A stretch of DNA of 64,000 nucleotides, taken from positions 3,348,001 through 3,412,000 of the forward strand of contig NZ_JANADK010000001.1 in the NCBI RefSeq assembly GCF_024199795.1. The letters are read 5' to 3'. The DNA comes from Bradyrhizobium sp. CCGB01. Its GTDB lineage: Bacteria; Pseudomonadota; Alphaproteobacteria; Rhizobiales; Xanthobacteraceae. How positions within the stretch are numbered: position 1 is the first letter of the stretch; each line of letters begins with the position of its first letter. The notes below the pieces were generated by a model that saw nothing but the letters and a program-made list of their open reading frames with translations, was not told where the DNA came from and made no database searches. This document shows, piece after piece, positions 1 through 64,000 of the stretch. The position numbers were made by a program, and so were the translations under genes.

Positions 1-173
1 CCCGGAATATAATCCTTTGTTCCGGCAAGATTATTTGGCTGGCCGGGCACCGATCCGGACGAAACCGGAGCTATTTCGGAGCAACTTCCTAAACGGCTTC
101 TTAAGTGGGGCCCACCTATGATCGCGCAGGACGAATCCCACGTCCGCCATCTTACCGTGCATTACCCGGGCGC

Positions 174-1577
174 ATGAGCCAGACATCGATCGAGCGGCTG
201 AGGGAATATCTCGCGCAGCTCCCGCCGCAGTCGCAGGCACTGCTGATGCGGGAGTTCGAGCGCGCGCTCGAGCGCGGCCAGGACACGGCGGTGGCGACCC
301 TCGTGCTCGAGCAGCTGCGCAAGATCGTCCGCAAGACCGAAGTCGACGAGGCTCCGCCGCCGCGCACGGACGATCTGTCGCGGCTGCTGTTCCAGGTGCT
401 GGAACCGTTCCTGGTCGAGGCGGGCGCCCCGGTCCGGGTCGGCCAGATCCGCCGCTCCTCGCTGCATCCGATCTGGCAATGGCTCGGCCGCGACGGCGCC
501 CCGGACAAGGTGAACGAGTTCGAGGCGGCACTGGCGCGCATGCCGACTTCGGACAGTGCGGGGCAGGTCGAAGCCCTCGCCTCGAAGCTTCAGGCGGTGG
601 CCGCGGACGCCATCTTCGAGCTGACCGGTCCCGGCGGCGGCGACAAGTCGCGCGCGCTCGCCCGCGTCGGCCCGCCTAACGTGATCGAGGACCTGTATTC
701 GATCGGAGCGGTGCTCCAGGTCCGGGAAGCCATCGCTACGGTGAACGAGAAGCTGCCGCGCTTCCTGCGTACCTTCGGCGATGCCCAGATCGCATCGGTG
801 ACGGCCACGCTCAACATTCCCGTGCTCCAGACGCCGCAGATGCTGCCCTTCGCGCTGTCGATCGTCGTGCAGCGGATGACCGCGCGGTGGCAGATCATCC
901 GCCTCGCCATCAAGATTGCCGCCTCCGACGACGAGATCCGCGTTGCGGCGACGCCCTACGGTGTGGCCGTCACGATTGCCCTGCACGATTTGTCCTGCGT
1001 CGCCGCGGCGCTGCGCATGGACATCAAGCGCGGCCATTTCGAGAACGTCGCCGACAATCTCAAGGCGCTGCATGACGGCGTGCGCGGACTTCGCACGGAG
1101 CTCGATCTGCGCAACGATTCCGCCTGGGGCAAGCAGCTGACCTCGATCCGGGCCGACATCTCCAACGCGCTGCAATCGGAGATCGACAGCGTTCCCGGCC
1201 GCGTTCGCCGCATCCTGCGCCAGCGTCCCGAGAAGGACATTCCCCCGGGCGCGCGGATCGACAGCACCGAGGTCGAGGAAACCGTGGCGCTGATCGATTT
1301 CGTCGCGACCTGCCGCAACTACGCGAGCGAGCTTGCGATCAACGAAGTGACGCTGCGCACCTATTCCGATCTCCAGCAATATGTCGAACGGTCGACCGAG
1401 CAGTTGGTGCAGTCGCTGCGCGCCGCCGATCACAAGGTCCGCACGTATCGGCAGCAGCAGGTACAGGCCGCGATCCGCTTCTGCCAGGTGCTGTTCGGCG
1501 ATGATTACGCGTCGCTGATGAGCCGCGCCGCGGAGAACGCGGCCACGGGCGAGCGCAAATCGTCGCGCGCGAGCTGA
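174..1577 (+). CDS. Uncharacterised 467-aa protein
   Basis: I do not recognise this family. The ATG at 174 was chosen because the conserved-looking, mostly helical sequence begins there (MSQTSIERLREYLAQL); a GTG 69 bases upstream would add a low-complexity Arg/Pro stretch. The protein is soluble-looking, without signal peptide or clear membrane segment. It is rich in Arg, Glu and Ala with long predicted helices, and its last 25 residues are charged. Reading-frame quality (third-position GC, uninterrupted 467 codons) supports a real gene. It stands alone upstream of a small ORF and the ccm genes, so context says little about function. Confidence 0.75.
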   Translation: MSQTSIERLREYLAQLPPQSQALLMREFERALERGQDTAVATLVLEQLRKIVRKTEVDEAPPPRTDDLSRLLFQVLEPFLVEAGAPVRVGQIRRSSLHPIWQWLGRDGAPDKVNEFEAALARMPTSDSAGQVEALASKLQAVAADAIFELTGPGGGDKSRALARVGPPNVIEDLYSIGAVLQVREAIATVNEKLPRFLRTFGDAQIASVTATLNIPVLQTPQMLPFALSIVVQRMTARWQIIRLAIKIAASDDEIRVAATPYGVAVTIALHDLSCVAAALRMDIKRGHFENVADNLKALHDGVRGLRTELDLRNDSAWGKQLTSIRADISNALQSEIDSVPGRVRRILRQRPEKDIPPGARIDSTEVEETVALIDFVATCRNYASELAINEVTLRTYSDLQQYVERSTEQLVQSLRAADHKVRTYRQQQVQAAIRFCQVLFGDDYASLMSRAAENAATGERKSSRAS

Positions 1578-1676
1578 TCAAGCGCATTATTTTGTGATCA
1601 CAATTTGAGGTTGACGGTGCCGGTGGCCGGCCCTACGGTCGCCGTGCAAGTTTTTGGAATTTCTATCTGTGGGCGC

Positions 1677-1946
1677 ATGAAACCCCTTATCAGCTCCATC
1701 GAAATTGAAAACCGCGTCATTGTTGCCAAGTATCAAAGGCTGATGGTTGGCGCGAAGGTGGTGCTGATCGAGAAGTCAAGCGGCCGGCAGCTGCCCGAGA
1801 CCGTCACCAGGGTTGCATCGCCCGTTCCCGTCGGGGCGTTGCGCATCAGATTGCCTGACGCAATCGAGCCGGGAACATACTTCCTGAGGGCCTTCAACGG
1901 GCACGGCGAGGACGCGGCGCAAAGCGCCGACTTCGAGATCCGCTAA
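1677..1946 (+). CDS. Uncharacterised 89-aa protein
   Basis: A short ORF whose best start is the ATG at 1677 (MKPLISSIEIEN). An upstream TTG at 1605 would add 24 residues that look non-coding. The sequence alternates hydrophobic and polar residues and ends with a segment containing GTYFLRAFNGHGE, which suggests a small beta-sandwich (Ig-like or carbohydrate-binding-like) fold; this is inference only. There is no signal peptide in the chosen frame and no clear ribosome-binding site. It lies between an unrecognised gene and the ccm operon, about 130 bp upstream of ccmI on the same strand. Confidence 0.5.
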   Translation: MKPLISSIEIENRVIVAKYQRLMVGAKVVLIEKSSGRQLPETVTRVASPVPVGALRIRLPDAIEPGTYFLRAFNGHGEDAAQSADFEIR

Positions 1947-2077
1947 GTCGTTGGATTTTCACCGTTTCGGGACTGTGTGCGGTCGCGCCGAATTGACAAT
2001 TGTCAATTGCCGCATCGTCCGGCCGTGGTGTAAAGCCACCTATGGGCGCGGTTCGCGCGCTGCCGGAAGCTTGCCAG

Positions 2078-3208
2078 ATGACGCTATGGTTCGTGTTCGC
2101 GCTGATGACGGTCGCGGCGATTTTCGCCGTGCTTCTGCCGCTCGGCCGCAGCGGACGCGCGCAAGACCAGGGCCGCCAAAATCAGGGCAGCGAGGTCGCG
2201 GTCTACAAGGACCAGCTGGCCGAGATCGAGCGTGATCTCGCCGCAGGACTGATCGCCGCACCCGAGGCCGAGGCCGCACGTGTCGAGATCAGCCGCAGGC
2301 TGCTTGCCGCAGCCGGGAGCGAGGCGGCATCGGAGCCGCAATCGAGCCTCAAATGGCGCCGCGCGGCGGCCGTGCTGGCGCTCGTCGGCCTGCCGCTGGT
2401 TGCGGTCGGCGTCTACATGCCGCTCGGCTCGCCGATGCTGCGCGACTTTCCGCTGGCGCAGCGGGAGCAGGGCTCCGGGTCCGGCATGGCGCGGTCGCTC
2501 GAGACCCTCGTCGTGCAGGTCGAGCAACATCTGGAAAAGAATCCCACCGATGGACGCGGCTGGAACGTGCTCGCGCCGGTGCTGGAGCGGCTCGGCCGCT
2601 TCGACGATGCGGTGCGCGCCTATCGGAACTCGCTCACCTACAATGGCGAGAGCGCGGAGCGCCGGTCCGATCTCGGCGAGGCGATCGCGGCCGCCGCCAG
2701 CGGCGTGGTGACTGCCGAGGCCAAGACCGAATTCGAGCGCGCGCACGCACTGAACGCCGACGATCCCAAGGCGAACTATTTCCTCGGTCTTGCCGCCGAG
2801 CAGGACGGCCGCAAGGACGATGCCGCCAATATCTGGCGCACGCTGCTGGCGAAAGCGCCGGCGGATGCGCCGTGGCGTGCGCTCGTGCAGACCTCGCTCG
2901 CGCGGGTCGGCGGCGGTGGCGCGACGATGCCGGCGCTGTCGGACGAGACGATCGCAGCGTCCAAGGACATGAACGAGGGCGATCGCAACGCGATGGTTCG
3001 CGGCATGGTCGAGCGCCTGGCCACACGCCTCAAGCAGAACGGCGACGACGTCGAGGGTTGGTTGCGTCTGGTGCGCGCCTATCTCGTGATGGGCGATCGC
3101 GACAAGGCGGTGGGCGCATCGAGCGATGCCCGCCAGGCGGTCGCCAACGATGCCGCGCGGCTGCGACAGCTCAACGAAGGCCTCAAGACGCTCGGGGTCG
3201 ACGGATGA
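2078..3208 (+). CDS. ccmI: Cytochrome c maturation protein CcmI (CycH)
   Basis: CcmI is the apocytochrome c chaperone of system I cytochrome c biogenesis; it delivers apocytochrome to the CcmF/CcmH haem ligation complex. The 376-aa product starts at the ATG at 2078 with a hydrophobic helix (MTLWFVFALMTVAAIF). A cytoplasmic segment with the typical VYKDQLAEIERDLAAGLI region follows, then a second membrane helix near residues 92-112 and a periplasmic TPR-rich C-terminal half (for example NPTDGRGWNVLAPVLERLGR). It is first in the ccmI-ccmE-ccmF-ccmH cluster, the order known as cycHJKL in Bradyrhizobium. The ccmABCDG genes are not in this window. Confidence 0.93.
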   Translation: MTLWFVFALMTVAAIFAVLLPLGRSGRAQDQGRQNQGSEVAVYKDQLAEIERDLAAGLIAAPEAEAARVEISRRLLAAAGSEAASEPQSSLKWRRAAAVLALVGLPLVAVGVYMPLGSPMLRDFPLAQREQGSGSGMARSLETLVVQVEQHLEKNPTDGRGWNVLAPVLERLGRFDDAVRAYRNSLTYNGESAERRSDLGEAIAAAASGVVTAEAKTEFERAHALNADDPKANYFLGLAAEQDGRKDDAANIWRTLLAKAPADAPWRALVQTSLARVGGGGATMPALSDETIAASKDMNEGDRNAMVRGMVERLATRLKQNGDDVEGWLRLVRAYLVMGDRDKAVGASSDARQAVANDAARLRQLNEGLKTLGVDG

Positions 3209-3244
3209 CGATCCTGGGGCGAGACGGCGGAGAACGGATACGCC

Positions 3245-3754
3245 ATGACGCGTAAGCAGCGACGTATGACCATCATCGGCGGCTCCCTCGCAGTGCTCGC
3301 GCTTGCGGCCGCGCTCGTGCTCAACGCGCTGCGCGACTCCATCGTGTTCTTCTCGACGCCAACGATGGTCGCCGAAAAGCACGTCGAGCCCGGCAAGCGG
3401 TTTCGCCTCGGCGGCCTGGTGCAGCCCGGCTCGCTCCAGCGCGGAGATAATCTCGCTGTGACCTTCGAAGTCGCCGACGGCGGTGCAAAGCTCCCGGTCG
3501 CCTACAAGGGGATCCTGCCCGACCTGTTCCGTGAAGGGCAGGGCGTTGTTGCCGAAGGCGCGCTCGATGCCAACGGCGTGTTCAAGGCCGACACGGTGCT
3601 TGCCAAGCACGACGAGACCTACATGCCCAAGGACGTCGCCGATGCCCTGAAGAAGCAGGGCCACTGGAAGGATGATTACGGCGCCCAGGCTTCCGGTGGC
3701 GTCAAGCCTGCGGCCACGACCGCGCAGGGCAATCCGCAGGGAGCTGTGCGGTGA
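3245..3754 (+). CDS. ccmE: Cytochrome c maturation haem chaperone CcmE (CycJ)
   Basis: CcmE binds haem covalently in the periplasm and hands it to CcmF for ligation to apocytochrome c. The 169-aa protein has an N-terminal membrane anchor (residues about 9-30) and an OB-fold periplasmic domain with the motif [10 protein letters not shown]. This places the haem-attaching histidine at residue 122 and the conserved tyrosine at 126. Length and order match the family. It follows ccmI by 36 bp, and its stop codon overlaps the GTG start of ccmF by 4 bp, so the two are probably translationally coupled. The C-terminal tail is Gly/Ala/Thr-rich and probably disordered. Confidence 0.96.
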
Positions 3755-5730
3755 TCGCGGAGTCAGGACATTACGCGCTGGTGCTGGCGCTCGCGCTGGC
3801 GCTGATCCAGTCCATCGTGCCGCTGATCGGCGCGCGCTTGCGCGATGACGCGCTGATGAACGTGTCGCGCTCCACCGCGCTGGCGCAGCTGCTGTTCGTC
3901 GGTGCGTCGTTCATCGCGCTCGTGATGCTGCACGTGGACTCGGATTTCTCGGTCGCCAACGTCTACGAGAATTCCCATTCGATGAAGCCGCTGCTCTACA
4001 AGATCACCGGCGTCTGGGGAAACCATGAAGGCTCGATGCTGTTGTGGGTGTCGATCCTGGCGCTGTTCGGCGGATTGGTCGCCGCTTTCGGCAACAATCT
4101 GCCGCTGTCGCTGCGCGCGCATGTGCTGGCCGTGCAGGCCTGGATCGCCAGTGCGTTCTATCTCTTCATCCTGGTGACCTCGAATCCGTTCCTGCGCATT
4201 GCCAATCCGCCGATCGAGGGGCGCGATCTCAATCCGGTGCTCCAGGACATCGGCCTCGCCGTGCATCCGCCGATGCTCTATCTCGGCTATGTCGGCTTCT
4301 CGATCTCGTTCTCCTTCGCGATCGCGGCGCTGCTGGAGGGGCGGATCGACGCGGCCTGGGCGCGCTGGGTGCGGCCGTGGACGCTGGTGGCCTGGATCTT
4401 CCTGACGCTCGGCATCGCCATGGGCTCTTACTGGGCCTATTACGAGCTCGGCTGGGGCGGCTGGTGGTTCTGGGATCCGGTCGAGAACGCTTCGCTGATG
4501 CCGTGGCTTGCCGGAACGGCGCTGTTGCACTCGGCGCTGGTGATGGAGAAGCGCAACGCGCTGAAGGTCTGGACCATCCTTCTGTCGATCCTGACCTTCT
4601 CGCTGTCGCTGCTCGGCACCTTCCTGGTGCGCTCGGGCGTCATCACCTCGGTGCACGCCTTCGCCACCGATCCGACGCGCGGCGTGTTCATCCTGCTGAT
4701 CCTCTGCCTGTTCATCGGCGGCAGCCTGTCGCTGTTCGCAGGGCGCGCGACCTCGCTGAAGCAGGGCGGCCTGTTCGCGCCGATCTCGCGCGAGGGGGCG
4801 CTGGTCTTGAACAACCTGCTGCTCAGCGTGGCCTGCGCAGTCGTGCTGTTCGGCACGCTCTATCCGCTGGCGATGGAAGCGCTCGACCTCAAGATTTCGG
4901 TCGGCGCGCCGTTCTACAATCTCACCTTCGCCCCGCTATTCGCGCTACTGCTGCTCGCGGTGCCGTTGGGGCCGATGCTGGCGTGGAAGCGCGGCGATCT
5001 GCTCGGCGTGACCCAGCGCTTGCTCGCGGCCGGCGTTGCCGGGCTCGTCGCGGTCGCCATTGTCTGGGGCTGGGCGAGCGGGGGCAGCACGCTCGCGCCA
5101 TTGGCAATTGGGCTTGGAGTCTTCGTCATCGCGGGTGCGGTGACGGATCTGGCCGAACGGACCGGGTTGTTCCGCCTGCGGTTCGCAACGACGCTGCACC
5201 GGGCCCGCGGCCTGCCGCGCTCGGCCTGGGGCGCGGCGTTCGCGCATGCCGGGCTCGGCGTCGCCCTGATCGGGATCGTCTGCGAGACCACCTGGAACAG
5301 CGAATACATCGCGACCATGAAGCAGAACGACGTCGCCCATGTCGCCGGCTACGACCTCAAGCTCGACGGGCTGTTTTCGCGCCAGGGCCCGAACTTCCGC
5401 GAGATGATCGCCGAGTTCAACGTCAGCCGCGACGGCGAGAAGGTCAGCGTCATGACGCCGTCCAAGCGCAGCTTCACCACGCGGGGGTCCTCGACCACCG
5501 AGGCCGCGCTGCTGACGCGCGGCGCAAGCCAGCTCTACGTTTCGCTCGGCGACGCCACCGCCGAGGGCGGCATTGCGGTGCGCATCTATCACAAGCCGCT
5601 GGTGCTGTTGATCTGGTGGGGACCGGTGCTCATGGCGTTCGGCGGCATGCTGTCGCTGTCCGACCGGCGTCTGCGCGTCGGCGCGCCGAAGCCCGCGCGG
5701 GCCAAGCAACGCCTCCAGCCGGCGGAATGA
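3751..5730 (+). CDS. ccmF: Haem lyase subunit CcmF (CycK)
   Basis: CcmF is the large membrane subunit of the haem ligation complex. The 659-aa polytopic protein carries the tryptophan-rich WWD signature in the stretch [19 protein letters not shown] (about residues 231-250). The conserved [13 protein letters not shown] segment and the C-terminal periplasmic and transmembrane part are also present. The start is a GTG that overlaps the ccmE stop (GTGA). The next gene, ccmH, begins 4 bp after the stop, so the operon is tightly packed. Length is as expected for the family and nothing is missing. Confidence 0.97.
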
Positions 5731-5734
5731 TCCG

Positions 5735-6217
5735 ATGCGGCGGATGATGGCCACGATTGTCGCGCTGATGCTGCTGGCTTTGCCCGCGGTGCACGCCGTG
5801 CAGCCCGACGAGATCATGTCGGATCCGGTGAAGGAGTCGCGCGCGCGCGAGCTGTCGCGCGAGCTGCGCTGCATGGTCTGCCAGAACCAGTCGATCGACG
5901 ATTCCGATGCGCCGCTGGCGCGCGATTTGCGGCTGCTGGTGCGCGAACGGATCGCGGCCGGAGACAGCAATTCGCAGGTGCTCGACTTCCTGGTCGCGCG
6001 CTATGGCGAGTTCGTGCTGCTCAAGCCGCGCTTCGAGCGGCAGACCATGCTGTTGTGGCTGCTCGCGCCGCTGCTGTTGATCGGCGGCGGCCTGGCGCTG
6101 TGGCTGCAAATCCGCCGGCGCGCGCGAAGTGGTGCAGACGTACCCGCTCCGCCGCTCACGCCCGAGGAAGAGGCGCGGCTCGCAGCGCTGATGTCGGACG
6201 AAGCCAAATCGTCCTAG
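5735..6217 (+). CDS. ccmH: Cytochrome c maturation thiol protein CcmH (CycL)
   Basis: CcmH is the thiol-redox subunit that keeps apocytochrome c haem-binding cysteines reduced for ligation. The 160-aa product has an N-terminal signal or anchor (residues about 4-22). The redox motif is LRCMVCQNQS with cysteines at 46 and 49. A C-terminal membrane helix lies near residues 107-125, followed by a short cytoplasmic tail. It is the short form; the TPR function is supplied by the separate ccmI. It is the last gene of the cluster, and a perfect inverted repeat begins at its stop codon. Confidence 0.95.
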   Translation: MRRMMATIVALMLLALPAVHAVQPDEIMSDPVKESRARELSRELRCMVCQNQSIDDSDAPLARDLRLLVRERIAAGDSNSQVLDFLVARYGEFVLLKPRFERQTMLLWLLAPLLLIGGGLALWLQIRRRARSGADVPAPPLTPEEEARLAALMSDEAKSS

Positions 6218-6239
6218 CCTACGTAATGATACGTAGGCT
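6216..6239. terminator. Perfect inverted repeat after the ccm operon
   Basis: AGCCTACGTA at 6216-6225 and TACGTAGGCT at 6230-6239 are exact reverse complements with a 4-base loop. The left arm overlaps the ccmH stop codon. No T-run follows, so an intrinsic terminator is only one reading; an mRNA-end stabilising hairpin or a protein-binding dyad is also possible. Confidence 0.45.
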
Positions 6240-6325
6240 GCCGGGCGCAGCGTATTTCATGCTCTGTTGACTTTTGTCTGGAAGCTTGTCGCGCAATTCG
6301 ATTCCAGACTTTTGAGTCCTCAGCG

Positions 6326-7669
6326 ATGTTCACGAACAGCAATCTCACGATCCGCTTCCTGGTCGGCGCCGTCGTCGCTGCATTATTGTTCCTGCTGGGC
6401 ATCGGCGGCGGTACCGGATTCGTCGCGGTGCTCTATCTCAACAACGAGATCACCAGCCTGTCGTCGGACTTCGCCGCGCTGAGCGGCCCGGCGCGCGACC
6501 ACGCGATGCTGATCTACCAGCAGGCGCAGACGGCATTCTCCTGGTTCCTGATCGCCTGCGGTGTGATCGCGGTGGTCGCCGTCGCGATCTGCCTCACCAC
6601 CTGGTTCGCCGTGCGTAACGGCATCCTCAGTCCGCTGGCCGCGATCGTGCATGCCATGCGCGAGGTCGCCGATCAGAAGTTCGAGACATCAGTTCCGGGC
6701 CTCGGCGGCACCAACGAGATCGGCCTGCTCGCCGGCGCGCTGGAGGTGTTCAAGACCAACGGATTGGAGCGGCGGCGCCTGACCGAGCAGCAGCTCCACG
6801 AGGCGCAGTATCAGGCCGAGCGGTCGAAATTCCTGGACACACGCATCAAGCGTTTCAACGATCTCGTCGCCAGCGTCGTCGACAGCGTGGCGTCCTCGGC
6901 CGTGCATCTGAAGAGCAACGCGGAAACCTTGTCGCGGACGGCCAACGACACCAGCACCAAGGCCAATGCGGTCGCGAGCGCGGCGAGCCAGGCCAGCGCC
7001 AGCGTCCAGACGGTCGCGGGTTCCGCCGAGGCGATGACGAATTCGATCGGCACGATCAGCCGCCGCGTCACGGATGCCACCCAGCGCGCCGAGGGCGCAG
7101 CGACGCAAGCCGAGAAGAGCCGCGATACCATCCACACGCTGTCGGATGCCGCCGACAAGATCGGCGAGGTTGTGCAGCTCGTGCAGGCGATCGCATCGCA
7201 GACCAACCTGTTGGCGCTCAACGCCACCATCGAGGCGGCGCGGGCTGGCGACGCCGGCAAGGGATTTGCCGTGGTCGCCTCCGAAGTGAAGAGCCTCGCC
7301 CATCAGACCAGCAAAGCCACCGAAGAGATCACGTCGCACGTCGCCAGCATCCAGGGCATCACCGCGGAGACCCGCGGCGCGATCGATGGCATCTCCCGGA
7401 CGCTGTCGGAAATCTCGTCGATCATGTCCGGCATCGAGGTCGACACCGCCCAGCAACGCAACGCGACGCAGGACATCACCCGCAGCGCGCAGGACGCCGC
7501 ACACGGAACACTCGACGTTTCCAATCACATCGTCCAGATCACCTCGACCTCGGCCGAGACCGGACGCATGGCGGCCGAGGCGCGCGATTCCGCCGTCGAT
7601 CTGTCGCAGCAGGCCGCAACCCTGAAGCGGGAAGTCGACGAATTCATCGTCAGTGTCCGCGCGGGCTGA
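6326..7669 (+). CDS. Methyl-accepting chemotaxis protein with a very small periplasmic loop
   Basis: Chemoreceptor-type signal transducer for a CheA/CheW array. The 447-aa protein has two membrane helices (about residues 9-37 and 70-95) separated by only about 33 residues. A HAMP domain follows (about 95-150), then a long coiled-coil signalling domain whose hairpin tip contains [20 protein letters not shown]. The loop between the helices is too short for a normal ligand-binding domain, so it may sense membrane state or act with a partner. No C-terminal CheR-tethering pentapeptide is seen. It is monocistronic, with about 110 bp upstream. Confidence 0.9.
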
Positions 7670-7889
7670 GGGAACCAAAAAACGGGGTTGGGCGCCGGTC
7701 CGAGGAACTCGACTAAGTTCCTGCCAGATCACGATTTTCCGCCTGCGCTAAACTGCCGCATTCGCGCCGGCCTTCATTACAAAAGTTTAACCCCGCCGCC
7801 AGCGCACGGTAAGGCGGGAGCCCCCATCTTCAGGTTCGTAAGGTGCCGCCCCGGCACCAAAAGAATTCAGCGGCCCTGGAGATTCATGC

Positions 7890-9470
7890 ATGACTGACCG
7901 TCCCGACCTCACGAACCTTCCGTCCTACCGGCAGCCCCGCCGGTCGGTTTTCTCCGCGCGCAGGATCGCGCTGATGGCCTCGGTCGTCGCCGGCCTCGGC
8001 ATTGCCGTCCACGGCTTCAGCCCGTCGACCTCGCCGAGCGACCTGTTCTCGAGCCCGGCGCATGCGCAGGTCAACAACGAGGTCCGGAAGGTTGAGCGTC
8101 CGGTCGGCTTTGCCGACATCGTCGAGCGCGTGAAGCCGTCGGTGATCTCGGTCAAGGTCAACATCAAGGAGAAGACCGCGAGCAACGATGACGGCGACGA
8201 CGCGCAGTCGCCGTTCCAGCCGGGCTCGCCGATGGAGCGCTTCTTCCGCCGCTTCGGCGGTCCGGACGGAGTTCCGGGTCTGAAGGGCGGTGGCCGCGGC
8301 CGCGTCGTGCAGGGCCAGGGCTCCGGCTTCTTCATCTCGGCCGACGGTTTTGCCGTGACCAACAATCACGTGGTCGACGGTGCCGACAAGGTCGAGGTCA
8401 CGACCGACGACGGCAAGACCTATACCGCCAAGGTGATCGGCACCGACCAGCGCACCGACCTTGCCCTCATCAAGGTCGAGGGTGGCTCGAACTTCCCGTT
8501 CGCCAAGCTCGCCGACAGCAAGCCGCGGATCGGCGACTGGGTGCTCGCGGTCGGTAATCCCTTCGGCCTCGGCGGCACCGTCACCGCGGGCATCGTCTCG
8601 GCCAGCGGCCGCGACATCGGCAACGGTCCGTATGACGATTTCATCCAGATCGATGCGCCCGTGAACAAGGGCAATTCGGGCGGTCCCGCCTTCGACACCA
8701 ACGGGGAGGTGATGGGCGTCAACACGGCGATCTATTCGCCTTCCGGCGGCAGCGTCGGCATCGCGTTCTCGATCCCTGCCAGCACCGTGAAGAGCGTGGT
8801 GGCCCAGCTCAAGGACAAGGGCTCGGTCAGCCGCGGCTGGATCGGCGTGCAGATCCAGCCCGTCACGTCCGACATCGCCGACAGCCTCGGCATGAAGAAG
8901 GCCGAAGGCGCGCTGGTGGCGGAGCCGCAGGCGAACGGTCCGGCGGCGAAGGCCGGCATCGAGTCCGGTGACGTCATCACGTCGGTCAACGGTGAATCCG
9001 TCAAGGATGCCCGCGAGCTCGCGCGCACCATCGGCGGCATGGCGCCCGGCGCGACCGTGAAGCTCAACGTGCTGCACAAGGGCCAGGACAAGGTCGTGAA
9101 CCTCACCCTCGGCCAGCTCCCGAACACGGTCGAGGCCAAGGCCGACACCGACAAGGATAGCGGCAAGGGTGCGAGCCGCGGTACCGACGTGCCCAAGCTC
9201 GGCATGACCGTCGCGCCCGCCGACTCCGTGGCCGGCGCCGGCAAGGAAGGCGTCGTCGTCACCCAGGTCGATCCGAAGAGCGCCGCGGCCGAACGCGGCT
9301 TCAAGGAGGGCGACGTGATCCTCGAAGTCGGCGGCAAGAGCGTGAGCACCGCCGGCGAAGTCCGCGACGCCATCAGCACGGCGCGGACCGACAACAAGAA
9401 CAGCGTCCTGATGCGCGTGAAGAGCGGCGGCCAGTCGCGCTTCGTCGCCGTGCCCATCGCCAAAGGCTGA
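7890..9470 (+). CDS. degP: Periplasmic serine protease DegP/HtrA (Do family)
   Basis: Degrades or refolds damaged envelope proteins. The 526-aa precursor has an N-terminal export signal ending near the AHAQ site at residues 57-60. The trypsin-like domain has the catalytic triad His160 (TNNHVVDG), Asp190 (RTDLALIKV) and Ser263 (NKGNSGGPAFD). Two PDZ domains follow, roughly residues 300-400 and 425-520. Length and architecture are normal. A clear rho-independent terminator lies about 140 bp downstream, which separates it from the following two-component genes. Regulation by those genes is plausible from position only; I found no convincing EcfG or RpoH promoter in the 220-bp upstream gap. Confidence 0.95.
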   Translation: MTDRPDLTNLPSYRQPRRSVFSARRIALMASVVAGLGIAVHGFSPSTSPSDLFSSPAHAQVNNEVRKVERPVGFADIVERVKPSVISVKVNIKEKTASNDDGDDAQSPFQPGSPMERFFRRFGGPDGVPGLKGGGRGRVVQGQGSGFFISADGFAVTNNHVVDGADKVEVTTDDGKTYTAKVIGTDQRTDLALIKVEGGSNFPFAKLADSKPRIGDWVLAVGNPFGLGGTVTAGIVSASGRDIGNGPYDDFIQIDAPVNKGNSGGPAFDTNGEVMGVNTAIYSPSGGSVGIAFSIPASTVKSVVAQLKDKGSVSRGWIGVQIQPVTSDIADSLGMKKAEGALVAEPQANGPAAKAGIESGDVITSVNGESVKDARELARTIGGMAPGATVKLNVLHKGQDKVVNLTLGQLPNTVEAKADTDKDSGKGASRGTDVPKLGMTVAPADSVAGAGKEGVVVTQVDPKSAAAERGFKEGDVILEVGGKSVSTAGEVRDAISTARTDNKNSVLMRVKSGGQSRFVAVPIAKG

Positions 9471-9612
9471 CGCCTTCAGGAGGCCTACGAGATGAGGGAT
9501 GTCGCCGGCATCAGTCGCCCCCGCCGCCGACGTCCCTCGGGGAAGCAGCGCAAGGCTCGCTTCCCCAGTCTACCTTCCGGTGGAAATACGCCCCCCTCCG
9601 TCGGAAGGCCTA

Positions 9613-9651
9613 GGGCGGTGAGGTCCCCCCAGCTTCACCGCCCGCCTTTTT
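9613..9651 (+). terminator. Rho-independent terminator downstream of degP
   Basis: GGGCGGTGA (9613-9621) pairs exactly with TCACCGCCC (9635-9643) across a 13-base loop, followed by GCC and a run of T at 9647-9651. The orientation fits degP transcription. Confidence 0.8.
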
Positions 9652-9745
9652 GCCTACCCAAGTCCCGTTCGCTTGGCTTGCATGCGATTGCCGCTCGCGC
9701 CATGTTCAGAGAAGGTTGACCCCCTTGACCGCCGCCGAACGCACG

Positions 9746-10426
9746 ATGCGCCTCCTCATCATCGAAGACGACCGCGAATCCGCCGACTACCTCGTGAAGG
9801 CATTTCGCGAAGTCGGACACATCGCCGACCACGCCGCCGACGGCGAGGAAGGCCTCGCCATGGCCGAGAACGGTGATTACGACGTGCTGGTGGTCGACCG
9901 CATGCTGCCCAAGCGCGACGGCCTGTCGCTGATCGGCGCGCTGCGCGACAAGGGCGAATCGACGCCGGTGCTGATTCTCTCCGCGCTCGGACAGGTCGAC
10001 GACCGCATCAAGGGCCTGCGCGCCGGCGGCGACGACTATCTGCCGAAACCCTATTCCTTCGCCGAGCTGCTGGCCCGGGTCGAGGTGCTGTCGCGCCGCC
10101 GCGGGGGACCTGCCGAGGACACGCTCTACCGCGTCGGCGATCTCGAGCTCGACCGGCTGTCCCATCGCGTCGCCCGCGGCAAGGACGAGCTGACGCTGCA
10201 GCCGCGCGAATTCCGCCTGCTCGAATACCTCATGAAGCATGCCGGCCAGGTGGTGACGCGCACCATGCTGCTGGAGAACGTCTGGGACTATCATTTCGAT
10301 CCGCAGACCAACGTGATCGACGTGCACATTTCGCGGCTGCGCTCCAAGATCGACAAGGGTTTCGAGCGGCCGCTGCTGCATACGATCCGCGGCGCCGGGT
10401 ACATGATCCGTGACGGCATTCGGTAA
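9746..10426 (+). CDS. OmpR/PhoB-family response regulator
   Basis: Transcription factor of a two-component system. The receiver domain (residues 1-118) has the acidic pocket IIEDD, phospho-acceptor Asp51 (VVDRMLPKRDG) and the switch-region lysine in YLPKPYSF. The C-terminal winged helix (about 130-225) has the family signature NVIDVHISRLRSKID. I used the ATG at 9746. A TTG at 9725 lies nine bases behind an AGAAGG sequence and is a serious alternative that would add seven residues. The 3' end overlaps the kinase gene by 17 bp, so they are cotranscribed. Its position after degP suggests envelope stress sensing, which is inference. Confidence 0.9.
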   Translation: MRLLIIEDDRESADYLVKAFREVGHIADHAADGEEGLAMAENGDYDVLVVDRMLPKRDGLSLIGALRDKGESTPVLILSALGQVDDRIKGLRAGGDDYLPKPYSFAELLARVEVLSRRRGGPAEDTLYRVGDLELDRLSHRVARGKDELTLQPREFRLLEYLMKHAGQVVTRTMLLENVWDYHFDPQTNVIDVHISRLRSKIDKGFERPLLHTIRGAGYMIRDGIR

Positions 10427-11864
10427 ACTCGTCCGCACCACGGCGTTCCGGCTGACGCTGGTCTACCTGTTTTTGTTTGCGATTTTCGCGGCCTCGCTGC
10501 TCGGCTATTTCGCCTGGAATACGCGGCGGCTGATCACCGAGGAAATCACGCAGACGGTGAATGCCGAGACCTCGGAGATCAGCGAGATCTACGACCGTCG
10601 TGGCCTGGTCGGCCTCGTGCGGACGATCGAGTATCGCGCGCTGCGTCCGGGCGCCAACCTCTATCTCGTGACCACGCCGACCGGGCAGGCGATTGCTGGC
10701 AATGTCGGCTCGCTGGCGCCCGGCGTGATGGCGACGCGCGGCTGGTCGGAGACGGCCTACAGGCGGATCGAGGACACGGACGAACGCAACCATCGCGCGC
10801 TGGTGCGCGTCACCGAACTCGAAAACGGTTTCCGTCTCCTGATCGGCCGCGACCTCGACGAGCGGCGGCGGCTGTTCGGCATCGTCGCCAAGGCCGCGCA
10901 ATGGTCGATCCTGATCGTCTTCGTGCTGGGTCTCGGCGGCGGCATCTTCGTGGCGCGGCGCGTGCTCACGCGCATCGATGCGATGAGCGGCACGGCGCAT
11001 CGCATCATGACCGGCGATCTCAGCGAGCGTCTGCCGGTCGGGCGCAGCGGCGATGAGCTCGATCGTCTCGCCGAAAACCTCAACGCCATGCTGGAGCGGA
11101 TCGAGGCGCTGATGGCGGGGCTGAAGGAGGTCTCCGACAACATCGCCCACGACCTCAAGACGCCGCTGACGCGCTTGCGCAACCGCGCCGAGGAGGCGCT
11201 GGCGAGATCGGGCTGCGAGGCCGATTATCGCGCTGCCCTGGAGCGGACCATCGAGGAATCCGACGGGCTGATCCGCACCTTCAACGCGCTGCTGATGATC
11301 GCGCGCGCCGAGTCCGGGCAGGCGCGCGGTAACATGGACGATTTCGATGCCGCCGACGTCGCGGGCGGCATCCACGAGCTCTACGAGCCGCTGGCCGAGG
11401 ATGACGGAATGACGCTCAAGGTCAAGGCCGAGCCGACCCCGGTTCACGCCAATCGCGAGCTGATCAGCCAGGCGCTCGCCAATCTCGTCGAGAACGCGAT
11501 CAAATACGGCAAGCCTGTCACGCAGACGGGCGGAACCGTGGTCAGCATGGACACGAAGCAGATCACGATCGAGGCGAAGCGCGACGGCGATCACGTACTG
11601 CTCAGCGTCACCGATCGCGGACCCGGCATCCCCGAAGCCGATCGCAAGCATGCCATCGAGCGATTCGTGCGTCTGGAAGCCAGCCGCACGCTGCCGGGCT
11701 CGGGCCTTGGCCTCAGCCTCGCGTCCGCGGTTGCCACGCTTCATGGCGGCGAATTGCGGCTGGGTGATGCCCATCCGGGGCTCGTTGCCACGCTGGTGCT
11801 GCCGGCCCGCGCGGGCGACAGGGTTGCTCCGCCAATACCGGATGTGCCACAGAAGGTGGCATGA
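10410..11864 (+). CDS. Sensor histidine kinase, partner of the upstream regulator
   Basis: The 484-aa membrane kinase has helices near residues 14-35 and 164-183 enclosing a periplasmic sensor of about 130 residues. A HAMP domain follows (about 184-238), then a dimerisation domain with the phosphorylated His247 (SDNIAHDLKTPLTRL). The ATPase domain has the N box NLVENAIKYG, the G1 box DRGPGIPE and the G2 box GSGLGLSLA. The start is a GTG at 10410 inside the end of the response regulator gene. The TGA stop overlaps the ATG of glnE, so all three genes may form one transcript. The signal is unknown. Confidence 0.92.
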   Translation: MTAFGKLVRTTAFRLTLVYLFLFAIFAASLLGYFAWNTRRLITEEITQTVNAETSEISEIYDRRGLVGLVRTIEYRALRPGANLYLVTTPTGQAIAGNVGSLAPGVMATRGWSETAYRRIEDTDERNHRALVRVTELENGFRLLIGRDLDERRRLFGIVAKAAQWSILIVFVLGLGGGIFVARRVLTRIDAMSGTAHRIMTGDLSERLPVGRSGDELDRLAENLNAMLERIEALMAGLKEVSDNIAHDLKTPLTRLRNRAEEALARSGCEADYRAALERTIEESDGLIRTFNALLMIARAESGQARGNMDDFDAADVAGGIHELYEPLAEDDGMTLKVKAEPTPVHANRELISQALANLVENAIKYGKPVTQTGGTVVSMDTKQITIEAKRDGDHVLLSVTDRGPGIPEADRKHAIERFVRLEASRTLPGSGLGLSLASAVATLHGGELRLGDAHPGLVATLVLPARAGDRVAPPIPDVPQKVA

Positions 11865-14848
11865 ACCACTCCGCGCCGGGAAACGCGGACAAGACTGGTG
11901 AGAGCCTCGCCGCACGCTTCGCGGAGGCTCCCCATATTGCCGCTTCCGCAACTGAAGAACGACGTTTTGAAGATTGGCTGGCCGAACTCGAGCCGGCGCA
12001 ATTGGCCCGTCTCGACGCCCTGCTGGTTCATCCCTTCGCGCGGGATATTCTGGCCGGCATCGCGGAGTTCTCGCCCTATCTGTTCGATCTGGTGCGCGCC
12101 GATGTGCCGCGCCTGATCCGGCTGCTCGAATGCGATCCGGACGCGCATCTGGCCACGCTCATCGCCGAGGCGAGGGACGCGGTCCTCGTGGCGACCGATG
12201 AAGCCGAGGTGATGCGGCGGCTTCGCAGGATGAAGGCGGAAGCGGCACTTCTTACCGCGCTGTGCGATATCGGCGGCGTCTGGCCGGTGATGCGGGTGAC
12301 GGCGGCGCTGACCGATGTCGCGGTGTCCTCGGTGCAGGCGGCGCTGCAGTACCAGCTGCGGCAGGAAGCCGCACGCGGAAAGATCCTGCCGCCCGATCCC
12401 GAAGCTCCGGAACAGGGCTGCGGCCTGATCGTGCTCGCGATGGGCAAGATGGGGGCGGGCGAGCTGAACTATTCCAGCGACATCGACCTCATCGTGTTCT
12501 TCGATCCCGAGGCCACGACGCTCGCGCCCGATATCGAGCCGCAGCCGTTCTTCGTGCGGGTGACGCAGGGCATGGCGCGCATTCTCCAGCAGCGCACCTA
12601 TGACGGCTACGTCTTCCGCGTCGACCTGCGGCTGCGTCCCGATCCGTCCTCGACGCAGGTGGCGATCTCGCGCGACGCCGCGCTGAACTATTACGAGCGG
12701 GAGGGGCGCACCTGGGAGCGCGCCGCGATGATCAAGGCGCGCGCCTGCGCCGGCGATGCCAAAGCGGGCGAGGCGCTGCTCGCGGAGATCGCGCCCTTCG
12801 TCTGGCGCAAGCATCTCGACTTCGCCGCGCTTGCCGACGTCCACGACATGAAGCGGCAGATGCAGACCTATCGCGGCCAGAGCGAGATCGCGGTGGAGGG
12901 GCACAACGTCAAGGTCGGGCGTGGCGGCATTCGCGAGATCGAATTTTTCGCGCAGACGCAGCAGCTCATCGCCGGCGGCCGCCATCCCGAGTTGCGGGTG
13001 CGGCCGACGCTCGCCGCGCTCGATATTCTCGCCTCCAGCAACTGGATCACCTCTGCGGCGCGCGACGAGCTGACCACGGCGTATGAATTCCTGCGCCGCG
13101 TCGAGCACCGTCTCCAGATGATCGCCGACGAGCAGACCCATGCGTTGCCCGAGGACAAGGAGGCGGTCGAGCGCTTTGCGCGCTTCTTCGGCTATCCGGA
13201 TCGCGAGGCCTTTGCGCGTGACCTGTTGCGGCAGCTCCAGATCGTGCAGGGACACTACGAAAAACTGTTCGAGGGCGATGACCCGACCGGCACGGCAGAA
13301 CTGCCGGCGCTCGACTACGGTGCAGGCCCCGACGATCCGCGCCTGCTGCAATATCTGACGACGCTCGGCTTCAAGAAGCCGGCCGCACTCGCGCAGACCA
13401 TCCGCGACTGGATCACCGGCGACTACCGCGTGTTCCGCAACGACCAGACCCGAAGCGCTTTCGTCGAGTTCGTGCCGGCGCTGATCGACGGCCTCGCGCG
13501 TGCCGAGGAGCCGGATCGCGCCGTCGTGGCGTTCGATCAATTCCTTGGGGCGCTCCAGCTCGGCGGCCGGCTGATCACGCTGCTCGGCCAGAACCGCGAT
13601 CTCGTCGCGCTCGTGGCGCTGGTGCTGGGCGCGGCGCCCCGGCTCGGCGAGATGCTGGCGCGCAAGCCGCAGCTCATGGACGGGCTGATCGATCCGAGAT
13701 TCTTCGGCGCGATGCCGGACAAGCAGGAATTGTCGGCGCGATTGGCCGCGACGGTGCGCGACGCCGATTCCTATGAGGAATTTCTCGATCGCCTCCGCCT
13801 GTTCGGGCAGGAGAGCCTGTTCCTGATCGGCACGCGCATTCTCTCCGGAACTGTCTCGGCGCAGCAGGCGAGCACGGCTTTCGCCGATGTCGCCGAAGGC
13901 ACCGTCCACACCGTGCACGATCTCGTCGCCGAACGCTTCGCCGCCCAGCACGGGCGTATCAAGGACCAGCAGACCGCGATCATCGCGATGGGCCGGCTCG
14001 GCAGCCGCGAGATGACGGCGTCGTCCGATCTCGACCTGATCCTGCTCTACGATTTCGACAGCGACAATCCGGACTCCGACGGGCCGAAATCGCTGCAGGG
14101 CGCCCACTACTTCGCGCGCTTCACCCAGCGCCTGATCAGCGCCTTCACGACGCGCACCAATTACGGCGTGCTCTACGAGATCGACATGCGGCTGCGTCCG
14201 TCGGGACGCGCCGGTCCTGTGGCCTCGAGCCTCGTCTCATTCGCGGACTACCAGGCCAACGAGGCCTGGACCTGGGAGCACATGGCCCTGACCCGGGCCC
14301 GCGTGGTGTCGGCCTCGGATGAGTTCCGCGAGCGGATCGAGCGCATCATCCGCGATGTCCTGACCCGCCGCCGCGACCGCGCGATCATTGCCAACGACGT
14401 CGCCGACATGCGGCGCGCGATCGCGCAGGAGAAGGGCGACAGCGACCATTGGGATCTCAAATATGCCGCCGGCGGCATGGTCGATATCGACTTCATCGCG
14501 CAATATCTCCAGCTCGTGCACGCCCACGACAAGCCGGAGATCCTGGACGTCAGCACCCTTCAAGTGCTGGACAACGCCGCCAGGCTCGGCGCGCTGCCGC
14601 ATTCGGAGGCGGAGATTCTTCGCGCTGCGGCGCGGCTCTATCACGACTTGACGCAGATCCTGCGGCTCTGCGTCAGCGACGGTTTCAAGCCTGACACCGC
14701 GGGCACCGACCTTCAGCGCGTGATGGCGCGCGCCGGCGATGCGCCCGACTTCTCGTCGCTGGAAGCGCGCGTGAAGGAAACCCAGGGCGAGGTAAGGCGC
14801 GTATTTACGGCGCTGCTGGAAGGGACGTCGTCTGCTTCAGCGAGGTGA
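11861..14848 (+). CDS. glnE: Glutamine synthetase adenylyltransferase / deadenylyltransferase
   Basis: Bifunctional enzyme that adds or removes AMP on glutamine synthetase in response to PII, controlling ammonium assimilation. At 995 aa it has the normal length. Both nucleotidyltransferase domains are intact. The N-terminal, deadenylating one has GELNYSSDIDLIVFFD near residue 200. The C-terminal, adenylating one has GSREMTASSDLDLILLYD near residue 713. The start ATG overlaps the kinase stop (ATGA). The last 44 bp overlap, tail to tail, the 3' end of fdsD on the opposite strand. Confidence 0.97.
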   Translation: MNHSAPGNADKTGESLAARFAEAPHIAASATEERRFEDWLAELEPAQLARLDALLVHPFARDILAGIAEFSPYLFDLVRADVPRLIRLLECDPDAHLATLIAEARDAVLVATDEAEVMRRLRRMKAEAALLTALCDIGGVWPVMRVTAALTDVAVSSVQAALQYQLRQEAARGKILPPDPEAPEQGCGLIVLAMGKMGAGELNYSSDIDLIVFFDPEATTLAPDIEPQPFFVRVTQGMARILQQRTYDGYVFRVDLRLRPDPSSTQVAISRDAALNYYEREGRTWERAAMIKARACAGDAKAGEALLAEIAPFVWRKHLDFAALADVHDMKRQMQTYRGQSEIAVEGHNVKVGRGGIREIEFFAQTQQLIAGGRHPELRVRPTLAALDILASSNWITSAARDELTTAYEFLRRVEHRLQMIADEQTHALPEDKEAVERFARFFGYPDREAFARDLLRQLQIVQGHYEKLFEGDDPTGTAELPALDYGAGPDDPRLLQYLTTLGFKKPAALAQTIRDWITGDYRVFRNDQTRSAFVEFVPALIDGLARAEEPDRAVVAFDQFLGALQLGGRLITLLGQNRDLVALVALVLGAAPRLGEMLARKPQLMDGLIDPRFFGAMPDKQELSARLAATVRDADSYEEFLDRLRLFGQESLFLIGTRILSGTVSAQQASTAFADVAEGTVHTVHDLVAERFAAQHGRIKDQQTAIIAMGRLGSREMTASSDLDLILLYDFDSDNPDSDGPKSLQGAHYFARFTQRLISAFTTRTNYGVLYEIDMRLRPSGRAGPVASSLVSFADYQANEAWTWEHMALTRARVVSASDEFRERIERIIRDVLTRRRDRAIIANDVADMRRAIAQEKGDSDHWDLKYAAGGMVDIDFIAQYLQLVHAHDKPEILDVSTLQVLDNAARLGALPHSEAEILRAAARLYHDLTQILRLCVSDGFKPDTAGTDLQRVMARAGDAPDFSSLEARVKETQGEVRRVFTALLEGTSSASAR

Positions 14849-15041
14849 GGGCCTCGCGCACGTTCGGCTCCAGCCCCGCGCCGCCCGCGTCGAGATGGGC
14901 GAAGATCGCGCGCTTCATCCGGGGGTCCCAGAACTTCTTGATGTGGTCGGCAATCCCCGGCACGGCCTTGTCGTGGCCCTGGCTGCGGAAGAACATGCCG
15001 ATCTGGTTGGCCATGTAGACGAGGCGGTCAGGCGACGACAT
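14805..15041 (-). CDS. fdsD: Formate dehydrogenase delta subunit FdsD
   Basis: A 78-aa protein of the FdsD type, starting at the ATG at 15041 (MSSPDRLVYMANQIG). The motif VYMANQIGMFF followed by a KKFWDPRMK segment is characteristic. In characterised NAD-dependent formate dehydrogenases FdsD is needed for a fully active complex and is not itself catalytic. The gene overlaps the end of fdhD by 14 bp and is the last gene of the fds operon. Its stop codon lies inside the end of glnE, which runs the other way. Confidence 0.9.
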   Translation of the reverse strand: MSSPDRLVYMANQIGMFFRSQGHDKAVPGIADHIKKFWDPRMKRAIFAHLDAGGAGLEPNVREALTSLKQTTSLPAAP

Positions 15042-15858
15042 TGATGATCTCCTGGGCACGATGAGCCGACACGCGGCTCTGGTGCGTGAACACTTCAAAC
15101 CCGTCGCTGCGGGCAATCGCAATCAGCGTGATTCCGGCGGCCTCCGCGGTGCGGACCGCGAGCGCGGTGGGGGCGGAGACCGCGACCAGCACGGGCGCAC
15201 CGATGGCGGCGGTCTTCTGCACCATCTCGACCGAGACCCGGCTCGTCAGCAGCACCATGCCCGCGCTCGCGTCGGTGCGGCTGCGTGCCAGGGAGCCTGC
15301 GAGCTTGTCGAGCGCGTTGTGGCGGCCGACGTCCTCGCGCAGGGCGACGATCCCGTTCGCCGGCGACCAGAAGGCGGCGGCATGGACCGCGCGGGTCTGC
15401 ATGTTGATCGCTTGCAGGGGCGCGATCGCCTGCATCGCGGCCATGATCTGCTGCGGCGTGAAGCTGGTTCCCTGCGGCACGACGGCGGCGGGGCGCACGG
15501 CCTCCGCGATGGAGTCGATGCCGCAAATGCCGCAACCGGTCGGGCCGGCGATGTGCCGACGCCGCTCGCTGATGCGCGCGGCATCTTCCGAGGCCAGCCA
15601 CATGCGCAACTCGATGCCGTCGTCGAGACGGACGACGTCGAGCGACTTGATGTCGTCGACCGACTTGATGATGCCTTCATCCAGGCTGAAGCCAACCGCG
15701 AAATCTTCCAGGTTCTGCGGCGTTCCCATCATGACGGCGTAGGTGCCGCCATTATAGGTCAGCGCCAGCGGCGTCTCCTCCGGGATCAGCCGCGCCCCTT
15801 CGGACGCGACGCCGTCGCGCCAGATCTCGCGGTCGATGGCCTGGACCGGCACGTGCAT
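15028..15858 (-). CDS. fdhD: Formate dehydrogenase sulfurtransferase FdhD
   Basis: FdhD transfers sulfur to the molybdenum cofactor of formate dehydrogenase, an essential maturation step. The 276-aa protein begins at the ATG at 15858 (MHVPVQAID), 4 bp after the fdsA stop. A start 20 codons upstream would overlap fdsA and encode a low-complexity Arg/Pro stretch. The sulfur-carrying motif is GCGICGID with cysteines at 109 and 112, and the conserved REDVGRHNALDKL segment follows. It is placed between fdsA and fdsD, as in other fdsGBACD operons. Confidence 0.95.
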   Translation of the reverse strand: MHVPVQAIDREIWRDGVASEGARLIPEETPLALTYNGGTYAVMMGTPQNLEDFAVGFSLDEGIIKSVDDIKSLDVVRLDDGIELRMWLASEDAARISERRRHIAGPTGCGICGIDSIAEAVRPAAVVPQGTSFTPQQIMAAMQAIAPLQAINMQTRAVHAAAFWSPANGIVALREDVGRHNALDKLAGSLARSRTDASAGMVLLTSRVSVEMVQKTAAIGAPVLVAVSAPTALAVRTAEAAGITLIAIARSDGFEVFTHQSRVSAHRAQEIINVVA

Positions 15859-15862
15859 GCCG

Positions 15863-18736
15863 TTACTCCGCGGCCTCGGCCGGCGCGATGCGGCGGGAAT
15901 GCCGCGCCTGCTCGTCATAGGACTTCTGCCAGTCGGACGGGCCGTTCGACGGCGAGATCTGCACCGCCGTGACCTTGTATTCGGGGCAGTTGGTCGCCCA
16001 GTCCGAATAGTCGGTCGTGATGACGTTGGCCTGCGTGTCAGGATGGTGGAAGGTGGTGTAGACGACGCCCGGCGACACGCGGTCGGTGATCTCCGCGCGT
16101 AGCGTGGTCTCGCCCGCGCGGCTCGTCAGCCGCACCCAGTCGCCGTCGCGCACGCCGCGCTGCTCGGCATCATGCGGATGGATCTCCAGGCGATCCTCGG
16201 CATGCCAGACCACGTTCTCGGTGCGCCTCGTCTGCGCGCCGACATTGTACTGGCTGAGGATGCGGCCCGTGGTGAGCAGCAGCGGGAAGCGGGGGCCGGT
16301 GCGCTCGTCGGTCGCGACATATTCGGTGACGATGAACTTGCCCTTGCCGCGGACGAAGCCGCCGATATGCATCACCGGCGTGCCCTCGGGCGCCTTCTCG
16401 TTGCAGGGCCACTGCACCGAGCCGAGCTCGTCGAGCTTGGCGTAGGAGACACCGGTGAAGGTCGGCGTCAGCGCCGCGATCTCGTCCATGATCTCGGACG
16501 GGTGGCTGTAGTTCATCTCGAAGCCCATCGCCTTGGCGAGGGCGATGGTGACCTCCCAGTCGGCCATGCCGTTCTTGGGCGACATCACCTTGCGGACGCG
16601 CTGGATACGGCGCTCGGCGTTGGTGAAGGTGCCGTCCTTCTCGAGGAAGCTCGAGCCGGGCAGGAAGACGTGGGCGTAGTTCGCGGTCTCGTTCAGGAAG
16701 AGGTCGTGGACGATGACGCACTCCATCGCCGACAGCGCGGCGACCACATGCTTGGTATTCGGATCGGATTGCAGGATGTCCTCACCCTGCACGTAGATGC
16801 CCATGAACGAACCTTCGATCGCGGCATCGAACATGTTGGGAATGCGCAGGCCCGGCTCCGGGTTGAGCTTGACGTTCCACAGCGCTTCGAACTGGTCGCG
16901 CACGGCATCGCCCGAGATGTGGCGATAGCCGGGCAGTTCGTGCGGGAACGAGCCCATGTCGCAGGAGCCCTGCACGTTGTTCTGGCCGCGCAGCGGGTTC
17001 ACGCCAACGCCGGGGCGGCCGATATTGCCGGTCGCCATCGCGAGATTGGCGATCGCGATCACGGTGGTCGAACCCTGGCTGTGCTCGGTGACGCCGAGGC
17101 CGTAATAGATCGCGCCGTTGCCGCCGGTGGCGTAGATGCGGGCCGCTTCGCGCAGGTCCTTCGGATCGACGCCGGTCAGGATGGCGGTGGCTTCCGGGCT
17201 GTGCTTCGGTTGCGCGACGAAGGTCGCCCATTCCTCGAACTCGGTCCAGTCGCAGCGCTCACGCACGAAGGCCTCGTTGACGAGGCCCTCGGTGACGATG
17301 ACATGCGCCAGCGCGGTGACGACGGCGACGTTGGTGCCGGGCATCAGCGGCAGGTGCAGCGCCTTGACGTGCGGCGATTCCACCATCTCGGTCCGGCGCG
17401 GATCGATCACGATCAGCTTGGCGCCCTGGCGCAGTCGCTTCTTCAGGCGCGAGGCGAACACGGGGTGAGCCGAGGCCGGATTGGCGCCGATGATCACGGC
17501 GACGTCGGTGTCTTCCACGGAGTCGAAGTCCTGCGTGCCGGCCGACGTGCCGAAGGTCTGCGACAGGCCATAGCCGGTCGGGGAGTGGCAGACGCGGGCG
17601 CAGGTGTCGACATTGTTGTTGCCGAAGCCGGCGCGGATCAGCTTCTGCACCAGATAGGTCTCTTCGTTGGTGCAGCGGGACGAGGTGATGCCGCCGATGG
17701 CGTCACGGCCGTACTTCTTCTGGATGCCGCGCATTTTCGCGGCGGCAAAGGAGAACGCCTCGTCCCAGGAGACTTCGCGCCAGGGATCCTCGATCCGCTC
17801 ACGGATCATCGGATTGAGGATGCGTTCCTTGTGGTTGGTGTAGCCCCAGGCGAAGCGGCCCTTGACGCAGGAATGGCCGCGATTGGCCTTGCCGTCCTTG
17901 TACGGCACCATGCGCACGACTTCCTCGCCGCGCATCTCGGCCTTGAAGGCGCAGCCGACGCCGCAATAGGCGCAGGTGGTGACGACGGAGTGCTCGGGCT
18001 GGCCGATCTCGATCACCGACTTTTCCGTCAGCGTCGCGGTCGGGCAGGCCTGCACGCAGGCGCCGCAGGAAACGCATTCGGAGCCGAGGAAGCTCTCGCT
18101 CATGCCGGGCGAAACGCGGCTGTCGAAGCCGCGGCCGGAGATCGTCAACGCGAAGGTGCCTTGCACCTCCTCGCAGGCGCGGACGCAGCGCGAGCAGACG
18201 ATGCACTTGGAGGGATCGTAGGTGAAATAGGGGTTGGACTCGTCCTTCGGCATCCAGGCGGCGTTGACCTCGCCGTTGGATTTGGCGAAGACGTGGTTCT
18301 CGCCTTCATAGCCGTAGCGGACGTCGCGCAGGCCCACCGCGCCCGCCATGTCCTGCAATTCGCAATCGCCGTTGGCGCCGCAGGTGAGGCAGTCGAGCGG
18401 ATGGTCGGAGATGTAGAGCTCCATCACGCCCTTGCGCAGCTTCTTCAGCCGTTCGCTCTGGGTGTGCACCACGAGGCCGTTCATGACCGGCGTCGTGCAG
18501 GAGGCCGGCGTTCCGGCGCGGCCCTCGATCTCGACGACACAGAGCCGGCACGAGCCGAACGCATCGACCATGTCGGTCGCGCAGAGTTTTGGGATCTGAT
18601 GGCCGGCGTCCATCGCCGCGCGCATGATCGAGGTGCCCTCGGGCACCGTGACCTGATTGCCGTCGATGGTCAGCGTCACCATCGTTTCCGATTTCGAGCG
18701 CGGCGTGCCGTAGTCGATTTCTTCGATCAGAGACAT
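15863..18736 (-). CDS. fdsA: NAD-dependent formate dehydrogenase, catalytic alpha subunit
   Basis: Oxidises formate to CO2 at a bis-molybdopterin guanine dinucleotide molybdenum centre. The 957-aa protein has, in order, an N-terminal [2Fe-2S] ferredoxin domain (GSCRLCVVEIEGRAG), a His-Cys3 cluster motif (HPLDCLTCGANGDCELQ) and two [4Fe-4S] motifs (CIVCSRCVRAC and CVSCGACVQAC). A further cluster follows at CAYCGVGC, then the molybdopterin domains. The molybdenum ligand is Cys383, followed by the catalytic His384 (CARVCHSPTGYG), so this is a cysteine rather than selenocysteine enzyme. The start is 10 bp after fdsB. Confidence 0.97.
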   Translation of the reverse strand: MSLIEEIDYGTPRSKSETMVTLTIDGNQVTVPEGTSIMRAAMDAGHQIPKLCATDMVDAFGSCRLCVVEIEGRAGTPASCTTPVMNGLVVHTQSERLKKLRKGVMELYISDHPLDCLTCGANGDCELQDMAGAVGLRDVRYGYEGENHVFAKSNGEVNAAWMPKDESNPYFTYDPSKCIVCSRCVRACEEVQGTFALTISGRGFDSRVSPGMSESFLGSECVSCGACVQACPTATLTEKSVIEIGQPEHSVVTTCAYCGVGCAFKAEMRGEEVVRMVPYKDGKANRGHSCVKGRFAWGYTNHKERILNPMIRERIEDPWREVSWDEAFSFAAAKMRGIQKKYGRDAIGGITSSRCTNEETYLVQKLIRAGFGNNNVDTCARVCHSPTGYGLSQTFGTSAGTQDFDSVEDTDVAVIIGANPASAHPVFASRLKKRLRQGAKLIVIDPRRTEMVESPHVKALHLPLMPGTNVAVVTALAHVIVTEGLVNEAFVRERCDWTEFEEWATFVAQPKHSPEATAILTGVDPKDLREAARIYATGGNGAIYYGLGVTEHSQGSTTVIAIANLAMATGNIGRPGVGVNPLRGQNNVQGSCDMGSFPHELPGYRHISGDAVRDQFEALWNVKLNPEPGLRIPNMFDAAIEGSFMGIYVQGEDILQSDPNTKHVVAALSAMECVIVHDLFLNETANYAHVFLPGSSFLEKDGTFTNAERRIQRVRKVMSPKNGMADWEVTIALAKAMGFEMNYSHPSEIMDEIAALTPTFTGVSYAKLDELGSVQWPCNEKAPEGTPVMHIGGFVRGKGKFIVTEYVATDERTGPRFPLLLTTGRILSQYNVGAQTRRTENVVWHAEDRLEIHPHDAEQRGVRDGDWVRLTSRAGETTLRAEITDRVSPGVVYTTFHHPDTQANVITTDYSDWATNCPEYKVTAVQISPSNGPSDWQKSYDEQARHSRRIAPAEAAE

Positions 18737-18746
18737 CGTTGTTCTC

Positions 18747-20303
18747 CTATTCCGCGGCTTGAAGCGTGGTCGGCGCCGGGACGAAATCCTCCCGGAAATG
18801 CTTCAATGCGCTGAGCACGGGGTAGGGCGTGAAGCCGCCGAGCGCACAGAGCGAGCCGAATTTCATGGTGTTGCAGAGGTCCTCGACCAGCGCGAGATTT
18901 TCGCTCACGCGCTCGCCGCGAATGATCTTCTCGATGGTCTCGACGCCGCGGGTCGAGCCGATCCGGCACGGCGTGCACTTGCCGCAGGATTCGATGGCGC
19001 AGAATTCCATCGCGAAGCGCGCCTGCCTGCGCATGTCGACGCTGTCGTCGAACACGACGATGCCGCCATGGCCGATCAGGCCGTCGCGGGCCGCGAAGGC
19101 TTCGTAATCGAACGGAGTATCAAAAAGGGCGCGCGGGAAGTAAGCGCCGAGCGGGCCGCCCACCTGCACCGCGCGAACCGGACGGCCCGTGGCCGTCCCG
19201 CCACCGATGTCGTCGACGAGCTCGCCGAGCGTGACGCCGAACGCGGTCTCGAACAGCCCGCCATGGCGGATGTTGCCGGCGAGCTGGATCGGCATCGTGC
19301 CGCGCGAGCGGCCCATGCCGAAATCGGCATAGGCCTTGGCGCCTTCGGCGAGGATGAAGGGGATGGCGGCGAACGACAACACGTTGTTGATGACGGTCGG
19401 CTTGCCGAACAGGCCGTGATGCGCGGGCAGCGGCGGCTTCGCGCGCACCAGGCCGCGGCGGCCTTCGAGGCTTTCCAGCAGCGAGGTCTCCTCGCCGCAA
19501 ACATAGGCGCCGGCGCCGACGCGGACTTCCATATCGAAGCTGTAGGTCGAGCCGCCGATCTTGTCGCCGAGATAGCCGCCGCGCCTTGCCGCCTTGATGG
19601 CTGCATTCATCGCTTCGACCGCATGCGGATATTCGCTGCGGATGTAGATGTAGCCCTTGGTCGCGCCGACCGTGATGCCCGCGGTCGTCATGCCCTCGAT
19701 CACCAGGAAGGGATCGCCTTCCATGATCATGCGGTCGGCGAAGGTGCCGCTGTCGCCTTCGTCGGCGTTGCAGACGATGAACTTGCGGTCGGCCTTGGCC
19801 TGCGCGACGGTCTTCCACTTGATGCCGGTCGGGAAGCCCGCGCCGCCGCGGCCGCGCAGGCCCGATGCGGTGACTTCGTTCAGGATTGCATCCGAGCCGA
19901 GCGACAGCGCGCGCTCGAGGCCCTTGTAACCGCCATGGGCGCGGTAATCGTCGAGCGAGCGCGGGTCGATCACGCCGCAGCGGGCGAAGGTGAGGCGGGT
20001 CTGGCGCTTCAGCCAGGGAATCTCGTCGGTCGCGCCCAGCCGCAGCAGATGCGGCGTATTGCTGGCGAGCGCGTCGAGCAGGGAGGGGACATCGGCCTCG
20101 GTGACCGGGCCGAAGGCGATCCGGCCCTGCGGCGTCGCAACCTCGACCAGTGGCTCCAGCCAGTACATGCCGCGCGAGCCGGTCCTGACGATCTCGACCG
20201 CAACGCCGCGCTTGCTTGCTGCCTGTTCCAGCGCCAGCGCAACCTCGTCGGCGCCAACGGCGACGGCACCCGCATCGCGTGAGACGAATAGACGCATGCT
20301 CAT
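18747..20303 (-). CDS. fdsB: NAD-dependent formate dehydrogenase, beta (FMN/NADH) subunit
   Basis: The 518-aa NuoF-like subunit passes electrons from the cluster chain through FMN to NAD+. An N-terminal thioredoxin-like domain of about 110 residues lacks the usual cysteines. Then come the FMN/NADH-binding glycine-rich region (GLRGRGGAGFPTGIKW) and the segment VCNADEGDSGTF. The C-terminal [4Fe-4S] site is ESCGKCTPCRIG plus a distal cysteine in FGSLCALGG. Its ATG overlaps the fdsG stop (ATGA), so it is translationally coupled to the gamma subunit gene. Confidence 0.96.
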   Translation of the reverse strand: MSMRLFVSRDAGAVAVGADEVALALEQAASKRGVAVEIVRTGSRGMYWLEPLVEVATPQGRIAFGPVTEADVPSLLDALASNTPHLLRLGATDEIPWLKRQTRLTFARCGVIDPRSLDDYRAHGGYKGLERALSLGSDAILNEVTASGLRGRGGAGFPTGIKWKTVAQAKADRKFIVCNADEGDSGTFADRMIMEGDPFLVIEGMTTAGITVGATKGYIYIRSEYPHAVEAMNAAIKAARRGGYLGDKIGGSTYSFDMEVRVGAGAYVCGEETSLLESLEGRRGLVRAKPPLPAHHGLFGKPTVINNVLSFAAIPFILAEGAKAYADFGMGRSRGTMPIQLAGNIRHGGLFETAFGVTLGELVDDIGGGTATGRPVRAVQVGGPLGAYFPRALFDTPFDYEAFAARDGLIGHGGIVVFDDSVDMRRQARFAMEFCAIESCGKCTPCRIGSTRGVETIEKIIRGERVSENLALVEDLCNTMKFGSLCALGGFTPYPVLSALKHFREDFVPAPTTLQAAE

Positions 20304-20776
20304 CGCTGTGCCTCCGCGACCAGCGCATCGAGGCGCTTCTCATCGAGCCGGCCAATGAGGCGGCCGTCGAGCATTGCGGACGGTGCGGTCGCGCACAGCC
20401 CGAGGCAGTAGATCGGCTCCAGCGTGACGCGATCATCGGCCGTCGTCTTGCCGAGCGGCACGCCGAGTTTTGCTTCCGCGCGCGCAGCCAGCGCGTCGCC
20501 GCCCGCAGCCTGACAGGCCTCCGCGCGGCACAGCTTCAGCACATGGCGGCCGGCCGGCTTGTGCCTGAAATCATGATAGAATGTGAAGACGCCATGGACT
20601 TCGGCGCGCGACAGGTTGAGCGCCTGCGCCACCATCGGAATCGCTGCCTCCGGCACGTAGCCGAACGCCTCCTGAAGGGCGTGGAGGATGACGAGCGTCG
20701 CGCCTTCCTGCTTGGCATGTTCGGCGATGATCTCGGCGCCGCGCGTCTCGTCCCAAGGCTCGTAAACCGCTGTCAT
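20300..20776 (-). CDS. fdsG: NAD-dependent formate dehydrogenase, gamma subunit
   Basis: The 158-aa NuoE-like subunit holds one [2Fe-2S] cluster in a thioredoxin-like fold. The four ligands are visible as CRAEAC and CLGLC. It is the first gene of the fdsGBA-fdhD-fdsD operon and is read away from the LysR gene at 21001. The complex would dispose of formate released from oxalate by the frc/oxc pathway elsewhere in the window, generating NADH. Confidence 0.95.
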   Translation of the reverse strand: MTAVYEPWDETRGAEIIAEHAKQEGATLVILHALQEAFGYVPEAAIPMVAQALNLSRAEVHGVFTFYHDFRHKPAGRHVLKLCRAEACQAAGGDALAARAEAKLGVPLGKTTADDRVTLEPIYCLGLCATAPSAMLDGRLIGRLDEKRLDALVAEAQR

Positions 20777-20885
20777 TCTTCGTTCTCAGATTGAGCGTCC
20801 CGACAGCGCAAACTATTTGGAATCGTTCGAAGATCAATAAAGCTGTCTCATGCTGCGATTGCGAATTCAGATCGATTGATGAATG

Positions 20886-20899
20886 CTATCGATCGATAG
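20886..20899. promoter_or_regulatory. 14-bp perfect palindrome between fdsG and lysR
   Basis: CTATCGATCGATAG is its own reverse complement. It sits in the 224-bp divergent control region, about 110 bp from each start codon, and another ATCGATTGAT stretch lies just upstream (about 20869-20880). This is the natural place for the LysR protein to bind and control both directions. The link is inferred from position. Confidence 0.45.
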
Positions 20900-21000
20900 A
20901 GAATGACAATGAAGCAGGTATCGGCTGCCGGTTTTTGCGTGTTGGTGCAGGGCTGCCGTGCTAGCTTGCATGCCACGAAGGAATTCGAGGGGACGGCCGG

Positions 21001-21894
21001 TTGATCGACAAGCTTGAACTGCTGCTGGCGCTGGCGAAGGAACGGCATTTTGGACGCGCGGCAGAGGTCTGCGGCGTGACGCAACCGACGATGTCGACCG
21101 GGCTCAAGCAGCTCGAGGAGATCCTCGGCGTGATGCTGGTCCAGCGCGGCTCCCGCTTCCAGGGTTTTACCCCCGAGGGCGAGCGGGCGCTGGATTGGGC
21201 GCGGCGGATCGTGGGCGATGCCCGCGCCATGCGCGACGAGATCAACGGGCTGAAGCACCAGCTCTCCGGCGAAATCCGCATCGCGGCGATCCCGACCGTG
21301 CTCGGTATGGTCGCCCAGCTGACGACGCCGTTCCGCGCCAAGCATCCCGAGGTGCGCTTCCGCATCCAGTCCACGACCTCGTCAGAGGTGCTGGGGCTGC
21401 TCGAAAATCTCGAGGTCGATGCGGGGCTGACCTATATCGAGAACGAGCCGATCGGCAAGGTGCGGACCATTCCGCTCTACAACGAGAGCTATCGCCTGCT
21501 GACCGCGCCGGATGGAATGTTCGGCGATCGCGAGACGGTGACGTGGAAGGAGGTCGGCCAGGTGCCGCTGTGCCTGCTGACGCCCGACATGCAGAACCGC
21601 CGCATCATCGACCGCGCGCTTCGCTCGGTCGGCGCGGAGGCGACGCCAACCCTGACCTCGAACTCGCTGCTCGTGCTGTTCACGCACGTGAAGACGGGGC
21701 GCTGGGCGAGCGTGATGCCGGCCAAGCTTGCCGAGACGCTCGGCCTGTCCGACACGGTGCGCTCGATCCCGATCACCGATCCCGACGTCAATTACAGCAT
21801 CGGCATGGTGATCCCGCAGCGCGATCCGATGACGCCGCTGATCGCGGCGCTGGTCCATGTCGCCCGCGAAGTGGCGCCGTCGCTGCAGCTGTAG
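21001..21894 (+). CDS. LysR-family regulator, probably of the fds operon
   Basis: The 297-aa protein starts with a TTG at 21001 preceded by GAGGGG. The N-terminal winged helix-turn-helix (residues 1-60) contains HFGRAAEVCGVTQPTMSTGL. A LysR substrate domain follows (about 88-295) with the usual alternating fold. Divergent transcription from the formate dehydrogenase operon and the palindrome between them suggest that it controls fds expression, with formate or a related small acid as effector. That is context-based inference; the sequence alone does not give the ligand. Confidence 0.88.
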   Translation: MIDKLELLLALAKERHFGRAAEVCGVTQPTMSTGLKQLEEILGVMLVQRGSRFQGFTPEGERALDWARRIVGDARAMRDEINGLKHQLSGEIRIAAIPTVLGMVAQLTTPFRAKHPEVRFRIQSTTSSEVLGLLENLEVDAGLTYIENEPIGKVRTIPLYNESYRLLTAPDGMFGDRETVTWKEVGQVPLCLLTPDMQNRRIIDRALRSVGAEATPTLTSNSLLVLFTHVKTGRWASVMPAKLAETLGLSDTVRSIPITDPDVNYSIGMVIPQRDPMTPLIAALVHVAREVAPSLQL

Positions 21895-21920
21895 GGGCCA
21901 AGGCGGGAGGGCCCGAGCAA

Positions 21921-22099
21921 GCGCCTCGTCCTTCGAGACGATCGCGGAGCCTGTCATCGGGCCGCGCTTTGCGCGGACCCGGTGGCGGTCCTCAGGATGA
22001 GGCTCCGTTGTATCGGTGTTCGTTGAAACTGCTGCTGCGTTCTCTGGCCCTCATCCTGAGGGCCCGCCGGAGGCGGGCGTCTCGAAGGATGGCCGCAGG
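21921..22099. repeat. Interspersed palindromic repeat, family A, copy 1
   Basis: A structured intergenic element that opens with GCGCCTCGTCCTTCGAGACG and closes with its near complement GCGTCTCGAAGGATGG. Internal arms are CCTCAGGATGAGG and CTCATCCTGAGG. The same element occurs at 42934-43074. Such multi-arm hairpin repeats are common in Bradyrhizobium intergenic DNA. There is no coding content. Confidence 0.8.
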
Positions 22100-22117
22100 C
22101 GAGCTTCTTGCCGTGCT

Positions 22118-24448
<2,331 letters not shown>

Positions 24449-24674
24449 GCCTTCGGCCCCCTGAAACCTGCTTGCAACTGAAGCTCGGAAGCAGCCCCAC
24501 ATCGCTTCCGAATCATGTCCGATTTGAATCCAGTTTTCGCAGGCTGTCGAGAGTCAACGAATCGTTAACGCGAATTTATTCTTATCCAACGGGCAGTTCG
24601 CGCATCGCGCGGCCGCAAACTTGCGTGCGCGGCGAGTCCGAAACGAGAACGTGTGACTCCGCGCACATTCTGGA

Positions 24675-26066
24675 TCACGCGCGCGGCGGTTCGGCGTGAC
24701 TGATCACGCGCTTCACGCTCGGGAACGCGCGGCGCAGCGCGCGCTCGATCGCGTCGACATGCTCGTGCACCTTGATGACGCTCATCGACGGCTCGCCGCG
24801 GCAGTGGAAGTTGACGATCTCGCCGGCGTCGGTGTTGCGGACGCGGACATTGTGGATGTCGTGGATCTCGCTGCCGGCGGCAAATTCCGTCAGGGCGGAG
24901 GCGATCGCCTGCACCCGTTCCGGCACCGCGTCGACCCCGAACGGCAGTTCCGGTTCCAGCGGCTCGATGTGGACGTCGACCTCGACGTCCGCGCCGAACT
25001 CCTCCTGGATGTTGCGCTCCAGCGTGTTGGCGATGTCGTGGGCGGCGTCGAGCCGCATCCCGGCGTCGACCTCGAGGTCGATGCCGACGATCAGCTTGGC
25101 GCCCAGATCCCGCACTGTGCCCAGATCGTGCACCGTGACGTGGTGGATGGCGAGACCCGAATTGTGCGCGATCACCATGATCCGGTCGCGTACGGTCTCG
25201 TTGTCGCGCGCGACGGGCACGGCAGTGAAGGTGAGGTCGGCGTCGCCGAATGCTCTGTCGACGGCCGCCTGCGCCTTGCGCTTGATCTCCTCGACGCGGT
25301 CGATCGGATAGGTCCGCGGCACCTTCGCGATGGCGTCGATGAAGGTGGTCGCTCCCACCATGCGCACCCGCAGCCGTTCGACGCCGATCACGCCGGGGAC
25401 GCTGCGGATCGCGGCCGTGGCCTTCTGCTGCGCGCCCTCGGGGGCGCGATCGACCAGGGTCTCCACGGTCGACCCGGCCATGCGCAGGCCGAGCAGGGCG
25501 ATCATCACGGCAACGGCGGCGGCGGCCGCCGCGTCGCCCCACCAGAAGCCGAGGGCGGCGAGGATCAGGCCCGCGATCACGGCGAACGAGCCCATCACGT
25601 CGGAGGCGAAATGCAGCGCGTCGGCGGCGAGCGCCTGGCTGCGCGTCTCCCGCGCGGCGCGGTGCAGGGCGCGGGCGCGCCACAGGTTCACGACGATGTC
25701 GATCACCAGCACCACGAACGGCACGGCCGAGATCGTCGGCGGCGCGGTTCCCTCGCGCAGGCGGCTATAGGATTCGACCAGGATGCCGCCGGCGAGCACG
25801 TAGAGCAGGGCGGTGACACCGAGCGCGGAGATGCTCTCCAGCTTGCCGTGGCCGTAATGGTGCTCCTCGTCCGCCGGCTTGTCGGAGACCCGCACCACCG
25901 CCCAGGTGATGATGGTCGCGACCAGGTCGATCGAGGAATGCAGGGCCTCGGAGATCAGCGCGAGCGAGCCGATCGCGATCCCGACCGCGAACTTGGCCGC
26001 CGCCATGCCGCCGCTGGCGAAGATCGAGATGGCCGCGACCGAGGTTTTGTTGTGCTGGGAAGTCAT
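24675..26066 (-). CDS. Cation diffusion facilitator (CDF) metal transporter
   Basis: Exports divalent metal ions (Zn, Co, Fe, Mn or Cd) by proton exchange at the inner membrane. The 463-aa protein has six membrane helices in the first about 210 residues, with the metal-site motifs HSSID (helix II) and HFASD (helix V). It also has HHYGHGK, typical of the loop after helix II. The cytoplasmic part is longer than usual, with two successive alpha-beta metal-chaperone-like domains up to residue 463. Metal specificity cannot be read from the sequence. It is monocistronic. Confidence 0.92.
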   Translation of the reverse strand: MTSQHNKTSVAAISIFASGGMAAAKFAVGIAIGSLALISEALHSSIDLVATIITWAVVRVSDKPADEEHHYGHGKLESISALGVTALLYVLAGGILVESYSRLREGTAPPTISAVPFVVLVIDIVVNLWRARALHRAARETRSQALAADALHFASDVMGSFAVIAGLILAALGFWWGDAAAAAAVAVMIALLGLRMAGSTVETLVDRAPEGAQQKATAAIRSVPGVIGVERLRVRMVGATTFIDAIAKVPRTYPIDRVEEIKRKAQAAVDRAFGDADLTFTAVPVARDNETVRDRIMVIAHNSGLAIHHVTVHDLGTVRDLGAKLIVGIDLEVDAGMRLDAAHDIANTLERNIQEEFGADVEVDVHIEPLEPELPFGVDAVPERVQAIASALTEFAAGSEIHDIHNVRVRNTDAGEIVNFHCRGEPSMSVIKVHEHVDAIERALRRAFPSVKRVISHAEPPRA

Positions 26067-26197
26067 CGCGGGGATTTAGCAGCCTAAGAGCGAACATCAA
26101 GCGACGATCCACAGCTATAGTCGCGAGTGAGTTGCAGGAGCGAAGCTATTGCGAATGCTTCCGAATTGAAGGGTAGCTCCCTGCCACGCGCTAGGTC

Positions 26198-26290
26198 TCG
26201 TAGGGTGGGCAAAGGCGCAAAGCGCCGTGCCCACGTTCTTCCGTGATGGTTACAGATCGTGGGCACGCTTCCGCTTTGCCCACCCTACGA
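26198..26290. repeat. Interspersed palindromic repeat, family B
   Basis: TCGTAGGGTGGGCAAAG at 26198-26214 is exactly complementary to CTTTGCCCACCCTACGA at 26274-26290. Inside it, CGTGCCCACG and CGTGGGCACG form a second arm pair. It is a large cruciform-type element between convergent or independent genes, of a kind repeated throughout Bradyrhizobium genomes; only this copy was noticed here. Confidence 0.8.
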
Positions 26291-26310
26291 CACCGTCGCC
26301 TTGGTGGCCC

Positions 26311-27282
26311 CTACGGCACCGTCACGACGATCTTCCCCAGATGCTTGTTCGCCTCCATGTGCTCGAACGCCTTGTCGATGTCGTCGAACGCATAGACCTT
26401 GTCGATCGGCAGTTGCAGCTTTCGCGCTTCCACCGCACTCCAGATATCCTTGCGAACCTCTTCAAAAATCTCGCGGACCTCCTCGATGGTGCGGGTGCGG
26501 AAGGTGACGCCGACATAGTCGATGCGGCGCGCGGCATGCAGGTCGAAGTTGAAGTCGGCATGGGTGCCGCCGAGCCGGCCGACATTGACGATGCGGCCCT
26601 TGACCCTGGTGGCGGCGAGGTTCTGGCTCGCGACCTTGCCGGAGACCTGGTCGACGATGAGATCGACGCCTTCGCCGCCGGTCGCCTTCAGCACCTCGTC
26701 CACCCATTTGGGATCGGAGGAGTCGACCGCGAGGTCGGCGCCGTACTCCTTCAGCCGGCCGCGGCGATAGGCATCGGTCGAGGAGCCGATCACGAGCCTG
26801 GCGCCCTTCAGCTTGGCGATCTGCATCGCCATCAGGCCGACGCCGGAGCTGGCACCCTGGATCAGCACGGCTTGGCCAGGCTGCACGCCGCCGACCATGA
26901 CGACGGCGTTGTACATAGTCGCGAGCGCGACCGGGAGGGTGGCGGCTTCCTCGAAGTTCATGTTCGAGGACGCGCGGAACAGCCGGCCGTGATCGGCGAG
27001 TGTGTACTCGGCGAAGGCGGCGCCGCCCGAGCCCATGACGCGATCGCCGACCTTCACCCCCTTCGCATCCGGTCCGAGCTCGGCGACCTCACCGGCCCAT
27101 TCCATGCCGAGCACGGTGCCGACGCCGCCGGCCGCGCCGTGGGCGTGGCCCTTGCGCATGCCGGTGTCGGCGCGATTGAGGCCACAGGCGCGGACACGGA
27201 CCAGCACCTGCGTGCCTTTGGGCTTTGGTTGAGCGACGTCGGAAATCCTAGCGCCGTCAGGGCCGTAGACATAAGCCTTCAT
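26311..27282 (-). CDS. Zinc-independent quinone oxidoreductase / MDR-family NADPH reductase
   Basis: A 323-aa medium-chain reductase of the quinone oxidoreductase type. The N-terminal GroES-like domain has VRACGLNRADTGMRKG. The Rossmann domain has the nucleotide-binding motif GASSGVGLMAMQIAK. The cysteine and histidine zinc ligands of alcohol dehydrogenases are absent, which points to an NADPH-dependent quinone or enone reductase. It lies 25 bp after the nitronate monooxygenase gene on the same strand, so the two are probably cotranscribed. The substrate is not known. Confidence 0.85.
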   Translation of the reverse strand: MKAYVYGPDGARISDVAQPKPKGTQVLVRVRACGLNRADTGMRKGHAHGAAGGVGTVLGMEWAGEVAELGPDAKGVKVGDRVMGSGGAAFAEYTLADHGRLFRASSNMNFEEAATLPVALATMYNAVVMVGGVQPGQAVLIQGASSGVGLMAMQIAKLKGARLVIGSSTDAYRRGRLKEYGADLAVDSSDPKWVDEVLKATGGEGVDLIVDQVSGKVASQNLAATRVKGRIVNVGRLGGTHADFNFDLHAARRIDYVGVTFRTRTIEEVREIFEEVRKDIWSAVEARKLQLPIDKVYAFDDIDKAFEHMEANKHLGKIVVTVP

Positions 27283-27307
27283 GAATTACTCTCGCTTCTT
27301 GCAGTGA

Positions 27308-28381
<1,074 letters not shown>

Positions 28382-28496
28382 CTATCAGCGGGGACGTGCG
28401 GTGAGGGCGGGGCGTCATGCGAGGGATGAGCGAGATTCCGCAGGGCGGATAATTCGGGTGCGTGTTGCCCTTGGTGCAGTTCTTTCCTCGAACTCC

Positions 28497-28610
28497 GCCG
28501 TCATACCCCGCGAAAGCGGGGTATCCAGTACGCCGCGGCTTCTCGGTTCTAGCCGAGCTGTCTCTGGAATACTGGATTGCCCGCTTTCGCGGGCAATGAC
28601 ACCGAGTATG
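28497..28610. repeat. Interspersed palindromic repeat, family C
   Basis: A composite hairpin element. ACCCCGCGAAAGCGGGGT and GCCCGCTTTCGCGGGC are each self-complementary. GTATCCAGTA at 28521-28530 pairs imperfectly with TACTGGATTG at 28570-28579. CTCGGTTCTAGCCGAG forms the centre. It fills most of the 317-bp gap between the nitronate monooxygenase and a secreted protein; the rest of that gap shows nothing. Elements of this type are abundant in Bradyrhizobium. Confidence 0.8.
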
Positions 28611-28620
28611 GAGCGAACCG

Positions 28621-29271
28621 CTACTCCGCCGACAGCCGCACCATCTGGCGGCCACCGTTCATTTCCTTGAGGCTGTTGACGAAGTTTTCCGGACGCTGCC
28701 AGCGGTAGGGGACCTTCAATCCCATGAACTCGGCGATGTCGCCAATGAAGCCGGTGCAGTTGGTGGTTTCGGCGTTCCAGACCGGCGAGCTTGCCTGCAA
28801 TTTCTTGATGTAGGCGAACACGCGCTTGGCGTCGGCTTCGCTCAGATAGACGCGGTAGTTTGCGGTCAGATAGTCCGGATCGAGATCGCCGTAGCTCGCG
28901 CCGGTCTCGGATGGCACCCAGGTGAGGTGACCGAGCACGTAGGCCCAGGTGTCGCCGGCCGGCGTCAGGCCCGCGACCTCGACGGCGCGCTCGCTGGTCT
29001 TGCCGTACCAGACGAACGCATGGCCCCAGCTTGCCGCCGTCCGCGCGCGGAAGTCGACGTAATAGGGACCTTTCTCCGCGCGCGCGACGGAGCGCCGCGT
29101 CGATTGCGGCGCCGGTCGTGAGGCGGTGTCGGCCGTGGCAAGCGCATTGGCATCGGCAACGCGCTTGTTCGCTTCGTGGGCCGAGGCTGAGGGTGACGTG
29201 CACGCGATCATGGCCGCGAGCGCGAATCCCGCAAGGATGCAGGATCCCGATCGATCAGGTTTGTTCTTCAC
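28621..29271 (-). CDS. Exported protein, possible permuted NlpC/P60 (LRAT-like) hydrolase
   Basis: The 216-aa protein starts MKNKPDRSGS and has a signal sequence (hydrophobic about residues 11-24) that may be cut after ASA at 29-31. A weak lipobox ending in Cys24 is the alternative. The mature part has His84 in SWGHAFVWYG and Asn171-Cys172 in TTNCTGFIGDIAEFMG. A histidine ahead of an NC-x-x-F motif is the arrangement seen in circularly permuted NlpC/P60 and LRAT-type cysteine enzymes. This is a structural hypothesis from motif order, not a confirmed family match. The 5' neighbour is a tiny secreted PIGK-repeat protein on the same strand. Confidence 0.7.
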   Translation of the reverse strand: MKNKPDRSGSCILAGFALAAMIACTSPSASAHEANKRVADANALATADTASRPAPQSTRRSVARAEKGPYYVDFRARTAASWGHAFVWYGKTSERAVEVAGLTPAGDTWAYVLGHLTWVPSETGASYGDLDPDYLTANYRVYLSEADAKRVFAYIKKLQASSPVWNAETTNCTGFIGDIAEFMGLKVPYRWQRPENFVNSLKEMNGGRQMVRLSAE

Positions 29272-29330
29272 GCTGTGCCCCCTCGACTGTCGGCCGCTTA
29301 CGCAATTGTCTTGCGCGTATTTCCGTGCGC

Positions 29331-29528
29331 TCAGTAGCGCGCAGCGACCGGGCCGGGCGCCTTGCCGATCGGGGCCTTTCCAATCGGGCTCTTGCCAATC
29401 GGCATCTTGCCGATCGGGGGCTGCGCCGCCGGATAGGCGGGCACCGGCTGGCGGCGCGGCAGATCCGCGGCGTTCGCAGCCGTCACCAGAGCAAGCGTGG
29501 CACCCAGAGCAATTACAATCTTCTTCAC
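29331..29528 (-). CDS. Small secreted protein with PIGK pentapeptide repeats (65 aa)
   Basis: The start is a GTG at 29528 behind an AGGGGT sequence. A classic signal peptide (MKKIVIALGATLALVTAANA) is followed by a mature region of about 45 residues. The mature region has tandem pentapeptides PIGKM, PIGKS, PIGKA, PIGKA and a final PG. The repeat is visible in the DNA as about 15-bp units. No known domain is present. The basic, Pro/Gly-rich repeat suggests an extended peptide that could bind an anionic polymer; this is speculation. Signal peptide quality and the codon pattern support a real gene. Confidence 0.7.
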   Translation of the reverse strand: MKKIVIALGATLALVTAANAADLPRRQPVPAYPAAQPPIGKMPIGKSPIGKAPIGKAPGPVAARY

Positions 29529-29707
29529 AGTGATACCCCTAGAAGGTTTGGTCCAAACACGGCACAGCCGTGCCCCCCAGACACGCTCACAGAAGGGCGG
29601 CGGAATGCGTCCAAGTTGCGGCGCGCGCGGGACAAGTTGGCGGCATATCTCGGGCGTACGCAGATATGATGTGTCTGGATGTTTCGGGGCGGGGTGGACG
29701 TCGGTGC

Positions 29708-29790
29708 CGTAGCCCGGATGAGCGAAGCGATATCCGGGAGTGCTCGCGGAGACATCCGTCCCGGATGTCGCTTCGCTCATCCGGGCTACG
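29708..29790. repeat. Interspersed palindromic repeat, family D
   Basis: CGTAGCCCGGATGAGCGAAG at 29708-29727 is complementary to CTTCGCTCATCCGGGCTACG at 29771-29790. The arms extend inward to ATCCGGGA / TCCCGGAT, giving a long hairpin with a short central loop. A degenerate half of a similar element (CGCCCGGATGGAGCGACG) is seen near 31385-31402. Confidence 0.8.
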
Positions 29791-29803
29791 AGATCATTTG
29801 TTC

Positions 29804-30940
29804 TCACCCGATCCGGTTCAGGCCGTTCCTGATCGTCGCGAAGATGCCGCCGATGTCCTTGCGCAAGGCATCGAGCGCGTTGAAATTGTCGAAGATGCGG
29901 GCGAGGCGGTCCTCGACCTCGCGCTTGCTCTTGGCGAGTGCATCGACGCGCGAGGCGAGGGTGACGTCGCCGCTTCCCTCGATCTCGCCGACGGTTTTGG
30001 CCAGGAGATCGCGCGTGGCGCCGACCTCCGCGATCAGGGCCTCGATGCCGAACACCGGCGCGTTCAGCGGGACGAGATCGGCCTGCGATTTCGACAGCTC
30101 CGTCTTGAAGGCGTTCAGCGTTGCCAGCGTCTCCTGCAGCGCGCCGAGGCGCTGGCGTGACTGGAGGACGAAATCGTTCAGCGCGTTCTGGCGTTCCGCA
30201 AGCGTCTTGCCTTCGGGATCTGTCTCGATGTCGGCGAGCGAGCGTTCGAGCTGGGCCTGGCGCTGGCCGAGCTCCTCGAAGTCGAGGCGGATCGCTTTCA
30301 GGATGTTGAAGCTGTCGTCGATGCGGGCAAGGCGCTGCTCGATCTCGATCTTGTTCTTCGAGAGCGTCTCGACGCGGGTGCCGAGCGGCACCTCGCCGCC
30401 GGTCTCGAGCTCGTCGATGCTCTTGGCCAGGCGGTCATGGCTGAGGCCGAGCTCGCTCATCAGGGCATTGATGCCGGCGTCCGGCGAGCGTAGCGGCGCC
30501 AACTCGGCGTGGGATTTCGCCAGGTCTTCCTTGTACTGGTTGAGGGTCACGAAAGTGTCCTGGACCGCATTGACCCGCGACAGCAGCGCCGATACGTCGC
30601 GCGCCACGTCTTTCAGGCGGTCGGCGAGGTTGTTCTTGCGGTCGTCGGTCTCAAGGTCGAGTAGCGAGCGTTCGAGCTGGTTCTGGCGGTCGCGGATCTC
30701 CGTGAAAACAGGTTCGACCGCGCGGCGCTGGTCGGCGACCTTGCCGACCATCTCTCGCACCCCCTGTTGGCGCCGGCGGATCTCGGCGAGCTGATCGTGC
30801 ATGTCGGTGGATTCGTTGCGGCCCTGCTGGAGCAAAGCGCGCTGCTCGGTCTCGCTCAGCTTGTCATGGAGCGCGGAGACGGCCTGCCGGGGATCGCTCT
30901 CGATCAGGTGCTGGACGGTGGCGTCGAGGTTGCAGGGCAT
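29804..30940 (-). CDS. Long coiled-coil protein (378 aa), possibly the C-terminal part of a split gene
   Basis: Unrecognised, almost entirely alpha-helical and coiled-coil. The helices show an internal repeat: a block of about 110 residues containing QLERSLLDLETDDRKNNLAD and LSRVNAVQDTFVTL recurs as QLERSLADIETDPEGKTLAE and LGALQETLATL. The ATG at 30940 is the first methionine. The open frame of the overlapping upstream gene (30864-31205) leads directly into this region one base out of phase. That gene carries the membrane anchor such a protein would be expected to have. The downstream end abuts repeat D. Confidence 0.7.
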   Translation of the reverse strand: MPCNLDATVQHLIESDPRQAVSALHDKLSETEQRALLQQGRNESTDMHDQLAEIRRRQQGVREMVGKVADQRRAVEPVFTEIRDRQNQLERSLLDLETDDRKNNLADRLKDVARDVSALLSRVNAVQDTFVTLNQYKEDLAKSHAELAPLRSPDAGINALMSELGLSHDRLAKSIDELETGGEVPLGTRVETLSKNKIEIEQRLARIDDSFNILKAIRLDFEELGQRQAQLERSLADIETDPEGKTLAERQNALNDFVLQSRQRLGALQETLATLNAFKTELSKSQADLVPLNAPVFGIEALIAEVGATRDLLAKTVGEIEGSGDVTLASRVDALAKSKREVEDRLARIFDNFNALDALRKDIGGIFATIRNGLNRIG

Positions 30941-31205
30941 GAGCGACGACGACGTCCTCGCGGGTCTTCTTGAGGCGGTCGCGCAGCGTATTGAGGCGCC
31001 GGTCCTGGCGCGAGAGCCGCCAGGCGGGGGCGCCGATCAGCGCCAGCCCGAGCGTCACGATCGCGCCGGTCGCGATGCGCTGCGGCATCGGCAGGCCCGC
31101 AAACAGGGCGGGCAGGTGGGTGACGTCGTAACCAAACGCCTGCTCGGCGAGAAGCGCGATGGCAGCTAGCAGGACAAACCAGGCAACCAGGAAAAACAGC
31201 CACAT
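30864..31205 (-). CDS. Small membrane protein, or frameshifted N-terminus of the coiled-coil protein
   Basis: 113 codons from the ATG at 31205. Two hydrophobic helices (MWLFFLVAWFVLLAAIALLA and TGAIVTLGLALIGAPAW) are followed by a basic, heptad-like stretch, RQDRRLNTLRDRLKKTRED. The last roughly 25 codons (PRRHRPAPDRERSPAGRLRAP) look like out-of-frame translation. Over the same bases, the frame one nucleotide later reads naturally as the N-terminus of the 378-aa coiled-coil ORF (NLDATVQHLIES). A single-base change near 30940 in an ancestral gene of about 470-480 codons would explain both. Confidence 0.55.
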   Translation of the reverse strand: MWLFFLVAWFVLLAAIALLAEQAFGYDVTHLPALFAGLPMPQRIATGAIVTLGLALIGAPAWRLSRQDRRLNTLRDRLKKTREDVVVAHALQPRRHRPAPDRERSPAGRLRAP

Positions 31206-31459
31206 CGTGACGTCCTCAGCCGGCACACATTTTCGCCATGATTGCTATTGGAGGGCGGAACCGAGATCAAGGGGCGCGCGGGTGTGTGTGATGCGTCCCG
31301 TAGCGCGATCCACCGCTGGTTGCGTCAGCCGATCAGCGGAGCGGGCGTAGCTTGCCGGGTTTTCCCGAGGTGGACGTGTTCTGTCGCCCGGATGGAGCGA
31401 CGCGCAATTCGGGTTACGGCACCAGAAACGGGCGTCGAGGCGAGGCGCACCTCAGCCGA

Positions 31460-31576
31460 TCATTTCCCGCGGAAGTTCGAGCGCATCTTGTCGGCGAACC
31501 AGACCACGAAGATCGCAGCGAACGCGAGAGCAAAGTACAGAGCCGTCCACAAAAGCGCATACTCGGCATTCGTCAT
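31460..31576 (-). CDS. 38-aa single-span membrane protein
   Basis: Starts at the ATG at 31576 behind a strong GGGGAGGA ribosome-binding site. Translation begins MTNAEYALLWTALYFAL, continues as a hydrophobic helix to about residue 28, and ends KMRSNFRGK, giving a membrane anchor with a positive, probably cytoplasmic, tail. It has no recognised family. It is convergent with nothing obvious; the 160-bp stretch downstream to the next gene shows no feature. Confidence 0.6.
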   Translation of the reverse strand: MTNAEYALLWTALYFALAFAAIFVVWFADKMRSNFRGK

Positions 31577-31736
31577 GGCGTCCTCCCCGGCATCAGAATT
31601 CGATTGCCGGGGAGGATAGCGGCGGCCGCGACGGCGCAATTTGCGCAGGATCAATTTTGCCGCGCTGCGGCGAAAATGACCGGCGAGCCTTCATTCCGGG
31701 GCACGACGGAGTTGCGCCGGGGAAATGACGGCGAGG

Positions 31737-32522
31737 CTACAGCCGAAACTCGTTGGTCAGCTCGCCGATGCCGTCGATCGCGACGGTCACAATGTTCACG
31801 TCCTCCTTCATCACGCCGACGCCGACCGAGGTGCCGACCGCGATGAGGTCGCCCGGGAGCAGGGTCATGTCGTGAGAGATCCTGCTGACCAGCTCCTGCG
31901 CGGTGAAGATCATGTCCGAGATCGGATAGTTCTGCCGCTCCGCCCCGTTGAGGATGGTGCGGACCACGAGGCTGGCCGGATCGAGGCCCGTGGCGATCAC
32001 AGGGCCGAACGGGCCGTAATCGTCGATGCCCTTGGCGCGGGCCCATTGCGGGAAAGTGGGATCGCTGGTCAGGATGTCGTTGGCGGTGATGTCGTTGACG
32101 CAGGTGTAGCCGAAGATGAAGCTGTCCGCTTCAGCAGGCGAGACGCGGGCGCAGGTCTTGCCGACGACGATGCCGAGTTCGCCTTCATAAGTGGTCTTGC
32201 CGTCGTAGTAAGACGGGCGGCGGATCACGGCGCCCGGTGTCGTGATGCTGGTGGTGGCCTTGAGCAGATAGAGCGGCTCCGGCGGCTCGGGCTGATTCAG
32301 CTTGGCGGCGAGGGCGTGAAAATTATTCCAGAGCGCGACGATCTTGCTGGGCGCGCAGGGCGCGAGCAGCTCGACCTCCGACAGCGCCAGAATCTTGCCG
32401 GTGCTTACGTTGCGGCCGAACATCTCGCCCTCATGCACGCTGATGCCCGAGCGAGCAAGCGTGCCGAAGCCGGTCGTACCGGCGTGGCGGAAGCGCAGCC
32501 ACTGCTTCATCTCGCTTGCCAT
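31737..32522 (-). CDS. Fumarylacetoacetate hydrolase family protein
   Basis: The 261-aa FAH-fold hydrolase or decarboxylase has metal-site elements YEGELGIVVGK and GYTCVNDITANDI and a C-terminal LLPGDLIAVGTSVGVG. The family acts on beta-diketo or oxaloacetate-like acids using Mg2+. The ATG at 32522 overlaps the stop of the upstream PanE-like gene (TGATG), so the pair is translationally coupled. Because the operon starts with a CBS gene under a putative oxalate-regulon operator, a role in processing an oxalate-related or oxaloacetate-like compound is possible, but the substrate is unknown. Confidence 0.85.
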   Translation of the reverse strand: MASEMKQWLRFRHAGTTGFGTLARSGISVHEGEMFGRNVSTGKILALSEVELLAPCAPSKIVALWNNFHALAAKLNQPEPPEPLYLLKATTSITTPGAVIRRPSYYDGKTTYEGELGIVVGKTCARVSPAEADSFIFGYTCVNDITANDILTSDPTFPQWARAKGIDDYGPFGPVIATGLDPASLVVRTILNGAERQNYPISDMIFTAQELVSRISHDMTLLPGDLIAVGTSVGVGVMKEDVNIVTVAIDGIGELTNEFRL

Positions 32523-33541
32523 CACGCCACCGCCAGTGCGCGGGGATCTGATGGCGTCGAAACGCCGTCATAGAGTCCTGCGATGCGGGCGCGCTGGGTC
32601 ACCATGGCCAGCACCGAATCCAGCGCGGGCGTGGCGATGCCGGTGAGGCGGCCCATCTCCTGCACCACGGTGACGAGCGGGTCGATCTCCATCGGACGGC
32701 CGCGCTCGAGATCCTGGAGCATCGATGTCTTGTGCGCGCCGACCTTGCGGGCGCCCTCGATGCGGCGCTCGACGTCGACGCGGAACTTGACGCCGAACGT
32801 CTCGGCGATGCCTTGCGTCTCCACCATGATCGCGCGCGACAGCGCACGGGTGGAGGGATCGGTGCAGATCACGTCGAGCGTTGCATGGGTCAGCGCGCTG
32901 ATCGGGTTGAAGCAGACATTGCCCCAGAGCTTGAGCCAGATCTCGTCGCGGATGCGGTCGAGCACTGGCGCTTTCAGCCCGGCTGCGACGAAGAGATCGG
33001 CGAGGCGCTGGACGTCGGGGGTGATCTCGCCGGAGGGCTCGCCGAGCGGAAAATTGTTGCCGTAGACGTGGCGGATCACGCCGGGCGCCTCGATCTCGGT
33101 GGCGGGATAGACGATGCAGCCGATGGCGCGTTCGGCGCCGATCTCGCGCCACTGCCGTCCGCCCGGATCGATGCTCTCCAGCGTCGAGTTCTCGTATTGG
33201 CCGCCGTGCTTGTAGAAGTACCAGTAGGGAATGCCGTTGACGGCGGTGACGATGCGGGTGTGGGGCCCGAGCAGCGGCTGCATCTTCTCGATCACGCCTG
33301 TGATCGAATGCGCCTTCAGCGTGATGATGATGTAGTCCTGCACGCCGAGCTCGGCGGGGTCGTCGGTGCAGCGCGGATGCACGGTGTGCTTCTCCTCGCC
33401 CGCGAGCAGCGTCAGGCCGTGCTCGCGCATCGCGGCAAGGTGGGCGCCGCGTGCGATCAGGCTGACATCTGCGCCAGCGCGCGCGAGTTGAACCCCGAGA
33501 TATCCGCCGATCGCGCCGGCGCCGTAGATGCAGATCTTCAT
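32522..33541 (-). CDS. PanE-family ketoreductase, candidate oxalyl-CoA reductase
   Basis: The 339-aa NADP-binding protein of the 2-dehydropantoate 2-reductase family has the N-terminal Rossmann motif GAGAIGGYLG and the helical C-terminal domain with LKLWGNVCFNPISALTHATL. The family includes pantothenate-pathway PanE. It also includes PanE2 of Methylobacterium extorquens, which reduces oxalyl-CoA to glyoxylate. Placement downstream of a CBS gene with the window's recurring operator, near oxlT, oxc and frc, favours the oxalyl-CoA role. The genuine pantothenate enzyme cannot be excluded by sequence alone. The start is the ATG at 33541; the longer open frame upstream is not coding. Confidence 0.8.
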   Translation of the reverse strand: MKICIYGAGAIGGYLGVQLARAGADVSLIARGAHLAAMREHGLTLLAGEEKHTVHPRCTDDPAELGVQDYIIITLKAHSITGVIEKMQPLLGPHTRIVTAVNGIPYWYFYKHGGQYENSTLESIDPGGRQWREIGAERAIGCIVYPATEIEAPGVIRHVYGNNFPLGEPSGEITPDVQRLADLFVAAGLKAPVLDRIRDEIWLKLWGNVCFNPISALTHATLDVICTDPSTRALSRAIMVETQGIAETFGVKFRVDVERRIEGARKVGAHKTSMLQDLERGRPMEIDPLVTVVQEMGRLTGIATPALDSVLAMVTQRARIAGLYDGVSTPSDPRALAVA

Positions 33542-33642
33542 GAAATCCTCGCGGGAAACCGGAATTTTGGGACGCAAGATCCGGTCCGGCGCGGATGGGA
33601 TCCGAGCCGGGGCCGGTAGTCGCAGGGGAAGTGTGTGTCGCC

Positions 33643-34071
33643 TTAGGCTGCCGCTTGCGGCGCGCCGTTGATCGCTTCGTCCATGGCAGCAGCGATGTCG
33701 CGCATGCTGATGACGGAGACGAGGCTGTAATCGTCGATCACGGGCAGGTGCCGGATGTGATTGCGGTTCATCAGGTGCCGGACGTGCTCGATCGTGTCGG
33801 TCGAGGTGCAGGAGACGAGCTGCTGCACCGAGACGAGTTGCGAGACCTTCACGTTGATGGCGTTCGCACCGTGCTCGGCGACCGCGCGCACCACGTCGCG
33901 CTCGGTGAACATGCCGACCGCGGTGTTGCCCTCGGAGCGGACCACGTCCTTGACTACCAGCGCGCTGATGTTGTTGGCGCGCATCAGCTTGGCGGCAATA
34001 CCCACCGTTTCGTTCATTCGCACCGTAACAACGCGCGGCGTCTTCTTGCGCAGAATATCTCCGACCAGCAT
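33643..34071 (-). CDS. Paired CBS-domain protein
   Basis: The 142-aa protein, starting at the ATG at 34071 behind GGGAGGTT, consists of two CBS motifs and little else (MLVGDILRKKTPRVVTV; then LVSVQQLVSCTSTDTIEHV). CBS pairs bind adenosine ligands such as AMP, ATP, SAM or NAD(H) and act as energy or ligand sensors. It is 101 bp upstream of the PanE-like gene on the same strand, and the putative GntR operator lies 34 bp upstream of its start. It is therefore likely the first gene of a CBS-panE-like-FAH operon. The target it regulates is unknown. Confidence 0.85.
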   Translation of the reverse strand: MLVGDILRKKTPRVVTVRMNETVGIAAKLMRANNISALVVKDVVRSEGNTAVGMFTERDVVRAVAEHGANAINVKVSQLVSVQQLVSCTSTDTIEHVRHLMNRNHIRHLPVIDDYSLVSVISMRDIAAAMDEAINGAPQAAA

Positions 34072-34105
34072 TGCAACCTCCCTCGGGTGAAATGTTGGCC
34101 AAGTG

Positions 34106-34122
34106 TGGTATACATAATGCCA
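34106..34122 (-). promoter_or_regulatory. Putative oxalate-regulon operator, site 1 (CBS-panE-like-FAH)
   Basis: TGGTATACATAATGCCA on the plus strand matches the TGGYAT-N5-ATRCCA dyad. On the minus strand a TTGACG -35-like hexamer (34125-34130) ends two bases before the site, so the operator would lie in the spacer and over the -10 region of the promoter for the CBS gene. Confidence 0.65.
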
Positions 34123-34192
34123 ATCGTCAAGCGCTCGATTTGGCTGATCCGAAAATTCTTGCGGCAGGAATGCTGACGTTTGTCGTCGAGCC

Positions 34193-34225
34193 AAAAAGAA
34201 AGGGGCGCATCGCTGCGCCCCTTTC
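34193..34225 (-). terminator. Rho-independent terminator of the first oxlT-like gene
   Basis: GAAAGGGGCGCA and TGCGCCCCTTTC (34198-34225) pair exactly around a 4-base loop. Read on the minus strand, the stem is followed by TTTTT (34197-34193). It starts 24 bp after the stop codon of the gene at 34250. Confidence 0.85.
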
Positions 34226-34249
34226 TCAACCGTCCAAGGTGTGCGGCTG

Positions 34250-35572
34250 TTACGCCGTCTCGGTCTTGGCATTGCCGGTCGCGGTGCCCGCGCTCTCGGC
34301 TTCCTTGCCGAGGATGAAGGAGCGGCGCAGCGGCTTGATCACGAACAGCGCCGTCAGCGCCGCCGTCGCATTCAACGCCACCGCGACCACGAACACGGCC
34401 TTCCAGCCGTAGGTTGCCGAGATCACGCTCGCGAGCGGGACGAGCAGGGATGCCGTGCCCTTCGCGGTGTAGAGCATGCCGTTGTTGGTGGTTGCGAATT
34501 TCGAGCCGAAGGTGTCGCCGCAGGTCGCGGGGAACAGCGAATAGATCTCGCCGAACACGCCAAAATACACCGCGGTCGCGAGCACGAAGACGACAGGGAC
34601 ATGGCCGTAGGCCGACAGCGTCAGGAGCATCAGCGCAGCGGTGCCGAACGCGATGAACATGGTGTGCTCGCGGCCGATCGTGTCGGAGACCCAGCCGAAG
34701 AACGGGCGTCCGAAGCCGTCGAAGATTCGGTCGAGCGAGATCGCGAAGGTCAGCGCCGCCATCTGGAAGCCGGCGAGCGTCACCGGCGTGTCGGCGATCT
34801 TGTAGTCGTGCGCGATCGGGCCGATCTGCGCCGCGGTCATCAGGCCGCCGGAGGCGACCATGACAAATACGAGATACATGACCCAGAAAATGGGGGTGCG
34901 CAGCACCTGCGGCGGGGTGAAGTCGATCTTGGTCTGCGGCAGATTGAGCTGCTTCTTCTTCGGCGGGATCGAGATCCGCGGCGGCTGGATGAAGAAGGCG
35001 AGCACGAACACGATCACGCCCTGGCCGATGCCGAAGGTGAGGAAGGCGTGCTGGTAGCCGCTCGTTGCGATCATGGTCGCGATCGGCACGATGGTGAGCG
35101 CAGCGCCGGCGCCGAAGCCGGCAGCGGTCGCGCCGGCGGCGAGGCCGCGGCGGTCGGGGAACCATTTCAGCGCGTTGCCGACGCAGGTGCCGTACACCGC
35201 GCCGGCGCCCATGCCGCCGACGACGGCGGCTGCGTAGAGCAGGGTGAGCGAGTCAGCGTAGGAGTTGAGCACCCAGGACAGCGCGATCATGACGCCGCCG
35301 AACATGATGACGATGCGCGGACCGTATTTGTCGACGAACCAGGCCTCGATCGGAACCAGCCAGGTCTCGGTGACGACGAAGATGGTGAAGGCGAGCTGGA
35401 TCGCGGCGCGACCCCAATGGTGCTCGTGATCGATCGGATCGACGAACAGCGTCCAGCCGTATTGCAGATTGGCAATCATCGCCATGCAGACGATGCCCAT
35501 GACCAGCTGAAGCCAACGGAAACCTGTGCGAAGAGGCGCGGCTGTGACGGCGCCATCCGGGCTGGAAATCAT
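34250..35572 (-). CDS. oxlT: Oxalate:formate antiporter-like MFS transporter, copy 1
   Basis: A 440-aa MFS protein with about 12 membrane helices. It begins at the ATG at 35572 (MISSPDGAVTA); upstream codons in frame do not look coding. It shares a full-length pattern with the transporter at 35835-37124, for example MIANLQYGWTLFV against MIANYQYGWTFFV, and ETWLVPIEAWFVDKYGPRI against ETWLVPVEGWFVDKYGPRI. The OxlT family exchanges oxalate and formate. Oxalate transport is inferred from family and from the oxc/frc genes in the window. It has its own terminator and an upstream operator copy, so it is probably monocistronic. Confidence 0.82.
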   Translation of the reverse strand: MISSPDGAVTAAPLRTGFRWLQLVMGIVCMAMIANLQYGWTLFVDPIDHEHHWGRAAIQLAFTIFVVTETWLVPIEAWFVDKYGPRIVIMFGGVMIALSWVLNSYADSLTLLYAAAVVGGMGAGAVYGTCVGNALKWFPDRRGLAAGATAAGFGAGAALTIVPIATMIATSGYQHAFLTFGIGQGVIVFVLAFFIQPPRISIPPKKKQLNLPQTKIDFTPPQVLRTPIFWVMYLVFVMVASGGLMTAAQIGPIAHDYKIADTPVTLAGFQMAALTFAISLDRIFDGFGRPFFGWVSDTIGREHTMFIAFGTAALMLLTLSAYGHVPVVFVLATAVYFGVFGEIYSLFPATCGDTFGSKFATTNNGMLYTAKGTASLLVPLASVISATYGWKAVFVVAVALNATAALTALFVIKPLRRSFILGKEAESAGTATGNAKTETA

Positions 35573-35673
35573 CAAGAACCTCCCAACGCGCCTGATTGAT
35601 TGCGACCTGGGATTGCAAGATGACCCGATGTCGCAAATGTTGTGGCTTATCGTCGCAAGCGCGGCGAGGACAT

Positions 35674-35690
35674 TGGTATACCATATCCCA
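35674..35690 (-). promoter_or_regulatory. Putative oxalate-regulon operator, site 2 (first oxlT)
   Basis: TGGTATACCATATCCCA has one mismatch to TGGYAT-N5-ATRCCA and includes the 10-bp palindrome TGGTATACCA. On the minus strand TTGCCT (35693-35698) precedes it by two bases. It lies 101 bp upstream of the gene start at 35572. Confidence 0.6.
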
Positions 35691-35771
35691 GAAGGCAAGC
35701 CCTATCTCGCGCCGCGGCGCAGCAAAATGCATGGTTCCGTTCGGATTACCGGAATCTGAAGAAATTCGTGC

Positions 35772-35804
35772 AAAACGAAAACGCCCGGCCGTGAGGCCGG
35801 GCGT
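35772..35804 (-). terminator. Rho-independent terminator of the second oxlT-like gene
   Basis: ACGCCCGGCC (35781-35790) and GGCCGGGCGT (35795-35804) form a strong stem with loop GTGA. On the minus strand it is followed by the T-rich TTTCGTTTTG. It lies 30 bp after the stop codon at 35835. Confidence 0.85.
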
Positions 35805-35834
35805 CGTTGCTTGAACGTTGTGTGGTGAAGCGCG

Positions 35835-37124
35835 TCAGAGCGTCGATTTTGCGACCACGACCTTGCGCCAGGGCTTGAGCACCATGATCGCCAGCAGGGA
35901 GGCCAGGATGTTAGCGCCGGCCGCGATGATGAACACGCTGTCCCAGGTGCCCGACGACTGCTGCATGTAGTTGGCGATCGGCACCAGCAGCGCGGCGGTG
36001 CCCTTCGCGGTGTAGAGCAGGCCGGCATTGGTGGTCGCGAACTTGGCGCCGAACGTGTCGGTGCAGGTCGAGGGGAACAGCGAGTAGATCTCACCCCAGG
36101 CGAAGAACACGAAGCCCGAGAGCAGCACGAACCAGAGAGGATCGTGGCCCCAGAGGTAGAGCATCCAGATGCCGAACCCTTCCATGCCGAAGGCGATGAA
36201 CATCGTGTTCTCGCGGCCGATCATGTCGGAGATCCAGCCGAAGAACGGACGCGTCAGGCCGTTGAGCACGCGGTCGATCGTCGCTGCGAACGTCACCGCG
36301 GTCATCGTCACCGCCATCAGCGTGACCGGCACGTTGTCGACCTTCCAGTCGGCCGCGATCGGCTTCAGGTTGGCCGTCACCATCAGGCCGCCGGCGCCGA
36401 CGATCACGAACATGAAGTACATCAGCCAGAAGATCGGCTGACGCAGAACTTCGGTCGGCTGATAGTTGCGGCGGCTCTGCACCAGGTTGGCGTTCGCCAC
36501 GACGTTCGGCACCTGGCCTGCTTTCGGCGCCAGCAGGAAGAAGGCGAGGATGCAGATGATGATGCCTTGTCCGAGGCCGAAATAGAGGAAGGTGGTCTGG
36601 AAACCACTGTCCTTGATCATGGCCTGGATCGGCGCGACGGTCAGCGCGGAGCCTGCACCGAAGCCCGCGGCCGTGATGCCCGCGGCAAGACCGCGCTTGT
36701 CCGGAAACCACTTCAGCGCATTGCCGACGCAGGTGCCGTAGACGCCGCCGGCGCCGATGCCTGCGATGATCATGCCGAGATAGAAGCCGTTGAGCGAGGT
36801 CGCCTGCGCATTGATCGCCCAGCCGACAGCGCAGAGCACGCCGCCGACGAGCACGACGATGCGCGGACCGTATTTGTCGACGAACCATCCTTCGACCGGC
36901 ACGAGCCAGGTCTCGAACAGCACGAAGAGCGTAAAGGCCCACTGGATCGAGGCGCGATCCCAGCCGAACTTTTTCTGGATGTCGGGGACGAAGAACGTCC
37001 AGCCGTATTGATAATTGGCGATCATCACCATTGCGGCGACGCCCACCGCCAACTGCGTCCAGCGATAGGCATCACTTACGCGCGCGACACCTGGGGCCGC
37101 TGTCGACTGCACCATGTCCGTCAT
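35835..37124 (-). CDS. oxlT: Oxalate:formate antiporter-like MFS transporter, copy 2
   Basis: A 429-aa MFS protein with about 12 membrane helices. The ATG at 37124 (MTDMVQSTAAPG) follows a GGGAGGGA ribosome-binding site, so a 65-codon upstream extension of the open frame is rejected. Motifs include GRPFFGW-type loops (TRPFFGWISDMIGRENTM) and YGTCVGNALKWFPDKRGLAAG, as in the oxalate/formate antiporter family. It is clearly a paralogue of the gene at 34250-35572, probably from tandem duplication. An operator copy lies 53 bp upstream, and its own terminator follows. Confidence 0.85.
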   Translation of the reverse strand: MTDMVQSTAAPGVARVSDAYRWTQLAVGVAAMVMIANYQYGWTFFVPDIQKKFGWDRASIQWAFTLFVLFETWLVPVEGWFVDKYGPRIVVLVGGVLCAVGWAINAQATSLNGFYLGMIIAGIGAGGVYGTCVGNALKWFPDKRGLAAGITAAGFGAGSALTVAPIQAMIKDSGFQTTFLYFGLGQGIIICILAFFLLAPKAGQVPNVVANANLVQSRRNYQPTEVLRQPIFWLMYFMFVIVGAGGLMVTANLKPIAADWKVDNVPVTLMAVTMTAVTFAATIDRVLNGLTRPFFGWISDMIGRENTMFIAFGMEGFGIWMLYLWGHDPLWFVLLSGFVFFAWGEIYSLFPSTCTDTFGAKFATTNAGLLYTAKGTAALLVPIANYMQQSSGTWDSVFIIAAGANILASLLAIMVLKPWRKVVVAKSTL

Positions 37125-37177
37125 CAAATCCCTCCCGAAGGCGCCGATCATTTTTATGCGTGCGCTGTCCCGCATCT

Positions 37178-37194
37178 TGGTATTCATTATGCCA
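37178..37194 (-). promoter_or_regulatory. Putative oxalate-regulon operator, site 3 (second oxlT)
   Basis: TGGTATTCATTATGCCA matches TGGYAT-N5-ATRCCA exactly. On the minus strand TTGAAT (37197-37202) precedes it by two bases. It lies 53 bp upstream of the ATG at 37124. Confidence 0.65.
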
Positions 37195-37202
37195 AGATTC
37201 AA

Positions 37203-37549
37203 CAGAGGGACTGGAGGGTGCGGCGAAATATCGCGGACCTGTTCACATGCGTCACGGCCGCGGAATTGTAAAGCCCCAATCGCTGCCAGCCCGATCATGG
37301 GAACAGCGGTCGCTGGCACTCAACGCATTGATGTCACGTCAATCTTCGGCCCCGCGCGAGGCCGCAAGCAAGCTCTGGAAAACCGGCGGCTCAGGGATTT
37401 TCAGCGTCCGACCAGTCGGTGCGCGCAGCGCGCGCAGATCGACGCGCGGTCGTGCGGCGACCGCGCATTTCCTGGAATTCTTTATTCCAGAAGTCCGGGG
37501 TGCGGCGGATTTGACGCGACTCTCGCGGCAGCCTGACGCAGGCCGCGCC
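37203..37549. other. Intergenic stretch without a recognised feature
   Basis: About 350 bp between the control region of the second oxlT-like gene and the tctA stop codon. I see no convincing ORF, RNA gene, repeat or terminator for the tctCBA operon here. Base composition is a little less GC-rich in its first half than in the flanking genes. Confidence 0.5.
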
Positions 37550-39049
37550 TCACGCCATCGACGTGCGCAGGCGGGTGTAGCCTTCCTGGATCGCGGACCA
37601 GAACAGGGCGACGAGACCGAGTGCCATGATCGTGCTGACGAGGCCGTTGGAGAAGAACACGCCGAGCGATCCTTGCGATCCCAGCAGCGATTGACGGAAG
37701 GCTTCCTCCGCCTTGTCGCCGAGCACGATGGCGAGCACCAGCGGCGCGAGCGGGTAGTTGCACTTCTTCAGGAGATAGCCGAGCACGCCGAACACCAGCA
37801 TCAGCATCACGTCGAAGGTGCTGTTGTGCACCGAATAGGCGCCGATCGCGCAGAGCACCAGGATGAGCGGCGCGATGATGCCGAAGGGCACGCGGAGGAT
37901 CGCGGCGAAGATCGGCACGCAGGTCAGCACGACGATGAGGCCTGCGAGATTGCCGAGATACATCGACGCGATCAGGCCCCAGACGAACTCCTTCTGCTCG
38001 ACGAACAGCATGGGACCGGGCTGCAGGCCCCAGATCAACAACCCGCCGAGCAGCACGGCGGCCGTCGGCGAACCGGGCACGCCGAGCGACAGCATCGGCA
38101 GCAGCGCCGAGGTGCCCGCGGCATGTGCGGCCGTCTCCGGCGCGATCACGCCCTCGATCTCGCCCTTGCCGAAATTGTTGCCGCGTCGCGCCAGCCGTTT
38201 GGCGATGCCATAGCTCATGAAGGATGCGGGCGTAGCACCAGCGGGCGTGACGCCCATCCAGCATCCGATCAGGCAGGAGCGCAGCGAGGTCATCCAGTAG
38301 GCGGGCAGCTCCCGCCAGGTTTGCAGCACGACGCGAAGGTTGATGGTCGCGTTGCCGCCGCGGAAAGCCAGTCCTTCCTCCATGGTCAGCAGGATCTCGC
38401 CGATCCCGAACAGGCCGATCACGGCGATCAGGAAGTCGAAGCCGTTGAGCAGCTCCGTGGCGCCGAAGGTCAGGCGCAATTGTCCCGTGATCGAATCCAG
38501 TCCGACCGCCGCGAGCGCAAAGCCCATCATCATCGCCGCGATGGTCTTGAACGGCGGCTCCTTGCTGAGGCCGACGAAGCTGCAGAAGGCGAGGAAGTAC
38601 ACCGCGAACTTCTCCGCCGGGCCAAATCGCAACGCGAAGCCCGCGACCAGCGGAGCGACCAGCGTGATCATGATGACGGCGAACAGCGCGCCGACGAAGG
38701 AGGAGGTGAACGCGGCCGTCAGGGCTTCGCCGGGCTTGCCCTGCTGCGCCATCGGATAGCCGTCGAAGGTCGTCGCCACCGACCATGGCTCGCCGGGTAT
38801 GTTGAACAGGATCGAGGTGATGGCGCCGCCGAACAAGGCGCCCCAATAGATGCAGGACAGCATGATGATGGCCGATGTCGGCGGCATGCTGAAGGTCAGG
38901 GGAAGCAGGATCGCCACGCCGTTGGCGCCACCTAACCCCGGAAGCACGCCGATGATGACGCCGAGCGTGATGCCGATGATCATCAGCAGGATGTTGTAGG
39001 GCTGCAGCGCGACCGCGAAGCCGTGAAACAGATTGGCCAACTCTTCCAT
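37550..39049 (-). CDS. tctA: Tripartite tricarboxylate transporter, large membrane subunit TctA (copy 1)
   Basis: The 499-aa polytopic membrane protein has the TctA signature GVLPGLGGANGVAILLPLTF near the N-terminus and the second conserved block FGKGEIEGVIAPETAAHAAG with LPMLSLGVPGSPTAAVL. It forms the ion-coupled translocation channel of the TTT system. It is the last gene of tctC-tctB-tctA, 43 bp after tctB. An operator copy far upstream suggests co-regulation with the oxalate genes, so a small di- or tricarboxylate is the probable substrate. Confidence 0.92.
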   Translation of the reverse strand: MEELANLFHGFAVALQPYNILLMIIGITLGVIIGVLPGLGGANGVAILLPLTFSMPPTSAIIMLSCIYWGALFGGAITSILFNIPGEPWSVATTFDGYPMAQQGKPGEALTAAFTSSFVGALFAVIMITLVAPLVAGFALRFGPAEKFAVYFLAFCSFVGLSKEPPFKTIAAMMMGFALAAVGLDSITGQLRLTFGATELLNGFDFLIAVIGLFGIGEILLTMEEGLAFRGGNATINLRVVLQTWRELPAYWMTSLRSCLIGCWMGVTPAGATPASFMSYGIAKRLARRGNNFGKGEIEGVIAPETAAHAAGTSALLPMLSLGVPGSPTAAVLLGGLLIWGLQPGPMLFVEQKEFVWGLIASMYLGNLAGLIVVLTCVPIFAAILRVPFGIIAPLILVLCAIGAYSVHNSTFDVMLMLVFGVLGYLLKKCNYPLAPLVLAIVLGDKAEEAFRQSLLGSQGSLGVFFSNGLVSTIMALGLVALFWSAIQEGYTRLRTSMA

Positions 39050-39092
39050 ATCGATACGTCCTGCAGCAATAATTGAATGAAGGCGCGGGATA

Positions 39093-39590
39093 TTACAGGC
39101 CGAGCCATTCCTCGAGCGGACCCTTGGGAAGCGGGACCAGGAACCAGCGTTCGAAAACCAGATAGGTCACCACCGGCATGCCGACCGCCACTGCGATGAC
39201 CGTCAGCCAGCGATAGCCGCCGAGCCAGCGCATGAACCAGGCGATGAACAGCATCGAAGCGACGTAGAGGCCGATGAACGGCATCGAGCCGACATAGATC
39301 GCGGTGGGCACGACGACGCTCATGACCTGGCGGAGCTGTCCCCATTCCGCGAACAGCCGGCCGTCGTCGTCGCGCCGCGCGCTCCAGAGGTTGATGGCGC
39401 TTGCGCCGACGATGGCGACGCCGACATAGAACGGGAAGAAGCCCGCACGCGGACCCTCCGCGCCCCAGTTGATGCCGGCCTTCAGGCTGCCGAAGATCAC
39501 GACCAGGCCGAAGACGCCGATCAGCAGCGCCATGCCGATCTCCAGCGTCTTGTGTGCCGGGCCAGATTCGGATCCGGATTGTTCAGTCAT
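39093..39590 (-). CDS. tctB: Tripartite tricarboxylate transporter, small membrane subunit TctB (copy 1)
   Basis: The 165-aa protein has four predicted membrane helices (about residues 17-37, 50-68, 88-120 and 123-145), typical of the poorly conserved TctB subunit. Identity is supported mainly by size, topology, the GPRAGFFPFYVG motif and its place between tctC and tctA. The 87-bp gap to tctC and the 43-bp gap to tctA are compatible with one transcript. Confidence 0.88.
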   Translation of the reverse strand: MTEQSGSESGPAHKTLEIGMALLIGVFGLVVIFGSLKAGINWGAEGPRAGFFPFYVGVAIVGASAINLWSARRDDDGRLFAEWGQLRQVMSVVVPTAIYVGSMPFIGLYVASMLFIAWFMRWLGGYRWLTVIAVAVGMPVVTYLVFERWFLVPLPKGPLEEWLGL

Positions 39591-39677
39591 GGGACCTCCA
39601 GGCAGAATCGCAGTCTTTCGCGGTCACGGCAGACCGGAGGACGACCAGCGTCCTCGGGCCGTCATCGATGTCGCGGA

Positions 39678-40682
39678 TCAGTTTCCGGACGCGAGGAAAC
39701 CGGCGTCCTTCATCAAGCCCTCGTGGCGCTTCTCCTCCGCCTCGATCCACTTGGCGTAGTCGGCTCCGGCCAGGAAGGTCGTGTTGAAGGCGCCGCTCTT
39801 CATGAAGTCCTGCCATTCCGGCGTGGCTCGAACTTTCTTGAACAGCTCGACGTAATATTCGATCTGATCCTTTGTCGCCTTGGGCGACATGAAGATACCG
39901 CGCAGCATGAGATATTCCATCGCGAGGCCCTGCGACTTGCAGGTCGGAATATCCTTCCAGGCCTTGCCGTCGGCGATCGGCTCGTCATAGGCCATCGGCT
40001 GGGCGTCGAAGACGCAGAGCGGACGCAGCTTGCCGCCGCGCCATTGCGCAACCGCCTCGATCGGATTGTTGACGGTGGAATCGACATGGTTGCCGACGAG
40101 CTGGACCGCGACTTCGCCGCCGCCCTTGTAGGGGATGTAGGTGAACTTCGCTTCGATCGCCTTCTCGATGCCGACCGTGATGATCTGGTCTTCCTGCTTC
40201 GAGCCGGTGCCGCCCATCTTGAAGGTGCCGCTCGGCGCCTTCTTGGTGGCGTCGACGTAGTCCTTGACGCTGTTGTACGGCTTCTCCGCGTTGACCCACA
40301 GCACGAACTCGTCGAGCGCCAGCATCGCGACCGGGGTCAGGTCCTTCCAGTTGAAGGGAATGCCCGTCGCGAGCGGGGTCGTGAACAGGTTCGACAGCGT
40401 GATGATGATCTTGTGCGGGTTGTTCGTCGACGTCTTCACGTCGAGGAAGCCTTCGCCGCCTGCGCCGCCGGCCTTGTTGATGACGACCAGCGGCTGCTTC
40501 ATCAAATTGTGCTTGGTGACGATGCCCTGGATGGTGCGCGCCATCTGATCGGCGCCGCCGCCGGTGCCCGCGGGCACGATGAACTCGACCGGACGAACCG
40601 GCTCCCAGGCCGCAAGGCTTGCGGTGCTGCCGGCGCACGACATCGCGATTGCCGCCAAAGCGGCATGAACGAACGGCTTCAT
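39678..40682 (-). CDS. tctC: Tripartite tricarboxylate transporter, periplasmic binding protein TctC (copy 1)
   Basis: The 334-aa Bug/TctC solute-binding protein has a signal peptide (MKPFVHAALAAIAMSCAGST) and the family's N-terminal VEFIVPAGTGGGADQMAR motif and VVINKAGGAGGEGF segment. It captures a carboxylate in the periplasm for TctAB. First gene of the tctCBA operon. The nearest putative promoter/operator is 276 bp upstream, which would leave an unusually long leader of about 260 bases. No small ORF with a good ribosome-binding site was found in it. Confidence 0.92.
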   Translation of the reverse strand: MKPFVHAALAAIAMSCAGSTASLAAWEPVRPVEFIVPAGTGGGADQMARTIQGIVTKHNLMKQPLVVINKAGGAGGEGFLDVKTSTNNPHKIIITLSNLFTTPLATGIPFNWKDLTPVAMLALDEFVLWVNAEKPYNSVKDYVDATKKAPSGTFKMGGTGSKQEDQIITVGIEKAIEAKFTYIPYKGGGEVAVQLVGNHVDSTVNNPIEAVAQWRGGKLRPLCVFDAQPMAYDEPIADGKAWKDIPTCKSQGLAMEYLMLRGIFMSPKATKDQIEYYVELFKKVRATPEWQDFMKSGAFNTTFLAGADYAKWIEAEEKRHEGLMKDAGFLASGN

Positions 40683-40957
40683 CTTTTCTCTCCCTGTCGA
40701 ACCTCGAACGCAGCCGCTCTTTGCCGGCTTGCGTCAGCCCATCTCGATTCACATGCTTGGGGTCACCTTTTGTGGTCGATCTCCCATTGCAGCCCAAACG
40801 AAACTCTATGAGCAGGGAAAGGCCGCGGCATCCGCTTCTTTCGGCTAAGGCTCCGTCAAGGTTTGCGGCAAGCGTGCCTCGCCCTTGGCCGGTTCCGTCC
40901 TGCGTTACGCATCCCCGCCTTGCACCTTCGGTTGTGCAAGTGATCTTGGTTGCCGAA

Positions 40958-40974
40958 TGGTATGCGAGATACCA
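40958..40974 (-). promoter_or_regulatory. Putative oxalate-regulon operator, site 4 (tctCBA)
   Basis: TGGTATGCGAGATACCA has perfect 6-5-6 dyad symmetry and matches TGGYAT-N5-ATRCCA. On the minus strand TTGTCT (40977-40982) precedes it by two bases, as at the other sites. The rest of the 470-bp gap between tctC and the 45-aa gene shows only the terminator at 41059-41084. Confidence 0.6.
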
Positions 40975-41058
40975 GCAGACAAACAATTGGATCAGCGGGG
41001 CACGCCTGCGGACCAATCGTCGCAGTTGTGTCGCGCGCGATGCGAGGCCTGGAGACGA

Positions 41059-41084
41059 AAATGGCCCCGACATGCGGGGCCATT
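41059..41084 (-). terminator. Rho-independent terminator of the 45-aa gene
   Basis: AAATGGCCCC and GGGGCCATTT form a perfect 10-bp stem with a 6-7 base loop. On the minus strand it continues TTTCGTC. It lies about 70 bp after the stop codon of the small gene at 41153. Confidence 0.7.
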
Positions 41085-41152
41085 TGATCAAACGTAGCGT
41101 CTACGGAATTTCCCAACCGGCGCGCCGTTTCGGCTGCGCGGGGAAAACCTGC

Positions 41153-41290
41153 TTAGAGGCCGAAGCGGGGCAGGTCGCCGTTGTGATTGGAGATCTCGGC
41201 GCTCGCCATCAGGAAGCGGTCGACCGCGGCCATGAAGCGGGCGAACAGCGAGGAGGAGGGGGCCAGAGCAACCGCAGCGGTCTTGGACAT
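41153..41290 (-). CDS. 45-aa protein of unknown function in the putative oxalate regulon
   Basis: Too short for most gene callers. The ATG at 41290 (MSKTAAVALAPSSSLFARF) follows a GAAAGGGA ribosome-binding site. The product has one amphipathic helix (about residues 14-33, SLFARFMAAVDRFLMASAEI) and ends HNGDLPRFGL, with a TAA stop. No known domain is seen. Three signals support it as a real transcription unit. A promoter (TAGACA, 17 bp, TAGATT) lies just upstream with the regulon operator in its spacer. There is a good ribosome-binding site. A terminator follows about 70 bp downstream. It is probably monocistronic. Confidence 0.7.
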   Translation of the reverse strand: MSKTAAVALAPSSSLFARFMAAVDRFLMASAEISNHNGDLPRFGL

Positions 41291-41346
41291 CGGAATTCCC
41301 TTTCTTGAGACGGTCAGTATTGCTGTCTCATTTCGAAGGGCAATCT

Positions 41347-41363
41347 ATGTATACCAGATGCCA
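41347..41363 (-). promoter_or_regulatory. Promoter with operator site 5, in front of the 45-aa gene
   Basis: ATGTATACCAGATGCCA keeps the right half-site ATGCCA and the TATACCA core but loses the first TG. On the minus strand a -35 TAGACA (41365-41370) and -10 TAGATT (41342-41347) are exactly 17 bp apart with the operator between them, an arrangement suited to repression. Confidence 0.65.
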
Positions 41364-41582
41364 CTGTCTATGCGCTTGTTTGCATAGCAGCATGCAGCCT
41401 CTCGCATTGCAGCATAATGATGCGTTAACAGGGCCGTTCCGGGCTGAAAATTGCAAAAACGGCTGCGGAAGCGGCCCATTGAGGCGAATTTGAAGGGATT
41501 CGCACGGCACCCGGGCCTTGGCAGGGCAGGTCAAAGCCGGTAGTGGTCTGCCCCCTTTTCCAATCAACTGTCAGAGTGGTTC

Positions 41583-42911
41583 ATGTCGAGCGCCTCGGCC
41601 GCCGTCTCGATCGGCATCGATTTTGGGACCAGCAATACGGTCGTCGCCCTCGCGGCGGACGACCGCCGGGTCGAGGCCATCCGCTTCGACCACGGCGGCC
41701 AGCGTCACAGCACCTATGTGTCGGCGCTGTGCTTCTGGGAGGACCGGCCGGGCGCCGGCGCCCAGGCCGAGGGCGGTCCGTGGGCGATCGAGCAGTTCCT
41801 CGAAGGCCGCCATGTCTACCGCTTCCTCCAGTCGTTCAAGACGTTCGCGGCGAGCAGCAGCTTCAACACGACCCAGGTGTTCCGGCAGCGCTTCAAGTTC
41901 GAGGACATCCTGGCGGCATTCCTGCGTACGCTGGCGCGTCATGGCGGCGAGAGGTTCGGCTTCGAGGCGTCCAACATCACGGTCGGCCGGCCCGTGCGCT
42001 TCGCCGGTGGCAATCCCGACGAGGCGCTGGCGATGCAGCGCTATCGGGCCGCGTTCGAGCGGTTAGGGGCCGGCCACGCGCGCTATGTCTACGAGCCCGT
42101 CGGCGCCGCGTTCTCCTTCGCCCGAAAGCTCGAGCGCGATGCCACCGTGCTGGTGGCCGATTTCGGCGGCGGCACCAGCGACTTCTCGGTGATGCGCTTC
42201 TCGCGCGCGGGCGGCGTCCTGCGCGCCGAGCCGCTCGGACACGCCGGCATCGGCATTGCCGGCGACACGTTCGATTATCGCATCGTCGACCATGTCGTCT
42301 CGCCGCGGCTCGGCAAGGGCTCCAGCTTCCGCTCGTTCGACAAGGTGCTGCCGGTCCCCAGCGGCCACTACACCAACCTCGCGCGCTGGCATCAGCTCGC
42401 GATGATGAAGAGCAACGGCGACCTGCGCGAGTTGCGGGAGCTTGCGCGCACCGCGCTTAAACCCAAGCTGCTCGAGGATTTCATCACCATCGTCGATTTC
42501 GACCTCGGCTTCTCGCTGTACCGTGCCGTATCCGAAGCCAAGGTCGCGCTGTCGGCGCAGGATCAGGTGGACTTCCGTTTCAAGGGCGGGGGCGTCGATA
42601 TCGGCTCGACCATCACCCGGAAGAATTTCGAATCCTGGATTGCCGACGATATCGCTCGCCTCGGCGCCACCGTCGACAGGGTGCTGGGCGAGGCCGGCAT
42701 CACCGCGCGCGAGGTGGAGAAGGTATTCTTGACCGGCGGCACCTCGTTCGTGCCCGCCGTGAGAAAGCTGTTCGCCGACAGGTTCGGCAACGAGCGGCTG
42801 ATGTCCGGTGACCAGTTCGAGTCGATCGCCTACGGTCTCGCCTTGATCGGGCACAGCCCCGACCCCGACCGCTGGACCGCCAGCGGCGGCATTACGCCGA
42901 AGGGCACGTAG
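41583..42911 (+). CDS. Hsp70-family ATPase, YegD-like
   Basis: The 442-aa protein contains the actin-like ATPase domain of Hsp70 with its three phosphate or adenosine motifs: IGIDFGTSNTVVAL at the N-terminus, VLVADFGGGTSDFSVM near residue 190, and VFLTGGTSFVPAVRKLF near residue 383. There is no substrate-binding domain or lid, so it is not DnaK but resembles the YegD group, whose substrates are unknown. It starts at ATG 41583. It is isolated between the 45-aa gene (divergent) and a repeat element. Confidence 0.9.
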   Translation: MSSASAAVSIGIDFGTSNTVVALAADDRRVEAIRFDHGGQRHSTYVSALCFWEDRPGAGAQAEGGPWAIEQFLEGRHVYRFLQSFKTFAASSSFNTTQVFRQRFKFEDILAAFLRTLARHGGERFGFEASNITVGRPVRFAGGNPDEALAMQRYRAAFERLGAGHARYVYEPVGAAFSFARKLERDATVLVADFGGGTSDFSVMRFSRAGGVLRAEPLGHAGIGIAGDTFDYRIVDHVVSPRLGKGSSFRSFDKVLPVPSGHYTNLARWHQLAMMKSNGDLRELRELARTALKPKLLEDFITIVDFDLGFSLYRAVSEAKVALSAQDQVDFRFKGGGVDIGSTITRKNFESWIADDIARLGATVDRVLGEAGITAREVEKVFLTGGTSFVPAVRKLFADRFGNERLMSGDQFESIAYGLALIGHSPDPDRWTASGGITPKGT

Positions 42912-42933
42912 GCCCTTTGCGCGATTTGAGCGC

Positions 42934-43074
42934 GCGCCTCGTCCTTCGAGACGACCGCTTCGCGGTCTCCTCAGGATGAGGCTGAGCAGCATCGGCGCCC
43001 GCTGAAATCGCTGCCGCGCCCTCGCTCCTCATCCTGAGGAGCCCGCAAAGCGGGCGTCTCGAAGGATGGCCGCG
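42934..43074. repeat. Interspersed palindromic repeat, family A, copy 2
   Basis: Same element as 21921-22099 but shorter. It has the same GCGCCTCGTCCTTCGAGACG opening and GCGTCTCGAAGGATGGCCGC closing, and the inner arms CCTCAGGATGAGG and CTCATCCTGAGG. The sequence between the inner arms differs between the copies, and copy 1 has additional bases between the opening and the first inner arm. It fills most of the 191-bp gap. Confidence 0.8.
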
Positions 43075-43102
43075 CAGAAACTGCGCACCAGGTCGTCCAC
43101 TC

Positions 43103-43546
43103 CTACTGATTGATCTCGGGCTCGACGAGCTTCGCCAGATTGCGCAGCGATTCCTGCCAGCCGAGATAGCAGGCTTCCGTCGGGATGACGTCGGGGATGC
43201 CGGCCTGCGTGATGTCCACCTCGGTGCCGACCGAGACCTTCCTCAGGATCACGGTCACCTGGATCTCGCCGGGCAGATTCGGGTCGTCGAACCTGTCGGT
43301 GTAGCGGAGGCGTTCGCCCGGCACGAGCTCGAGAAATTCGCCGCCGAACGAATGGCTGTGGCCCGTCGTGAAATTCCGGAACGACATCTTGAACGTGCCG
43401 CCGACCTTGGGCTCGAAATGATGCACGGTGCAGGTAAAGCCGTTCGGCGGAAGCCATTTCGCCATCGCATCCGCCTCCAGGAAGGCGCGATAGACCTTCT
43501 CCGGGCTGGTGGCGAGAACGCGGTGCAGGCGGACATTGCCGGGCAT
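43103..43546 (-). CDS. SRPBCC / AHSA1-like ligand-binding protein
   Basis: The 147-aa START-like fold protein has FLEADAMAKWLPPNGF near the N-terminus and a C-terminal CYLGWQESLRNLAKLVEPE, typical of the AHSA1 (activator of Hsp90 ATPase homologue 1) group. Such proteins bind hydrophobic ligands and often accompany ArsR regulators; none is seen next to it. The function cannot be assigned further. It starts at the ATG at 43546 behind AGGATAAC. Confidence 0.88.
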   Translation of the reverse strand: MPGNVRLHRVLATSPEKVYRAFLEADAMAKWLPPNGFTCTVHHFEPKVGGTFKMSFRNFTTGHSHSFGGEFLELVPGERLRYTDRFDDPNLPGEIQVTVILRKVSVGTEVDITQAGIPDVIPTEACYLGWQESLRNLAKLVEPEINQ

Positions 43547-43674
43547 GATTGTTATCCTCTTTGATGTGATGGGCCCGAGTTTGGCGTCTATGGCCCATTC
43601 ATGTCACGAGGACGACCGGGAAGCTGCCGATCCGACAGGGCACTCGAATTTTTTTCCTGGCTCTGGCCAAGAGA

Positions 43675-44364
43675 CTAGACGGCTGCGACATCCTGCGGCG
43701 TCATCGTGAACGCCAACCTGTAGCGGCCGATCGTCGAAGCGTCGCTTGCGCCTGCCGCGTGAAGCGATGACGTCGAGAGCTGGCCGGCAATCACACCCTC
43801 GACCACATCGGCATCGTAACCTGACAGCAGCACGATCCAGTCGGCAGCGCCGTCCTTGCCGCGGATCTGCTGTTCGGTCGTGGGCGCGTTCGTCTTGGGT
43901 GTGTCGGTGAGGAGGAGGTGGGCGCCCGTCAATCCGGGCTTCTGTGTCAGGGTGCCGAGCGTGCCCGCGAGGTGGGTCTGCAACTCCGCCTCGCGTCCGG
44001 CCTCCGGCGAAAGCCGGATGGTGGCGAGAGCGGTCGCGACGCCACCGCCAAAGCTCGCCGCGACGCGGCACTGGCTGCGGACCATGCCGAGGTGGTGCGG
44101 CATCATCTTGGTCGACCACGGCGTCGGCGCATTGAGCCGGTCGAGATATCCCTTCGACGTGAGCACCTCATATTGCTCCAGCTCGTACAGCACGAAGAAA
44201 CCTTCACTGTCCGTCGTGCTGGTCCAGCGCGATCCGCGCCGGAAGCCGGGAATGCTCATCCGCTCCGGAAAATGCTCATGCGAATGCCAGTCGCCGAACT
44301 CCGCGCGCTGCTCGGCGCGAACACTCCACCACATCGCGACGGCGGCCTTGCCTAGCAGTGACAT
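43675..44364 (-). CDS. Uncharacterised protein, possible dimeric alpha-beta barrel
   Basis: A 229-aa protein I do not recognise by name. Two halves each look like a ferredoxin-like alpha-beta module: EFGDWHSHEHFPERMSIPGF in the first, and HLAGTLGTLTQKPGLTGAHL in the second. The pattern HSHEHFPER is like EthD-type dimeric barrels that bind small aromatic or keto compounds. There are no membrane segments and no signal peptide. It is monocistronic by position. Confidence 0.7.
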   Translation of the reverse strand: MSLLGKAAVAMWWSVRAEQRAEFGDWHSHEHFPERMSIPGFRRGSRWTSTTDSEGFFVLYELEQYEVLTSKGYLDRLNAPTPWSTKMMPHHLGMVRSQCRVAASFGGGVATALATIRLSPEAGREAELQTHLAGTLGTLTQKPGLTGAHLLLTDTPKTNAPTTEQQIRGKDGAADWIVLLSGYDADVVEGVIAGQLSTSSLHAAGASDASTIGRYRLAFTMTPQDVAAV

Positions 44365-44702
44365 ACTGACCTCGATCTCTCTTTTCCCGAAGCGGCGTTG
44401 GACATGCTACCACCGCGCCCCGGGGCGGCGCGTGATCTATTGTGCACAGAAGCTCTTCCCTGCCGAGAAAAAACAGCCTGGCGCGGCGCTCAGGTGACTC
44501 GCATTTGGGCGGCGTCGTGATGAATCGGCATGCAGCAGATCCGTCGTGTTCGCCAAAAATCACAAGCAACAGAACCCGGTTCACACATCGAAACACAAGA
44601 GCCGGATTTTGGCCGCCATGCTCCCGGATTAGTCGGCAACTGGCTGCGTCTGACGACACGACGCACGCGCCTGATATCGATGACACGAGGCGGATTGACG
44701 AC
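44365..44702. other. Intergenic stretch without a recognised feature
   Basis: About 340 bp between two divergent genes. The open frame of the dioxygenase-like gene runs back through part of it, but the codons there look non-coding. No repeat, terminator or regulatory dyad was recognised. Confidence 0.5.
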
Positions 44703-45674
44703 ATGAAGCAGAAGACCGTGCGCTACCGGCTCGCGCGCCGTGTTCGCAGCCTGCCCGCAGAGACTGCTTCGAGACTGCTTGGAATGCCGAGCATCAGCCG
44801 ACGACTGAACGAAGCTTACGAAACGGCGCGGGCATCCTACAGGCCGCGCCTGCCCAAGCTCCCCGCGCTCGACATGGAAATTGTCGCCGGCCTGGAGAAG
44901 AACGGCGTCCATATCACCTCGCTCGACAAGCTGGGCTTGCCCGGCACGGAAGCGCTTTGGACATCGGCGACCGAAATCGCGAACACCTACGCGCTCCGCG
45001 CCGGGAAGGGCGAATTTGCTGGTGAATATACCGTGCGGGTCGGTGCCGACGCGATGATGCGGCATCCGCATATCGTCGGATGGCCCCTCCAGGATCGCAT
45101 CCTCGACATCGTCGAGACGTATCTCGGCCTGCCATCCGCCTATGGCACGCTGAACTTCCTCTATACCCAGGCTGACGGCAGGCAGGTGGCGGCGCGCCGG
45201 TGGCATCGCGACCTCGAGGACCGGCGCATGGTCAAGGTCGTCGTCTATCTGCACGATGTCGACATGGACGCCGGCCCGCTCGAAATCCTGCACCGCTCGT
45301 TTCCGGGCAGCGATGCGCTCGACGGCTCCAACTTTCCCATTCTGACGCAGGAGATGCTGGAGCAGAGGCTCGGCACGACGTTGAAGAGCGGTGACGTGAC
45401 CACCTGCACCGGCAAAGCCGGTACGGTGATCTTCGCGGATGTCGCGAGTCGTTACCATCGCGGGCGGCCGGCGATCGCGCGCGACCGCTGCGCGCTGTTC
45501 TACAATTTCTTCTCGCGCGCGCCTCTCCGGCCATTTTTCTGCGAGCGGCACGTGTTCTCACGTCAGCAAATTCTCGAGCTTGCGGCGAACCAATCGGCGC
45601 GGGCACGCGACTGCATGCTATGGCGCTCCAACGTCCCCCTGCTTGCGCGGGTCGTGCCATCGGCGCGGCTTTGA
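44703..45674 (+). CDS. Putative Fe(II)/2-oxoglutarate dioxygenase (phytanoyl-CoA hydroxylase-like)
   Basis: The 323-aa protein starts at the ATG at 44703 (MKQKTVRYRL). The iron-binding facial triad is suggested by RRWHRDLED (H and D) and by the distal SRYHRGRPAIARDR (H, with an Arg that could bind 2-oxoglutarate). The core double-stranded beta-helix sequence MVKVVVYLHDVDMDAGPLEI is like PhyH-type enzymes that recognise a CoA ester or small-molecule substrate. The N-terminal about 90 residues are basic and helical. The substrate is unknown. Confidence 0.75.
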   Translation: MKQKTVRYRLARRVRSLPAETASRLLGMPSISRRLNEAYETARASYRPRLPKLPALDMEIVAGLEKNGVHITSLDKLGLPGTEALWTSATEIANTYALRAGKGEFAGEYTVRVGADAMMRHPHIVGWPLQDRILDIVETYLGLPSAYGTLNFLYTQADGRQVAARRWHRDLEDRRMVKVVVYLHDVDMDAGPLEILHRSFPGSDALDGSNFPILTQEMLEQRLGTTLKSGDVTTCTGKAGTVIFADVASRYHRGRPAIARDRCALFYNFFSRAPLRPFFCERHVFSRQQILELAANQSARARDCMLWRSNVPLLARVVPSARL

Positions 45675-45787
45675 GCCCGATCGGTCAGGGCGCCAATCAT
45701 CCCGCCAAATCCCCGCTCGATTAATTGAAGCCACAATTCCGCTATCGTTCGTGGCTCAACTCCTGCGCGAAATCAGGGGGGCTTCCG

Positions 45788-46756
45788 TTGCGCAGCACGC
45801 TTTGGGCTTTTGCCGTCACACTCTGCTGTCTCGGCTCGTCCGCCGAAGCCGCGGGCATTCAGCTCCTCGAGTCCGATCCGGCGCTGTCAGGCGCGATCTG
45901 GTATCCGTGCGCGGCGAAGCCGACGCATGTGGCGCTCGGCAGGCTTTCGGCTGGGGTCGATTTCGACCTGAAGGGCGTGAAGGATTGTCCCGTCACGGGA
46001 GCAAAGCTGCCGCTCGTCGTCTTCTCCCACGGCCGGGGCGGGTGGTTCGGCGCGAACCACGACACAGCGGAGGAGCTGGCCGATGCGGGTTTCGTGGTGG
46101 CCGCCATCAATCATCCCGGCGACTCCGTCAGCGACTCCTCGCGGCGCGACACCCTGTCCGTCTGGGGATCGCGTCCCGCGGACATGGTGCGCCTGCTCGA
46201 TTTTCTATTGAACGACTGGAAGGACAGGGCGGTGCTCGATCCCGCCAGGGTCGGCTTCTTCGGCTTCTCGCTGGGAGGGGCTACCGGCTTCGTGCTCATG
46301 GGCACCAGGCCGGATTTCGCGAGGATCGCCGGTTTCTGCAAGGAGACGACCGGCGCTTGCGCAGAGCTTCACAATGGCGAGACGCCGCCTGAGCCGATCC
46401 AGGATGCGCGTATCCGCACTGCCGTCATCGTCGATCCTGCGCCCGGCACCCTGACGCGCGAGAACCTCGCCGTGGTCAAGGTGCCGTTCCAGTTCTGGCG
46501 CTCGCAGTTCGGCGGCCCCGGCGTCGGCGACGGTTCGGGTACGGAGCGCGTCGCGGAGGGATTGCCGGGCAAGCCCGAGATCCATGTCGTGCCGGCCGGC
46601 CATTTCGCCTTCCTCGCACCTTGCTCGGCCGAGCTTGCGGCGGCGATCCCTCGCATCTGCATCGATACGCCGGTGGGGTTCGACAGGGTAGGCTTTCACC
46701 GCGAGTTTAACGCGGCGGTGGTGCAGTATTTTCGTGAGCAGCTTGGAGGCCATTGA
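45788..46756 (+). CDS. Secreted alpha/beta hydrolase (dienelactone hydrolase / PAF-acetylhydrolase-like)
   Basis: I chose the TTG at 45788, seven bases after a GGGGGG ribosome-binding site, because it yields a clean signal peptide (MRSTLWAFAVTLCCLG...). The frame is open further upstream to a TTG at 45725. The mature part has the oxyanion segment VVFSHGRGGWFGANH, the nucleophile elbow GFSLGG (Ser) and a late histidine in PAGHFAFLAPC. The fold matches predicted dienelactone hydrolases with a catalytic Ser-Asp-His triad. The substrate is unknown. It is monocistronic. Confidence 0.8.
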   Translation: MRSTLWAFAVTLCCLGSSAEAAGIQLLESDPALSGAIWYPCAAKPTHVALGRLSAGVDFDLKGVKDCPVTGAKLPLVVFSHGRGGWFGANHDTAEELADAGFVVAAINHPGDSVSDSSRRDTLSVWGSRPADMVRLLDFLLNDWKDRAVLDPARVGFFGFSLGGATGFVLMGTRPDFARIAGFCKETTGACAELHNGETPPEPIQDARIRTAVIVDPAPGTLTRENLAVVKVPFQFWRSQFGGPGVGDGSGTERVAEGLPGKPEIHVVPAGHFAFLAPCSAELAAAIPRICIDTPVGFDRVGFHREFNAAVVQYFREQLGGH

Positions 46757-46917
46757 GTGTCTGCTGACACTGTCGGTCTCTTCTCCACGCCAAAATCAAA
46801 TCGCCACACTCTGGTCCGATTCCGCTGACAGTTCGATTGCGCTTTGAAATCGGCCCTGCGGCTGGCGCAACGCTTGCGATAGAGCGATGGTCCCGCCGCA
46901 TTGTCAGGAGAATTGTG

Positions 46918-47922
46918 ATGCTCGGCGCGAAAGAAGGGGAGACCAAGCAAGCTCCCCCGCAAGAACGATCCCGGAGGACTCAAGAGGGGACTCAAAGCTG
47001 GACCAGCCAGGATGCCTGGACCGTCTACCAGCTTCCCTTCAACGATCTGCTGTTTCGATCACAATCCGTCCATCGCAAGAATTTTGACCCAAATCGCGTG
47101 CAGTTGAGCCGGCTGCTGAACATCAAGACCGGCGGTTGTCCAGAGGACTGTGGCTATTGCAGCCAGTCGTCGCATCACGCGACAGCTGTTGCGGCCTCCA
47201 AGCTGATGGACGTCGATAAGATCGTTGCCGAGGCGCGCAAGGCAAAGGAGAGTGGCGCGACGCGCTATTGCATGGGGGCTGCCTGGCGTAACCCGAAGCC
47301 GCGCGACATGGACGCCGTCGTCGAGGTTGTCGGTGCCGTGAAGCAGCTCGGGCTCGAGACCTGCATGACGCTTGGCATGCTCGATCGGGGGCAGGCCGAG
47401 CGGCTGAGCGCGGCCGGGCTCGATTACTACAATCACAATATCGATACCTCGGAGCGCTACTATCCGAGCGTCATCTCCACCCGGACGTTCGCCGATCGTC
47501 TCGACACGCTGGAGCATGTCCGCGAGGCCGGCATGAAAGTATGCTGCGGCGGCATCCTCGGCATGGGTGAGAGCGAACAGGATCGCGTCGACATGCTGGT
47601 CACGCTCGCCAACCTTCCGGAAGCGCCGGAGAGCGTACCGATCAACATGCTGATCCCGATCGAGGGAACGCCGATGGCGAAAGCGCCGCCGATCGGTCCG
47701 ATCGAGTTCGTGCGCATCGTCGCGCTCGCGCGCATCATGATGCCGGCCTCTTTCGTGCGACTCTCGGCAGGACGGTCGGCCATGACCGACGAGATGCAGG
47801 CGCTGTGCTTCCTTGCCGGCGCAAACTCGATCTTTGTCGGCGACACACTGTTGACGGCGGGCAATCCGCAGGACGAAGCCGATCGAAAGTTGTTCCGCCG
47901 GCTCGGTCTGCAAGCCCTCTGA
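46918..47922 (+). CDS. bioB: Biotin synthase
   Basis: Radical-SAM enzyme that inserts sulfur into dethiobiotin. The 334-aa protein has the cluster motif [13 protein letters not shown] with three cysteines for the [4Fe-4S] cluster, the [2Fe-2S] ligand region (RYCMGAAWR and the ETCMTLGML segment) and the conserved [13 protein letters not shown]. The ATG at 46918 follows an AGGAGA sequence. The rest of the biotin genes (bioFDA) are not adjacent. No BioR box (TTATCTATAA) was seen upstream. The hairpin at 47923-47969 probably ends its transcript. Confidence 0.96.
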
Positions 47923-47969
47923 AGCATGATCGATTCGGAAGGCCGCTGAGCGGCTTTCCGGATCATGCT
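47923..47969. terminator. Strong hairpin after bioB
   Basis: AGCATGATC and GATCATGCT form outer arms around GGAAGGCCGC / GCGGCTTTCC with a TGA loop. There is no poly-T tail, so it may be an interspersed repeat or transcript-end stabiliser instead of a simple terminator. Confidence 0.5.
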
Positions 47970-47988
47970 CTGGGCCGTGCGTCGATTG

Positions 47989-48171
47989 CTATTCGGTGCG
48001 TTCTCTCGCCTTGGCCTCGCGGGCCAATCGTTCCGCCTTCAGGCGCTCGCGGTTTTCGTGGAAGGAGTGCTGGTCCTTCGCGTAGTCATTCATCGGCTTC
48101 TGCGTCTTGACAGGCTTGAACGCCTTGTTGGCTTCACGCTTGGCTCGATCAGAGGAATGATCTCTCAACAT
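47989..48171 (-). CDS. Small charged protein of unknown function (60 aa)
   Basis: The ATG at 48171 is ten bases behind GGAG; an ATG at 48183 lacks a ribosome-binding site. The product is very rich in Lys, Arg and Glu (SDRAKREANKAFKPVKTQK; HENRERLKAERLAREAKAR), probably helical and soluble. No known domain. It is convergent with bioB across the hairpin. About 400 bp upstream (48172-48570) hold nothing I recognise. Confidence 0.6.
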   Translation of the reverse strand: MLRDHSSDRAKREANKAFKPVKTQKPMNDYAKDQHSFHENRERLKAERLAREAKARERTE

Positions 48172-48570
48172 TTCGATCTCCATTTGATCAACGAGCGTGG
48201 TCCCGACAAGCGCCGGACGCGATGTCTCCCGCGCACAGGCTGATACGGATCGACGCCCTCTGGACGGGAAGGCGGCCAATTCTACGGCGTTGGGCGGGTC
48301 TCTTGCGAGGCGCTCAGTCACTCGCTGGGGAGGCGGCATGCTCGCTTCTGAAAGCACACCGGTCAAGGACATAACGAACAGCCGCCACATCTGTTCCGCG
48401 GGACCAGTCATATATTTCTCGACGATGGCATAATACCCCTGTTTTGCCCGACGCGTCAAAGGCAGTTCGAAAAAATCGAAATGTCTTTGCTGCCAATGAG
48501 TTGGCTACTGTGCATGGGGTTGTTTTTCAATTTTTAGTTTGAGCCTGCCCGCCCAACGGCATTCACATGC

Positions 48571-48601
48571 AAAAAAGGGCCGCCTCGAAGGGCGGCCCTT
48601 T
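48571..48601 (-). terminator. Rho-independent terminator of the gntR-oxc-frc operon
   Basis: AAAGGGCCGCC and GGCGGCCCTTT pair exactly with a 6-base loop. On the minus strand the stem is followed by TTTTTT. It lies 22 bp after the frc stop. Confidence 0.85.
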
Positions 48602-48623
48602 CGTCATTCTCTGATAGGTCCGC

Positions 48624-49901
48624 TTATTCGGCGGCCTGCTTCTGCGGCGGGTCGAGCGCGCCGGACTTGTGGATGTCGGCGACCTGGTGATCGCTGAAGC
48701 CGAGCACGCTGCGCAGGATCTCGTCGGTGTGCTCGCCGAGCAGCGGGGAGCGCTCCACCTCGCTCGGGGAGTCCGACAGCTTGATCGGATTGCCGACCGA
48801 GATGTACTTGCCGCGGGTGGGGTGGTCGACCTCGACCACGGTGCCGGTCGCGCGCAGCGACTGGTCCTCGGCGATCTCCTTCATCGACAGGATCGGGCCG
48901 CAGGGGATGTCGTCCTTGTTGAGGATTTCCATCGCCTCGAACTTCGTCTTGGTCATCGTCCACTGCTCGATGCGGGCGAAGATCTCGTTGAGGCGCGGCA
49001 GGCGGACGGCCGGCTTGGAATAGTTCGGATCGGTCTTCCAGGTGGGCTCGCCGATCACGTCGCAGATCTTCTCCCAGACCGGGGCCTGGGTGATGAAGTA
49101 GATGTAGGCGTTGGGATCGGTCTCCCAGCCCTTGCACTTCAGGATGCGGCCGGGCTGGCCACCGCCGGAATCGTTGCCGGCTCGCGGCACGGCGTCGCCG
49201 AACGGAATGCCTTCGCCGAACTGGCTGTATTCCTTGAGCGGGCCGTGGGCGAGGCGCTGCTGGTCGCGCAGCTTGACGCGGGCGAGGTTGAGCACGCCGT
49301 CCTGCATCGCGGCGGTGACCTTCTGGCCCTTGCCCGAATGCGTGCGCTGATAGAGCGCGGTGACGATGCCGAGCGCGAGGTGCAGGCCGGTGCCGCTGTC
49401 GCCGATCTGCGCGCCGGTGACGAGCGGCAGGCCGTCGCGGAAGCCGGTGGTCGAGGCGGCGCCGCCGGTGCACTGTGCGACGTTCTCATAGACCTTGCAG
49501 TCTTCGTACGGTCCGGGGCCGAAGCCCTTGATCGAGGCGACGATCATCTTCGGGTTGATCGCCTGGATCTTCTCCCAGGGGAAGCCCATGCGGTCGAGCA
49601 CGCCGGGGCCGAAATTCTCGACCAGCACGTCGCACTTCTTGATCAGCTCGGTGAGCACTTCCTTGCCCTTGGGGTTCTTGGTGTCGAGCGTGATCGAGCG
49701 CTTGTTGTGGTTGAGCATGGTGAAATACAGGCTGTCCACGTTCGGGATGTCCTGCAGCTGGCCGCGGGTGATGTCACCCACGCCCGGGCGTTCCACCTTG
49801 ATCACGTCGGCGCCGAACCACGCCAGCAGCTGCGTGCAGGTCGGGCCGGACTGGACGTGGGTGAAGTCGAGAATGCGAACGCCCTCGAGCGCTTTGGTCA
49901 T
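48624..49901 (-). CDS. frc: Formyl-CoA:oxalate CoA-transferase
   Basis: Transfers CoA from formyl-CoA to oxalate, making oxalyl-CoA and formate. The 425-aa class III CoA-transferase has the N-terminal [20 protein letters not shown], the catalytic aspartate at residue 168 in [12 protein letters not shown], and a glycine-rich loop, SGGGQPGR, that closes over the active site in the Oxalobacter enzyme. It follows oxc by 65 bp on the same strand and ends the gntR-oxc-frc unit. The start ATG is preceded by GGAGCAA. With oxc it forms the classical oxalate cycle in which formyl-CoA is regenerated. Confidence 0.95.
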
Positions 49902-49966
49902 TGTGTTGCTCCGTACTCTGTGTCTGCCCCCGCCAACCGCAGGGATTAAAGGGTTGAGGGGTGGAC

Positions 49967-51700
49967 TTACTTCTTCTTCTGCAGAACGCTCTGCGGATTG
50001 AGGTTGCCGATGCGGCCGCTCTCAGAGCCCGCGGCCGGATCGATCACCGCATTGATGAGCGTCGGCTTGCCCGAGGTCATCGCCTCGTTGACGGCGCGCT
50101 TGAGCTCGTCGGGCGAGGTGGCATTCACGCCGACGCCGCCGAAGGCTTCCATCATCTTGTCGTAGCGCGCGCCCTTGACGAACACCGTCGTCGCCGGATC
50201 GGCGTTGACGCTGTTGACGTCGGTGCCGCGATAGATGCCGTCATTGTTGAAGATGACGACGCAGATCGGCAGGTTGTAGCGGCAGATGGTCTCGACTTCC
50301 ATGCCGGAGAAGCCGAAGGCCGAGTCGCCTTCCACCGCGAGCACGGGGTGACCGGTCTCGAGCGCCGCCGCGATCGCCTGGCCCATGCCGATGCCCATCA
50401 CGCCCCAGGTGCCGACGTCGAGACGCTTGCGCGGCCGGTACATGTCGATGACGCCGCGGGCGAGGTCGAGCGTGTTGGCGCCCTCGTTGACGAGGATCGC
50501 CTCGGGATGATCCTTGATCACGTTCTTCAGCACGCCGAGCGCGCCGTGATAGTCCATCGGCGACTTGTTGTTCATGAGCTTCGGCGCCATCTTGGCGACG
50601 TTCTCTTCGCGCTTGGACGAGATCGCCTTGGTCCATTCGGCGGGCGGGGCGGTCCAGCCCGAAGCCATCGCCTGATTGAAGGCCGAGACGACCGAGCCGA
50701 TGTCGCCGACGACGGGCGCGACGATCTCGACGTTGGAGTCCATTTCCCTCGGCTCGATGTCGACCTGGATGAACTTCTTGGGCGTCTCGCCCCAGCTCTT
50801 GCCCTTGCCGTGCGAGAGCAGCCAGTTCAGCCGCGCGCCGATCAGCAGCACGACGTCGGAGTCCTTGAGTACGGTCGAGCGGGCCGCACCGGCGCACTGC
50901 GGATGGGTGTCGGGGAGCAGGCCCTTGGCCATGCTCATCGGCAGGAAGGGAACGCCGCTCTTCTCGACGAAGCTCTTGATCTCCTCGTCAGCCTGCGCGT
51001 AGGCCGCGCCCTTGCCGAGGATGATGAGCGGGCGTTTTGCGCTCTTGAGCACGTCGAGCGCGCGCTTGATCGAAGCGGGCGAGGGGATCTGCGCGGGAGC
51101 TGCGTCGATCACCTTGACCAGCGACTTCTGGCCGGCATCGGCGTTCATCACCTGGCCGAACAGTTTTGCTGGCAGGTCGAGATAGACGCCGCCCGGACGG
51201 CCCGAGACCGCGGCGCGGATGGCGCGGGCAAGGCCGATGCCGATGTCCTGGGCGTGCAGCACGCGATAGGCCGCCTTGCACAGCGGCTTGGCGATCGCGA
51301 GCTGGTCCATCTCCTCATAGTCGCCCTGCTGGAGGTCGACGATCTCGCGCTCGGAGGAGCCCGAGATCAGGATCATCGGATAGCAATTGGTGGTGGCGTG
51401 CGCGAGCGCGGTGAGACCGTTGAGGAAACCCGGCGCGGAGACCGTGAGGCAGACGCCGGGCTTCTTGGTGAGGTAGCCGGCGATGCCTGCGGCGTAGCCG
51501 GCGTTCTGCTCGTGGCGGAAGGAGATCACGCGGATGCCTTCGGCCTGCGCCATGCGGCCCAAATCCGTGATCGGGATGCCCGGCACATTATAGATGGTGT
51601 TGATGCCGTTCAGCTTGAGCGCGTCGATGACGAGATGAAAACCATCCGTCAATTCCTGCTCGGTGCCCGGTGCTTCGGACTTGGTCGCGGTATTCAGCAT
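49967..51700 (-). CDS. oxc: Oxalyl-CoA decarboxylase
   Basis: Thiamine diphosphate enzyme that converts oxalyl-CoA to formyl-CoA and CO2. The 577-aa protein has the cofactor-activating Glu64 ([13 protein letters not shown]) and the thiamine-binding motif beginning [18 protein letters not shown], ending in a conserved NN. The central ADP/CoA-binding domain has [16 protein letters not shown]. These match Oxc of Oxalobacter and other oxalotrophs. The gene lies 62 bp after gntR and 65 bp before frc. Expression is probably controlled from the operator at 52551-52567, upstream of gntR. Confidence 0.96.
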
Positions 51701-51762
51701 GGGCCTTGTCTCCCTGGTCTCAAGTTAGTGGGGCGAGTGCTTCGCCCTTCTGGTGAACGTTG

Positions 51763-52494
51763 CTACGTGAAGAGTTCCTGGCCGTGCGCCTCGACGTAGG
51801 CGGCAAGGCCAAGGGTGTGGTCGCGGGTGCGCTTCTCGGCGAGCTCGGTGTCGCGCGATTCCAGCGCTTCGATCATGCCGAGATGCTCGGGCAGGGAGGT
51901 CGCGGTGCGATCCTTCCGTCCGATCGTCAGTTGCCGGTAGCCGCGCACGTGCAGCAGCAGGTCGTTGGTGAGATCGACCAGCACGGGCGATTCCGAGAGC
52001 GAGATCAGCGCCTGGTGAAAGGCGATGTTGGCGCGCGAATATTCCTCGACATGGTCCTCGGGCAGGCGGTCCTTGCCGAAGTCCTTGAAGAAGTCGCGCA
52101 GCGCCGAGATGTCCTTCTTGCGCGCGGTGGTGGTGATGAGGCGGGCCGCCATGCTCTCCAGCGCCGCCCAGGCGCGGATCATGTCGACGATCTCGCTCTT
52201 GGTTCTGCGCACCACCATGATGCCGCGGCGCGGAACCGTCTTCACGAAGCCGTCCTGCTCGAGCATCGCGATGGCTTCGCGGATCGGCGTGCGGCTCACG
52301 CCCAGCCGTTCGGACAACGCGCGCTCGTCGAGCATGACGGGCTCGGGCGTCGAATAGATGTCCATCTTGAGGATGGCTTCCTTCAAGGCGTCATACGCCT
52401 TGTTCTTGAAGCTGCTCTCCGGGGCAATACGAACGATTGCGATATCTGCCTCGGCCATATTCGGCAACGCCTTGGTTGGTTTCCGCAGTGACAC
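51763..52494 (-). CDS. GntR-family (FCD) regulator, candidate repressor of the oxalate regulon
   Basis: The start is the GTG at 52494, six bases behind a perfect GGAGGAG; the longer open frame upstream has no such site and runs into the operator. The 243-aa protein has an N-terminal winged helix (ERLGVSRTPIREAIAMLEQDG) and a C-terminal FCD ligand-binding domain with histidines suited to metal and carboxylate binding (ANIAFHQALISLSES, HVRGYRQL, EHLGMIEAL). It is first in the gntR-oxc-frc operon, and its own promoter carries one of the seven recurring dyads. I infer autoregulation and control of the whole set; the ligand might be oxalate, oxalyl-CoA or formate. Confidence 0.88.
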   Translation of the reverse strand: MSLRKPTKALPNMAEADIAIVRIAPESSFKNKAYDALKEAILKMDIYSTPEPVMLDERALSERLGVSRTPIREAIAMLEQDGFVKTVPRRGIMVVRRTKSEIVDMIRAWAALESMAARLITTTARKKDISALRDFFKDFGKDRLPEDHVEEYSRANIAFHQALISLSESPVLVDLTNDLLLHVRGYRQLTIGRKDRTATSLPEHLGMIEALESRDTELAEKRTRDHTLGLAAYVEAHGQELFT

Positions 52495-52550
52495 GACGAA
52501 TCTCCTCCAGTGGGAGTCGTCTTTTACAGGATTATTAACGGGAAAGTTTT

Positions 52551-52567
52551 TGGCATACCACATGCCA
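52551..52567 (-). promoter_or_regulatory. Putative oxalate-regulon operator, site 6 (gntR-oxc-frc)
   Basis: TGGCATACCACATGCCA has a 6-5-6 dyad. On the minus strand a canonical TTGACA (52571-52576) lies three bases upstream, so the site fills the spacer of the gntR promoter. It is 56 bp upstream of the GTG start. Confidence 0.7.
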
Positions 52568-52631
52568 GAATGTCAAGCTGGCTATTTTTTGCGGCGTTCT
52601 AAGGTACGCGGCGGCTTGACAAGTTGGCTTC

Positions 52632-52648
52632 TGGCATACCAAATGCCA
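52632..52648 (+). promoter_or_regulatory. Putative oxalate-regulon operator, site 7 (acyl-CoA synthetase)
   Basis: TGGCATACCAAATGCCA differs from site 6 at one central base. On the plus strand TTGACA (52616-52621) precedes it by ten bases, so the site would cover the -10 region of the promoter for the gene at 52807. The leader to that start is about 160 bp; nothing else was seen in the 312-bp divergent gap. Confidence 0.7.
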
Positions 52649-52806
52649 TCGCCAGCCATTTTTGATCCAAGGCGGCGGAGTAATGTTGGCTTTATGCCAC
52701 TCCGTTCCGCGACATGGAACAGAGCGCGGCGAATGGCAAGCATCACCGGCAGCCGCAACACGCGCGCGCTTTGAAAAGAACGAACTGAGGTCAAGGGAGA
52801 AGCCAC

Positions 52807-54936
52807 ATGTCCAATTCCAAAGATGCCGTCCGCAAGGTGCTCGACCAGGTCAAGGCGGACAACCGCACCAGCCTGACGGCGCCGGAAGGCAAGCTGGTCT
52901 GCGACGCCTACGGCATTCCGGTGCCGAAGGAAGGCGTGGCGAAGTCGGCGGGCGAGGCCGGCAAGATGGCGTCCTCGATGGGCTTCCCGGTGGTGATGAA
53001 GATCGTCTCGCCGGACATTCTCCACAAGACCGAAGCCGGCGGCGTCATCGTCGGCCTCAAGACGGCCGAGGATGCCGAGAAGGCCTACGAGACCATTCTC
53101 TCCAACGCCAAGAAATACAAGGCCGACGCCAAGATCGAGGGCGTCCAGGTGCAGCAGATGCTGGCCGGCGGCACCGAAGTCATCGTCGGTTCCATCACCG
53201 ACGGCTCATTCGGCAAGCTGGTCGCCTTCGGCCTCGGCGGCGTGCTGGTCGAAGTCTTGAAGGACATCACCTTCCGCCTCGCGCCCGCGACCAAGGAAGA
53301 CGCGCTCTCGATGCTCGACGGCATCCAGGCGCATGAGATCCTGAAGGGCGTGCGCGGCGGCGAGCCGGTGAACCGGACGGCGCTCGCCGATGTCATCGTC
53401 AAGGTCTCGCAGCTCGTGACCGATTTCCCTGAAATCGTAGAGCTCGACCTCAACCCGGTGTTCGCGACGGCGAAGAACGCGATCGCGGCCGACGTCCGCA
53501 TCGTCGTCGACTTCGCCTACGTTCCGAAGCCGAAGCCGCGCCCGACCGAAGAGATCGTCGCGGCCATGAGCCGCATCATGCAGCCCAAGGCGGTCGCCGT
53601 GGTCGGCGCCTCGGCCGAAGACGGCAAGATCGGCAACTCCGTGATGAAGAACCTCATCAACGGCGGCTACAAGGGCGACATCTATCCGATCCATCCCAAG
53701 GCCGCCGAGATCCTCGGCTACAAGGCGTACAAGAGCGTCAAGGACGTGCCGGGCGTGATCGACACCGCCGTGTTCGCGATCCCCGCCAAGTTCGTGGCCG
53801 CGGCGCTTACCGAGTGCGGCGAGAAGAAAATCCCCGGCGCGGTGCTGATCCCGTCGGGCTTCGCTGAAGCCGGCGCGCCGGAATTGCAGGCCGAGATCGT
53901 CGAGGTCGGCAAGAAGTACGACATCCGCCTGATGGGGCCGAACATCTACGGCTTCTATTACACGCCGGCCAATCTCTGCGCGACCTTCTGCACGGCTTAC
54001 GACGTCAAGGGCCACGCGGCGCTGTCGTCGCAGTCGGGCGGCATCGGCATGGCCATCATCGGCTTCTCTCGTTCGGCCAAGATGGGCGTCTCCGCGATCG
54101 TCGGCCTCGGCAACAAGTCCGACATCGACGAGGACGATCTGCTCGCCTTCTTCGAGCAGGACCCGAACACCAATTTGATCGCGCAGCACTGCGAAGACCT
54201 CAAGGACGGCCGTGCCTTCGCGGAAGCCGCCAAGCGCGTCTCCAAGAAGAAGCCGGTCGTCGTGCTCAAGGCCGGCCGCACCTCGGCCGGCGCCAAGGCG
54301 GCGTCCTCGCACACCGGTGCGCTCGCCGGTAACGACAAGATCTACGAGGACGTCCTGGCGCAGTCGGGCGTGATCCGCGCCCGCAGCTTGCGGCAACTGC
54401 TCGAATTCGCCCGCGGCGTGCCGGTGCTGCCGACCCCGAAGGGCGAGAACGTGCTGATCATCACCGGTGCCGGCGGCTCGGGCGTGCTGCTGTCGGACTC
54501 CTGCGTCGACAACGGCCTGTCGCTGATGTCGATGCCGCCGGATCTCGACGCGGCCTTCCGCAAGTTCATCCCGCCGTTCGGTGCGGCCGGAAATCCTGTG
54601 GATATCACCGGCGGCGAGCCGCCGATCACCTACGTCAACACGGTGAAGCTCGGCCTGTCGGATGAGCGCATCCACTCGCTGATCCTCGGTTACTGGCACA
54701 CCATCGTCACGCCGCCGATGGTGTTCGCCCGCAACATGGTCGAGGTGAAGAAGGAGATGGAGGCCAAGGGCTTCGTGAAGCCGATCGTGGCCTCGCTCGC
54801 CGGCGACGTCGAGGTCGAGGAAGCCGCCGAATATCTCTACCAGAACGGCATCCCGGCCTATGCGTATTCGACCGAGCTGCCGGTCGAGGTCTTGGGCGCC
54901 AAGTACAAATGGGCGCGCGGGGCAGGGCTGCTCTGA
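52807..54936 (+). CDS. NDP-forming acyl-CoA synthetase, beta-alpha fused form
   Basis: A 709-aa protein of the acyl-CoA synthetase (NDP-forming) superfamily. The ATP-grasp (beta) half comes first (about residues 20-235, KLVCDAYGIPVPKEG, DILHKTEAGGVIVG, LDLNPVF). It is followed by the CoA-binding and ligase (alpha) half, with the CoA-binding motif VAVVGASAEDGKIGNSV near residue 260. The phosphorylated histidine is at 502 in ASSHTGALAGND. It makes acyl-CoA with ATP, ADP and phosphate. It is divergent from gntR-oxc-frc with its own operator, so an oxalate or related acid is the probable substrate, which is inference. It could bypass Frc. Confidence 0.88.
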   Translation: MSNSKDAVRKVLDQVKADNRTSLTAPEGKLVCDAYGIPVPKEGVAKSAGEAGKMASSMGFPVVMKIVSPDILHKTEAGGVIVGLKTAEDAEKAYETILSNAKKYKADAKIEGVQVQQMLAGGTEVIVGSITDGSFGKLVAFGLGGVLVEVLKDITFRLAPATKEDALSMLDGIQAHEILKGVRGGEPVNRTALADVIVKVSQLVTDFPEIVELDLNPVFATAKNAIAADVRIVVDFAYVPKPKPRPTEEIVAAMSRIMQPKAVAVVGASAEDGKIGNSVMKNLINGGYKGDIYPIHPKAAEILGYKAYKSVKDVPGVIDTAVFAIPAKFVAAALTECGEKKIPGAVLIPSGFAEAGAPELQAEIVEVGKKYDIRLMGPNIYGFYYTPANLCATFCTAYDVKGHAALSSQSGGIGMAIIGFSRSAKMGVSAIVGLGNKSDIDEDDLLAFFEQDPNTNLIAQHCEDLKDGRAFAEAAKRVSKKKPVVVLKAGRTSAGAKAASSHTGALAGNDKIYEDVLAQSGVIRARSLRQLLEFARGVPVLPTPKGENVLIITGAGGSGVLLSDSCVDNGLSLMSMPPDLDAAFRKFIPPFGAAGNPVDITGGEPPITYVNTVKLGLSDERIHSLILGYWHTIVTPPMVFARNMVEVKKEMEAKGFVKPIVASLAGDVEVEEAAEYLYQNGIPAYAYSTELPVEVLGAKYKWARGAGLL

Positions 54937-54947
54937 GCTGGCGTTCG

Positions 54948-55090
54948 CCTCTCCCCGCTTGCGGGGAGAGGCCGAATTCGAGCAAAGCTCGAATTCGGGT
55001 GAGGGGGAGCTTCCGCGAGTCTAACTGCTGCCGTCCTTGCGGAGGCTCCCCCTCACCCTGACCCTCTCCCCGCAAGCGGGGAGAGGGGAA
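54948..55090. repeat. Interspersed palindromic repeat, family E
   Basis: Three nested hairpins. CCTCTCCCCGCTTGCGGGGAGAGG and CCCTCTCCCCGCAAGCGGGG AGAGGG are each self-complementary and also pair with each other. GAATTCGAGCAAAGCTCGAATTC forms an inner hairpin. GAGGGGGAGCTTCCGC pairs with GCGGAGGCTCCCCCTC. It lies between the acyl-CoA synthetase and the iclR start, and could serve as a transcript-end structure for the former. Confidence 0.85.
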
Positions 55091-55099
55091 GAAGAACCA

Positions 55100-55954
55100 A
55101 TGCAGGTCGCGATGAGCAAGAACGTGATCCGGCGCAAATCGCTCGAGCCCCGATCGCCATCGGAGGCCGACCACGATGCGCGCGACGGCGGCGTGCAATC
55201 CGTCGACCGCGCGCTGTCGATCCTCGAAACGCTGGCAGAGGACGACGAGGGGTACCGCCTCAGCGACCTCGCCGTCCGCACCGGCTTGTCGGCCTCAACC
55301 GTACACCGCCTGCTGGCGACGCTGGAAAGCCGCCGCTTCGTGCAGTTCGACCGCGCCGAATCCAAATGGCATGTCGGCGTGCGCAGCTTCACGGTGGGCG
55401 CGAGTTTCGCGCGACGGCGCAATTTTTCGGCGCAGGCGATTCCTTACCTGCGCAAGCTGCGCGATCTCACCCGCGAGACCGCCAACCTTGCCGTGGTCGA
55501 CGACGAATTCATCATCGTGCTGACCCGCATGGAGAGCCGCGAGATCATGCGCTCGCTGACCCAGGTCGGCGGCCGCGTCGCGATGGTGACGTCGGGCGTC
55601 GGCAAGGCGGTGCTTGCGACCTATTCCGACGAGGACGTCGGTGCCGTCATCCGCCATCACGGCATGCCCCGCCTGACCGAGAAATCGATCGTGCGGCCGA
55701 GCGACCTGTTCAAGGAGCTCGAAAAAATCCGCAAGCAGGGCTACGCGCTCGACGATGAAGAGGCCTGCATGGGCCTGCGCTGTATTGCCGCAGTGGTCTA
55801 CAACGACTGCGGCGAGCCGCTCGCGGCGATTTCCGTCTCGGGCATGACCAGCCGCCTGACCGACGACAGATTGCCGGAAATCGGCCAGATCGTGCGCGAG
55901 GTCGCCGGCGAGCTGACGGCTGCACTCGGCGGGGTGATGCCGAAGGCCCGCTAA
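55100..55954 (+). CDS. IclR-family transcriptional regulator
   Basis: The 284-aa protein starts at the ATG at 55100, just after repeat E. An upstream in-frame start would translate the repeat and is rejected. The N-terminal winged helix (SVDRALSILETLAEDDEG and LSDLAVRTGLSASTVHRLLA) is followed by the IclR effector domain (VTSGVGKAVLATYSDEDVG; DDEEACMGLRCIAAVVYN). Effectors of relatives include glyoxylate and pyruvate (AllR/IclR). The following tctCBA-ade-gcl-hyi genes make a glyoxylate or purine-related role plausible, but that is inference. Confidence 0.87.
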   Translation: MQVAMSKNVIRRKSLEPRSPSEADHDARDGGVQSVDRALSILETLAEDDEGYRLSDLAVRTGLSASTVHRLLATLESRRFVQFDRAESKWHVGVRSFTVGASFARRRNFSAQAIPYLRKLRDLTRETANLAVVDDEFIIVLTRMESREIMRSLTQVGGRVAMVTSGVGKAVLATYSDEDVGAVIRHHGMPRLTEKSIVRPSDLFKELEKIRKQGYALDDEEACMGLRCIAAVVYNDCGEPLAAISVSGMTSRLTDDRLPEIGQIVREVAGELTAALGGVMPKAR

Positions 55955-55990
55955 CAGGGAACCTGGGCGGCGTCGCTGGACAGCATCGGC

Positions 55991-56016
55991 CGTTTTGGCT
56001 GATATGCGACCAAACG
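55991..56016. promoter_or_regulatory. Imperfect dyad upstream of tctCBA copy 2
   Basis: CGTTTTGG and CCAAACG flank an 11-base spacer, about 50 bp before the tctC start at 56069. It is a candidate operator for the adjacent IclR protein; evidence is symmetry and position only. Confidence 0.35.
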
Positions 56017-56068
56017 ACACAATGCGGCAAACGATCAACACGTCCGCATGAGCCTGGAGAATGCCCTC

Positions 56069-57037
56069 ATGTTTCGATTTCCCGCGCGCCTCGTCGGCGC
56101 AGCCGTCGCGCTGACCCTTGCGGCGGCCACGCCGTCCCTGGCCCAGCAGCTCGAGCTCAAGCTGATGGCGCCGGCGGCCCCGGGCGGTGGCTGGGACCAG
56201 ACCGCGCGCTCGATGCAACAGGCGCTGGTGGCCGCGGGCGTCGCGCGCAGCGTGCAGGTCACCAACGTTCCCGGCGCCGGCGGAAGCGTCGGCATCGCCC
56301 AGTTCGTCAACGGCGCCAAGGGCGACGGCAACCAGTTGATGGTCAACGGTTTCGTCATGGTGGGCGCGCTCGCCATGAACAAGTCGCCCGTGACGCTCGA
56401 GCAGGTGACGCCGATCGCGCGCCTCACCGAGGAAATCCAGGTGATCGTGGTGCCCGCGAATTCGCCGATCAAGAATGCGCAGGATCTGGCCGCCGCGGTG
56501 AAGGCCGATATCGCCAAGGTGACCTTCGCCGGCGGCTCGGCCGGCGGCGTCGACCATGTGATGGCAGCGTTGTTCGCCGGCGCCGTCGGCGCCGACGCCA
56601 AGAAGATCAACTACATCCCGTTCTCCGGCGGCGGCGAGTCGCTGGCGGCGATCCTCGGCGGCAAGGTCACCGCGGGCATTTCGGGCCTCAGCGAGTATGA
56701 AGGCCAGATCAAGTCCGGCAAGCTGCGCGCGATCGGCGTGACCTCGGAGAAGCGCATCGCAGGCAGCGACATCCCGACCTTCAAGGAGCAAGGCGTCGAC
56801 CTCGTGATCGCCAACTGGCGCTCGGTAGTCGCGCCTCCCGGCATCACGCCGGAGCAGCGCAAGACGCTCAGCGACGCGGTGGAAAAGATGGTCAAATCAG
56901 ATGCCTGGAAGGAAATCCTCAAGCAGAAGGGCTGGGAGGATGCCTATCTCGGCGGCGACGCCTTCGCCGACTTCCTGAAGAAGGAAACGGTGCGCGTCAC
57001 CGACGTGCTGAAGTCGGTTGGCCTGGTCAAGTCATGA
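56069..57037 (+). CDS. tctC: Tripartite tricarboxylate transporter, periplasmic binding protein TctC (copy 2)
   Basis: The 322-aa solute-binding protein starts at the ATG at 56069, nine bases behind GGAGA; an ATG at 56048 lacks such a site. The signal peptide is MFRFPARLVGAAVALTLAAA, ending near SLAQQ. The family motifs MAPAAPGGGWDQTARSMQ and NVPGAGGSVGIAQFV are present. It is not closely similar to the TctC at 39678, so the two systems are unlikely to be recent duplicates. The stop overlaps the tctB start (ATGA). The substrate is probably a small carboxylate. Confidence 0.9.
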   Translation: MFRFPARLVGAAVALTLAAATPSLAQQLELKLMAPAAPGGGWDQTARSMQQALVAAGVARSVQVTNVPGAGGSVGIAQFVNGAKGDGNQLMVNGFVMVGALAMNKSPVTLEQVTPIARLTEEIQVIVVPANSPIKNAQDLAAAVKADIAKVTFAGGSAGGVDHVMAALFAGAVGADAKKINYIPFSGGGESLAAILGGKVTAGISGLSEYEGQIKSGKLRAIGVTSEKRIAGSDIPTFKEQGVDLVIANWRSVVAPPGITPEQRKTLSDAVEKMVKSDAWKEILKQKGWEDAYLGGDAFADFLKKETVRVTDVLKSVGLVKS

Positions 57038-57519
57038 CCTCAGGCGATCCCGCCCAGCCGCCGCGGCGCGTCGATCGCGCCGGCATCATCATCGCTGCAC
57101 TGCTCGCAGGTCTCGCCGCGGTGCTGGTCTGGGACGCGCGGGGCCTGCAATCCACCGCGATGTACGGGATGGGGCCCGAGGCGATGCCGGTCGTGGTCGC
57201 CAGCGGCCTTGCGCTGCTCGCGATCGGCAATTTCATCGACGCGCTGCGCGGCAATCTGCCGGCGCGCGAGAGCGCCGATCCCGTGCCGGTGTTTCTGATC
57301 CTGGTCGGTCTGGCACTGTTGATCGGCATCATCGGCTTGGGCGGCGGCTTTATTCTGGCGACATCGGCGCTGTTTGTGACGACGTCGGCGGCCTTTGGGC
57401 GCCGCGCCATCCTTGTCGACAGCGTCATCGCCCTCGTGATGTCCACCCTCATCTATCTCGCGTTTGACCGGCTGCTCACGCTCAGCCTTCCGACCGGACC
57501 GCTGGAGCGCCTGCTGTGA
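57034..57519 (+). CDS. tctB: Tripartite tricarboxylate transporter, small membrane subunit TctB (copy 2)
   Basis: The 161-aa protein has four predicted membrane helices (about residues 14-32, 48-66, 86-120 and 128-150) and the [12 protein letters not shown] motif, in the position expected for TctB. It overlaps tctC upstream and tctA downstream by 4 bp each (ATGA both times), so all three genes are translationally coupled. Confidence 0.9.
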
Positions 57520-59018
57520 TGGACACTTTTGCGGCTTTGGCCCACGGCATGGCCGTCGCCGTCCAGCCGATGAACCTGCTCTATGCGCTGATCGGCGTGT
57601 TCCTTGGCACAGCCGTGGGCGTGCTGCCCGGCATCGGTCCGGCGCTGACGGTCGCGCTGCTGCTGCCGGTGACCTACAAGCTCGACCCCGGCGGTTCGCT
57701 GATCATGTTTGCCGGCATCTATTACGGCGGCATGTATGGCGGCTCCACCACCGCGATCCTGATCAACACGCCCGGCGAGAGCGCCTCGATGGCGACCGCG
57801 CTCGAGGGCAACAAGATGGCCAAGGCCGGCCGCGGCGGGCCGGCGCTTGCGACCTCCGCGATCGGCTCCTTCGTCGCCGGCACCATCGCGACCATCGGGC
57901 TGGCCTTTCTCGCGCCATGGCTGGTCGATTTCGCCGTACGCTTTGGCCCCGAGGATTATTTTGCGTTGATGTGCGTCGCCTTCGTCACGGTGTCGGCCAC
58001 CTTCGGCGATTCCCCGATCCGCGGCCTCACCAGCCTGTTCATCGGCCTGACGCTCGGTCTCGTCGGCATCGACAAGCTGACCGGTCAGGCGCGGCTTGCG
58101 TTCGGCGTGCCCGAGCTGCTCGACGGCGTCGAGGTCACGACGCTGGCGGTCGGCCTGTTCGCGGTGGGCGAGGCGCTCTACGTCGCGTCGCGCCGTCATC
58201 ACACCGAGGAAAAGCTGGAGCCGGTGCGCGGTTCGCTGTGGATGACCAAGGAAGACTGGAAGCGGTCGTGGAAGCCGTGGCTGCGCGGCACCATGTTCGG
58301 CTTCCCGATCGGCGCGCTTCCGGCGGGCGGCGCGGAGATCCCGACCTTCCTGTCCTATTCGACCGAGAAGCGGCTCACGAAACATCCGGAAGAATTCGGC
58401 AAGGGCGCGATCGAGGGCGTCGCGGGACCGGAAGCCGCCAACAACGCCTCCGCCGCCGGCACGCTGGTGCCGCTGCTGACGCTGGGGCTACCGACCTCGG
58501 CAACCGCCGCGATGATGCTGGCGGGTTTTCAGCAATACGGCCTCAACCCGGGGCCGCTGCTGTTCGCCGAGCGGCCTGATCTGGTCTGGGGCCTCATCGC
58601 CAGTCTCTTCATCGCCAATTGCATGCTGCTCGTGCTCAATCTGCCGCTGGTCGGCCTGTGGGTGCGGCTGCTCGCGATCCCGCAGCCGTGGCTCTATGCC
58701 GGCATCCTCGTCTTTGCGACCATGGGCACCATCGCTGCGAAGCCGTCGGTGGTCGAATTGTCGATGCTGGCCGGTTTCGGCGTGCTCGGCTTCCTGATGC
58801 GCCGGTTCGATTTTCCGATCGCGCCCGTCGTCGTCGGCCTGATCCTCGGTCCGATCGCGGAGAGCCAGCTGCGCCGCGCGCTCGCGATCAGCCTTGGCGA
58901 CCCCATGGCGCTGGTCCAGAGCCCGATCTCGGCGACGCTGCTGGCGCTGGCGCTGATCGCGCTGCTGGCACCCTTCGTGCTGAAGGGGATGGGGCGGTTC
59001 AAGGCGAACGAGGATTAG
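57516..59018 (+). CDS. tctA: Tripartite tricarboxylate transporter, large membrane subunit TctA (copy 2)
   Basis: The 500-aa polytopic protein has the signature [20 protein letters not shown] and the second block [20 protein letters not shown], with [18 protein letters not shown]. Both match the TctA family and parallel the copy at 37550-39049. Its gene is the last in tctCBA copy 2 and is followed within about 15 bp by a strong terminator. Confidence 0.94.
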
Positions 59019-59031
59019 CGGAACTCGCAAT

Positions 59032-59075
59032 GCGGCGTCCTTGCTTAATGCATAAGCAGCGACGCCGCTTTATTT
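59032..59075 (+). terminator. Rho-independent terminator after tctCBA copy 2
   Basis: GCGGCGTC (59032-59039) and GACGCCGC (59061-59068) form a stem that contains an inner GCTTA/TAAGC hairpin, followed by TTTATTT (59069-59075). Confidence 0.85.
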
Positions 59076-59138
59076 GAGTTGCCCCGCCAGTCAGCGGGCG
59101 CAATCATCGCTGGGCTGTCCAATCCTTGCGAGAGCCCC

Positions 59139-60941
59139 ATGACCAAGCTCACCCGCTTCATCGTCGCGCCACTGCACAGCATGACGCGGCGCCTGGCCGA
59201 TGTCGCTTCAGTGCGCGTCGCGCCGGACCTCGTCATCACGGGGGCCCGGGTGCTCTCGACCTATTCGGAGCGAATCCACCCCGGTCGGGAGGTCTGGATC
59301 ACGGGCGGGCGGATCGCCGCGGTGAAGCCGGCCGGGGCGGCGAAGAAGGTCTGGAGCAGTGTTGCGACTTACGACGCGGTCGGGGGCATCATCGCGCCGG
59401 GGCTGGTCGATCCGCACATCCACATCGAATCCTCGATGGTGACGGCCTGTGCCTATGCGGAGGCGGCGCTGCTCAACGGCACCACCACGATCTTCTGTGA
59501 CAGCCACGAGATCGGCAACGTCATGGACGTCGCCGGCGTCGAGGCGATGCTGGAGGACGCCCGGGAGGCGCCGCTCTCGATCTTCCTGACGGTGCCGAGC
59601 ACGGTGCCGGCAACGTCAGCGGAACTGGAGACCGCGGGGGGCGATCTCACGCCGGACAAGATCGCCGGCCTGTTCGACCGCTGGCCCGAAGCGGTCGCGC
59701 TCGGCGAGAAGATGGATTTTGTGCCTGTCACGATGGGCGATGAGCGCAGCCATGCCATTCTCGCTGCGGCCCTGAAGCGCGGGCGTCCGGTGTCCGGACA
59801 CGTCTATGGCCGCGAGTTTGTCGCGGCCTATGCGGCCAGCGGCGTCACCGACACGCATGAGGCGATCGACCGCGACATCGCCGACGATCTGCTCGACGCC
59901 GGCGTCTGGGTGTTCCTGCGCGGCGGCCCGCCGACCACGCCCTGGCATTCGCTGCCGCAGGCGATCCGGACGATCACCGAGCTGGGGGCCTCGCACAAGC
60001 GTACGGCCGTCTGCACCGATGATCGCGATGCCGACGATCTGCTTCTGTTCGGCCTCGACTGGGTGGTGCGCGAAGCCGTGAAGGCGGGGATGTCGCCCGA
60101 GCAGGCCTGGTCGATGGGTTCGCTGCATGGCGCAACGCGCTTCGGCATGGACGGCGACATCGGCGGGCTCGGCGGCGGCCGCCGCGCCGATCTCGTGTTG
60201 ATGGACGATCAGCTCAAGCCGCAATGCACCTGGTATGGCGGCGAGCTCGTGGTCGAGCACAGCAAGATTACGCCGCGTCTCGATCAGGCGCTGTCGCAGC
60301 GCTATCAATATCCGAAGGCGGCCTATGCGACCGTCAAGCTTCCGGAGAAGGTCAAGCTCACGCCGGAACTGCCGGTGAAGGCCTGCACCGTCAATGCGAT
60401 CAAGACCGCGCTGCCCGGCATCACGCTGATCCACGACAAGGTCGCGATCGAACCCGCCAAGGATTGGCCGTCTTTGTTCGCACGCTACGGCCTCTGCTTC
60501 GTCACGGTGGTCGAGCGTCACGGCAAGTCTGCCGGCAATGTCGCATACGGCCTGCTGAAGGACTTCGGCCTGAAGCGCGGCGCGGTCGCCTCCAGCGTCG
60601 GGCACGACAGCCACAACATCATCGTCGCGGGCACAAACGAGGGCGACATGCAGGTGGCGATCGCTGCGATCAGGGAGAAACAGGGCGGCGTCTGCGTCGT
60701 CGCCGAGGGCAAGGTGAGGGCGCTGGTCCCGTTACCGATCGCGGGACTCTTGTCCGACAAGCGCGTCACGGAGGTGGCCGAAGAGGTCAAGGCGCTGAAG
60801 AAGGAATGGGCGGAGGCCGGCTGCACCATCCCCTACATGGGCTTCAATCTGATTCCGCTATCGGTCATTCCGGAAATTCGCATCACCGACAAGGGCCTCG
60901 TGCTGGTGCCGCAGATGGAACTGGCGCCGCTGTTCGAGTGA
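59139..60941 (+). CDS. ade: Adenine deaminase
   Basis: Converts adenine to hypoxanthine and ammonia. The 600-aa amidohydrolase-superfamily protein starts at the ATG at 59139 ([11 protein letters not shown]). Metal-ligand motifs are visible as [13 protein letters not shown] and [19 protein letters not shown] and [12 protein letters not shown] provide further ligands. The C-terminal domain [18 protein letters not shown] is characteristic of AdeC-type adenine deaminases. In this context it may feed purine breakdown, whose ureide stages give glyoxylate for the downstream gcl pathway. Confidence 0.92.
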
Positions 60942-61021
60942 CCGCTTTCACGTGCTTCTCGATCTAACCAATTGAGCCAACCGCGTTTTTTCCGCGGCTG
61001 CCGCATCGTGGAAAATAAAAT

Positions 61022-61038
61022 CGATCTCGTTGAGATCG
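61022..61038. promoter_or_regulatory. 7-3-7 inverted repeat upstream of gcl
   Basis: CGATCTC-GTT-GAGATCG is exactly symmetric and lies about 55 bp upstream of the gcl start. It is a likely regulator-binding site for the gcl-hyi-glxR unit; the binding protein is not identified. Nothing else was recognised in this 151-bp gap. Confidence 0.45.
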
Positions 61039-61092
61039 CATCTGGCGCGCCCGATGATCTCGCTCGCTGACGCAACCCGAGCGAGGTCCGAT

Positions 61093-62883
<1,791 letters not shown>

Positions 62884-62894
62884 GGGAGAGCATC

Positions 62895-63680
<786 letters not shown>

Positions 63681-63692
63681 GGAACGAGTGAC

Positions 63693-64000
63693 ATGATCGA
63701 CATCGGCTTCATTGGACTTGGCACCATGGGACGGCCGATGGCCGGCCATCTTCTGGCCGCGGGCCATCGTGTTCACCTGCATGACGTTGCTCCGGTCGCG
63801 CCCGACCTGATCGCGGCCGGCGGCGTCGCCTGCAAGTCAGCCAAGGACGTGGCGGAGGAGGCGGACGCCGTCATCATCATGGTGCCGGATACGCCGCATG
63901 TGGAGGCTGTGCTGTTCGGCAAGGACGGTGTCGCGAGCGGCATCTCCAAGGGCAAGATCGTCGTCGACATGAGCTCGATCTCGCCGCTGGCGACCAAGGA
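63693..64000 (+). CDS. glxR: Tartronate semialdehyde reductase (2-hydroxy-3-oxopropionate reductase), 3' end outside window
   Basis: Reduces tartronate semialdehyde to glycerate with NAD(P)H. Only the first 102 codons are present. The start ATG at 63693 is 12 bp after hyi. The Rossmann motif GFIGLGTMGRPMAGHL, then VIIMVPDTPHVEAVLFG and the substrate-loop beginning VVDMSSISPLAT, match the beta-hydroxyacid dehydrogenase family, and the gcl-hyi context fixes the member as GlxR/GarR type. The frame is open to the window end. Confidence 0.92.
   Translation, partial: MIDIGFIGLGTMGRPMAGHLLAAGHRVHLHDVAPVAPDLIAAGGVACKSAKDVAEEADAVIIMVPDTPHVEAVLFGKDGVASGISKGKIVVDMSSISPLATK

Follow-up and report, generated by a model that had tools for sequence, protein, structure and literature searches.

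A conserved 17-bp dyad as the likely operator of a GntR/FCD regulator of oxalate genes in Bradyrhizobium sp. CCGB01

Oxalate genes and dyads at the locus

The DNA analysed here, referred to as the window, is a 64,000-nt stretch of the 9.3 Mb genome of the soil bacterium Bradyrhizobium sp. CCGB01 (GCF_024199795.1, NZ_JANADK010000001.1, 3,348,001-3,412,000), and all positions are those of the window. It encodes the oxalate decarboxylation pathway (Frc-Oxc-OxlT), with equivalog-level matches for oxalyl-CoA decarboxylase (oxc, 49967..51700, TIGR03254), formyl-CoA transferase (frc, 48624..49901, TIGR03253) and two oxalate/formate antiporters (oxlT1, 34250..35572, and oxlT2, 35835..37124, both TIGR04259); all four genes are on the minus strand and all score above the model cut-offs. 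Also on this strand are genes for a CBS-domain protein (33643..34071, Pfam CBS), a panE-like reductase (32522..33541, ApbA and ApbA_C), a FAH-family hydrolase (31737..32525, FAA_hydrolase), the tctCBA transporter (37550..40682; tctA 37550-39049, tctB 39093-39590, tctC 39678-40682; Pfam TctA, TctB and TctC) and a protein of 45 amino acids (41153..41290). At E<=1e-60 the panE-like protein matched a single NCBIfam model, which describes a subfamily of 2-dehydropantoate 2-reductases. On the plus strand, acs (52807..54936) encodes an NDP-forming acyl-CoA synthetase with ATP-grasp_5, Succ_CoA_lig and Ligase_CoA_2 domains, for which no NCBIfam model reached its cut-off, and is adjoined by a gene for an IclR-type protein (55100-55954, plus strand).

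The proposed cognate regulator (51763..52494, minus strand) has an N-terminal GntR winged helix-turn-helix (PF00392, 46.8 bits, cut-off 27) and a C-terminal FCD domain (PF07729, 77.3 bits, cut-off 24.3). Its predicted GTG start at 52494 is preceded by GGAGGAG. Its alignment to 3sxy contains one Asn-Asp pair and three His-His pairs, which may correspond to the metal/ligand-site residues of FCD domains (Asp/Asn and three His). The best NCBIfam match of the regulator is far below cut-off and gives no tested relative to anchor its ligand.

The original prediction was that seven copies of the dyad TGGYAT-N5-ATRCCA, a 17-bp operator, precede these genes. A pattern scan confirmed five exact dyads, together with one copy with a single mismatch and one with two. 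The first (34106..34122, exact) is upstream of the minus-strand CBS-panE-FAH genes and, on the coding strand, is preceded at 2 bp by TTGACG. The second (35674..35690, one mismatch), which contains TGGTATACCA, is upstream of oxlT1 on the minus strand, and a one-mismatch copy occupies the equivalent place in relative L230. Upstream of oxlT2 (minus strand) is an exact dyad (37178..37194); oxlT2 homologues in relatives such as L209, L230 and L272 have exact dyads 61-63 bp upstream. The exact copy at 40958..40974 is about 280 bp upstream of the minus-strand tctCBA genes, and tctC of relatives has upstream dyads at distances of 279-321 bp. The two-mismatch copy (41347..41363), present as variant TGGCATCTGGTATACAT on the minus strand upstream of the 45-amino-acid gene, is a conserved variant: a copy within two mismatches is upstream of this gene in 28/28 loci that hold it, and 27 homologues of the protein, 44-96% identical, are encoded behind the same variant. 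The remaining two are exact dyads in the promoters of gntR-oxc-frc (52551..52567, with TTGACA 3 bp before) and acs (52632..52648, mean conservation 1.0 over 81 aligned sequences), the latter overlapped by a one-mismatch register at 52625-52641. All seven lie between genes and precede those named in the prediction; for 52551 this holds if gntR starts at GTG 52494, because the longest gntR reading frame runs into the site.

Distribution of the dyad in the genome and in relatives

Scored against random background, the window has 10 matches at <=2 mismatches, whereas 100 dinucleotide shuffles averaged 3.12 (sd 1.75) and never exceeded 8; besides the seven sites and the overlapping 52625 copy, these include two-mismatch matches at 20959 and 37473 that were not part of the prediction. 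The whole genome contains six exact dyads, where 0.7-0.9 are expected from base composition, and five of the six fall within the 18.5-kb stretch 34106..52648. The sixth precedes sucC, and a copy with one mismatch precedes fdsB, a formate-dehydrogenase-type gene; both are outside this stretch, elsewhere in the genome. Allowing one mismatch, the dyad gave 45 matches genome-wide and the reversed control pattern 19. The refined operator word, TGGYATACCANATRCCA, gave five matches genome-wide at <=1 mismatch, compared with 0.25-0.32 expected under the composition model; at <=2 mismatches the model predicts 6-8 and 10 were present, and at <=3 mismatches there was no surplus genome-wide over the reversed control (27+31 versus 28+32). 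As the count excess is weak at the looser mismatch levels, the argument at those levels rests on the positions of the matches: all 10 at <=2 mismatches either fall within this locus or precede sucC or fdsB.

Among exact dyads in 11 relatives, 57/66 lie no more than 400 bp upstream of regulon genes and the remaining nine look like background. The sucC and fdsB sites are conserved in several relatives, and glyoxylate carboligase is behind a dyad in two. The regulon so proposed is larger than the prediction stated, taking in sucC and fdsB and, in relatives, also glyoxylate carboligase.

Exact dyads were present in all 44 ortholog-bearing genomes tested, which were chosen for having the GntR regulator and are mutually related, with a total of 214 compared with eight for the reversed pattern. 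Only 4/20 family members without a GntR match, all of which also lack oxc, have a dyad, one each. Fifteen of the 44 dyad-bearing genomes have no Oxc match, and among 10 genomes in which Oxc is accompanied by a GntR protein of just 50-56% identity, five are without the dyad; by these counts the dyad tracks the regulator rather than oxc. The claim that gntR is behind its own copy was borne out in 80/80 Bradyrhizobium-type and 24/24 family loci. Outside the family, predicted autoregulation is largely absent: of 13 loci at 58-64% identity, most of them from other families, only three have a copy (<=1 mismatch) upstream of gntR. At lower identity, 7 of 18 genomes with a best GntR match of 49-56% have any exact dyad, and upstream of gntR in 20 loci at 48-56% we found nine variants at <=2 mismatches, two at three mismatches and nine loci with none.

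Promoter geometry and alternative readings

As had been noted, a -35-like hexamer stops 1-3 bp short of the dyad at six of the seven sites. The exception is acs, whose TTGACA lies 10 bp ahead of 52632, or 3 bp ahead of the register at 52625 that overlaps it. Across non-redundant promoters the hexamer is at the fixed distance in 68/87, compared with 2, 9 and 4 at control distances; it is at gap 2 in 11/11 non-redundant CBS promoters and at gap 8-12 in 22/24 acs promoters, and the fixed -35 is not shown by sucC (n=9) or fdsB (n=6) promoters. With this geometry the dyad fills the -35/-10 spacer. A third half-site (RCCAN or NTGGY) accompanies 76/118 exact sites over all classes, being nearly universal for gntR (34/35), acs (24/24) and fdsB (5/5), intermediate for oxc (7/9) and sucC (3/9), and mostly absent for CBS (0/11), oxlT (1/15) and tct (0/7).

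The prediction of one regulon under the GntR/FCD protein is supported by the co-occurrence of motif and regulator, the gntR-promoter sites, the conserved targets and the promoter geometry. We consider it likely that the dyad is the operator of this protein and that the whole repressor mechanism set out below applies. The best-surviving alternative is that the protein binds the dyad and acts as an activator or dual regulator. FCD proteins can also be activators. A precedent within the FadR subfamily is Escherichia coli GlcC, described as an activator (PMC11323563). Against this, a dyad in the -35/-10 spacer is in the classical position for a repressor, and we regard activation or dual action as having a small, though appreciable, chance of being right.

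That the operator belongs to another regulator appears improbable. The one such regulator compared was the IclR-type protein, whose gene adjoins acs in the window; IclR operators are also TGG...CCA-like palindromes, a likeness that lends this reading some appeal. At E<=1e-60, however, the protein was matched in only 14 of 64 genomes searched, all among the 44 that bear the dyad, so that 30/44 have the dyad without it.

Still less probable is that the sites are sigma-54 (RpoN) -24/-12 promoters. One copy has been so listed: a table of RpoN sites in Bradyrhizobium sp. DOA9, limited to genes responsive to rpoN loss, gives TGGCATACCACATGC at position -247 relative to an ATP-grasp gene (PMC13207237). 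The full 17-bp dyad is present at this tabulated site in the DOA9 locus (L083); the matched word is two-fold symmetric and continues to CCA. Sigma-54 promoters carry GG at -24 and GC at -12, but the -12 G is replaced by A in 61 of 162 non-redundant sites read with their orientation, a set in which the gntR/acs sites count once per direction, and in 11/11 CBS promoters, and sigma-70-type -35 boxes are at a fixed distance. Moreover, the ATP-grasp gene is not among the EMSA promoters named in the text available from that study (PMC13207237). These observations suggest that the one RpoN site published here as a prediction is in fact a copy of the operator proposed in this work. Chance combined with shared promoter ancestry, in place of a regulon, is scarcely credible, since, although the loci are related and a minority of exact dyads in relatives resemble background, the shuffles, the genome-wide excess of exact dyads and their placement at regulon genes in relatives reject chance, the word is kept at scattered targets (sucC, fdsB) and despite diverged flanks, and it co-occurs with gntR.

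A predicted oxalate regulon and related systems

The GntR/FCD regulator is probably a repressor. Its dimer would bind TGGYAT-N5-ATRCCA in the spacer that separates the -35 box from the -10 box, or at acs at a more downstream point nearer the -10, and so block RNA polymerase; binding of oxalate or one of its products to the FCD domain would cause GntR to release the DNA. Release would allow production of the uptake systems (OxlT and TctCBA), CoA activation (Frc, ACS and SucCD), decarboxylation by Oxc, reduction of oxalyl-CoA to glyoxylate by the PanE-like enzyme and oxidation of formate by FDH. We infer GntR binding and the PanE, ACS and FDH reactions, as well as repression and oxalate as the signal; the regulon context supports the panE-like protein as a candidate oxalyl-CoA reductase. 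One regulator would thereby very probably switch the oxalate pathway, including chromosomally distant steps.

More tentatively, the regulon may encode a CoA-ester priming loop for oxalate. When oxalyl-CoA is reduced to glyoxylate, the Frc/Oxc cycle would lose CoA esters, and GntR might for this reason also drive SucCD and the NDP-forming synthetase, the latter as a new enzyme forming oxalyl- or formyl-CoA; the 45-amino-acid and CBS proteins would then act as regulators dedicated to the pathway. In some relatives without an Oxc match, gntR-frc and panE share a single upstream dyad, and such relatives could have a purely reductive oxalate route.

Oxalate is plentiful in plants and soils. A defined operator offers a sequence handle for finding parts of the oxalate pathway and is a candidate part for an oxalate biosensor. 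It ties in genes of unknown role, namely those for the CBS protein, the 45-amino-acid protein, the FAH hydrolase, TctCBA and the NDP-forming synthetase, and links the pathway to sucC and a formate-dehydrogenase-type gene. We found no described regulator or operator of the Frc/Oxc pathway in the portions of the open-licence PMC literature covered.

Within the genus, Bradyrhizobium diazoefficiens has the same enzymes (Frc Bll3156 and Oxc Bll3157), which are expressed in nodules, and can metabolise oxalate; the sections of that account available to us give no operator, regulator or link to sucC or FDH (PMC4926349). In Methylobacterium extorquens AM1, oxalate is assimilated with PanE as oxalyl-CoA reductase (PMC9485241, citing Schneider 2012). 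There, as in the candidate role proposed here, a PanE-type enzyme links oxalyl-CoA and glyoxylate; no regulator or operator is given in the corresponding part of the text (PMC9485241). The likeness to GlcR of Paracoccus denitrificans, a reported repressor of acid catabolism from the FadR subfamily of GntR proteins, is that a GntR-type regulator is encoded beside catabolic genes, whereas the substrate genes differ (PMC11323563). Compared without reference to the operator of GlcR, the CCGB01 system has a dyad as wide as 17 bp, in many cases joined by a third half-site, and its regulon adds sucC and a formate-dehydrogenase-type gene. The oxalate regulon with its probable GntR operator is a well-supported example of a control circuit of a type already familiar.

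The dyad in the genome and at related loci

All seven positions at which the original prediction had placed the 17-bp dyad TGGYAT-N5-ATRCCA (34106, 35674, 37178, 40958, 41347, 52551 and 52632) were recovered in a pattern search of the window. The genome is a single contig (C1) of 9,317,328 bases, with the window at C1:3348001–3412000. It has six exact copies, five of them in the window, where base composition would give 0.7–0.9 genome-wide; the sixth lies at C1:169852 in the mdh–sucC gap. A one-mismatch copy at C1:2189707 precedes by about 150 bp a gene whose product has Nuo51-type and 2Fe-2S domains, presumably fdsB of an NAD-linked formate dehydrogenase. Within the window, oxc, frc and the two oxlT genes passed NCBIfam equivalog cut-offs; tctCBA and the genes for the CBS protein, the ApbA/PanE-like reductase, the FAH hydrolase, the NDP-forming acyl-CoA synthetase (acs) and the GntR-FCD protein were assigned on a Pfam basis. 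The last of these, gntR (51763–52494, minus strand), likely starts at a GTG at 52494 preceded by GGAGGAG. Another perfect dyad, TGGAAT-N5-ATTCCA, occupies 37473–37489 in the oxlT2–tctA gap; it is present in related locus L230 (at 6355), absent from L271–L273, and similar to an operator variant at distant gntR genes.

Among the best 80 loci, kept from 233 relatives, the gntR and acs copies were both exact in all 80, with two exact dyads in 73 loci and three in seven. Across 81 aligned sequences, mean conservation was 1.0 at the acs site, which ranked first of 202 windows (ties possible), and 0.977 at the gntR site versus 0.912 elsewhere, yet only 70th in rank; the footprint is therefore strong at acs and moderate at gntR. 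The record holding L108 is labelled Frankia sp. RB7, yet the locus is Bradyrhizobium-like with 98% GntR identity, and the record is probably misnamed or mixed.

A dyad within one mismatch lay no more than 250 bp upstream of gntR itself in 24/24 family loci (L148–L171) and in 3/13 loci at 58–64% identity (L172–L184, 11 from other families), where dyads were located at other regulon genes. At 48–56% identity (20 loci, 19 adjoining oxc), a variant of TGGYATNTGGYATRCCA within two mismatches preceded gntR in nine, TGGAATATTGTATGCCA and TGGTGTATGGTATACCA among them; two had a variant at three mismatches and nine had none upstream of the gene.

Promoter geometry

A -35 hexamer was scored as TTG followed by A or C at the fourth place or C at the fifth, or as five of six matches to TTGACA. 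Across the CBS, oxlT, oxc, frc, tct, gntR and 45-aa gene classes, 87 non-redundant promoters were scored and 68 had it 1–4 bp before the dyad, compared with 2, 9 and 4 at control gaps of 8–11, 12–15 and 16–19 bp. The acs promoters carried it at a gap of 8–12 bp (22/24), and when a fixed gap was looked for at sucC (nine promoters) and fdsB (six) the pattern was not followed. In the window the core TGGYATRCCA begins 8–10 bp past the -35 at gntR, acs and oxlT1, and at the 45-aa gene a near match to it does so. Judged by sequence, the two-mismatch site at 41347 is a conserved variant of the putative operator: a copy within two mismatches, mostly TGGCATCTGGTATAC[A/G]T, begins 70–89 bp ahead of the 45-aa gene in all 28 loci holding it, four homologs of only 44–64% identity included.

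A reading of these sites as RpoN promoters is improbable. One of them has been listed as an RpoN site in strain DOA9 (PMC13207237); the predicted 15-mer, upstream of an ATP-grasp gene, makes up the opening 15 bp of a complete dyad (L083, 9894–9910). Against RpoN stands position -12, where 61 of the 162 oriented sites have A in place of G.

Co-occurrence of dyad and regulator

GntR matches were found in 56/199 genomes of the order (E ≤ 1e-40) and 121/149 of the family (E ≤ 1e-60); many of these, at about 50% identity, look like paralogs. Orthologs (about E ≤ 4e-83, at least 58% identity) occurred in 52 genomes; the 44 examined, from six families and 15 genera, all held exact dyads, 214 in total versus eight for the reversed pattern. 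An IclR-type regulator is encoded at 55100–55954 (plus strand), directly 3' of acs, and a search of 64 genomes gave a match in 14; as the protein binding the dyad it is opposed by the lack of a match in 30 of the 44 dyad-bearing genomes.

Of 28 family members without a GntR match, 20 were examined and four held one exact dyad each. Oxc was also unmatched in all 20, so this contrast alone cannot separate regulator from pathway. Two others can: 15 of the 44 ortholog-bearing genomes have dyads and no Oxc match, and among ten genomes that have Oxc and whose GntR reaches only 50–56%, five have no dyad. With GntR at 57–58% (six genomes, one genus) there were 20 dyads, and at 49–56% 13 in all, in 7/18 genomes; the genomes being related, test values for this co-occurrence are not independent probabilities.

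Targets of the dyad and the oxalate pathway

In 11 relatives from seven genera, with dyads paired to targets by hand, 57 of 66 exact copies preceded, by no more than 400 bp, a homolog of gntR, acs, oxlT, the CBS gene, tctC, sucC or a sucC-like paralog, fdsB, oxc or glyoxylate carboligase; the other nine (0.8 per genome) are close to chance level. Genomes G035, G330, G194 and G143 hold exact mdh–sucC and fdsB sites, as do G332 for the former and G289 and G305 for the latter. A sucC-like gene (75–83% identity) is clustered beside acs or oxlT in L175, L176, L183, L184, L227, L237 and L242. In L016 another MFS gene (2491–4251, 586 aa) adjoins an fdsB-like gene, a pairing kept in G035, G330, G194 and G143. 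Single dyads in more distant families, upstream of FolD (L235), the transhydrogenase alpha subunit (L238), FdhE (L239, L246) and other genes, offer leads only.

PanE-like genes lie behind the dyad, as does glyoxylate carboligase in two relatives, and gntR–frc follows a single dyad in genomes without an Oxc match: as gntR–frc–tctCBA–panE–FAH in G301 (L190), gntR–frc–panE–FAH in G317 (L284), gntR–frc–panE in G321 (L171), and at least gntR–frc in G242 and G224. Together these suggest a reductive oxalate route, with putative enzyme activities, that would share this control; PanE of Methylobacterium (M.) extorquens is described as interconverting oxalyl-CoA and glyoxylate (PMC9485241). In genomes without an Oxc match, a gene for a TPP enzyme with about 25% likeness to Oxc lies by frc with dyads upstream (L234, 1088–2707; a similar gene in L237, 4621–6327), possible candidates for a stand-in oxalyl-CoA decarboxylase; the best NCBIfam matches of the L234 protein were all below cut-off. 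In G246, which has two gntR copies, locus L188 combines one of them with frc, panE and FAH and shows oxc only as short fragment matches; a full Oxc match is present at another place in the genome. At G194:C1:2663428–2665156 the Oxc match is split into two overlapping pieces.

The original prediction of a single regulon is supported, and its operator is real and conserved; its extent was drawn too small. We consider the whole explanation, including predicted GntR binding and control, very probable, a confidence slightly lowered because own-gene sites are missing in more distant loci and regulator-free genomes are also without oxc. The regulon is of a familiar type. Bradyrhizobium diazoefficiens is stated to metabolise oxalate, with Frc and Oxc expressed in nodules (PMC4926349).
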